A stretch of DNA of 32,172 nucleotides from Tranquillimonas alkanivorans (GTDB taxonomy: Bacteria > Pseudomonadota > Alphaproteobacteria > Rhodobacterales > Rhodobacteraceae), in NCBI RefSeq assembly GCF_900115595.1, contig NZ_FOXA01000031.1, positions 1 through 32,172 on the forward strand. The letters are read 5' to 3'. The translations under genes were made by a program, and so were the position numbers. Shown piece by piece: positions 1 to 32,172 of this stretch (its first letter is position 1; each line of letters opens with the position of its first letter). The notes beneath the pieces are model-generated. The model searched no databases and was not told where the DNA came from. It saw nothing but the letters and a program-made list of their open reading frames with translations.

Positions 1-356
1 GAGGAGGCTCTGGCACATTACCAGCAACGGTGCACAGAACTGACTGGTAGCGTTGCGACGCCTCCAGCGATGCCATCCCTCTATGGATCGGGGCGAAAAA
101 TCTTTTCAAGTTGCCAAGCAACTGAAATTTTCGGCTTACAGATGCAGGATGCCCGGTTTATTAGAATCCGATTCGCTTAGATTACTGGCCGCTGTATCGC
201 ATCCGTAGGTCCGGCATCAGCGCCATGAAGACGCTCGAGCTGCGGCGCCTCGGTATGCAAGAGAGTTTTCCGTACTGGAGTGATCGTTACGGCATCGAGT
301 TCACTTGATCCGTTGCAATGTATGGCGTCGGCACGGGAAAAGAAACAAACTTGCTA
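1..356. other. left edge, no confident gene
   Basis: No gene can be named here. One plus-strand frame is open from the window edge to a stop at 178-180, without a start, so it could be the tail of a gene lying to the left. A second open stretch, 165-308, ends at a TGA; its last residues (starting at an ATG at 225) read like protein sequence, including the string ESFPYWSDRYGIEF, but I do not recognise a family. No tRNA, repeat or terminator-like hairpin was seen. The frameshifted ATPase reading from the right ends at 357. Confidence 0.3.
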
Positions 357-2016
357 TTATCCTTGGCCTGCCTTACGCGCTTTCGTGCTGCGTTCACTAA
401 TTCCCAAGGCAAAATGCAGCATTGGGTGGATGGTGACCTTTGTCTCTGGAGTTATCTGATGAGAAAGTACAGGTCGGCCTGTCTCATGTACCCACTGCCA
501 AGGTGAGTGCGAAGTCAACTTCAGACCCACCGCACCGACCATGTGGAGGCGCATATAAACCTCTTGAGCACACGAAACTGGGTCAAGGATAGCATCCCCA
601 GATACGGAAGCATGGATTTCTTGCCAAAGGCGATCCCTGTGCATTTCTTCCGTGGCACCGATCCGGTCGTAAAGTAGTTCTACATATTTTTCGTTGCATT
701 CGTTCGCGACCGAAAAGTAGGGGGGGGCTGCCGGCGAGCGTGCCCAGAAGCACTTCAATAGCAGGAAATGTTCCTTGCCATTCATAGCGTAAGGTCTCCA
801 AGCGGAGCTCAGAGTAGCGATGCTCACCCTTGAGTAAGTCCGCCTTGCTAACGGAGGATTTACCCTCACTTTGCTGCAGAGTAGCATTGACAAAGTTGAT
901 GATGTCACGCGGCCGCATGAGCGTTCGCTCAACCATGTAGTTCCAGGTCGAGGTTCGCATGTCGACGCGCTGCTTAAAGATGTGATCAAAGTGAACGTTT
1001 TCGGATGAATACTTCCACTTAAAAAGGTGATTGATCCGCTTCTCAGTTAGCTCCCAAAGCTGTTCCTTGGACCATTTCAACCTTACGATGTGGTCGTTGT
1101 ACTTTTCGATTTGCGCTTGGGAGGTTGGCGCCTCCCTAACCATTCGCTCATAAACGTCATTTCGAAGCGCAACAACAACCTTAAAGTTCCGAAGCTTCTG
1201 CAGCCCCTTAACCCCCTCAAATAGCGCCTGAATGAGTTGGTACTTAACCGAATCATCAACCCACGGCTCATCGAGTTGATCAATTATAATAAAATACTTG
1301 TCCTGCCTTTGCCGAGTGTACTCAGACAGGATTGATATTACCTGCCCGAGCTCCGCGATCATCTTCCCGTCTACGAACTTCCTCGCTCGCTGTTGCAGTT
1401 GCACCTTTTTCTCGGAACTCAGCCCACGAGCATACCCCGCTCTTGCATGAAACTTTTGTACTTCCGCTCCGAGAGAGGCGTTTACACTTGTCTCTAATGC
1501 ATCTGTTATCTCTATTATATTTTCGTCGACCGTATTCCAAAACTGATGCTCATGGTCGCCTACGAACCTCTCGAGTTTCTCTCTCCTTCCGTCTACCTTA
1601 ACAAAATCAATTAGCTTCTTGGCAACAAATCGGAACTTGTCTTTGTCATCAGCCTTGAGGATTAGCTTGATGTACTCAATACACAGCACCTGCTTCCATA
1701 GAGACTGAAAGAAAATGCTCATGTCCACACCAATTCCGCGCATGAATTGAACCGCATCGCTGTTTGCAATATGGCTCATGGCCATTTCGTGCACCTCAAA
1801 AGCGCGACAGTTTTCCTCCGATTTCTCAATCATTCGAAGAAGCGCAGTTTTTCCACTCCCGGTGCTTCCCATGACAAAGCTGGCCGGGTTAGAGACGTCG
1901 CGCAATTCGTTGAGCGCCGGATGGTCAACGAAGCAGTTGAAGAGAAACTGGTCGTCGTTCTCGGCGCCGTTGTGCCCAATATTTATGTTGGAGGAAAATA
2001 CTATCCTGTTTGCCAC
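357..2016 (-). pseudogene. P-loop ATPase, Sll1717 type, frameshifted at a C8 tract
   Basis: A large P-loop NTPase. Walker A is at residues 50-57 (GSTGSGKT) and a Walker B stretch (FIIIDQLDE) is near 242-250, followed by a helical region rich in charged residues. These resemble STAND/AAA-like ATPases annotated as Sll1717 family, which often lie in defence islands. The start chosen is a GTG at 2016 with a GAGAG eight bases upstream. The reading frame runs to a stop at 583, but its last 47 or so residues look random. The sensible C-terminus, containing VELLYDRIGATEEM and VTIHPMLHFALGI, lies in another frame ending at 357. The two frames join exactly at eight C residues (720-727 on the plus strand as G): removing one C gives a 552-residue protein. 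The gene is visibly more AT-rich than its neighbours and separated by 181 nt from the operon above, suggesting independent acquisition. It may be a true pseudogene, a phase-variable gene or a sequencing error. Confidence 0.72.
720..727 (-). repeat. C8 homopolymer at the frameshift point
   Basis: Eight consecutive G on the plus strand (C on the coding strand) inside the ATPase gene. The coding frame before the tract continues sensibly after it only if one C is removed (C7). Homopolymers of this length slip during replication and are also a common place for sequencing errors. Confidence 0.85.
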
Positions 2017-2197
2017 GCTCAGCTCTCATCTCTGACGGTTTTCGCTCAACCTGAGGCATAAGCGCAGGTTGGTCAACTCAGGAAACGGGAGGCGGCCCGA
2101 AGTCTCCTTCAACGGAAATCCGAAATCCGGCGCACCTGGAAGAGCAGCAGTCCGCGTCCGGCCTCTTGGCGCTCAGCGCGGGGCTTAAAATCACTGT

Positions 2198-2968
2198 TCA
2201 GCGCTCAAGACTATTTCGAAAAATTCGGCGGTGCTCTCCCAAATATATCAGATGCTGTTCTGAGAACGTGAGCGGTGCCTCAACGTGTGCCTCAAGAATA
2301 GCACGCGCACCATCTGAGAGTGCGGGAGAGTACCGGGGCACGCCGCCGGAACTGAAGGTGACCAAGTAGCGGTCGAATGCCGCGTCCCACAGAGCTGAGA
2401 GCAAAAGGCCATTGTAGACGTCTAAACGCTCGGCGTCGGTCGCACAGGCTGCCCAGGGTTTCATGTGGCTCGCGCGAAGAAGAGCTGGATCGTCAATACC
2501 TGTCAACGGGCACCTTCCACCCCAGAAGTGCATCAGCGCGTCTCTGAAGATGTCCTGACCCACGCGCTGTACGACGAGCCGTTCGGCTTCTGTTGATCGG
2601 GGACGACCGCGGGTCTCGGCCTCAAATCTCCTCAGGGGGTCATCGGGCAAAGCTTTTGCCAAGTCGTAGGCGCGCGACAATGCAGCGTGGAGGTCATGCA
2701 AGTTCTCGAACTTGTAGCGCGCAAGGCCGGGGCCGGCGGTTTCGGCCGGCGAGCCGAATTCACCAACGACACCTGCGTGGTCGATGGCGAGAAACCAGGG
2801 TCCATGAGCGCTACCGGCTGCCACCCAGATCGCGCCGGGCGCGCTGTGGCTACGGCGCTGCACCCATCCCGAGACTACGCCATCGTCAATCCGCCAACCG
2901 TTTTGCCAGACCGCCTGCTCCAATTGAACTTGCGCAAGCGGATGGATCCGGGTCGAAGGTGCAGTCAC
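2198..2968 (-). CDS. HNH endonuclease (HNH_2 type)
   Basis: A 256-residue protein whose C-terminal half is a clear HNH endonuclease of the HNH_2 kind. C153, the RASHMKPW stretch with H168, and the VYNGLLLSALWDAAFD stretch with N186 match the ββα-metal fold; the last His position is replaced by Asp, as is usual in this subfamily. The first 120 residues form a separate domain I do not recognise, possibly for target recognition. The start is a GTG at 2968 whose first bases overlap the TGA of the metallopeptidase gene in a 4-nt GTGA junction, so it is almost certainly translationally coupled and part of the DISARM-like operon. Related HNH proteins are found as restriction nucleases next to methylase genes. 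Here it may supply DNA cleavage for the methylase and helicase set; that role is inferred from position only. Confidence 0.85.
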   Translation of the reverse strand: MTAPSTRIHPLAQVQLEQAVWQNGWRIDDGVVSGWVQRRSHSAPGAIWVAAGSAHGPWFLAIDHAGVVGEFGSPAETAGPGLARYKFENLHDLHAALSRAYDLAKALPDDPLRRFEAETRGRPRSTEAERLVVQRVGQDIFRDALMHFWGGRCPLTGIDDPALLRASHMKPWAACATDAERLDVYNGLLLSALWDAAFDRYLVTFSSGGVPRYSPALSDGARAILEAHVEAPLTFSEQHLIYLGEHRRIFRNSLER

Positions 2969-4140
2969 ATGACCCCCTTGCGGTTGAAGGGCATGTCGAG
3001 AAGTCTCTCAACCCGATTTGCACAGGTGAGGACGCGGTGAACATCGAGATCGGCGAATGAACCCTGATAGGTATCGAGATACGATTCGCTGCGAGGCGAG
3101 AGGCCCGAGCGTTTGGCGATCACATAAGCGACGCTCTCGGCCTCGATTTCGCGCAAGGCGACCTCGGCCGGTCGGTACGGTTTGATTTTTCGCGCAGGGT
3201 CGGGGCCACAATGGCCAAGGAAGACGTGGGCGAGTTCGTGCACCAGCGTGACGACCTGGGTGGCCACAGGATGATTGCGATTGACTGCGATCCGAAAGGG
3301 AACCGGCGCGCCTTCTTTGCCTTCCGAAGCCAAGCGTCGCGCATATCCCGCTGAACGATCTCCCTGATCGAGCCACAGCAACTCGAAGCGCTCCTCCTTC
3401 ATCTGCCATTCGGCGTAGCGCATGAAGCCCGATGGCACGGTGCCGGCCGTGGGGAACGAAAAGGCTGCCTCGGGCAGGTCACGGCCTTCGGTATCCTGCA
3501 CGTCGAAGACGAAGTCCACGGGCCCGAAATTGCGGAGAATCACGAGGGGGCGAACTCCTGGTTTGGGAAAGCGACCATATCTTTCCCGCCAATCCTTTGC
3601 CGTCATCGCATAGCTGAGGCCCGGCTTCTGGACATGGAGGATCATCGCGTTGAACGGTGCCATGTTTCGCAGCCTGGCCGTGAAGGCAAATAGTTCTTTC
3701 AAGGCGTCGCTCGAGCTATAGAGCTGCGTCTCGGCAATTAGCTGGTCGATCAGCGCGCGCGACGTCTCCTCTCCGGGATCGACTTCGGCGGGCGTTGGGA
3801 CAGCATGCAACAAGCGCGGCTTAGGGGCGAAGAGAGCTTGTAGGGCAGCAACGTCGTCATCAGGGAGCTCGATGCTCGCCCAAACGGAGTCTTCCGCGAC
3901 GATGGACGCGGTCTCTGGGGCGAGAAGCTCGCCGTCGGCGTCGCGACCGCGCTGGCCGAGATTGGCCCGGAGATACCGGATCATCTTTTGGCGTCCTTGA
4001 TAGAAGAGGTGGCCGCGGACAATTGCATCCATTCTCTCCAGGATGTCGGCGTCCGACAGTACCTCCCAGCCGCCCTCTTCGATGATCGCGTCGAAATGGT
4101 AGCGCGCCATCTCGAATAAATCGAAGTCGAGACCGCGCAT
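2965..4140 (-). CDS. ArdC-like / ImmA-IrrE-type zinc metallopeptidase
   Basis: A 391-residue protein. The C-terminal part carries HELAHVFLGH (residues 301-310) and a downstream EIEAESVAYV helix (331-340), giving the HExxH plus Glu zinc site of the gluzincin-like ImmA/IrrE and ArdC peptidases. The middle (about 125-215), with KDWRERYGRFPKPGVRPLVI, resembles the ArdC N-terminal single-stranded-DNA-binding domain. The N-terminal 65 residues are helical and unassigned. I start it at the ATG at 4140 because this overlaps the methylase stop as TAATG; an in-frame ATG at 4188 would add 16 residues inside the methylase gene. ArdC proteins from plasmids protect incoming DNA against restriction, so a relative encoded inside a putative restriction-type operon is unexpected. 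It might regulate or activate the system by proteolysis, or bind unwound DNA. Zinc-peptidase assignment is firm; role is open. Confidence 0.82.
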   Translation of the reverse strand: MRGLDFDLFEMARYHFDAIIEEGGWEVLSDADILERMDAIVRGHLFYQGRQKMIRYLRANLGQRGRDADGELLAPETASIVAEDSVWASIELPDDDVAALQALFAPKPRLLHAVPTPAEVDPGEETSRALIDQLIAETQLYSSSDALKELFAFTARLRNMAPFNAMILHVQKPGLSYAMTAKDWRERYGRFPKPGVRPLVILRNFGPVDFVFDVQDTEGRDLPEAAFSFPTAGTVPSGFMRYAEWQMKEERFELLWLDQGDRSAGYARRLASEGKEGAPVPFRIAVNRNHPVATQVVTLVHELAHVFLGHCGPDPARKIKPYRPAEVALREIEAESVAYVIAKRSGLSPRSESYLDTYQGSFADLDVHRVLTCANRVERLLDMPFNRKGVM

Positions 4141-7100
4141 TACAGCCCCATGTCTCGGAAGGTGCCGTCGCTCTCCATGCGATCCCAAGCTTCGAGGACG
4201 AGGCGTCGGGTACGGTATTCGCCGTGGAGGCGGACCTCCTTGTCCTTGAGAACGCGGAAGGTTTCGGACGGGTAGTCGGAGCCCTTCACGTCAGCGGGAT
4301 CCAGGATGTAGCGCAGTTCATCGCGGCTCAGGCCGTAGGCGCGGGCGTAGAAGGCGTCGAGCTCGGCCCGCAGATGGGCGCGCCGCGCCTCGTCCCACGG
4401 GAAGGGGGGACCATTGTAGCTCAGGTCACGGGCGAAGGAAGCCAGTGTATGGGATGTGTAAGTTAGTTCCAGAACGCGAGGTACGACGTGGGAGAGGCGG
4501 GGCTCGCTGTAGAAGTCAGGAAGAAGAACAGGGAACTGCTTGATATAGCCGTACGTCAGATGCGTTCCTCCCACCTTTTGACGGGCGATGAAGTCCAAAG
4601 TGAGGGCGCAAAGATTGCCGGTCAGGGCGGCCCACTGTTGGGGCATCGCATCGATGAACATGAGCGGGAGAACATGACCCACTCCTACTCTTGGAAATGC
4701 TGTTGCGATGACGCTCCGTTCGTCTGTGGCGCGCGCGATATCCCGCCAACCCATAAGCCAGCCGCGATGCCAGCCGCGAGACTTCAAGCGACTTTCGACG
4801 CCGGCTATCGCCTCCTTTTCTCCTGCAACGCGAACATCCTCGGCAGGAACCCAATATCTCGGGCGAGGCTCCCAGTCTGGATTGGCCTTCTCCTCTGGTG
4901 TGGCATCTGCCGACGACGATCCTTCGGCATCATACCCTGCCCAGCGATGATCGAACTGGTGGATCATCTTCGCTTCATAGAGCGGCACGTACCGCTTCGG
5001 ACCGCGCGGCCCGCCGCCAGTCAGGTCCAGCACGTGCGCCGCACTGCCCTCGACCGCCAGTGCGCCCTGGGCAGGACGAACGCCCTCCGCCACCCAGTCG
5101 GTGCCGTTGCGGACGAAGCCTTCAGCCTCCAGTTCTGCCGCGGTGCGGAAGAGCCCGCTGTCGTTCGACATGTCGAACAATCGCGCGAAACTGACGCCCC
5201 ACGGATTGCCCACCGCGCCCTTGCTCTCGTCGATTAGGACCGGTGCGTTGCGGTAAATCTTGGCTGTCAATTCCGCATCCCAGCGCGAACGGAAGACCGG
5301 TGCGGTCTTGGTATTCGGGTTGATCGCGGCGATCTGTTCAGGCGACAGGGTGAAATTGCGCTCCGGCTCTGCCAGTTGCGCGGGTTCGGTCAGGAAGAAG
5401 GCGAAGCGCGCCTCGGGCTCGTCCCGCCCCAACGTCAGCAGGCAAAACTTGAAGCTGCGGTGCACGGCCGGAAATGTCGGCGCAGAGTTCTCGAAATCTA
5501 CCAGTCCGGCGATCCGCCTCTCATCGACCAAGTGCCCGAAGAAGGGCGCGGTCGTCGCATCTGTCGCGATGCCTGTGGGCACGATCACGCCAGCGCGGCC
5601 CGTGTCGCTCACGAGCCGTGAGAACAGCTCGGCGAAGAGCGCATAGGTGTTGACGTCGCCGGTGCCCGTGAAGGGGAAGCGTCCTCCATGGTCGCCGGGC
5701 ACGCGGACGAACGTCGATGTCGCCTCCGACAGACGCTTGGCCGTCTCGAACTCCTCAAATAGTGCGCGTTTGCTCGTGTCCTCCGGTGCAATTCGGAGTG
5801 CCTTGATCAGCCGGTCGCGCGCGGCCTTGTTGGCGGCAGTGGCGATCTCCGGATCCCGAGCGGCGAAGAATTCCTTTTCCTGGAGCTTGATACGCTCCCA
5901 GGGCGGATTGCCCAGCACCACGTCGAACCCACCGCGGCCCATGATGTCAGGGAACTCCAGCGGCCAGTGCAGCGCGCTCGCGCGGGTCGCTGCCTTCGCA
6001 TTCTGCATGATCGGCTTTCGGCCCTTGCCCTGACCGACGGCGAGCCAGACGTCTTCCGACGTCGGCACCGTGCGGTCATCGGTCGAGGCCGGGACTTCGC
6101 CCGTCTTCGGCAACAGGAAAGCGGCTGTATAGAGATTGCAGCCCATGCGCGCGCGCTGGAAATCCTCCTGCTTGCGCAAGTCGCGATAGGCCTGTGCCTT
6201 GGCGGCGATATCCTCGACCGTCTCCTCCGGCAGGTCGCGCAGGTCGGTGAATTCGGCCGAGAGCGGTGCCGTGGGTAGGTCGGATCGTCCGCCGGTGAAA
6301 TCGAACGTGCCTTGGCCGCGCTTCGCGTCCTTGTTGGCCTTTTCATAAAATTTTGCGACCTGCTTCTCGTCGCCGGTGAGGGGCTTATAGGCGGCGTCGG
6401 GGATGCCTCCCTCGAGCGCCTTCAGGTCGAAGACGCCCAGCAAAGCATCGCCGCAGCGGATCTGCGCATCGAAGAAGCCCAGCGGCAGGCCGGGGTCCAC
6501 TGTCTCGATCCAGAGCGCTACCTTTGTGAGCTCCACCGCCATTGGATTGCGGTCGACGCCATGGATGCAGCGTCGGGCAACGTCACGCAGCGCGTGGCGG
6601 AAATCTGTGCTCGACGGCGTGCCCTCGGCCCGCAGAGCAGCAACACGCGTGGCGATACGATTTGCGGCGGCCAGCAGGAAATGGCCTGATCCGCAGGCCG
6701 GGTCGATGACCGTGAGCCGCAAGAGCGCCTCGGCCGGGTCGTCGCCTTTCTCGCGTGTCTCGGCCTCGGTTCGTTCCAGAACGGGCGCGAGAGCCGTGTC
6801 GAGCAGCGCTTCCACCAGCGAGGTCGGCGTGTAGTACGAGCCGGTGGTCTTGCGCTGGTTACCCTTGGTTTCTGCCGCGTCCGTGGCGAAGATCAGGGTG
6901 CGGCCGTCGGTTTCGACCTGGGGCTGGAGTTCGAGGAGCGACTCGTAAACGGAGCCCAGCTCTTCTGTTTGCATGGCGCGCCAGTTGACGGGGACGAGGG
7001 CGCCGTCCTGCCTCATCCAGCCGAGCTGGAAGATGGCCTGCAGGAAAGCGCGGTTGGGCAGTCGGGCCGCGCGCAGGTCCGGCATCTGGCCTTCGGCAAA

Positions 7101-8201
7101 AAGGCCACCGAGAGCGGGAAGATCCAGGCGCGCCTCACCCTTGGCCAGCGCTGAGAAGACGATCTTCATGCCCTCGAAACGGTCATGGTGCCGGTCGCGC
7201 GCGTTGCGGCGCAGGGCGAGCTGGCGGAGGCTGGAGAGGGCATAGCCGCGGGCATAGAGGTCGCGTGCCGCCTCCTTGGCGCGGGCTTGCGGATCGTCCC
7301 TGCTGATCGGCGCGTGGAGGAGATTTCTGTCCTCGGCGACCATCAGGAAGATCAGGCGGTAGACGAGCTTCAGGAGTTCGTTGAAGAACGCGGTGAGCTT
7401 GAGGTCGCCGCTGTCGATGCGCGCTCGGAGGTCCGCATTCTCGGCCAGAAATCCGGTGCCGAGGATGCGCAGCGCCTCTTCTACCTGGGTGGCAAGCTTG
7501 TCTCGGGCGGCCTCGCCTTCGCGCGCGCCGGCATCGCGCCATCGCTCCAGGGCGCAGTCGGTGGCGGCAGTGCCGGCCTGGCCAAAGCGGGTGCGATGGA
7601 TAAGCAGCCAAAAGGTTGCGAAGGAGGCGAGGTCGTCCGTGTCGAAGATCTGGGCGAGATCGGCCTCGATATAGGCGGGGCGGGTGAGCGAGGCGTTATC
7701 GCGCATGAGGCGCAGGCAGGTGCCGTTCGCGGCAAGCCCCCAAAGCGCCTCGTCATGATCGTTGAGATAATCCTGCAGGGCGAAGGCGGCGGACCGGCGT
7801 CGTTCGTTGCTGAGCGAGGGCGAGGCGCGGTCAAGCTCGTCGGACGGCGGGACGACGACGATGGGCACACGGTGTTTGCCGGCAACCATGGCGAGAGGCG
7901 CATCGGCATCGGCGAGGTCGTCGAATCCGAAGGCTTCCGTCAGAAGGTCGCGCACGAAATCCCTCGTAGCCTTGGGGCCGGGATCGGTGAGGCGTGCGAA
8001 GCGGTCGTAATGGGCCTGGGCGACGCGAAACGACAGCGAGAACTCGTCGCGCAGCGAGAGCCCGCGGCGGACCCGGTAATGATCGGGTGTCTGTTCGTCG
8101 GCTTCACGCGCATAGACGGCATCGAGAATGGCCGATGACAGGAGACTACCCTCGACCGTGAGGGAGGGGAAGCTGGCGGCGTCTGTGGTCTTACGGGCCA
8201 T
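4140..8201 (-). CDS. Eco57I-class N6-adenine DNA methylase, DISARM DrmMI-like
   Basis: A 1,353-residue DNA methyltransferase. The SAM-binding motif I is VIDPACGSG (about 498-506) and the catalytic motif IV is NPPW (about 765-768), which marks N6-adenine methylation of the Eco57I/type IIL kind. The sequence NQRKTTGSYYTPTSLVEALL just before motif I is the usual entry to this fold. The C-terminal 500 residues probably contain the target-recognition domain. The N-terminal 250 residues include WGLAANGTCLRLMRDN, which is the place where type IIL enzymes carry a nuclease, but I see no D...ExK triad, so it may be methylation-only. Size, and its position directly after a SNF2 helicase (stop and start share the bases TGATG), match DISARM class 1 methylases, which mark host DNA as self. 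An SD-like GGAG lies upstream of the ATG at 8201. Confidence 0.9.
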   Translation of the reverse strand: MARKTTDAASFPSLTVEGSLLSSAILDAVYAREADEQTPDHYRVRRGLSLRDEFSLSFRVAQAHYDRFARLTDPGPKATRDFVRDLLTEAFGFDDLADADAPLAMVAGKHRVPIVVVPPSDELDRASPSLSNERRRSAAFALQDYLNDHDEALWGLAANGTCLRLMRDNASLTRPAYIEADLAQIFDTDDLASFATFWLLIHRTRFGQAGTAATDCALERWRDAGAREGEAARDKLATQVEEALRILGTGFLAENADLRARIDSGDLKLTAFFNELLKLVYRLIFLMVAEDRNLLHAPISRDDPQARAKEAARDLYARGYALSSLRQLALRRNARDRHHDRFEGMKIVFSALAKGEARLDLPALGGLFAEGQMPDLRAARLPNRAFLQAIFQLGWMRQDGALVPVNWRAMQTEELGSVYESLLELQPQVETDGRTLIFATDAAETKGNQRKTTGSYYTPTSLVEALLDTALAPVLERTEAETREKGDDPAEALLRLTVIDPACGSGHFLLAAANRIATRVAALRAEGTPSSTDFRHALRDVARRCIHGVDRNPMAVELTKVALWIETVDPGLPLGFFDAQIRCGDALLGVFDLKALEGGIPDAAYKPLTGDEKQVAKFYEKANKDAKRGQGTFDFTGGRSDLPTAPLSAEFTDLRDLPEETVEDIAAKAQAYRDLRKQEDFQRARMGCNLYTAAFLLPKTGEVPASTDDRTVPTSEDVWLAVGQGKGRKPIMQNAKAATRASALHWPLEFPDIMGRGGFDVVLGNPPWERIKLQEKEFFAARDPEIATAANKAARDRLIKALRIAPEDTSKRALFEEFETAKRLSEATSTFVRVPGDHGGRFPFTGTGDVNTYALFAELFSRLVSDTGRAGVIVPTGIATDATTAPFFGHLVDERRIAGLVDFENSAPTFPAVHRSFKFCLLTLGRDEPEARFAFFLTEPAQLAEPERNFTLSPEQIAAINPNTKTAPVFRSRWDAELTAKIYRNAPVLIDESKGAVGNPWGVSFARLFDMSNDSGLFRTAAELEAEGFVRNGTDWVAEGVRPAQGALAVEGSAAHVLDLTGGGPRGPKRYVPLYEAKMIHQFDHRWAGYDAEGSSSADATPEEKANPDWEPRPRYWVPAEDVRVAGEKEAIAGVESRLKSRGWHRGWLMGWRDIARATDERSVIATAFPRVGVGHVLPLMFIDAMPQQWAALTGNLCALTLDFIARQKVGGTHLTYGYIKQFPVLLPDFYSEPRLSHVVPRVLELTYTSHTLASFARDLSYNGPPFPWDEARRAHLRAELDAFYARAYGLSRDELRYILDPADVKGSDYPSETFRVLKDKEVRLHGEYRTRRLVLEAWDRMESDGTFRDMGL

Positions 8202-10951
8202 CAGGAGGCTCCGGGGAGAAGGACAAAAAGGCCGATGACGTCCGGTGGCAGAACCGGCTCAACGCTGACGCGGGAGATGCCCTTGGCGGCCGCGCGGACT
8301 CGAGCGTGATCCTCGATGAGCTCGTCGGCCCTCGCGCGGACATGATCTGAGATCGCCCCATCGAGATGAGCTTCGAGTCGCACACGCGCCTTGTCGGTCT
8401 GTCGATCGCGCGCGACTGGTGCGAGATCGCCGCTTGCGGTGGCGAGCAACATGTCGCGGACGGGTGCGCCGGATGTCGCGGTGCCGTCAGGTCCGACGGC
8501 CACCAGACTGGCCTCTTCTGCGAGCAGCAGGCGTTCCTGTCGGCCGTGCACGGTGATCTTGAATCGTAGGCGCATCAGGACGACGTCCATGCGCTCCGCG
8601 ACCGCGGGTGTGGGCCAGGCGCCTACACGGCCGACATCGAGACCGGGCAGGGCGTCCGGCTCCAGGGCGGTTTCGAGAAGAGCCTCCGATAGGGTCGCGA
8701 CAAGCGGATGGGCGCGGCCTGCGAGGGTCGTGCCCGAAGGCGCCGGTTCGGCTTCTGCAAGACGGACGGTCCCTTTCAGGCCGCGGTCAGACAGCCTCTC
8801 GCGCAGGACATGCGGCAATCCGTCGAGAGGTGCATGTACGACGCCCTTCTTCCGATCCGTCGGGGTGTCGAAGCGCTTCATCGCGGCGCCGATGAAGTCC
8901 CGTGCTGCGGCCGGGCTTCCGATGATGTCGCGGGTTTTTTCCCATTCGGGCGCGACGTGATGGGGCTTCAGCGCATTCTGAGCGAAGCGGGAGCGCGAGC
9001 GCTTCTCGTTTTCCTCGGCATCGCGCCACATGGCCTCCAGTTCGCGAGTGCCCTCGGAGAGAGCGTCGAAAAAGTCAAATTGGCGTTCGCTGCGGCGTCG
9101 CAACATCATTGACGCCATGAGCGCATCCGTAACCGGCCCACGTTCATCCGGGAGAGGGACGGTGACCCCAGTGGCCTTCTGGATGGCCTCCGCCTTGCGC
9201 AGGATGACGTCCAAGACGGCGCCGTCGATCGCGCTGTCAGGCGAGAACATCAGCACAGAGCGCACGGTATCGGCAGGTTGCCCAAAGCGGTTGACGCGAC
9301 CCTCCCGCTGCTGGTGCCGGGTCGGGTTCCAGGAAAGGTCGTAATGGACGACCGTGTCGAAGAGGAGCTGCAGGTTGATCCCCTCTGACAGACAGTCCGT
9401 GGCCACGAGAATTCGAGGCGTCTCATCCGCCATGCTGGCGACGCGATCGCGACGCTCTTCCGGAGTGAGCAGGCCTGTGACCGTCTCGACGCACGCCTTC
9501 GGGAACTTCTTCTTCAAGGCGCGCCCGACCTCGGTCGCCGTGGCGATATATCGGCAGAAGACCACCGGTTGCCCGCCGTCCTCGACGATTGGCTTCATGA
9601 CCTTGATCAGGCGGTCGAGCTTGGGATCGGGCGCCGTCGTCAGCGCCTCCGCTTGCGCAATCAGGTCCGCAAGGGCCGCATCGCCGATCTCCATGGGCGT
9701 CGGCTCCACATCGACCGCATCCTCTTCGTCACCGTCATCGTCGTAGAGCTGGGGCTCCATCCGCTCCTCCTCGAGGCCCGCACGGTTTCTAAGAGCAGAC
9801 AGGGCAGCCGCAGGGGAAGAGCCGACGCACCGCATCAGGGCCAGTGTGCCCCAGAACGCAAGACGACGCTCTCGTTGCCCCGTGCCGGCGGTCTCGACGA
9901 CGCCGAAACAATAGTCGAGGACGGCCTCGTGGAAGTCGCGATGTGCGGGTGTCAGCCTGTACGGCTCTTCCTTGCTCAGGTGCGTGGGGAAGGCCGATGC
10001 CTCCTGCCACTCCTCATCGGTCAGATCGCGTCGGCGACGTTGCACGAAGTGGCGGGCAAGCCTCTGGCGGTACCGATCGTCATCGAAGTCCATGGACGCA
10101 AAGTCGGCGTGGATGAGCGACAACAGGCGTCCGAATGCGTCCTCGTCCCCCGAATGCGGCGTCGCGGTCAACATCACGATCGCCCGCTCCTCGTCGCGTG
10201 CCAGACCCTTCAGGAGAGCAAAGCGCTGCTGCTTGCCTTTGTGGGTCCCGACGCAGGCATGCGCCTCGTCGACGATGACGAAGCCCGGACAGGCCTTCGC
10301 GAAAGCATCACGTCGCTTCTCCGATTTGATGTAGTCGAGGCTCACGACTGTCTGCCGGTACGCGTCGAACAACGACTGGGAGATGGGAAGCCCGCGTTCC
10401 AACCGTGCCGCTGAGGCGGAGGTCACGGCTGTTGCGTCGATGCCGAACCTGTCCTTCAGTTCTCGAATCCATTGCTCGACGAGGTGAGGCGGGCAGAGCA
10501 CCGAGAAGGCGTCGGTTTCGCCCCGGTCCATGAATTCCCGAAGGATCAGACCCGCCTCGATGGTCTTTCCGATGCCCACGTCATCCGCGATGAGGATACG
10601 CGGCACCTCCTGGCGGAGTGCCATGAGAAGAGGCACCAACTGGTAGCTGCGCGGCTCAAAGTTCAACTGCGCAGCAGACCGAAAGGGACCTGCGCCCCGG
10701 CGCAGGGAAAGTCGCAGGGCTTCTGCCAGGAGAGCGGCCGTTGCTTGCACGGCAGGCGTTGCGTCGGCCGGGAGTTCGAAACGCGCCGATTGGGGCGGTT
10801 CAAGCTCCAGATCGGGAAAAAGGAGGGTGGCATCTTCCTCTGCACCCGAGAGCGGGCGCAGATGGAGCCATTCGTCGCGGGGGCTCGGGAGAGCCACCCA
10901 TTCACGTCCACGCGCGCGAACGAGATCCCCCGGCGCAAACTGGGTGGTCAT
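8201..10951 (-). CDS. SNF2-family helicase, DISARM DrmD-like
   Basis: A 916-residue superfamily 2 ATPase of the SNF2 type. Motif I is DDVGIGKT (123-130), motif II DEAH (228-231), motif III MLTATPHSG (260-268), motif V ATDCLSEGINLQ (517-528) and motif VI QREGRVNRFGQ (548-558). The RapA-like ordering and the roughly 350-residue C-terminal extension are typical of DrmD, the SNF2 protein that accompanies the class 1 methylase in DISARM. A very acidic insertion (about 395-420, including YDDDGDEEDAVDVE) separates the two RecA lobes. The ATG at 10951 overlaps the preceding stop by ATGA and the stop overlaps the methylase start, so its product is made in step with the others. Probably it translocates on double-stranded DNA to help discriminate or process unmodified phage DNA; this is inferred from the family. 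Confidence 0.9.
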   Translation of the reverse strand: MTTQFAPGDLVRARGREWVALPSPRDEWLHLRPLSGAEEDATLLFPDLELEPPQSARFELPADATPAVQATAALLAEALRLSLRRGAGPFRSAAQLNFEPRSYQLVPLLMALRQEVPRILIADDVGIGKTIEAGLILREFMDRGETDAFSVLCPPHLVEQWIRELKDRFGIDATAVTSASAARLERGLPISQSLFDAYRQTVVSLDYIKSEKRRDAFAKACPGFVIVDEAHACVGTHKGKQQRFALLKGLARDEERAIVMLTATPHSGDEDAFGRLLSLIHADFASMDFDDDRYRQRLARHFVQRRRRDLTDEEWQEASAFPTHLSKEEPYRLTPAHRDFHEAVLDYCFGVVETAGTGQRERRLAFWGTLALMRCVGSSPAAALSALRNRAGLEEERMEPQLYDDDGDEEDAVDVEPTPMEIGDAALADLIAQAEALTTAPDPKLDRLIKVMKPIVEDGGQPVVFCRYIATATEVGRALKKKFPKACVETVTGLLTPEERRDRVASMADETPRILVATDCLSEGINLQLLFDTVVHYDLSWNPTRHQQREGRVNRFGQPADTVRSVLMFSPDSAIDGAVLDVILRKAEAIQKATGVTVPLPDERGPVTDALMASMMLRRRSERQFDFFDALSEGTRELEAMWRDAEENEKRSRSRFAQNALKPHHVAPEWEKTRDIIGSPAAARDFIGAAMKRFDTPTDRKKGVVHAPLDGLPHVLRERLSDRGLKGTVRLAEAEPAPSGTTLAGRAHPLVATLSEALLETALEPDALPGLDVGRVGAWPTPAVAERMDVVLMRLRFKITVHGRQERLLLAEEASLVAVGPDGTATSGAPVRDMLLATASGDLAPVARDRQTDKARVRLEAHLDGAISDHVRARADELIEDHARVRAAAKGISRVSVEPVLPPDVIGLFVLLPGAS

Positions 10952-11874
10952 GATGCATCTTCCTTCTTAAAAGCCTCAGCCTGCTGCCATTCGTGATAGT
11001 TCATTCTCGAACCGACCACCTTCCATTCCAGGCGGCCATTCGCGTTTCGGTCGAGGACGATCGCAGCCGCCGCGGAAGGACTCGTGAACGACCACGGCTT
11101 GGAGAAGGTGAGTTTTTCAGGACCTGCGGCCACGAGAACCCCGTCACCCAGGAGTTTCTCTTTCAACCCGCCGTAACTTTGCTGAACGAAGCCTGTGCCT
11201 GTCAGAGCTTCGGAACCTTCAAGGACGACGAATTCTCCTTCTTCTTCGACGGCTGTGGCCTGAACGCCGCTTCGATGTCGGATTTCGAACTTCACGTCCT
11301 GCGCCGTCCGTTCGGCCGCGGGTCGTGCCGCCTCCGAGGCCGCGCGCGGTTGCGGCTTGAGCATATCGAGCCCGATCACCGGCAGGATGATCTGAAGGTT
11401 CGCCAGGAATTGCTCCATGTTGGCGCGGTCCGCCTCGGGTAGGCGGCGCCTGGCCGTTTCGGGCTGCGTCCCATTATCCAGGGTTGCCCGACCTGCCTTC
11501 GCAGTCATCTCGATCAGCCGTGCTTCAAGGTATTCGGCATGTCCTTTGGAGAGGTCGTCGTCGCTGGTGGTGACGGTGATTGCGGTCTCCCAGAAGTCCC
11601 GCTTCAAGGCGCTCTGCTTGATCCGTTCCGCGACGGAATTCCCTGATCCGATATAGACCCTTGTTCCGACACTCTTCTCCGGGTCGGGACCCGCGAGAAC
11701 GTAAACACCAGTGCGATCGACTTCTTCGCGGATGGTCAACTCGCCGAAAGCTGCATCGCCGCTCACGAACAGTACGCCGGTCCAGCCATGGATCGACGCC
11801 TTGCGCAGTCCCGTCGGCTTGCCGTCGACGAGGAACAGTTGGATCGTTCGCCCGAAGCTTTCACCCGATATCAT
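10948..11874 (-). CDS. GIY-YIG nuclease with C-terminal DUF4357
   Basis: A 308-residue protein. The nuclease core has GVYVL (56-60) and VYIG (73-76), matching the GIY and YIG strands, with R84 and with E118 in YLEARL as the likely metal-binding Glu. After a linker of about 80 residues, the last 85 residues are a DUF4357 domain, recognisable from the SPSAAAAIVLDRNANGRLEWK stretch near positions 270-292. This pairing is known for GIY-YIG proteins annotated beside restriction-modification genes. It sits between the large helicase and the SNF2 gene with 4-nt ATGA overlaps on both sides, so it is a core part of the operon. In ordinary DISARM the nuclease is a phospholipase-D protein, DrmC, which is absent here; this gene may take its place. 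Nuclease activity is predicted, not shown. Confidence 0.86.
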   Translation of the reverse strand: MISGESFGRTIQLFLVDGKPTGLRKASIHGWTGVLFVSGDAAFGELTIREEVDRTGVYVLAGPDPEKSVGTRVYIGSGNSVAERIKQSALKRDFWETAITVTTSDDDLSKGHAEYLEARLIEMTAKAGRATLDNGTQPETARRRLPEADRANMEQFLANLQIILPVIGLDMLKPQPRAASEAARPAAERTAQDVKFEIRHRSGVQATAVEEEGEFVVLEGSEALTGTGFVQQSYGGLKEKLLGDGVLVAAGPEKLTFSKPWSFTSPSAAAAIVLDRNANGRLEWKVVGSRMNYHEWQQAEAFKKEDAS

Positions 11875-14800
11875 ACTGCCTCTCGGATTAGCGAAGCGAG
11901 GAGCTCGGGCACGCCTTCAGCAGGTGAGGCGGGCAACGCATGCACATCCCACCCCTTGGCATCCGCGAGATCTACGGCGTCGCCGGGGATGGGGCCCGCG
12001 GTGGCCGCAACCCGGCTCCTGGGCCAGACGTAAGGAAGCACGACGTCCTTGATATTGAGCTCCTCGCCATCGGGGCGCGGCAGGCCTGCCGCCTCGAAGG
12101 CGGCGATCCAAGGATCGCTGGAGGAGTGGGCAGTTACTACCTCGGCCTTCGCCACCGCTATTGAAAGCAGGAGATCCAGGGCCGCCTCGTCGCGCCGGTC
12201 AATGACCTCGTGATCTGGTTGATTGAAGTAGGAGAGAAGGCACCTGTAACAGCCGGCGACGCAGGGGGCTTCTTTGTCGGAGAGCGCCGCGCGATCCTTC
12301 GAAGCAAGCGCGTCTTCGACACCCGAATAATGCATCAAATTAAGCGCGGCATCCACGACCCTGCGAAGTAGCGAAGTCTCGCGCATAAGCCGTCCCAGCA
12401 CACCGGCGCCGCCTTCGGTCGCCTCGTACAGAAGGATGGTTCTGCGTTCGGTCCGCTCCGGAAGCGGCTCGCCCATAATCTCGCCTTCTTCAAGCTGGAA
12501 CACGATCTCGATTCCGCGCATGAGGGCGTGCTGCACGGTAGCGAGCGCGTCCTGCGACCACCTTTCCGGGTCGGAGAACCGGATGAGGAGAGAGTTCTTT
12601 CTGTCGTGTACGATCGGAACGATCCGCTCGGGATAAGTCGCGTCCGGATCCGTGCGGTCCTCCTCCGCAACCTCGTCCTGAAGACGTGCCCAGCGTCCGG
12701 TCGACGGGTCGATCGGGAAGCCAACAATCTGCGGGTCCGACCGGCGCTTCAGGCCGAGGTTCAACCTCATGATATCGGCCGAGTTGGCGTATTGAATGGT
12801 CGCAAGGGCGTGACCGTCCAGCGTGAGCTTGCACTCTGTCACGTCCAGCGCACCGTCCCGTTCGGGCCAAGCGAAGACAGTCCGGACCTCAAATCCCTGA
12901 CGGACCCGCTCTTCGTCATTGGCTGTGATCCGCTCGGCCGGAAGCGTCTCCACGTTGTCGATGCGAAGCGTGCGATGGATGGCAACTCCGCCGGCCATGG
13001 GAACATCGCATGCGTGGCACCGCTCGCGTTCGACGGTGTGACCGGCCCCGCAATTTGGGCACATGAAAACCTTCTCGGTTGCGAGCGTGCGGCCGTCGGA
13101 GGAAACCGAGCCCGGCGGCAGCTTGGCCTTGTGGACCCGGTAGGCGCGCCCTTCGTGATAAATCAGGCTGCGTGGACCGAACTCCGAGATAGCCAGGAAT
13201 CGTGCCCGCTGGAGGAAGGCCGCCCGCGCGTCGCTGCCTCCAGCGGGGACGAAGGCGTAGAGCGGCAGGCGCGGGAAATTGTAGCCGGGCAGAAATCCCT
13301 CAGTCGCGAGATAGCGATACGTGTAAAAATCGCTCCCGTTTCGGGCCTTCCCGTTTTCGAGGATCCCGATCTGTTGGCTGGCAGATTGGGCCTGGGCATC
13401 CAAACGCGCCCTGTCTTTCCCCGAAAGCCCCGGCCGACGCAGTTTCGCCTGCGTCTCGGCCAGTTGACGATGTGCCGAACCATGAAGCGTCCGCCAGCGG
13501 TCGAATGCGCGGTCGAATTCCGTTGCTGCACCTCTGGCTGTTCGATCGATCCAGCCGTCCACGTCTTCCAGCCAATCGGGCTTCGGCCCGTCGAAATGAT
13601 CGAGCAGCGCATCGACCACCCGACGCATCGGCGGAACCGCCCTTGCGACGACATCGGCATCTTCAATCGCGGCCCTGATCTCGTTGCGCAGAGGGAGGGT
13701 GTCGCCTTCGAGGTTCAGAACCTCCGGGATGTTGGCCGAAAGCGGCATCCGCGTCTCGGAAAGCCAGACGGCCTGGAGGTGCGCGCGAACCAGATCCTCG
13801 TTGGCCAGATCGAGCGCGGGCGGGCGAACGCTTCCGGCGACCATCTCATGGATCCGGCGGAAGTAGTACTGGTCGTGCGGGCTCTGCGCCGCACAGTATG
13901 TGGTGATTGTCGCGGCCTGGCCAGAACGACCAGCGCGCCCGGCGCGCTGCGCATAGTTGGCCGGTGTCGGCGGCACGTTGCGGAGGTAGACTGCGTTGAG
14001 CGACGAGATGTCGACGCCCAGTTCCATCGTTGGCGAGCAGAACAGAGCGGGAAGGAACGACGTGCCCTCGCCCTCGCGGATCATCTCGGCTCGGCTTTCC
14101 TCGATGAGCTCCTGGTCGTGCTCGCCGAAGCGGAAGCGCCACTCTCGCCACTCTCGCTGAAGCGATGATACCTGGGCTGTATGTTCCCTGGATTCCATTC
14201 CCATGAACGGAGAGCGTCCCTTGAGGAGGTCCTCGGAGACGTCGCGGTAGAGCTTCTGGAAGTAAGAGTTGTGCTTTTCTGCCACGCCCTCGATCGCGGG
14301 TCCCGGCAAGAGGCGTACAACGTTCGGCTGGATCTGCCATCCGTCAAGATCGGAGAGGGTGCGCAAGCCCTGCACGAGGCCGTACTCCTCGAGACGGTCG
14401 AGCAACCAGTGCATGAACGCGAGGTACTCGTCTTCGTTCAAGCGCCGCCCAAGCACACTCTCCTTGTTGATGCCGCGCGCAAGTCCGCTGCGATATCCTC
14501 CTCGCAGGATCAGAGCGTCGTCGCGCTTCGATTGCTCGCGGCGCGGGGGCGACTCCAGCACGAGGGCGGATTGCCCGCGAAGATCCTCCTTTGGGTCGAT
14601 GGCCCAAGGAGCGCACAAGAATCCGCGCGTGCGGCCTTTAAGCGGGTCCAGCTCCTGCGGGTCGAGTGCGGTGGTCGCAACCGCCAGCCCCTCCAGCATC
14701 GTACCCAGCACGGCACGAGCAATTTGCTCCCTCGCCTCAGGCTCGAGCGCGCGCCAGACATCGGGCGCGGAGGCGATCACCTCCTCGTCCTCCAGGAATT

Positions 14801-17069
14801 CGTCAATCGCGACGAAGCCGACCGTCAGGAGGCCGACACCGATGAGGTTGGGGTAGGTAAAGCGCCACCCGCGACGCATGTCCGACCATGCCCGGTGCTC
14901 AAGAACCTTCGCCAGCGTCCGGGAGGCATCGACGACGGTGGCACCCTTTGTCTCGGGGTGAGCCATCCAGTACTTGCGCAGAGCCTTCTTCTCAGGAAGG
15001 TAGCCGAGCGCGCGCTGCACCTTCGTTCCGAACCCATCGTCGGTGAGGCCCTCCTCGCCAGCGTCGAGCACCGCACGCAGGATGGCCCCGCGGAGGAGCG
15101 TCACAAACACGGAGTCGTTGAAGTGGCCCGCCTGCAGAGCTGAATCCTGGCGGTTGTCGCCAAAACCCAATGTCTTGCGCTTTTCTGCGTCCGCAATGCC
15201 GATATCGGCATCGTTCATCAGGCGCAGCATCGCCGTCACGAGAGTTGTCGTGGCCGAACTCCGCCCCTCAGCCGACAGCCCGCCCAGCTTGTTTCGCTCA
15301 CGCGCTTGCGGAGCCGGTTGATCGTGGCATGCGAGGCAAAAACCAAAGCGGCCGGGCAAGAACCAGAAGTCGCGTCCATCTTCTCCGACAAGTCCGTCGG
15401 CTCGGATCTTCATGCGTCGGGGTTGCTGCTTGCGCCGGTTGTTGCGTAGCACCAGGACGCCCCGCCGCTCCTCACGCCATTCCTCCGGATATGTCTCGAT
15501 ATCACCAGAGAACCGGAAATCATCTCCAGGTTCTTCGAACGGTGTCAGGTAGCCCGGTTCTTCTTCGTCCTGCGCCGTCGAGGCGGGCGCATCGTCTATA
15601 TCTCGTGGGATGGCTTCACGTCCGTTGGGGCCTTCCCGCAAGGTGACTACGTGGTACTCTTGGCCACAGCTCCTGCAGAACCGAGTTGGATAGAGACGTG
15701 ACCCGGGATCATTCGGGTCCTCGCGTTGGCCCTCAAGCAAAACGGTGCGCGGTGCCGCTTTCAGAGTGGTAAGTACATCTCCAGCGCCCGACACGAAGCG
15801 GTGCAGCTTGAACGCCATGAACGCGGACCCGCCAATCCCACCGCGATCTTTCTCCGGGAGTGCTGCGAGTGCCAGGAACTGGGCGAGGCGCTCCGCGGCG
15901 ATTTCCCGATCAATTTCGGCGTCTGCAGCCAGCAGGTCGACCGCGTCATCCAGAGGGATCGGGGAGCGACGGCTTCGCGCGCGCGCCTCGTCGAGGCCGA
16001 TGCTCAGCTCCGCCCACACTGCGAGCGGGTGTTTTTTCAGATCGGCGTCGGTGAGCTGATCCGGAATCGGCTCTTGCAGCGTCGCCTTTAGTTGTGCCTT
16101 CGCCCAATCCAGTGACAGCTCGTCATCTGTCGCGCGCCGTAAGCTCTCGGTGATCACCGCATCGGGGGTGATGAAGGCTCCGAATATCCGCGATGCCACG
16201 CCGGCGACCACTTCGGTGGGCCTGTCCGCCACATCTTCGGTGGCCATGGTGGCCGACGTGCCGATGCAGACCGGCTCTTCGCCGGGAAGGCGGCATCTGT
16301 CGCGAAGCCGGCGCACCAGCACCGAAACGTCGGCGCCCTGTCTTCCACGGTAGGTGTGGAGTTCGTCGAGCACGATGAACTCGAGGCCCTTACAGTTTTC
16401 GATGACGCGAGCGTCAGTTTCATCCTGCCGGGTGAGAAGCAGCTCGAGCATCATGTAGTTAGTTAGCAGGATGTCTGGCGGGTTAGCGGCGACCTTGCGG
16501 CGCTCGGCATCGCCCTCCTGGCCGGTGTATCGCGCCACGGTCGGCTTCATGCCTTCGGGTAGATCGGACTGGCCGACGAATTTCTCGATCTCGCTGATCT
16601 GAGAGTTTGCGAGGGCGTTCATCGGGTACACGATGATCGCGCGCGTGCGGGAGGCTTCGCCGGCCTTCCGCGCGCGCAGAACTCGATCGACGATGGGAAC
16701 AAAGAAACATAGGGATTTGCCAGATCCCGTTCCGGTTGTGACCACAAAGCTCTGTCCGAGGAGAGCCTTGGTGATCGCCTCCGCCTGGTGACTGTGAAAA
16801 CGGATTGGAGCAAGCGCACCATCGCGCGTCTCCACGCGGAAAACGTCGGCCGTCTCAGGTGCAAGTGCCCCGTCGTCAGCGAACTCCTGCGCCGTCTTAG
16901 CCTGCTTATAGGCGGGGTTCAGCGCCAGGAACGGCGAAGGCCAGAACTTCTTCTTCTCGTAGTGAGCGTCGATCCGAGCGGCCAAATCCTCGGCGCGAAT
17001 TGACGTGAAGGATCGAGAAAAGCTCGCGTACTCGTCGATCACCGCCTGGTCGAATTGGAAAGCCTTCAT
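11871..17069 (-). CDS. DEAD/DEAH helicase with DUF1998, YprA/MrfA type, DrmA-DrmB-like fusion
   Basis: A 1,732-residue helicase. Lobe 1 has TGTGSGKS (112-119), DELH (235-238) and GTSATM (270-275). A long insert follows with CRSC (465-468) and CLAC (578-581), likely zinc ligands, then GDNRQDSALQAGHFND (637-652), which is characteristic of the DUF1998-linked helicases. Lobe 2 has SPTMELGVDISSL (1012-1024) and QRAGRAGRSGQ (1041-1051). CPNC (1336-1339) and CHAC (1350-1353) form another zinc knuckle. The DUF1998 (MrfA zinc-binding) region ends with LLYEATEGGAGVL (1545-1557) and CVAGCYRCLLSYFNQ (1602-1616). In DISARM these functions are split between DrmA and DrmB; here one chain carries both. I chose ATG at 17069 because GGGAAGGA lies just upstream; the open frame extends 147 nt further. 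It is the first gene of the seven-gene array. DNA unwinding or translocation is the expected activity. Confidence 0.9.
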   Translation of the reverse strand: MKAFQFDQAVIDEYASFSRSFTSIRAEDLAARIDAHYEKKKFWPSPFLALNPAYKQAKTAQEFADDGALAPETADVFRVETRDGALAPIRFHSHQAEAITKALLGQSFVVTTGTGSGKSLCFFVPIVDRVLRARKAGEASRTRAIIVYPMNALANSQISEIEKFVGQSDLPEGMKPTVARYTGQEGDAERRKVAANPPDILLTNYMMLELLLTRQDETDARVIENCKGLEFIVLDELHTYRGRQGADVSVLVRRLRDRCRLPGEEPVCIGTSATMATEDVADRPTEVVAGVASRIFGAFITPDAVITESLRRATDDELSLDWAKAQLKATLQEPIPDQLTDADLKKHPLAVWAELSIGLDEARARSRRSPIPLDDAVDLLAADAEIDREIAAERLAQFLALAALPEKDRGGIGGSAFMAFKLHRFVSGAGDVLTTLKAAPRTVLLEGQREDPNDPGSRLYPTRFCRSCGQEYHVVTLREGPNGREAIPRDIDDAPASTAQDEEEPGYLTPFEEPGDDFRFSGDIETYPEEWREERRGVLVLRNNRRKQQPRRMKIRADGLVGEDGRDFWFLPGRFGFCLACHDQPAPQARERNKLGGLSAEGRSSATTTLVTAMLRLMNDADIGIADAEKRKTLGFGDNRQDSALQAGHFNDSVFVTLLRGAILRAVLDAGEEGLTDDGFGTKVQRALGYLPEKKALRKYWMAHPETKGATVVDASRTLAKVLEHRAWSDMRRGWRFTYPNLIGVGLLTVGFVAIDEFLEDEEVIASAPDVWRALEPEAREQIARAVLGTMLEGLAVATTALDPQELDPLKGRTRGFLCAPWAIDPKEDLRGQSALVLESPPRREQSKRDDALILRGGYRSGLARGINKESVLGRRLNEDEYLAFMHWLLDRLEEYGLVQGLRTLSDLDGWQIQPNVVRLLPGPAIEGVAEKHNSYFQKLYRDVSEDLLKGRSPFMGMESREHTAQVSSLQREWREWRFRFGEHDQELIEESRAEMIREGEGTSFLPALFCSPTMELGVDISSLNAVYLRNVPPTPANYAQRAGRAGRSGQAATITTYCAAQSPHDQYYFRRIHEMVAGSVRPPALDLANEDLVRAHLQAVWLSETRMPLSANIPEVLNLEGDTLPLRNEIRAAIEDADVVARAVPPMRRVVDALLDHFDGPKPDWLEDVDGWIDRTARGAATEFDRAFDRWRTLHGSAHRQLAETQAKLRRPGLSGKDRARLDAQAQSASQQIGILENGKARNGSDFYTYRYLATEGFLPGYNFPRLPLYAFVPAGGSDARAAFLQRARFLAISEFGPRSLIYHEGRAYRVHKAKLPPGSVSSDGRTLATEKVFMCPNCGAGHTVERERCHACDVPMAGGVAIHRTLRIDNVETLPAERITANDEERVRQGFEVRTVFAWPERDGALDVTECKLTLDGHALATIQYANSADIMRLNLGLKRRSDPQIVGFPIDPSTGRWARLQDEVAEEDRTDPDATYPERIVPIVHDRKNSLLIRFSDPERWSQDALATVQHALMRGIEIVFQLEEGEIMGEPLPERTERRTILLYEATEGGAGVLGRLMRETSLLRRVVDAALNLMHYSGVEDALASKDRAALSDKEAPCVAGCYRCLLSYFNQPDHEVIDRRDEAALDLLLSIAVAKAEVVTAHSSSDPWIAAFEAAGLPRPDGEELNIKDVVLPYVWPRSRVAATAGPIPGDAVDLADAKGWDVHALPASPAEGVPELLASLIREAV

Positions 17070-17382
17070 GTCCTTCCCTCTTGTGTGGCGGCTGCTCCTG
17101 ACGCCCCGCCGCCCTCGCGCGAAGCTTGCGAAGAACAGACGAAATTTCAACCCAAACAGGTGGCGAGTTGAAAATGGTGCATCAGATTTGTCATCTTTGG
17201 CCGGAGGGCAGGGCAATCAGAACCGGCTGCGAAAAAAGGCGCCGGAGCACCGACATGTTGTCGCGGCGAAGATCAAGTCGACGTAGGCGTGCGATGTTAG
17301 CACGCGAGCGAAAGCTGCGGATCGTCGTCCTGGCCCTCGTGATATGGCCTGTCGAGCCTGTTCGCTAACTCCAGCGGTGGAG
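17070..17382. promoter_or_regulatory. leader and probable promoter region of the DISARM-like operon
   Basis: A 313-nt gene-free stretch upstream of the large helicase. It carries its strong Shine-Dalgarno sequence (GGGAAGGA on the minus strand, within 17070-17080), an inverted repeat with seven-base arms TTTCAAC and GTTGAAA at 17145-17173, and a hairpin at its far end. I could not assign convincing -35 and -10 boxes. Small open frames here (for example 17217-17426 minus) have no protein-like features. Confidence 0.4.
17145..17173. promoter_or_regulatory. inverted repeat TTTCAAC-N15-GTTGAAA
   Basis: Perfect seven-base arms (17145-17151 and 17167-17173) separated by 15 bases, about 75-105 nt upstream of the helicase start. 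The spacing resembles a two-half-site operator, one and a half to two helical turns apart centre to centre. No regulator gene in the window can be linked to it. Confidence 0.3.
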
Positions 17383-17386
17383 TTAG
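17365..17386 (-). terminator. hairpin at the end of the 99-residue gene
   Basis: Perfect nine-base arms CTAACTCCA and TGGAGTTAG with a four-base loop, overlapping the TAA stop of the 17383-17682 gene. There is no T-run after it on the minus strand, so it is at best a weak or factor-dependent terminator, an mRNA-end stabiliser, or an attenuator between the small gene and the large operon. Confidence 0.4.
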
Positions 17387-17682
17387 GCCTTCTCTTCGTA
17401 GGCGGGATGGACGGCTGCGAGGTCATCTACCATGGCTAACAGCTCCGCAACGTCATCGAGAGCGGCCTCATATTCCCACGAATCCTCGAATATTTCGGCC
17501 TGCGCCTTTTTGAACATGCCTTCCAGGAAGTTGATCTGGAAGTCCACCGCTCGGCAGATGAACGAGCGCGTTGCTTTCGGCAGGTCGGTCTGTTCAAGGC
17601 GGTAGTTCAACACTCTGCCGATGTGCTGGCATTCCTCGAGCGCGAGCTCGAGGCGCATCTTGTCGTGGGCTGACAGTGTCAT
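17383..17682 (-). CDS. small acidic helical protein, function unknown
   Basis: A 99-residue protein beginning MTLSAHDKMRLEL at an ATG at 17682, with GGAG about 11 bases upstream; the open frame extends 20 codons further without a better start. The sequence is almost wholly predicted helix, with heptad-like leucines, two cysteines (in the EECQHIG and SFICRAVDF stretches) and an acidic C-terminal third (EDSWEYEAALDDVAELLAMVDD). It may form a helical bundle. I do not recognise the family. It lies upstream of the DISARM-like operon in the same direction, 313 nt before the large helicase, so it could be an accessory or regulatory gene of that system, or unrelated. Codon use is similar to its neighbours, which supports it being a real gene. 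Confidence 0.55.
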   Translation of the reverse strand: MTLSAHDKMRLELALEECQHIGRVLNYRLEQTDLPKATRSFICRAVDFQINFLEGMFKKAQAEIFEDSWEYEAALDDVAELLAMVDDLAAVHPAYEEKA

Positions 17683-18282
17683 ATACAGGTGAACTCCTGG
17701 CTGGTTTTCCGAGCTACGAGGTAATTTCCATAGCGAACGCAAGGTTCTGCGGGCCTCGTGGTATAGTGATCAGTTCGCCTTTTGCATCGGAGACCGTCGG
17801 CGACAGTGAGCCGAGTGTGGGCGTTGCAGACCTCGGTTCGTCGCATTCCGCGGCGGTTCAAGCGACCCCAGTAGACCAGTTCGGGGGTCATGGCCATGAG
17901 ATCCGCGTGTTGCTGTCGTTAGGCTTCCTGAGGACCAGTGAGTAACATAATAATCCTTACGAGCTGACGTGAACTGCCATACGGAGGCTCGCCTTCCGAT
18001 GGCGTGCCTGCTCTCTTGCCTGCTGCCCGCGAGCCCTTTTTTGCGCCCCCCAACGCAGGCCCCACGTTTCGCGGCCCACGCGAGATCGTCGTTCAGCGCG
18101 ATACTGAACTCGTCGAGGATGGCGCCAAGCTCAGGTAGCCTTCCAAGACCGATGGCAGGCTGAGGTGGCGGTGCTGTTTCTGCCATGTGGCATGACGTGG
18201 CACCACTTCAGCAGCGGAGTATCTCGACGCGGATTTCGTCCTGTGTTTGATACTATCATCGAAAAACAAGGGATCAGCGGAA
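17683..18282. other. gene-poor spacer between the two defence modules
   Basis: Six hundred bases without a gene I can support. Two minus-strand open frames (17679-17897 and 17770-18186) have odd composition and no recognisable domain; the beginning of the second (AILDEFSIALNDDLAWAAKRGA) reads like protein and could be a remnant. Just upstream of the sce7726-family gene, TGCCA and TGGCA half-sites at 18181-18202 repeat three times and could bind a regulator. No tRNA or attachment-site-like direct repeat was seen. Confidence 0.35.
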
Positions 18283-18882
18283 GTGGGAGCCCTCGGAAAA
18301 AATAGCGAGCGCAGGATCCGAACTGCACTGAGGACGCGTCACCTTCGACACCATGATGGACGCCATAATGTGTTGATGATCGACGAGCTTGGGCTTGCCC
18401 ACGCTCAAAGTCGTATCGATTTGGCTGTCTTCAATGGTCACTTGCACGGCTACGAGATCAAGAGTGCTGTCGACACGCTCGATCGCCTGCCGCGCCAACT
18501 CGCGATCTACACGCGTGCACTCCAGAAGCTTACCCTCGTCGTTGCTACCCGTCACCTCGACGCCGCAGAGGCGATCGCTCCGGATTGGTGTGGGCTGACC
18601 GAGATTGTCGAGGGACCGCGCGGTGGCATGACGTTCGCGAGCCGTCGACGGGCACGTCTAAATCCGGGTCTTGATCCGTTCATGCTGGCGCACTTGCTCT
18701 GGCACCAAGAAGCGCAGGACTTGTTGCGCGCGCGCGGTGCCTCAGAGGCCGACGTAAATGCACCTCGGAAGCGGCTCTACCGTTTGCTCGCAGATGAGGT
18801 CCCGGTCCGCGAGTTGGCGCCCGCGATCAAAGCGGCTATGGCGTCGCGAACAAGGTGGCGAGATCATCCGCGACCGTCGTAA
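18283..18882 (+). CDS. sce7726 family protein, PD-(D/E)XK nuclease-like
   Basis: A 199-residue protein matching the sce7726 family: the run from IDELGLAHAQSRIDLAVF to GYEIKSAVDTLDRLPRQ is its hallmark. E35, D46, E58 and K60 are arranged as D...ExK, which is the layout of a PD-(D/E)XK nuclease, with Q72 as a possible further active-site residue; nuclease function is an inference. The start is a GTG at 18283, preceded eight bases away by AAGGGA; a TTG at 18247 would lengthen it by 12 residues. It is the only supported plus-strand gene in the window. It converges on the Beta-family gene, and the two 3' ends overlap by 47 nt, so expression of each may affect the other. Members of this family are repeatedly seen next to sce7725/Beta-type proteins, as here. 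Confidence 0.85.
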   Translation: MGALGKNSERRIRTALRTRHLRHHDGRHNVLMIDELGLAHAQSRIDLAVFNGHLHGYEIKSAVDTLDRLPRQLAIYTRALQKLTLVVATRHLDAAEAIAPDWCGLTEIVEGPRGGMTFASRRRARLNPGLDPFMLAHLLWHQEAQDLLRARGASEADVNAPRKRLYRLLADEVPVRELAPAIKAAMASRTRWRDHPRPS

Positions 18883-19927
18883 TGTGATGGTTGATCGCGA
18901 CGTCTTTCCAGCGCGATAGGTTGCTCGGGCTCTCCGCCATTACTGCGCAGTCCGCGATGTACTTGTCGCCATAAGAGAAGCTTGCCCCCCGAAACGCGAA
19001 GGCGGGATCCTTGACCACCTCGGCGCAGTGCGTGTGCATCTGAGCTGGATCGTCCCGAAACGCGCCACCTTTACGCGTCGCCCAAGTCTCGGGCGTCGTG
19101 TAAACGATTTTGCCTGCGGCCTTTACCTTTCGCATGTCCACCGCGGTGAACTCGGGGTGCACGATGGTATGGTCCCCGTAAATTGGGCGCCGCATCCCCG
19201 CAGGCATCGTGGCCATCAGCTCTTTGAAGAATAGCCAATCATGTCGCGGGATCTCATCCGTTCCCTTGGCGAGCTGCACGAAGGAGTCCGGGATCGCCGT
19301 TCCCAAAACGACGAGGTTGCGCACCTCGTGGAGGTTGCCCAGCCGTTTCATGGCGGCCGTAAGCGCAGTCGCGAAGACCCTGTATGGCTGAAAGTTGCGC
19401 GCTCGAAGATCGATGATCACGTCCAGCTCTCCGAGCCCAATGCCAAGGCTGCTCGCGAAGTTCACGATCGCCTTCCGTGGATTGCTTCCCATGAGATCTT
19501 CGAGGCGAAGGAGCACGGCGGCGCCCTGACCGTCCGCAGCCACCCCACGAGCGGCAGCGTCCATCGTGTCGGAATCGACTTCTAAGGGCAAAGCAGGGAT
19601 TGCGACCGCACCGTTCGGACGCAATCCGTCGAGCACGTAGTCGAGCGGATGCGCATTGTTGTCCATTCGCTCCTCCGCAATCGTCGTATCGATGGCGACC
19701 CAAGCCGGTCGCTTGCCCCATTTCGCAGTGAACCGAGCGATGAATGGATGGACGTGCTCGTGGACGGATTTCTTCGGCTGCCACAGCTCGAAGTCGAACT
19801 CGACTGGTGGAATAGTGATGAGGGGCATCACGCGATCCTTCACCGCCGACGTCAGGCGAAAGAGGGCTTGGTACTCCCCCTGCCGCCATCGCAGGGCCGG
19901 CACATAGGTTTCTTCAGACAAGTTCAT
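18836..19927 (-). CDS. Beta family protein (phage-type Beta_protein, sce7725-like)
   Basis: A 363-residue protein of the Beta_protein family. The N-terminal YVPALRWRQGEYQALFRL and VMPLITIPP, the internal VAIDTTIAEERMD, VIIDLRARNF and IVYTTPETW segments, and the YGDKYIADCA end match the family, which adopts a barrel-like fold with unknown activity. The ATG at 19927 is chosen because GAGGA lies eight bases upstream; ATGs at 19933 and 19954 are in frame but badly spaced. It overlaps the stop of the XRE/metallopeptidase gene by 14 nt and is therefore the third gene of that operon. The pairing with an sce7726-type gene is recurrent in bacteria. No catalytic motif is evident; conserved acidic and basic residues along the strands could bind nucleic acid or a nucleotide. 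Confidence 0.8.
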   Translation of the reverse strand: MNLSEETYVPALRWRQGEYQALFRLTSAVKDRVMPLITIPPVEFDFELWQPKKSVHEHVHPFIARFTAKWGKRPAWVAIDTTIAEERMDNNAHPLDYVLDGLRPNGAVAIPALPLEVDSDTMDAAARGVAADGQGAAVLLRLEDLMGSNPRKAIVNFASSLGIGLGELDVIIDLRARNFQPYRVFATALTAAMKRLGNLHEVRNLVVLGTAIPDSFVQLAKGTDEIPRHDWLFFKELMATMPAGMRRPIYGDHTIVHPEFTAVDMRKVKAAGKIVYTTPETWATRKGGAFRDDPAQMHTHCAEVVKDPAFAFRGASFSYGDKYIADCAVMAESPSNLSRWKDVAINHHITTVADDLATLFATP

Positions 19928-21203
19928 CGCCATCGTCCTCGAACTGCGACGCAACCTGATCCTGGCCGATTAGATCCCCAAGAATGGTGTAGTCGCCGCG
20001 CTCCTTCCGAATGCGCCCGGCGATGATGCTGGGGTCGATGCCGAGGTTCTTCGCGTCGATTCGCACCGCCTCCTCGGACAGCGCGAAGCGCGACAGGCAC
20101 TCGTCCCACTTCGACTCCGGTATGAGGCTATCGAGCGCGAACGCATCGGCCTCGCGCTCCACTTTGTCGTCGCCGGCCGTTTCCTCCTCATCGAAGAAAT
20201 CGTAGCGCAGCCCGTCTGTGAGATGCAGAAACACGTGTCCCAACTCATGCAGGAGCACGAACCAGAAGTTGTCGAGGCGATCGAACCGCAGCGTCAGACC
20301 GATGACCGGCCGGCCGTCGCGATCGAGCATGGCTCCCCCATCGAGATAGGTGCCTGACAGGTGCTTCTCCGTGACGAGGATGACGCCCTTGGACAGAAGG
20401 AGCGTCTGAGCCTGCTTTGGGCCGTCCTTGCGCCGCGTGAGGGCAACGAGATCGGCGATCCAGCGATCGTCGGCAACGAATTCCGGTGGGTCGTGAGTAT
20501 CCACGATGTCTCGGGCTCGCTCCAGGACGCGCGCTTGCCAGGCGAGCAGCGCATACTCGTTCGGCACCGAACTGCCATGCATCTTCTTGCGGTGGTAAGC
20601 GCTCGCGAACTGCGGCCCGGCGGTTCGCATGAAATATTCGCGTGCAAGCTGGTAGACGTCTGCCTTTCGCGGCACGTGAAACCAGCCGCGCTTTGCCATC
20701 TCGCGAGCAGGCAATTGCTTCCAAACCACATCGTCGATATCCGACCATGAGAAGACGGCCCCTTTAGAGGTGTCGTCGCTCTCGAACAGCCCACTTGTGT
20801 GGACGTTCAGGGCCTCACACACGTCGATCAGTCGATCGAGGCTTGCCCCCGAATAGTCTGAGGCCTCATAGCGTTGAATTTGCTGCGCCTTCATACCAAG
20901 CCTTTCGGCAAGGTCGGTCTGGCTCAAGCCGGCGGCGATCCGCGCCTGGACGAGCACGGACGGCAGGTTCTCCAGCGAGTGCGTCTTGGCGAATGTGATC
21001 TCGCCCGACTTCAGTAGTTCGTAGTGAGAGAGTTCAGCCTCCAGAGTCGCGATCTGGCTCTTGATGGCATCGGCTTGGGCATCGCGCAACCAGTCCTGCT
21101 TGCCGGTCGCATCGATGTTCTCGGCCTGAGCGGCAGCAAGCGCGTCGCGGAGCTTGCTCAACTGCCCTTCGGTTATGGCGTACTGCTTGTCGCTGTAGAT
21201 CAT
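19914..21203 (-). CDS. XRE-family HTH and ImmA/IrrE metallopeptidase fusion
   Basis: A 429-residue protein with three parts. Residues 1-70 are a charged coiled coil (including DALAAAQAENIDATGKQ), like the N-terminus of HigA-type antitoxins. Residues about 83-135 are an XRE helix-turn-helix (ARIAAGLSQTDLAERLGMKAQQIQRYE). Residues 280-365 contain HELGHVFLH (319-327) and EADAFALD (351-358), the zinc site of ImmA/IrrE peptidases. ImmA cleaves the ImmR repressor to relieve repression in ICEBs1, and fused forms are thought to act as self-contained sensors. The ATG at 21203 overlaps the upstream stop by ATGA. A palindrome in the promoter just ahead of the operon fits autoregulation by this HTH domain. 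The GC-rich codon use matches neighbours. It could be an antitoxin-like regulator of the module or a proteolytic effector. Confidence 0.88.
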   Translation of the reverse strand: MIYSDKQYAITEGQLSKLRDALAAAQAENIDATGKQDWLRDAQADAIKSQIATLEAELSHYELLKSGEITFAKTHSLENLPSVLVQARIAAGLSQTDLAERLGMKAQQIQRYEASDYSGASLDRLIDVCEALNVHTSGLFESDDTSKGAVFSWSDIDDVVWKQLPAREMAKRGWFHVPRKADVYQLAREYFMRTAGPQFASAYHRKKMHGSSVPNEYALLAWQARVLERARDIVDTHDPPEFVADDRWIADLVALTRRKDGPKQAQTLLLSKGVILVTEKHLSGTYLDGGAMLDRDGRPVIGLTLRFDRLDNFWFVLLHELGHVFLHLTDGLRYDFFDEEETAGDDKVEREADAFALDSLIPESKWDECLSRFALSEEAVRIDAKNLGIDPSIIAGRIRKERGDYTILGDLIGQDQVASQFEDDGDELV

Positions 21204-21679
21204 GACGTCACCGTGGGTTGGAGCATCGGGTCGGCCGAAAGGTTGATCGCGACGATGCCCTTAGGGGCCCCGGTGAAGCGATCGACTTGGAAGAAATCGA
21301 GAAAAATGGTCCCGGCCCGATCGGCCGGGATCGTGGAGGGGAACAGCTCTCCATGATACTTAGCCTTCTGCGCCGCTCGGTTATTTTCGAACGTGAGCAG
21401 CACTGGATCAAGAAAGGCCCGATCGACGCTGGTCGGGTCCCAGCACGCATCGTAGTCGCCGGGACGCGGTTTGGCCGTCACGAAGCTCCCGTCCAGGAAG
21501 GCGCGCCGGCATCCCGCACCCCGGAGGTTGGCTAAGGCAGCGATGAATCCCGTGAACTGCACCCGACGTTTCGAGTTGGATGTGAAGCGCGTCTCCACCT
21601 CGGCAAGGGTCGCCAAATGGACGCCGGGCGGCAGGATGGGCCACGGCGAGCCGGGCAAATCAATGTGATCCGGAATCAT
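21200..21679 (-). CDS. DUF6932 protein, nucleotidyltransferase-like
   Basis: A 159-residue protein. The stretch FLDGSFVTAKPRPGDYDACWD contains GS at 64-65 and Asp at 75 and 77, and D128 lies in IFLDFF: this is the GS...D.D...D signature of the pol-beta nucleotidyltransferase fold, as found in MNT and AbiEii toxins. It matches the DUF6932 family. The ATG at 21679 is the first codon after the palindromic operator and its putative -10, so the messenger probably has almost no leader; there is only a weak SD-like AAGT. It is the first gene of the three-gene overlapping operon with XRE-ImmA and the Beta protein. A toxin-like AMP- or nucleotide-transfer activity, held in check by the XRE-ImmA partner, is a possible reading but is inferred only from fold and neighbours. 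Confidence 0.75.
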   Translation of the reverse strand: MIPDHIDLPGSPWPILPPGVHLATLAEVETRFTSNSKRRVQFTGFIAALANLRGAGCRRAFLDGSFVTAKPRPGDYDACWDPTSVDRAFLDPVLLTFENNRAAQKAKYHGELFPSTIPADRAGTIFLDFFQVDRFTGAPKGIVAINLSADPMLQPTVTS

Positions 21680-21681
21680 AC

Positions 21682-21701
21682 TTACAACGATAATGTTGTA
21701 A
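21682..21701. promoter_or_regulatory. palindromic operator TTACAAC-N6-GTTGTAA
   Basis: Perfect inverted repeat with seven-base arms around a GATAAT spacer. It ends three bases before the ATG of the DUF6932 gene on the minus strand and contains the presumed -10 box. This geometry is typical of autoregulatory sites of XRE-type proteins; the HTH product encoded by the next gene is the obvious candidate to bind it. Confidence 0.6.
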
Positions 21702-21716
21702 CACGCCTCCGGTCAA
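21690..21716 (-). promoter_or_regulatory. putative promoter, TTGACC-N15-CATTAT
   Basis: On the minus strand TTGACC (21716-21711, five of six to the -35 consensus) is followed after 15 bases by CATTAT (21695-21690, four of six to the -10). Transcription would begin around 21681-21684, two to five bases ahead of the start codon, so the messenger would be leaderless or nearly so. The -10 lies within the palindromic operator. The spacer is two bases short of optimum. Confidence 0.45.
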
Positions 21717-22229
21717 GATCACAGCGGCGCGGTCAGAAGAAATGCGCGACCCGCGAGAAGGGCTGCGATGGAGGGGACCGACGTGGGCTCGTCGGCGAGC
21801 ACGTGCAGGTAGCCAGCGCTAAAATAGTTATCGGTGCCGTGCTAATGGTCATGTGCGTGTATGTGGACGTGGTAATGACCGGGACCGTGCGCGACGAACT
21901 GCTTAACGTGACCATGTATCGCAACCTCGCTCATGCGAGGATCGTGATCACCGCCCGGGCCGCTGACCACAACATCGAACGCACGCTTGCGTTCTGCCTT
22001 GGACTACCAGACCCCGACTACGCTCGGAATCGGCACGTGACCATCGCGCGGGTCCGGTATTTGCCAATCCGGTTGCCGCCTGCACTTGATTCAGAATGCT
22101 CGCAAACAGTACCGCCGGATGCTGCTCCTGTCATCTTGGCCTGTGCTGCGCCTCTCGCCTGCGTCGTACAACTCGAGGCATACCGGGCATCCTTTGCGTT
22201 GCGAAGTCGCCGCGCCAAGAAAAATCCAA
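21702..22229. other. spacer between the second defence module and the TRAP operon
   Basis: About 530 bases without a supported gene. A plus-strand frame (21617-22237) is open through the whole stretch but its start overlaps the DUF6932 gene and no domain is visible; some of it (MVMCVYVDVV, and the RDELLNVTMYRNLAHARIVI stretch) reads somewhat protein-like. A small hairpin, CCTCGC-TCAT-GCGAGG, is at 21925-21940. No tRNA or terminator with a T-run was found for the TRAP operon. Confidence 0.35.
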
Positions 22230-23501
22230 TTATGTAAGCCACCGCGCCGGTGCCAACACAACTTCCGGCACTGCAGCGATCAGCACGAGCACAGCGATGT
22301 TGAGAGCGTAGAATGGCAGCGCCGCCAGAACCAGTCGCTCGACCGGCACCTTAGAGACCTGGGCCGTCGCAAAGAGACACGTCCCGACGGGTGGAGAAGC
22401 GAGCCCTACTGCAAGACTCGCCGTCATGAAGATGAGAAAGTGGAGCGGCTCCACCCCTGCGGCGGTCGCAGCAGGTAAAAGGACAGGTATCAGCATGAGG
22501 GCAGCCGCCACGATGTCCATCAGCATCCCCACGATCAGAAAGACCACGCCCATGAAGAGCAGCGTGACGAACGGCGTCCCTGCCACCTGCGACAACAGCC
22601 CAGAAGCCTGTTGCGGCAGCATGTCTACAGTGAACACGAAAGTCGCGGCGCTCGCGACCATCAGGATGAGTAGGACAGACCCGGCCGTCTGGCCGGCGAC
22701 GACGATGAGACCAATAAACTCGCGCCATTTTAGCTCGCGGTGCACGGCCATTCCGACGATGAGTGTGTAAAGCACAGCCAATCCCGCCGCCTCCGTCGGC
22801 GTGACAAAGCCGGAGAACATGCCAGTCAGGATGATGACTGGCGCACCGACAGACGGAATTGCGCGCAGGATGGCGCGCAGGCTCCGACGACTGTCAAACC
22901 GGGCGACGGTTCCGTACCCGCGCCGTCGAGAAACGTACACGTTGTAGGTAGCCAAGACTGCCGCGAGCAGCAGGCCCGGCCCGAGACCTCCCGCCAACGC
23001 CGCGCCGACGGATTGTCCGGCGGAGGCCGCCGCCAAGATGATCAAGATTGAAGGGGGCACCAAGGTTGCCAGAGTGGCTGTGATCAGTGTTAAGGCTGCG
23101 GCGTATGGCAACGGGTAACCACGCGTTGTCATTGCGCGTATCGAGATGGGACCCAGGCTGGCAATGTCCGCAACGGAAGATCCGGATATGCCTCCGAAGA
23201 CGAAGCTGGAGGCGATGTTGACGTGCCCCAGACCACCTCGAAAACGGCCAACGACAGCCTCGGCCGCGTCGAAGATCCGCTCCGAGAGCCCGCCCCTCTC
23301 CATGATTTGTCCCGCGAGAATGAACAGCGGCACCGCGATGAGGAGGAAGGAATTGATCGAGGTCGCCATCGTCTGGGTGATCATCGACAGCGGAAGCCCA
23401 TGAAACCACATGGTACCGACTGCTGCGACGCCCAATGCCAGCGACAGCGGAACATCCAGAAGCGCAAGGACAGCGAACGCTGCGAGGAGAAAGAGGCTCA
23501 T
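22230..23501 (-). CDS. dctM: TRAP transporter large permease (DctM-type)
   Basis: A 423-residue membrane protein, the usual length for DctM subunits of TRAP transporters, with about 11-12 hydrophobic segments along its length. The GGLSERIFDAAEAVVGRFRGGL, SSVADIASLGPISIRAM and TLVPPSILIILAAA signature regions are clear. With the Q subunit it forms the sodium-coupled inner-membrane channel that takes substrate from the periplasmic P subunit. I begin at ATG 23501 because it overlaps the dctQ stop as ATGA and starts MSLFLLAAFAVLAL; the open frame continues 37 codons upstream inside dctQ. The substrate is unknown. It is the last gene of the operon, with no obvious terminator after the TAA at 22230. 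Confidence 0.95.
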   Translation of the reverse strand: MSLFLLAAFAVLALLDVPLSLALGVAAVGTMWFHGLPLSMITQTMATSINSFLLIAVPLFILAGQIMERGGLSERIFDAAEAVVGRFRGGLGHVNIASSFVFGGISGSSVADIASLGPISIRAMTTRGYPLPYAAALTLITATLATLVPPSILIILAAASAGQSVGAALAGGLGPGLLLAAVLATYNVYVSRRRGYGTVARFDSRRSLRAILRAIPSVGAPVIILTGMFSGFVTPTEAAGLAVLYTLIVGMAVHRELKWREFIGLIVVAGQTAGSVLLILMVASAATFVFTVDMLPQQASGLLSQVAGTPFVTLLFMGVVFLIVGMLMDIVAAALMLIPVLLPAATAAGVEPLHFLIFMTASLAVGLASPPVGTCLFATAQVSKVPVERLVLAALPFYALNIAVLVLIAAVPEVVLAPARWLT

Positions 23502-23989
23502 GCTTCCACCTTGCCGTGAAGCGGCGCGTAACGGTCCGTTTCCGCAGCGTGGATGAAGGCACCCAAGACGGCGAGCACTGAACCCACGACAATTGGCACC
23601 GTTGCGACCCACATGCCGACTTGGAGGATTGGCGAGATCTCACCGAACCGGAGCTGCTGCTGGAGCAACTCGAAGCCGAACCAGCCGACGAGACCGAAGA
23701 AGAGTGCGGCACAGAGCGGTGTCAGAAAGCGCAGGATCACCTGCACGGGCCGCGGCAGAAACACCGACAGGATGCTGAGGGAGGGGTGGTGGCCACGGCG
23801 AAAGCCGGCAGCCATCCCGAGCCAGACCGTCCAGATGAACAGGAAGCGAGAGAGCTCTTCGGTCCAGGAGATCGAGTCGCCGGCCAGCCGCGATCCCACT
23901 TGAAGTGCAATCAGACAGGTCATGCCGACAACCGCCGCGAACAGCAGGATGTCAACTGCCGACCAAATGGCCCGCTCTAACTTGGCCAT
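23498..23989 (-). CDS. dctQ: TRAP transporter small permease (DctQ-type)
   Basis: A 163-residue protein with four hydrophobic helices (about residues 12-32, 46-64, 86-110 and 124-146) and the SWTEELSRFLFIWTVWLGMAAG stretch between helices one and two, which is characteristic of DctQ. It pairs with the M subunit. The ATG at 23989 has a strong SD, GGGAGGAG, upstream; the stop overlaps the dctM start by ATGA. A stable hairpin lies between this gene and the binding-protein gene. Confidence 0.95.
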   Translation of the reverse strand: MAKLERAIWSAVDILLFAAVVGMTCLIALQVGSRLAGDSISWTEELSRFLFIWTVWLGMAAGFRRGHHPSLSILSVFLPRPVQVILRFLTPLCAALFFGLVGWFGFELLQQQLRFGEISPILQVGMWVATVPIVVGSVLAVLGAFIHAAETDRYAPLHGKVEA

Positions 23990-24009
23990 GCGGACTCCTC
24001 CCTATGGCG

Positions 24010-24037
24010 TTGAAGGGCAGCAGAAGCTGCCCTTCAA
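24010..24037 (-). promoter_or_regulatory. intercistronic hairpin between dctP and dctQ
   Basis: Perfect 12-base arms TTGAAGGGCAGC and GCTGCCCTTCAA with an AGAA loop, six bases after the dctP stop. No T-run follows on the transcribed strand, so it is more likely an RNA-stabilising or processing stem, or an attenuator, than a simple terminator. Such stems let the periplasmic binding protein be made in excess over the permeases. Confidence 0.65.
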
Positions 24038-24043
24038 AAAGTC

Positions 24044-25078
24044 TCAGTTGTTCTGCACGAATTCCAGGCTCTGATCCATGAAATCGGAGCCAATTTGCTC
24101 GCGGAACTGGTCGTAGATGCCGCGTGCGACCTCCTGTGTCTTCTCGAGCTCGCCGTCGGAGAAACGATTGACCTGCATCCCCTCGCCTTTCAGCTTCTCG
24201 ATGATTTCCTCCTCCTGGGCGATCTCTTCCGCGTCATGCTCCTTGATCATCTGCGCGGCGGCCTCTTCGACGGCCGCACGGTGTTCCTCCGGAATTTGCT
24301 CCCACGCGTTGTTGGAGAGGGCGAGAACATAGCTGTCGGCGAGATGCTGAGTCATGTTGAGGTGGTTTTGGACCTCATAGAACTTGTTGTTCCATGGCAC
24401 CTCGACCGGGTTCTCCTGTCCGTCGATCGCCTCAAGCTGCAGCGCGCTGTAAACCTCGGAAAAGGCCATCGGCGTCGGATTTGCGCCGAGTGCGTCGAAG
24501 AGCTGAACGAAGAGCGGATTGTTCGGCGTCCGCAGTGTGACACCTTCGAAATCTTCCAGCGCCGTGATCGGGGTCTCGCGGCTCGTCACATTCCGGAACG
24601 TGCGGATGAAGAAACCGAGACCGTGGATGTCGAGGTCGTCGAGTGACGCGAGGAGCGTCTGGCCGGGTTCACCCGCGAGGTAACCCTGAAGCTGATCGTA
24701 GTCCTTGAACAAGTACGGAAGACTGATCGCATTCATGCGCGGCTCAAACGAGGCGTAGACCGAGCTCGCCAAAATCAGCCCGTCGAGCGCGCCGGAACCG
24801 AGCTGGTTGACCGCGGCGTTCTGATCCTTTCCGAACAACACGCCGTCAGGGAAAACCTGGAACTGAACCTCTCCGCTGGTCTTCTCGTCCACTAATTCGG
24901 CGAAACGGCTCGCCGCCCGTCCAACGGAAGACTGCCCGGGGTCGGCCACGGCAAGCCTCAGGGTCGTCTGGGCCTGTGCCTCCGCGACGAACCCAGGAAG
25001 CGCCGCGGTCGTGGCCATCACCCCGCCGACGAGCCCGAACATGGCCCGGCGCGTGAACTTGAAATTGCTAAGTTTCAT
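24044..25078 (-). CDS. dctP: TRAP transporter substrate-binding protein (DctP-type)
   Basis: A 344-residue periplasmic binding protein. Residues 1-36 are an export signal with two arginines (FTRRAMFG, 8-15) before the hydrophobic core and an AQA cleavage site, so it may use the Tat or the Sec path. The DctP fold is shown by DPGQSSVGRAASRFAELV, by R183 in GVTLRTPNNPLF (the arginine that usually grips the substrate carboxylate), and by SALQLEAIDGQENP (211-224). GGGAGGA precedes two adjacent ATGs; I take 25078, which gives the better spacing, though 25081 is possible. Its start overlaps the end of the dehydrogenase gene by 11 nt, tying uptake to catabolism. The substrate is probably a carboxylic or sugar acid. 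Confidence 0.93.
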   Translation of the reverse strand: MKLSNFKFTRRAMFGLVGGVMATTAALPGFVAEAQAQTTLRLAVADPGQSSVGRAASRFAELVDEKTSGEVQFQVFPDGVLFGKDQNAAVNQLGSGALDGLILASSVYASFEPRMNAISLPYLFKDYDQLQGYLAGEPGQTLLASLDDLDIHGLGFFIRTFRNVTSRETPITALEDFEGVTLRTPNNPLFVQLFDALGANPTPMAFSEVYSALQLEAIDGQENPVEVPWNNKFYEVQNHLNMTQHLADSYVLALSNNAWEQIPEEHRAAVEEAAAQMIKEHDAEEIAQEEEIIEKLKGEGMQVNRFSDGELEKTQEVARGIYDQFREQIGSDFMDQSLEFVQNN

Positions 25079-26015
25079 CATCTTTCCTCCCTTGATGAAC
25101 TCGTTCGAAGATACCGTTCCGCTCTCCATCGGAGAGCCGACCGTTCCGACGCCTCAGTTCGAGGATCAGCGCGCTATGGTCGAGTTCTCCACCGCCACCG
25201 TCGACAAGCGCGGAGAACAGGTCATGAGCGAGATCCAGCATCGGAAGTTGCAGCCCAAGGTCGCGCGCCAGCGCCTGTGCTGCGGCGGTGTCCTTGATCT
25301 GGTACTTCGCCGGTCCGCCCGGAGTGAAATCACCGTCGATCATCCGCTGCCCGTGCATCTCGAGGATGTGCGATCGGGCGAAACCACCCAGCAGGGCTTC
25401 CCGCACCTTCGCTGGATTCGCACCACCGGCCTCGGCCATCAGCAGGGCTTCTGAGACGGCTACGAGGGTGCTGGCGACGGTAAGCTGGTTCACAAGCTTG
25501 GCGAGTTGACCGGTTCCGACCGGTCCGATGTGAACCGGTCGGCCCAGGGCCTCGAAGACAGGACGTGCGGCTTCAACCTCTTTTCGGTTGCCCCCAACCA
25601 TGATCGAGAGCGTTGCGGCCTTAGCGCCGGCCTCCCCGCCAGAGACCGGCGCATCCAGCCACCGCAGACCCAGTTCTGCGGCCCTTGCGGCGAGCTCCCC
25701 CGCTTCGGCGACCGAGATCGAACTCATCACCACCAGCAACGCCCCGCGTGGCATGGCGGCGGCGACACCCTCGTCCCCGAACAGCACCTCGCGGCAAACG
25801 GGGCCGGAGCTCAGCATGACCACGGCCATTTCGCAGTCGGCACAGGCGGTGCGCGCGTCCAGGCTGACGGCAACACCGTGCTCCTGCAGCTTTTCGGACT
25901 TCTCGGCCGTCCGGTTCCACGCGGTGACACGAAACCCTGCGGCCGCGAGATTTGCGGCCATCGGAGCGCCCATGAGTCCGGTACCCAAGAACGCTATGCG
26001 ACTGGAAGCGCTCAA
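25068..26015 (-). CDS. NAD(P)-dependent oxidoreductase, 3-hydroxyisobutyrate dehydrogenase-like
   Basis: A 315-residue beta-hydroxyacid dehydrogenase. FLGTGLMGAPMAANL (9-23) is the Rossmann dinucleotide loop, DAPVSGG (121-127) is the substrate-binding signature and K173 in GQLAKLVNQL is the catalytic lysine. The family includes 3-hydroxyisobutyrate dehydrogenase, tartronate semialdehyde reductase (GarR/GlxR) and 6-phosphogluconate-like enzymes. Its place in a TRAP operon for an acidic substrate fits tartronate semialdehyde or a similar hydroxyacid, but the exact substrate is not known. The start is a TTG at 26015 with GGAGG seven bases before it and a 4-nt overlap (TTGA) with the stop of the gene upstream. 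The final 22 residues are longer than usual and overlap dctP. Confidence 0.88.
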   Translation of the reverse strand: MSASSRIAFLGTGLMGAPMAANLAAAGFRVTAWNRTAEKSEKLQEHGVAVSLDARTACADCEMAVVMLSSGPVCREVLFGDEGVAAAMPRGALLVVMSSISVAEAGELAARAAELGLRWLDAPVSGGEAGAKAATLSIMVGGNRKEVEAARPVFEALGRPVHIGPVGTGQLAKLVNQLTVASTLVAVSEALLMAEAGGANPAKVREALLGGFARSHILEMHGQRMIDGDFTPGGPAKYQIKDTAAAQALARDLGLQLPMLDLAHDLFSALVDGGGGELDHSALILELRRRNGRLSDGERNGIFERVHQGRKDDET

Positions 26016-26332
26016 GTGTCGCCTCCCGGATGCGTGCGCTCGAGAAACCGCGGGGGAAATTCCTTCGAGACGAGCGGCAGGGCCTTGCGAAACCGAGCGA
26101 GATGCGGTGTCTGAAGGTGCGCGTCAAACGCCGTTTGGCTCTTGTAAACCTCGTAAAACACCACGCGCGCCGGGTCGCCCTGCTCCACCGAGACATCGAA
26201 CTGGAGGCACCCTGACTCGTCGGCGACCGAGTGTCTTGCATCGTCGCCGGCGGCCTCGAGAAAGCCACCAAGGCGCTCCGGCGGCACCTCGAACTCGGCG
26301 ATTACGACGAACTGCCCTGAACGCTGCGGCAT
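26012..26332 (-). CDS. antibiotic biosynthesis monooxygenase (ABM) domain protein
   Basis: A 106-residue protein with the ferredoxin-like dimeric ABM fold: FVVIAEFEVPPERLGGFLEAAGDDARHSV, then ESGCLQFDVSVEQGDPARVVFYEVYKSQTAFDAH and the TPHLARF helix. Such proteins act as cofactor-free monooxygenases or as quinol or acid-modifying helpers (YgiN-like, LsrG-like). The start at ATG 26332 overlaps the upstream stop as TGATG, and its own stop overlaps the start of the dehydrogenase, so it belongs to the catabolic operon. A role in isomerising or clearing a reactive intermediate is plausible by analogy with LsrG, but cannot be proven from sequence. Confidence 0.85.
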   Translation of the reverse strand: MPQRSGQFVVIAEFEVPPERLGGFLEAAGDDARHSVADESGCLQFDVSVEQGDPARVVFYEVYKSQTAFDAHLQTPHLARFRKALPLVSKEFPPRFLERTHPGGDT

Positions 26333-27687
26333 CAGGCGGCCACCGACTTCGTGGCCATCTTCCTGCACTGCTCCTTGCGCACCTCGACGACGTCGAGATC
26401 CTCGACAAGCTCCACGTCGGACATGCGCACCACCTGGTCCCGCTTTACCGCTTTCTTCAGGCGGACATTGTGCGCCAGCCCGATGGGCAGCGCATCCAAG
26501 GTGAGGCTGCGTTCCGCGGGAATGGCCTTCGCCCAGACGGCGTAGCCGCCTTCCCCGTCCAGCATGTCGCCCGGCGCCAGGTCCTTTTTCGCGGTTGCAA
26601 CTGCGTCGCCGCGAAACTCTTTGCAGGTGCCCGTCGGTTCTCCGCGCAAGGTGGCCGAGAGAACACTCACCGACGTCTCCAGCCCGATCAGGTGGAAGGG
26701 TCGCCACATCGAGCCGTACCAGCCCGACTTGTCCGTCAGCAGCCCATACTGCTGGAAGCAATCGCGCGTGTAGGCGTCCGGGGCCTTGAAGGTCACAAAC
26801 ATGCCGTAGCGGATGTTGTTGAGCACTTCGCGTCCATCCGGCTCCTGGCTCGCCGCGATATCGACCAAGCCTGCCTCTGGCAGCCGTCCGCCATCACTCG
26901 CGGGCTTGAACACGCTGGCGAGATCCTGGAGCCCCGACGGGTAGAACGCGAGGCCGTCATCGGGGCAGTCAAGGCCAGTGCCGTTCGCGACAGCCGCCAT
27001 CTCGATCGCCGCCTTCGTGCCGTCGGTGAAGGAATTGTACATTTTCGGGTTGAAGTCGCCTGCAGCAACTTCTTCCTCGCTCCAACCGAAGTAGCCCCAC
27101 ACAGTGTCGGGCGTGGAGTAACGATACGGCGGCTCAAAGTTCATGCCCTTCCCGGCCGAAATCAGTTCGAATCCGCAGGAACGGACCCAGTCCACGAGCT
27201 CACAGATGAACGCAGGCTGATCGCCATAGGCCATCGAGTAGACGAGCCCCTTCTCGCGAGCCTTGGCGGCAAGGAGCGGGCCGCACATCACGTCGGCCTC
27301 CACGTTGACCATCACGATGTGCTTGTTGCCGTCGATCGCCTTGAGCGCGTGCCGGACCCCAGCAAGGGGGTGGCCTGTCGCCTCGATGATGCAGTCGATG
27401 CCCTCGAAGGTACAAAGCGATCCGGCATCCTCGGTGACGTGCGTCGCGCCTGTGTCGTAAGCGTCGGAGAGGGAGCGCGCACTGTACTGCGCAGCTTCCC
27501 ATCCCACCCGATCGAGGGAGGCCCGCGCCTTACCGGCATCCAGGTCGGCTACGCCGACGATGTGGTAGCCGGGAATCGTCCTTGCCTGCGCCAGCACCAT
27601 CGAGCCGAACTTGCCCGCGCCGATCAGGCCCACGCGGACAGGACGGCCTTCGGCATGTCGCTCGGCGAGCATCGCTGACAAGTTCAT
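26332..27687 (-). CDS. NAD(P)-dependent oxidoreductase with C-terminal SAF domain
   Basis: A 451-residue protein. The N-terminus has a Rossmann fold (VGLIGAGKFGSMV, about 19-31, then VGVADLD) and resembles homoserine-dehydrogenase-like oxidoreductases; EATGHPLAGVRHAL and NVEADVMCGPLL are typical of the group. The last 100 residues (KKDLAPGDMLDGEGGYAVWAK and onwards) form an SAF domain, as in sugar-acid dehydratases and FlgA. Genes of this type are found with TRAP or ABC uptake of unusual sugars and acids. The ATG at 27687 has AGGA eight bases upstream. It is the first gene of the six-gene unit that ends with the TRAP permease, and a LysR-box-like site lies in the 223-nt gap ahead of it. The exact substrate is unknown. 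Confidence 0.83.
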   Translation of the reverse strand: MNLSAMLAERHAEGRPVRVGLIGAGKFGSMVLAQARTIPGYHIVGVADLDAGKARASLDRVGWEAAQYSARSLSDAYDTGATHVTEDAGSLCTFEGIDCIIEATGHPLAGVRHALKAIDGNKHIVMVNVEADVMCGPLLAAKAREKGLVYSMAYGDQPAFICELVDWVRSCGFELISAGKGMNFEPPYRYSTPDTVWGYFGWSEEEVAAGDFNPKMYNSFTDGTKAAIEMAAVANGTGLDCPDDGLAFYPSGLQDLASVFKPASDGGRLPEAGLVDIAASQEPDGREVLNNIRYGMFVTFKAPDAYTRDCFQQYGLLTDKSGWYGSMWRPFHLIGLETSVSVLSATLRGEPTGTCKEFRGDAVATAKKDLAPGDMLDGEGGYAVWAKAIPAERSLTLDALPIGLAHNVRLKKAVKRDQVVRMSDVELVEDLDVVEVRKEQCRKMATKSVAA

Positions 27688-27910
27688 TCCTTCACTTCCT
27701 CGTTCTCGATGGCGCTCACGCCACGTGTTCCATTAGGCCCCCGATCCCGAGCGGGTGCCGGAGCGCGACCATCACCGTTCGCCCATAAGGCGTCGTGGTC
27801 TGTTCCCGGTCGAGAGCCTCCCTCTCACGGCCGCCGCAGCGTGCCGCCCACAGAGTGTTGCGCACCGCAACCCAACAGCACAATTGAGTAATTCTTTTCG
27901 ATTGATCAGC
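27688..27910. promoter_or_regulatory. promoter region of the oxidoreductase-TRAP operon
   Basis: A gap of 223 bases between the LysR gene and the first catabolic gene, both on the minus strand. It contains the LysR-box-like inverted repeat at 27857-27871. I do not see a clear pair of -35 and -10 boxes and no T-run terminator for lysR. Confidence 0.4.
27857..27871. promoter_or_regulatory. LysR-box-like site GTTGCG-CAC-CGCAAC
   Basis: Perfect six-base arms around three bases. The core, TTGC-N5-GCAA, has the T-N11-A form of LysR-type binding sites. It lies 170 nt upstream of the oxidoreductase start and 40 nt after the LysR stop, so the neighbouring LysR product may bind here to control the TRAP operon. 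Confidence 0.45.
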
Positions 27911-28822
27911 TTATCTAAGCATTGGGAGATCGAGGGCGGATCGCCATTCTTCCGCTTCCGCACGCACCCAATCTATAAACCGCCGAACGTGGCGACGCCG
28001 CGTGTTCTGGTGCGGGCAGACGAGCCACTGCGTGCAGAGTTCGACCTTCGGCACCTCTGCCACTGGGATGTGCAACCGCCCCTCCCGAAGCTCCCGATCC
28101 ATCATCAGCGCGCTCTCGAGCGCGATCCCCATCCCGGAACAGGCGGCGTCCACGGTCATGTGTGAGCGGTCAAAGAGCACGCGGCGCCGCGCCTCGAGAT
28201 CCGGATGCCCAGCAAGGCCAAACCAGTCCCGCCATTGGACCTGGCACTTTACCGACACGATCATGCGGTGGTTGGGAATGTCGGAAATAGCGAGATCGTC
28301 GAGCCCCGTGAGTGTCGGTGCACAGACGGGCAAAAATGGCTCGTCCACCAACGGCTGTACGTGCAGCCCGGGCCATCGGCCCGTTCCGTGGTAGACGCCA
28401 ATATCCACTGTGTCTCGTGCGAAGTCGGTCGGTTCGTTCGAGCCGTCAAGGTGCACGTCGAGATCGGGGTTGGCATCCAGGAAGCGCGGCAGGCGCGGCA
28501 GGAGCCACTTCGTTGCGATCGACGGCGATGCGCGCACTGTCAGGAGTGTTGTTGTCTGCGCGCCGCGGATCCGGTTGGTGGACGTGATGATGTGCTCCAC
28601 ATCCTCTGCAATCATCTCGTAGTACTGCTCGCCCGCCTCGGTGAGGCGGATCTTCCGGCCGACTTTCGCAACCAGGACCTTGCCGACCTGCTCCTCGAGA
28701 TTGCGAAGCTGCTGGCTCACCGCAGACGGTGTCACGCCAAGTCGTTCCGCCGCGGCCGCGACGCTCTGCTGCGTCGCGACCTCGTAGAAGACGCTGATGG
28801 CGCGGAACGGGATTTGGCTCAC
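27911..28822 (-). CDS. LysR-family transcriptional regulator (GcvA-like)
   Basis: A 303-residue regulator. The N-terminal winged helix (IPFRAISVFYEVATQQSVAAAAERLGVTPSAVSQQLRNLEEQVG, about 4-47) is a typical LysR DNA-binding domain, and the C-terminal part is a PBP2 effector domain of the GcvA kind (DTVDIGVYHG, then WRDWFGLAG). The start is a GTG at 28822 with GGAG six bases upstream; no ATG start is better placed. It follows the cupin gene after 42 nt and may be co-transcribed with it. It probably senses the transported acid and controls the operon on its 3' side. Effector unknown. Confidence 0.92.
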   Translation of the reverse strand: MSQIPFRAISVFYEVATQQSVAAAAERLGVTPSAVSQQLRNLEEQVGKVLVAKVGRKIRLTEAGEQYYEMIAEDVEHIITSTNRIRGAQTTTLLTVRASPSIATKWLLPRLPRFLDANPDLDVHLDGSNEPTDFARDTVDIGVYHGTGRWPGLHVQPLVDEPFLPVCAPTLTGLDDLAISDIPNHRMIVSVKCQVQWRDWFGLAGHPDLEARRRVLFDRSHMTVDAACSGMGIALESALMMDRELREGRLHIPVAEVPKVELCTQWLVCPHQNTRRRHVRRFIDWVRAEAEEWRSALDLPMLR

Positions 28823-28864
28823 CTCGCGCTCCGGCTCGAGTCACTGCGGTCCGGCATCGGAGAA

Positions 28865-29386
28865 TCAGCGAATGAACTGCTGTACGAAGTCACGCCCGAG
28901 CCCGACCTTCTCATAGTGCGCCCTGCACAGATCGACCTTGGTAAACACGTCCTCATATCCAAGGTGTTTTCCCCACGGATCCACGTAGTACATGATCCCG
29001 TTCACCTGGAAGAGCGTGATCATCTCCTCCACGTCATTCGGGACCACCAGCGTGTGCGTCTCGCCGGGCGGTTCGTAGACATACCCCCCCTCCTCGGCGA
29101 CCCAGTCGTGCTCAAGGTAGTGCCAGCGTCCCTTCAGCACGAAACCGTGCACGGGATTGGGGTGCCGGTGACGGGTGAGGACTCCAGCCTTCCTGACCTT
29201 GAGAAGGTTCACCCAGTACCCCTGCGATACATTCAGGCAGAGCGGGCGGAACCACACGTTTTCTGCCTGCGGTACCCAGACGCGGTCATCCTCCGGGATC
29301 GCGTGCGGGACCACAATGTCCCTGCCCGCCTCCGCGGGCATTGGCAACTGGTACGGCATCCGGGCCTGTTCATCGGTCTGAGTCAT
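28865..29386 (-). CDS. cupin, 2,4'-dihydroxyacetophenone dioxygenase family
   Basis: A 173-residue single cupin. Cupin motif 1 is visible as TRHRHPNPVHGFVLKGRWHYLEHDW (71-95, with H73, H75 and H80) and motif 2 as YVYEPPGETHTLVV (102-115, with E109 and H111), giving a metal-binding site. The length and the motifs match the 2,4'-dihydroxyacetophenone dioxygenase family, whose members cleave a C-C bond in hydroxyketones; many relatives have unknown substrates. The ATG at 29386 is preceded by GGAG seven bases away; ATGs at 29392 and 29434 are in frame but worse placed. It follows the SDR gene after 25 nt. Its part in the pathway is unproven. Confidence 0.82.
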   Translation of the reverse strand: MTQTDEQARMPYQLPMPAEAGRDIVVPHAIPEDDRVWVPQAENVWFRPLCLNVSQGYWVNLLKVRKAGVLTRHRHPNPVHGFVLKGRWHYLEHDWVAEEGGYVYEPPGETHTLVVPNDVEEMITLFQVNGIMYYVDPWGKHLGYEDVFTKVDLCRAHYEKVGLGRDFVQQFIR

Positions 29387-29411
29387 CTTCATTCTCCAAG
29401 AAGTGGCGGTA

Positions 29412-30116
29412 TCAAGCGGCCGAGAAGCCACCATCGACAGGCAGGATTGCCCCGGTCACGAAAGCAGCGGCGGGCGAAGCAAGGAACTGGGCGGGTCCAG
29501 CCAGATCCTCGGGGCGCCCCCACCGGCGCATGGGCGTGCGGCCAAGGATCGCGTTGCTTTTAGTCTCGTCCTGTCCGAGCGCAGCGGTCAGCGCGGTCTC
29601 GATCCAGCCGGGCGCAAGCGCATTCACACGGATCCCGTCCGCCGCCCACGCGACGGCCAGGGACTTGGTGAGTTGCCCTACCCCGCCCTTCGAGGCGGCA
29701 TAAGCCGGCGATGTCCCGCTGCCGAAGAAGGTCAGCATCGAGGCCGTGTTGATGACGCAGCCTTTCGCAGCCTTCAGAGAGGGAAAAGCGGCCTCACAGC
29801 ACCTCTGCGTGCCGTTGAGATTCACGTCCACGACCTCGGCGAAGTCCGCCTGCCGGAACTCTGCGCCTTGGCGCCGGATGATCCCGGCACAATTCACCAG
29901 CACGTCCAGCCGGTCAAAAGCCGAAAAAAATGAGCTGATGGCTTCCGCCTCACGCACGTCGAGCACGACACTCTCCACCCCCGCTGGGACTTCGTCGTGC
30001 CCTACCCGCTCGTGTCCGGTCGCAATTACGGATGTCCTGTCCTCAGACGCAAAGCCGGCGGCAATAGCGCGCCCGATGCCCGTTGATCCGCCGACGACGA
30101 CTATGGTTTTGTTCAA
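29412..30116 (-). CDS. short-chain dehydrogenase/reductase (SDR)
   Basis: A 234-residue classical SDR. The cofactor loop is GGSTGIG (9-15), NCAG (75-78) lies in the Rossmann core, and the active site is Y139 with K143 in AYAASKGG, with S126 or a nearby Ser completing it. The end, TGAILPVDGGF, is typical. The start I choose is a TTG at 30116, with AAGGA about seven bases upstream and a TTGA overlap with the stop of the GntR gene; the open frame extends 13 codons upstream. It oxidises or reduces a hydroxyl group, probably on the same acid as the downstream enzymes. Its exact substrate is unknown. Confidence 0.88.
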   Translation of the reverse strand: MNKTIVVVGGSTGIGRAIAAGFASEDRTSVIATGHERVGHDEVPAGVESVVLDVREAEAISSFFSAFDRLDVLVNCAGIIRRQGAEFRQADFAEVVDVNLNGTQRCCEAAFPSLKAAKGCVINTASMLTFFGSGTSPAYAASKGGVGQLTKSLAVAWAADGIRVNALAPGWIETALTAALGQDETKSNAILGRTPMRRWGRPEDLAGPAQFLASPAAAFVTGAILPVDGGFSAA

Positions 30117-30886
30117 GATGTTTCCTTCCCTTCGTCCAGTACGTCTTGCTCGCACTCAATCGCCCTGCCGCTCAGCCGCTCCATCGCATACTCGCTGCGC
30201 TGCAGGAGCCTCATCATCGCCGCTTGCGCACCTTCGGGGTCACCAATGCGAATAGCGTCGAGTACGGCGCGGTGGTTGGCCAGGTTCGCCTCATAGTTCC
30301 CTGGCGGATCGATAAGAGCCTCGAAGGACCTGCGAAGCGCGTGAATGATCGAGCGCGTAATCGACTGGAAAAACCGGTTGCCGGAGGCGTCCGCCACGGC
30401 GACATGGAAGGCAAGATCGGCCGAAACTCTCGCCTCGAAGGCCCCGTCAGTGGCTAATGCGGCCATCTCCGCATAGGCATCGGCGATTGCGGCGACATCC
30501 TCGATGCTTGCACAATGCGCCGCGTCGAAGGCGGCAGCCGGCTCGATGATCTGGCGCATGCGCCCGAGCTCCTGCAGGAACATTCGATCGCACCCAATTT
30601 CGAGACCGAACCAGTCCAAGACGTCGGAATCGAGAATATTCCACTCGGCGCGTTCAAGAACCACTGTACCTCGTCGCGGCGCGACGCGGACGAGCGATTT
30701 CGCCGCCAAGAGCTTCATGGCTTCGCGAAGGGTATTGCGAGAGACACTGAGTTCTTCCGCCAGCTCCTCCTCTCGCGGCAGCCGTTTTCCCTCCGGGTAA
30801 TCCCCTCGAAGGATCCGGCTCCCGACAGATTGTGCGGCAAGCGCAGCGCCAGAGCGCCACGCGACGAGGCGTGAGGTCTCTTTCAT
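30113..30886 (-). CDS. GntR-family regulator, FadR subfamily
   Basis: A 257-residue regulator: a winged helix at the N-terminus (YPEGKRLPREEELAEELSVSRNTLREAMKLL, about 30-60, then RGTVVL) and an FCD domain with DLAFHVAVADASGN and NHRAVLDAI, whose histidines and acidic residues usually bind a metal and an acid ligand. FadR-type GntR proteins commonly repress sugar-acid catabolic genes. ATG 30886 lacks a clear SD. An imperfect repeat TTCAT-N7-ATGAA at 30882-30898 spans the start codon and may be an autoregulatory site. It is the first gene of the SDR-cupin-LysR unit. Confidence 0.9.
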   Translation of the reverse strand: MKETSRLVAWRSGAALAAQSVGSRILRGDYPEGKRLPREEELAEELSVSRNTLREAMKLLAAKSLVRVAPRRGTVVLERAEWNILDSDVLDWFGLEIGCDRMFLQELGRMRQIIEPAAAFDAAHCASIEDVAAIADAYAEMAALATDGAFEARVSADLAFHVAVADASGNRFFQSITRSIIHALRRSFEALIDPPGNYEANLANHRAVLDAIRIGDPEGAQAAMMRLLQRSEYAMERLSGRAIECEQDVLDEGKETS

Positions 30887-31132
30887 TGGTAGGATGAATA
30901 AGCGACCTGTCCCGCCTGGTCAACTTCGGGAAATCGACTGCGCACGCTCTCGGCGGGGGTGTGCGAAGTCGAAAGCGTCAAGATCAAAGAGCCATGCGGT
31001 GATCTGCTCCTTTGCCGCCCGGGAAGAACGAGCACTCCCCCGTCACAAGCAGTCGCCGAAGGTCGACTTCCGACCGGTTACGAGGCTCCTGCCCTCTCCG
31101 CTGTGGTTCCCCGACCCGTCGTGAGCGTCACC
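30887..31132. other. promoter side of gntR and junction with the pseudogene
   Basis: A 246-nt stretch with no supported gene. It should contain the promoter of the gntR unit. No convincing -35/-10 pair, repeat or hairpin was seen. Confidence 0.3.
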
Positions 31133-31591
31133 TCATTTGGAATGATACAGCGCCCCGTCGCACTCCACCTCGGCGAGGTAAGCGCCGGCGAAGTCCGGGT
31201 GCACGATGCCCATGTCGATCCGAACCCCGACACGCCGGTTTGCGAACGCACCGAAGGTGATCGAGAACAGCATGACGTCCCGCTCGTCGGCGAAGAATCA
31301 CTCCAGCCGGGGGTCGGCTCGGCGCACCTCATCGAGCAGGTCGAGGATCAAGGACTGCTGCTCGCCGTTGAAGGTGATGACGCCCATTGTCGGCCGGTCC
31401 GCCTCCGGCAGGTCCAGCCAAGAGACGAGCTTGCGCCGGATAAGAGACGTGATCGCTTTCGCCTCGGCGGCATTCGTGCGGCCCCGCCCGCGGGCATACG
31501 TGCCCTCGACGCGGTGGAACCTGATCTCCTCCGAGGCCGTCGACGGCGCCGGAAAGGTTACGTGCCCGTCGCCGTAGTAGTGGTGGTTGGA
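31133..31591 (-). pseudogene. remnant of a DUF4011/DUF3320-type helicase with MTES nuclease segment
   Basis: Reading the minus strand from 31591 gives a chain of recognisable pieces: HHYYGDGHVTFPAP, then ARGRGRTNAAEAKAI, MGVITFNGEQQSLI, DLLDEVRRADPRLE, a TGA stop at 31298-31300, DERDVMLFSITFGAF, and at the end IDMGIVHPDFAGAYL with AEVECDGALYHS. The first pieces are the UvrD/Dna2-like C-terminal helicase lobe of DUF4011/DUF3320 proteins; the last are the conserved core of the restriction-endonuclease-like MTES domain that follows it in those proteins. Between FFAD and DERD, and between AFANRR and VGVRID, stretches seem deleted. With the in-frame stop, missing N-terminus and missing ends, it is a decayed gene, probably of a defence helicase. 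Confidence 0.75.
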
Positions 31592-32172
31592 TTAGGCTGG
31601 CGATGATCACGGTTCGAGATTCGGTCATGCGGTTGCGTCTAACCGGCGCGCCGCCGAAACGACAGCACGGCATTGTCGGCGCGGTGCGGTCTTGCATACG
31701 GATCTCAGCCCGAGCGCCCCCTACCCCACGAGATGAGACTATTTCGCGCGCCGGTGTGCCTCACGCCCCCGGCCCTCCGCACCCACGCTGTCAGGCCGTG
31801 CGATAAGAGCAGGTCTGCCTCACGAGCACGGAAGTCCGCCGATCGACGGGATCGGATCAAGCTGCTTGGCGGACACCCCTCCCCTTCCTCAGCCGACGCA
31901 TGCGGAACCGTCTGCCTCGGCGTGCCTGGCGGTCGCGGGGCCGAAAAGTTTACAGCCGCCATCGACGTCTCGACGTCGATGGCGACCGCTTACCGCGAGC
32001 GCGTCCCCGCCGATGTCAGTGCTACCTCCCGTAGCGGACGGCTCGCCATCGGCAGACGATGATGGTCGCGCAATCCACCCCCGGCAGAGTAGAGGCGCCG
32101 CTCCGGGAAGCGCCGTCACCGTGTCCGGTCGGCTGGCCGCATGAAGCCGGCGAAGTAGTTGCTGAGCGCGTC
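31592..32172. other. degraded right edge, no supported gene
   Basis: About 580 bases without a gene I can support. Open frames are short and change strand. It contains a strong palindrome at 31957-31984. A minus-strand fragment at the right edge (starting DALSNYFAGFMRPADRTR) reads like protein for a few residues and then meets a stop; I cannot place it. Confidence 0.35.
31957..31984. repeat. 28-bp near-perfect palindrome
   Basis: Perfect 13-base arms, CGCCATCGACGTC and its complement, around a TC dinucleotide. No T-run follows on either side, so it is not an obvious terminator. It could be a protein-binding site, a transposon end remnant or a structured RNA stem. It lies in a gene-free, degraded stretch. 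Confidence 0.7.

What the first reader, a model, noticed from the sequence alone, without database searches (positions are those of the whole stretch)
357..17069. DISARM-related array with an unusual composition
A fused helicase-DUF1998 protein, SNF2 helicase and Eco57I-class methylase, which are DISARM-type parts, are chained by 1-4 nt overlaps with a GIY-YIG/DUF4357 nuclease, an ArdC-like HExxH peptidase and an HNH nuclease, followed by a Sll1717-type ATPase. There is no phospholipase-D drmC. I recall that related YprA-helicase systems have recently been proposed (one under the name ARMADA), but I cannot tell whether this array fits that definition.
Basis: partly seen in the sequence, partly recalled or inferred. 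Interest (0 to 1): 0.8.

Follow-up and report, generated by a model that had tools for sequence, protein, structure and literature searches.

The report
ARMADA defence operon with swapped nuclease
This gene cluster looks like a member of ARMADA, a recently described bacterial anti-phage defence family, from a branch in which the DNA-cutting part fused to the main helicase has decayed while a separate HNH nuclease gene is nearly always carried next to it, suggesting that these systems exchange their cutting tools like cassettes.

Summary
Seven minus-strand ORFs lie at 583-17069; six are chained by 1-4 nt overlaps. The seventh (Sll1717 ATPase) lies 181 nt away, has much lower GC and was not found in 127 other loci as far as fetched.

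YprA/DUF1998 helicase, SNF2 helicase and PglX-like methylase stand in ARMADA Type I order (2025 preprint), not DISARM: helicase and DUF1998 are fused and no PLD nuclease is present. HNH is conserved with them. GIY-YIG/DUF4357 (4 genomes) and the M78/ArdC-like gene (9 of 128 loci) are occasional cassettes.

What is new here: the preprint predicts an active Vsr nuclease fused to ARMADA I helicases. In the window and its branch that domain has lost its catalytic stretch; 78 of 81 determinable relatives with such a tail carry a downstream HNH with VcaM4I's catalytic residues, against 0 of 11 with intact Vsr. The branch is well supported (100/99) and compatible with a single swap. The GIY-YIG gene, often a Type I restriction accessory, sits between the two helicases.

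Best reading: modification-guided helicase restriction with HNH, perhaps plus GIY-YIG, as cutter. New variant of a known kind; nothing tested at the bench.

The parts
11871..17069 (-). YprA-like DEAD helicase with MZB/DUF1998 (1732 aa), first gene of the core; GTGSGKS at 113, DELH at 235
   Evidence: Pfam DEAD 1.6e-26, MZB 4.7e-11, Helicase_C 1.6e-8; PADLOC DruE1 1.9e-93; motifs
11874..12143 (-). C-terminal remnant of the Vsr nuclease domain of the helicase, catalytic stretch lost
   Evidence: hhalign chain to intact Vsr tails through intermediates; AF2 model pLDDT 87, Foldseek ranks 1, 2, 4 are PvuRts1I, PvuRts1I, I-Bth0305I, none significant
10948..11874 (-). GIY-YIG/DUF4357 protein (308 aa), accessory cassette between the two helicases; often a Type I R-M accessory elsewhere
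   Evidence: PADLOC PDC-S14 6.7e-110, Pfam DUF4357 6.4e-14; contexts
8201..10951 (-). SNF2/RapA (BrxHII/DrmD/DpdE-like) helicase (916 aa); GIGKT at 126, DEAH at 228
   Evidence: PADLOC DpdE PDLC02853 8e-186, DrmD 7.8e-70, BrxHI/II 1.2e-53; motifs
4140..8201 (-). PglX/DrmMI-like N6-adenine methyltransferase (1353 aa); DPACGSG at 500, NPPW at 765
   Evidence: Pfam Eco57I 3e-17, PADLOC DrmMI 4.5e-68
2965..4140 (-). HExxH (HELAH at 301) M78/ImmA-IrrE-like protein, occupant of a variable slot between methylase and HNH
   Evidence: Pfam M78 2.3e-4, below cut-off; relatives in 8 other loci, between methylase and HNH in the 6 where both are seen
2198..2968 (-). HNH_2 endonuclease (256 aa), conserved last core gene; H168, N186, D195, D199
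   Evidence: Pfam HNH_2 1.7e-9; VcaM4I 6yex 2.1e-12; the four residues invariant in 60 of 60
583..2016 (-). Sll1717-family ATPase, neighbour and not core; probably frameshifted at the 3' end
   Evidence: NF047389 3.2e-62; not found in the other 127 loci; GC

Best explanation
The array is an ARMADA Type I anti-phage system of a distinct branch ('HNH branch'). Inferred mechanism: the PglX-like enzyme marks host DNA with N6-methyladenine; the SNF2 (BrxHII-like) and YprA helicases load on unmarked or replicating phage DNA and translocate; because the helicase's fused Vsr nuclease has decayed, cutting is supplied by the HNH protein acting with the helicases. The window's GIY-YIG protein is an extra nuclease drawn from a pool shared with Type I restriction operons, and the M78/ArdC-like protein is one of several exchangeable slot genes (regulator or accessory). 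Shown here: gene content, order, co-inheritance of HNH with the helicases, loss of the Vsr catalytic stretch. Inferred: that the system is active, that HNH is the cutter, and every biochemical step.
For: Order YprA, SNF2, methylase matches the published Type I definition. In the best 80 of 483 GTDB loci found with the helicase, tblastn finds SNF2 in 78, methylase in 73, HNH in 61 (many loci end before the HNH position). Of 109 loci with a readable helicase tail, decayed Vsr: HNH present 78, absent 3, undetermined 13; intact Vsr: HNH present 0, absent 11, undetermined 4. Reverse test from HNH: of 295 family genomes 11 have a close HNH (E up to 1e-40); besides the window's own, 9 of 9 informative ones adjoin ARMADA core genes as far as their contigs reach and 1 lies at a contig end; of 385 class genomes 3 others (E up to 1e-30), 2 next to the full core and 1 next to a SNF2 fragment only. 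Helicase tree: branch 100/99; all 12 HNH rows as one clade not rejected, p-AU 0.49. Helicase and HNH distances correlate (r 0.90, 0 of 999 permutations reach it; helicase-SNF2 0.98; 58 loci). Vsr decay: intermediates align to intact Vsr (prob 98, E 2.6e-14), decayed tails to intermediates (prob 95, E 3e-8); the Asp of the DGPHH motif is replaced and its His pair falls in a deletion. HNH residues H168, D195, D199 align with VcaM4I H224, D250, D254, whose alanine variants are drastically impaired. ARMADA Type II in E. coli is anti-phage and needs Walker and NPPW residues; the window keeps such motifs.
Against: No experiment. The correlation rests on essentially one event on the tree, so it cannot by itself show replacement. 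The genome scan used two peptide patterns taken from the window's own branch, one of them (YFNQPDH) in the tail itself, so the decayed sample is enriched and the intact sample comes from other searches. Decayed tails without HNH exist: L052 (3.0 kb seen downstream), L111 (IS21 in place), L150 (PDF kept, DGxxH lost). Direct profile match of decayed to intact tails is weak (prob 61, E 8e-5) and the fold search gave no significant match. An active nuclease elsewhere, such as in the methylase N-terminus, was not tested. HNH could be a modification-dependent accessory rather than the cutter.
Confidence: 0.7

Rival explanations
1. The HNH gene is a separate modification-dependent or type II-like restriction enzyme that only travels with ARMADA, and cutting is not part of ARMADA I in this branch (the helicases block or unwind phage DNA).
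For: HNH's only solved relative at E up to 0.01 is the modification-dependent EVE-HNH enzyme VcaM4I; NCBIfam links a relative (L147) weakly to a phosphorothioate-dependent HNH family (1.7e-5 and 24 bits against a cut-off of 180); 3 decayed-Vsr loci have no HNH.
Against: HNH distances follow helicase distances (r 0.90); it is the last gene of the operon, often overlapping its neighbour by 4 nt; in the family sample no close relative of it was seen away from core genes (9 of 9 informative).
Confidence: 0.2
2. A DISARM variant lacking drmC.
For: SNF2 and methylase score to DrmD (NCBIfam 3.5e-80, 271 bits, under its cut-off of 610) and DrmMI (4.5e-68).
Against: Helicase is fused to DUF1998 (split into drmA and drmB in DISARM), scores far better to DruE (1.9e-93) than to DrmA (6e-12), SNF2 scores best to a DpdE model, and no PLD gene is present.
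Confidence: 0.03
3. A composite defence island in which GIY-YIG, M78/ArdC-like and HNH genes are chance neighbours.
For: GIY-YIG and M78 genes are rare with this core (4 genomes; 9 of 128 loci), and GIY-YIG relatives are often in Type I R-M operons (5 of 8 plasmid contexts).
Against: 1-4 nt overlaps at every junction; HNH conserved; the M78 relatives lie between methylase and HNH wherever both are seen (6 of 6); GIY-YIG stands in ARMADA operons in two positions (between the helicases here; after HNH in G637, G534 and, by a fragment, G798).
Confidence: 0.07

Closest known systems
ARMADA Type I (Bell et al. 2025, PMC12458937)
   Same: YprA helicase with C-terminal DUF1998, then BrxHII/RapA-like helicase, then PglX-like methylase, in that order
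   Different: Fused Vsr nuclease decayed instead of predicted active; conserved HNH gene; GIY-YIG and M78/ArdC-like genes. GIY, ArdC, HExxH, accessory and DUF4357 do not occur in the preprint's main text, and HNH only in a reference (supplements not readable)
ARMADA Type II (E. coli NCTC 12900)
   Same: SNF2, PglX-like and YprA components; this type was shown to be anti-phage
   Different: Gene order differs and there is no RelE-GajB-like fourth gene in the window
DISARM class 1
   Same: SNF2 (DrmD-like) and methylase (DrmMI-like)
   Different: Helicase not split, no drmC PLD nuclease, helicase nearer to Druantia
Druantia
   Same: Best PADLOC match of the helicase is DruE1
   Different: The window has SNF2 and PglX-like genes; no other Druantia protein among the best PADLOC matches of the operon
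Type I R-M operons with PDC-S14 GIY-YIG genes
   Same: The GIY-YIG/DUF4357 protein is 77-79% identical to those beside hsdM and hsdS in Ketogulonicigenium and Nitratireductor plasmids
   Different: No match in the window to the HsdM, HsdS and HsdR of the Ketogulonicigenium plasmid

Membership tests
[quoted passage not shown]
ARMADA Type I | Fused C-terminal Vsr nuclease, predicted active | tested here: not met
   Remnant present, catalytic residues lost. The preprint gives this as the architecture of its representatives; the clade itself is defined by the helicase tree and operon
ARMADA Type I | Placement in the ARMADA I clade of the YprA tree | tested here: inconclusive
   Own tree links the window to Vsr-intact loci and to cyanobacterial loci with the reversed order described for Type I; no published reference sequence was in the tree
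ARMADA Type I | BrxA-like helical insertion after RecA1 | not tested
ARMADA Type II | SNF2, PglX, YprA, then RelE-GajB-like gene in strict order | tested here: not met
   YprA is first; no UvrD/GajB-like family in the operon
DISARM | Helicase and DUF1998 encoded by separate genes drmA and drmB | tested here: not met
DISARM | PLD nuclease drmC | tested here: not met
Dpd / BRIGADE | 7-deazaguanine biosynthesis and insertion genes | tested here: not met
   No such family among the 23 window proteins given to Pfam; the rest of the genome was not searched
Druantia | DruE helicase with type-specific partners, without SNF2 plus PglX core | tested here: not met
   SNF2 and methylase present; DruE is nevertheless the best helicase profile
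PDC-S14 GIY-YIG/DUF4357 family | Full-length profile match, GIY and YIG motifs | tested here: met
   PDLC04923 6.7e-110 over residues 7-301; GVY at 56, YIG at 74

The most novel reading that the evidence does not exclude
ARMADA Type I contains a large branch that replaced its fused Vsr nuclease by a stand-alone HNH nuclease acting in trans on the same helicase engine, and then became a platform for exchangeable effector cassettes (LmuB/SMC-like, M78/ArdC-like, UDG-like, GIY-YIG), so that nuclease type is a swappable module of helicase-based restriction; the window, with HNH plus a GIY-YIG shared with Type I restriction operons, carries two cutters.
Probability: 0.5. Interest if true: 0.65.

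Novelty: new variant of a known kind. Interest (0 to 1): 0.5.

Why it matters
ARMADA was described in 2025, and the two systems tested in that preprint are both Type II. The branch described here gives a natural comparison, same helicases and methylase with a different cutter, that makes the open question of what the helicases deliver phage DNA to directly testable. It also qualifies the expectation that ARMADA I helicases carry an active Vsr nuclease, and supplies a marker (HNH beside the methylase) for finding this branch.

Tried and rejected
DISARM, Dpd/BRIGADE, Druantia and ARMADA II membership were tested and set aside (see Membership tests). I first read the GIY-YIG gene as the replacement for Vsr; it occurs in only 4 genomes of the 128-locus set, so that idea was dropped in favour of HNH. 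Independent repeated swaps were considered because Hydrogenimonas (L106) fell beside a Vsr-intact row in the quick tree; the careful tree leaves it in a polytomy and one clade of HNH rows is not rejected, so I claim one event at most. The M78/ArdC-like protein: profile search of solved structures gave nothing, the AF2 model was poor (pLDDT 57) and its fold search gave no match at E up to 0.001; an ArdC identity is therefore not supported. The GIY-YIG protein has no solved relative at E up to 0.1.

Limits of the counts. Six loci without a readable tail were left out (L055, L058, L070, L080, L135, L149). HNH was called absent with at least 2.9 kb seen after the methylase, or, for L110 and L153 with reversed order, in the whole fetched locus. 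Three 'present' calls rest on partial matches of 60-82 bits (L018, L026, L064) and L106 was set to 'present' by hand from the annotation. L151 has no annotated SNF2 or methylase neighbour and L108 has a divergent motif, so fully comparable intact-Vsr loci without HNH are 7 (L127-L132, L152), or 8 with L108. The residue count used 60 of 76 HNH sequences, those of 200-330 aa.

Full report
What is there. The minus strand of the window carries six genes chained by overlaps of 4, 4, 1, 1 and 4 nt (17069 to 2198) and, after a 181-nt gap, a seventh (2016-583). Profile searches name them as a YprA-type helicase with MZB/DUF1998, a DUF4357 protein with GIY and YIG motifs, an SNF2 helicase, an Eco57I/PglX-like methylase, a HExxH protein close to the M78 family, an HNH_2 endonuclease and a Sll1717-family ATPase. 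Key motifs are present in the first six. The seventh has GC 0.485 against 0.633, was not found in the other 127 loci as far as they were fetched, and is probably frameshifted at its 3' end; I treat it as a neighbour.

Which system. I read the 2025 preprint that defines ARMADA (PMC12458937: abstract, introduction, results up to the start of the synergy section, the MGE section, conclusions and figure legends; not the methods or supplements). Its Type I has the YprA helicase first, then a BrxHII/RapA-like helicase, then a PglX-like methylase; the helicases are nearer to Druantia than to DISARM and carry a predicted active C-terminal Vsr nuclease. The window fits the gene set, the order and the Druantia-like helicase (PADLOC DruE1 1.9e-93 against DrmA 6e-12). 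It fails the DISARM tests: helicase and DUF1998 are fused and no PLD nuclease is present. The same genome holds a second, 47%-identical helicase followed by SNF2, a methylase split over two frames, and HNH.

Synteny. A scan of GTDB genomes with a helicase alignment kept the best 80 of 483 loci. tblastn with the window's proteins found SNF2 in 78, methylase in 73, HNH in 61, the M78-like protein in 10 (2 distant, 1 a short piece) and GIY-YIG or Sll1717 in none. The closest relative, in Ruegeria intermedia (73, 80, 72, 71 and 61% identity for helicase, SNF2, methylase, M78, HNH), has the same order without GIY-YIG. A UDG-like protein (Pfam 0.0013, below cut-off) was found in one genome (2 loci). 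Where methylase, M78-like gene and HNH are all seen, the M78-like gene lies between them (6 of 6). So the place between methylase and HNH is a variable slot.

The reverse search, starting from HNH at E up to 1e-40, gave 11 of 295 family genomes. Besides the window's own, 9 of 9 informative hits adjoin ARMADA genes as far as the contigs reach: helicase, SNF2 and methylase in G007, G839, G914, G885 and G716; SNF2 and methylase in G854; methylase in G798 and G725; a 33-residue methylase end at the contig edge in G534. G751 lies at a contig end. In 385 class genomes at E up to 1e-30 there were 3 others: 2 beside the whole core (G957, G274) and 1 beside a SNF2 fragment (G102). Some of these genomes are also in the first scan.

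The nuclease swap. In the window and the 80 scanned loci whose tail could be read, the helicase tail after the C..CL..Y cluster is short and lacks the motifs seen in other ARMADA I-like helicases, where it reads ..(P/A)DF..(I/V)x(I/V)DGPHH... Three relatives (Acidithiobacillus L107, L126, Hydrogenimonas L106) are intermediate: they align to intact Vsr tails (prob 98, E 2.6e-14) and the decayed tails align to them (prob 95, E 3e-8); the Asp of DGPHH is replaced and the His pair falls in a gap of 9-10 residues. Decayed against intact directly is weaker (prob 61, E 8e-5). An AF2 model of the window's tail is confident (pLDDT 87, 32 sequences); Foldseek's ranks 1, 2 and 4 are PvuRts1I, PvuRts1I and I-Bth0305I (E 0.08, 0.85, 1.4), Vsr-like nucleases by recall, but none reaches E 0.001.

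Of 109 readable loci the decayed ones have HNH in 78, none in 3 (L052, L111, L150) and 13 undetermined; the intact ones have HNH in 0, none in 11 and 4 undetermined (limits in Tried and rejected). In the careful tree of 22 helicases, built without the tail, the HNH rows other than Hydrogenimonas form a 100/99 branch and Hydrogenimonas is unresolved; one clade for all 12 HNH rows is not rejected (p-AU 0.49). Helicase and HNH distances correlate at 0.90, SNF2 and HNH at 0.91, helicase and SNF2 at 0.98, each with 0 of 999 permutations as high, over 58 loci. LmuB-like genes also occur in Vsr-intact loci without HNH (L127, L128, L130, L132), so HNH follows the Vsr state and not that slot gene.

Is HNH active? 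Its only solved relative at E up to 0.01 is the EVE-HNH enzyme VcaM4I (6yex, 2.1e-12). In the printed alignment the window's H168, N186, D195 and D199 fall on H224, N241, D250 and D254 (my count). Passages of PMC7897488 state that H224A, D250A and D254A drastically impair cleavage in vitro. All four window residues are invariant in 60 of 60 family members of 200-330 aa.

The GIY-YIG gene. Relatives (PADLOC candidate PDC-S14) are spread over plasmids (43 records) and genomes (9 of 289 in the class, own included; 26 of 299 in the phylum with another query, own included). Of 8 plasmid contexts read, 5 are Type I R-M operons (H51, H54, H57, H60, H67) and 3 are not (H58, H66, H76). Of 16 genome contexts fetched, 3 held a match to my Type I query genes (L139, L192, L198), 1 was an HNH-branch ARMADA locus (L193) and 12 matched neither. 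So Type I R-M is a frequent but not the only home. A second GIY-YIG/DUF4357 subfamily, about 30-33% identical, follows HNH in G637, G534 and, by an 81-residue fragment at the locus edge, G798. So this accessory family stands in HNH-branch ARMADA operons in two positions, which suggests at least two captures.

Mechanism. From general knowledge of BREX/DISARM-like systems and from the preprint's mutants of ARMADA II (Walker residues and NPPW needed, no growth arrest), the likely scheme is host marking by the methylase and translocation of the helicases on unmarked or replicating phage DNA. For Druantia III a 2026 preprint reports that the YprA-type helicase DruE prefers 3'-tailed DNA (PMC13192584, passages only). 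In the HNH branch I infer that HNH cuts. None of this was tested.

Novelty. Paper searches for ARMADA with HNH, YprA or system terms listed the preprint, two papers that mention ARMADA (PMC13192584, PMC12904381) and otherwise unrelated or general ones (one search listed 20 of 54). The preprint's main text has no GIY, ArdC or DUF4357, and HNH only in a reference. Its supplements could not be read, so members of this branch may be listed there. I file it as a new variant of a known kind.

Noticed in passing
window 18836-21679 (-): A PD-Lambda-2-type anti-phage module lies just upstream: PD-Lambda-2_C (2e-40), PD-Lambda-2_B with HTH and M78 (1.7e-77) and a DUF6932 gene (1.6e-33).
   Followed up: partly
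window 18247-18882 (+): Opposite-strand ORF of 211 aa matching the PADLOC model 'cll' (5.2e-29); meaning unknown.
   Followed up: no
window 357-2016 (-): Sll1717-family ATPase of low GC, likely frameshifted near its 3' end.
   Followed up: partly
L005 5262-17901 (G000 contig C45): Second HNH-branch ARMADA operon in the same genome, 47% identical helicase; its methylase is split over two overlapping frames.
   Followed up: partly
L147 25862-27844 and 48 other loci: The slot after the methylase most often holds an LmuB/SMC-like protein (PADLOC LmuB 2.5e-16; DUF2326 below cut-off); loci with it have longer methylases (median 1505 aa in 45 loci against 1317 in 49).
   Followed up: partly
L136 4237-5388, L193 6195-7112, L174 7-249: A second GIY-YIG/DUF4357 subfamily follows HNH in three ARMADA loci.
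   Followed up: partly
L099, L100, L101, L156, L159: A GIY-YIG/DUF4357 gene sits inside Type I R-M operons, beside hsdS and mostly before the hsdR or helicase gene; I found no account of its role.
   Followed up: partly
L186 1248-1454: HNH next to only a 69-aa SNF2 fragment (81% identical): probable remnant of an ARMADA operon.
   Followed up: no
L008 17244-19181, L103 9950-11908: A GmrSD/DUF262-type gene stands directly upstream of the helicase in some ARMADA loci.
   Followed up: no
L149 13001-27777: Acinetobacter soli plasmid copy of the operon with HNH whose helicase is broken over several frames (hit in 4 pieces).
   Followed up: no
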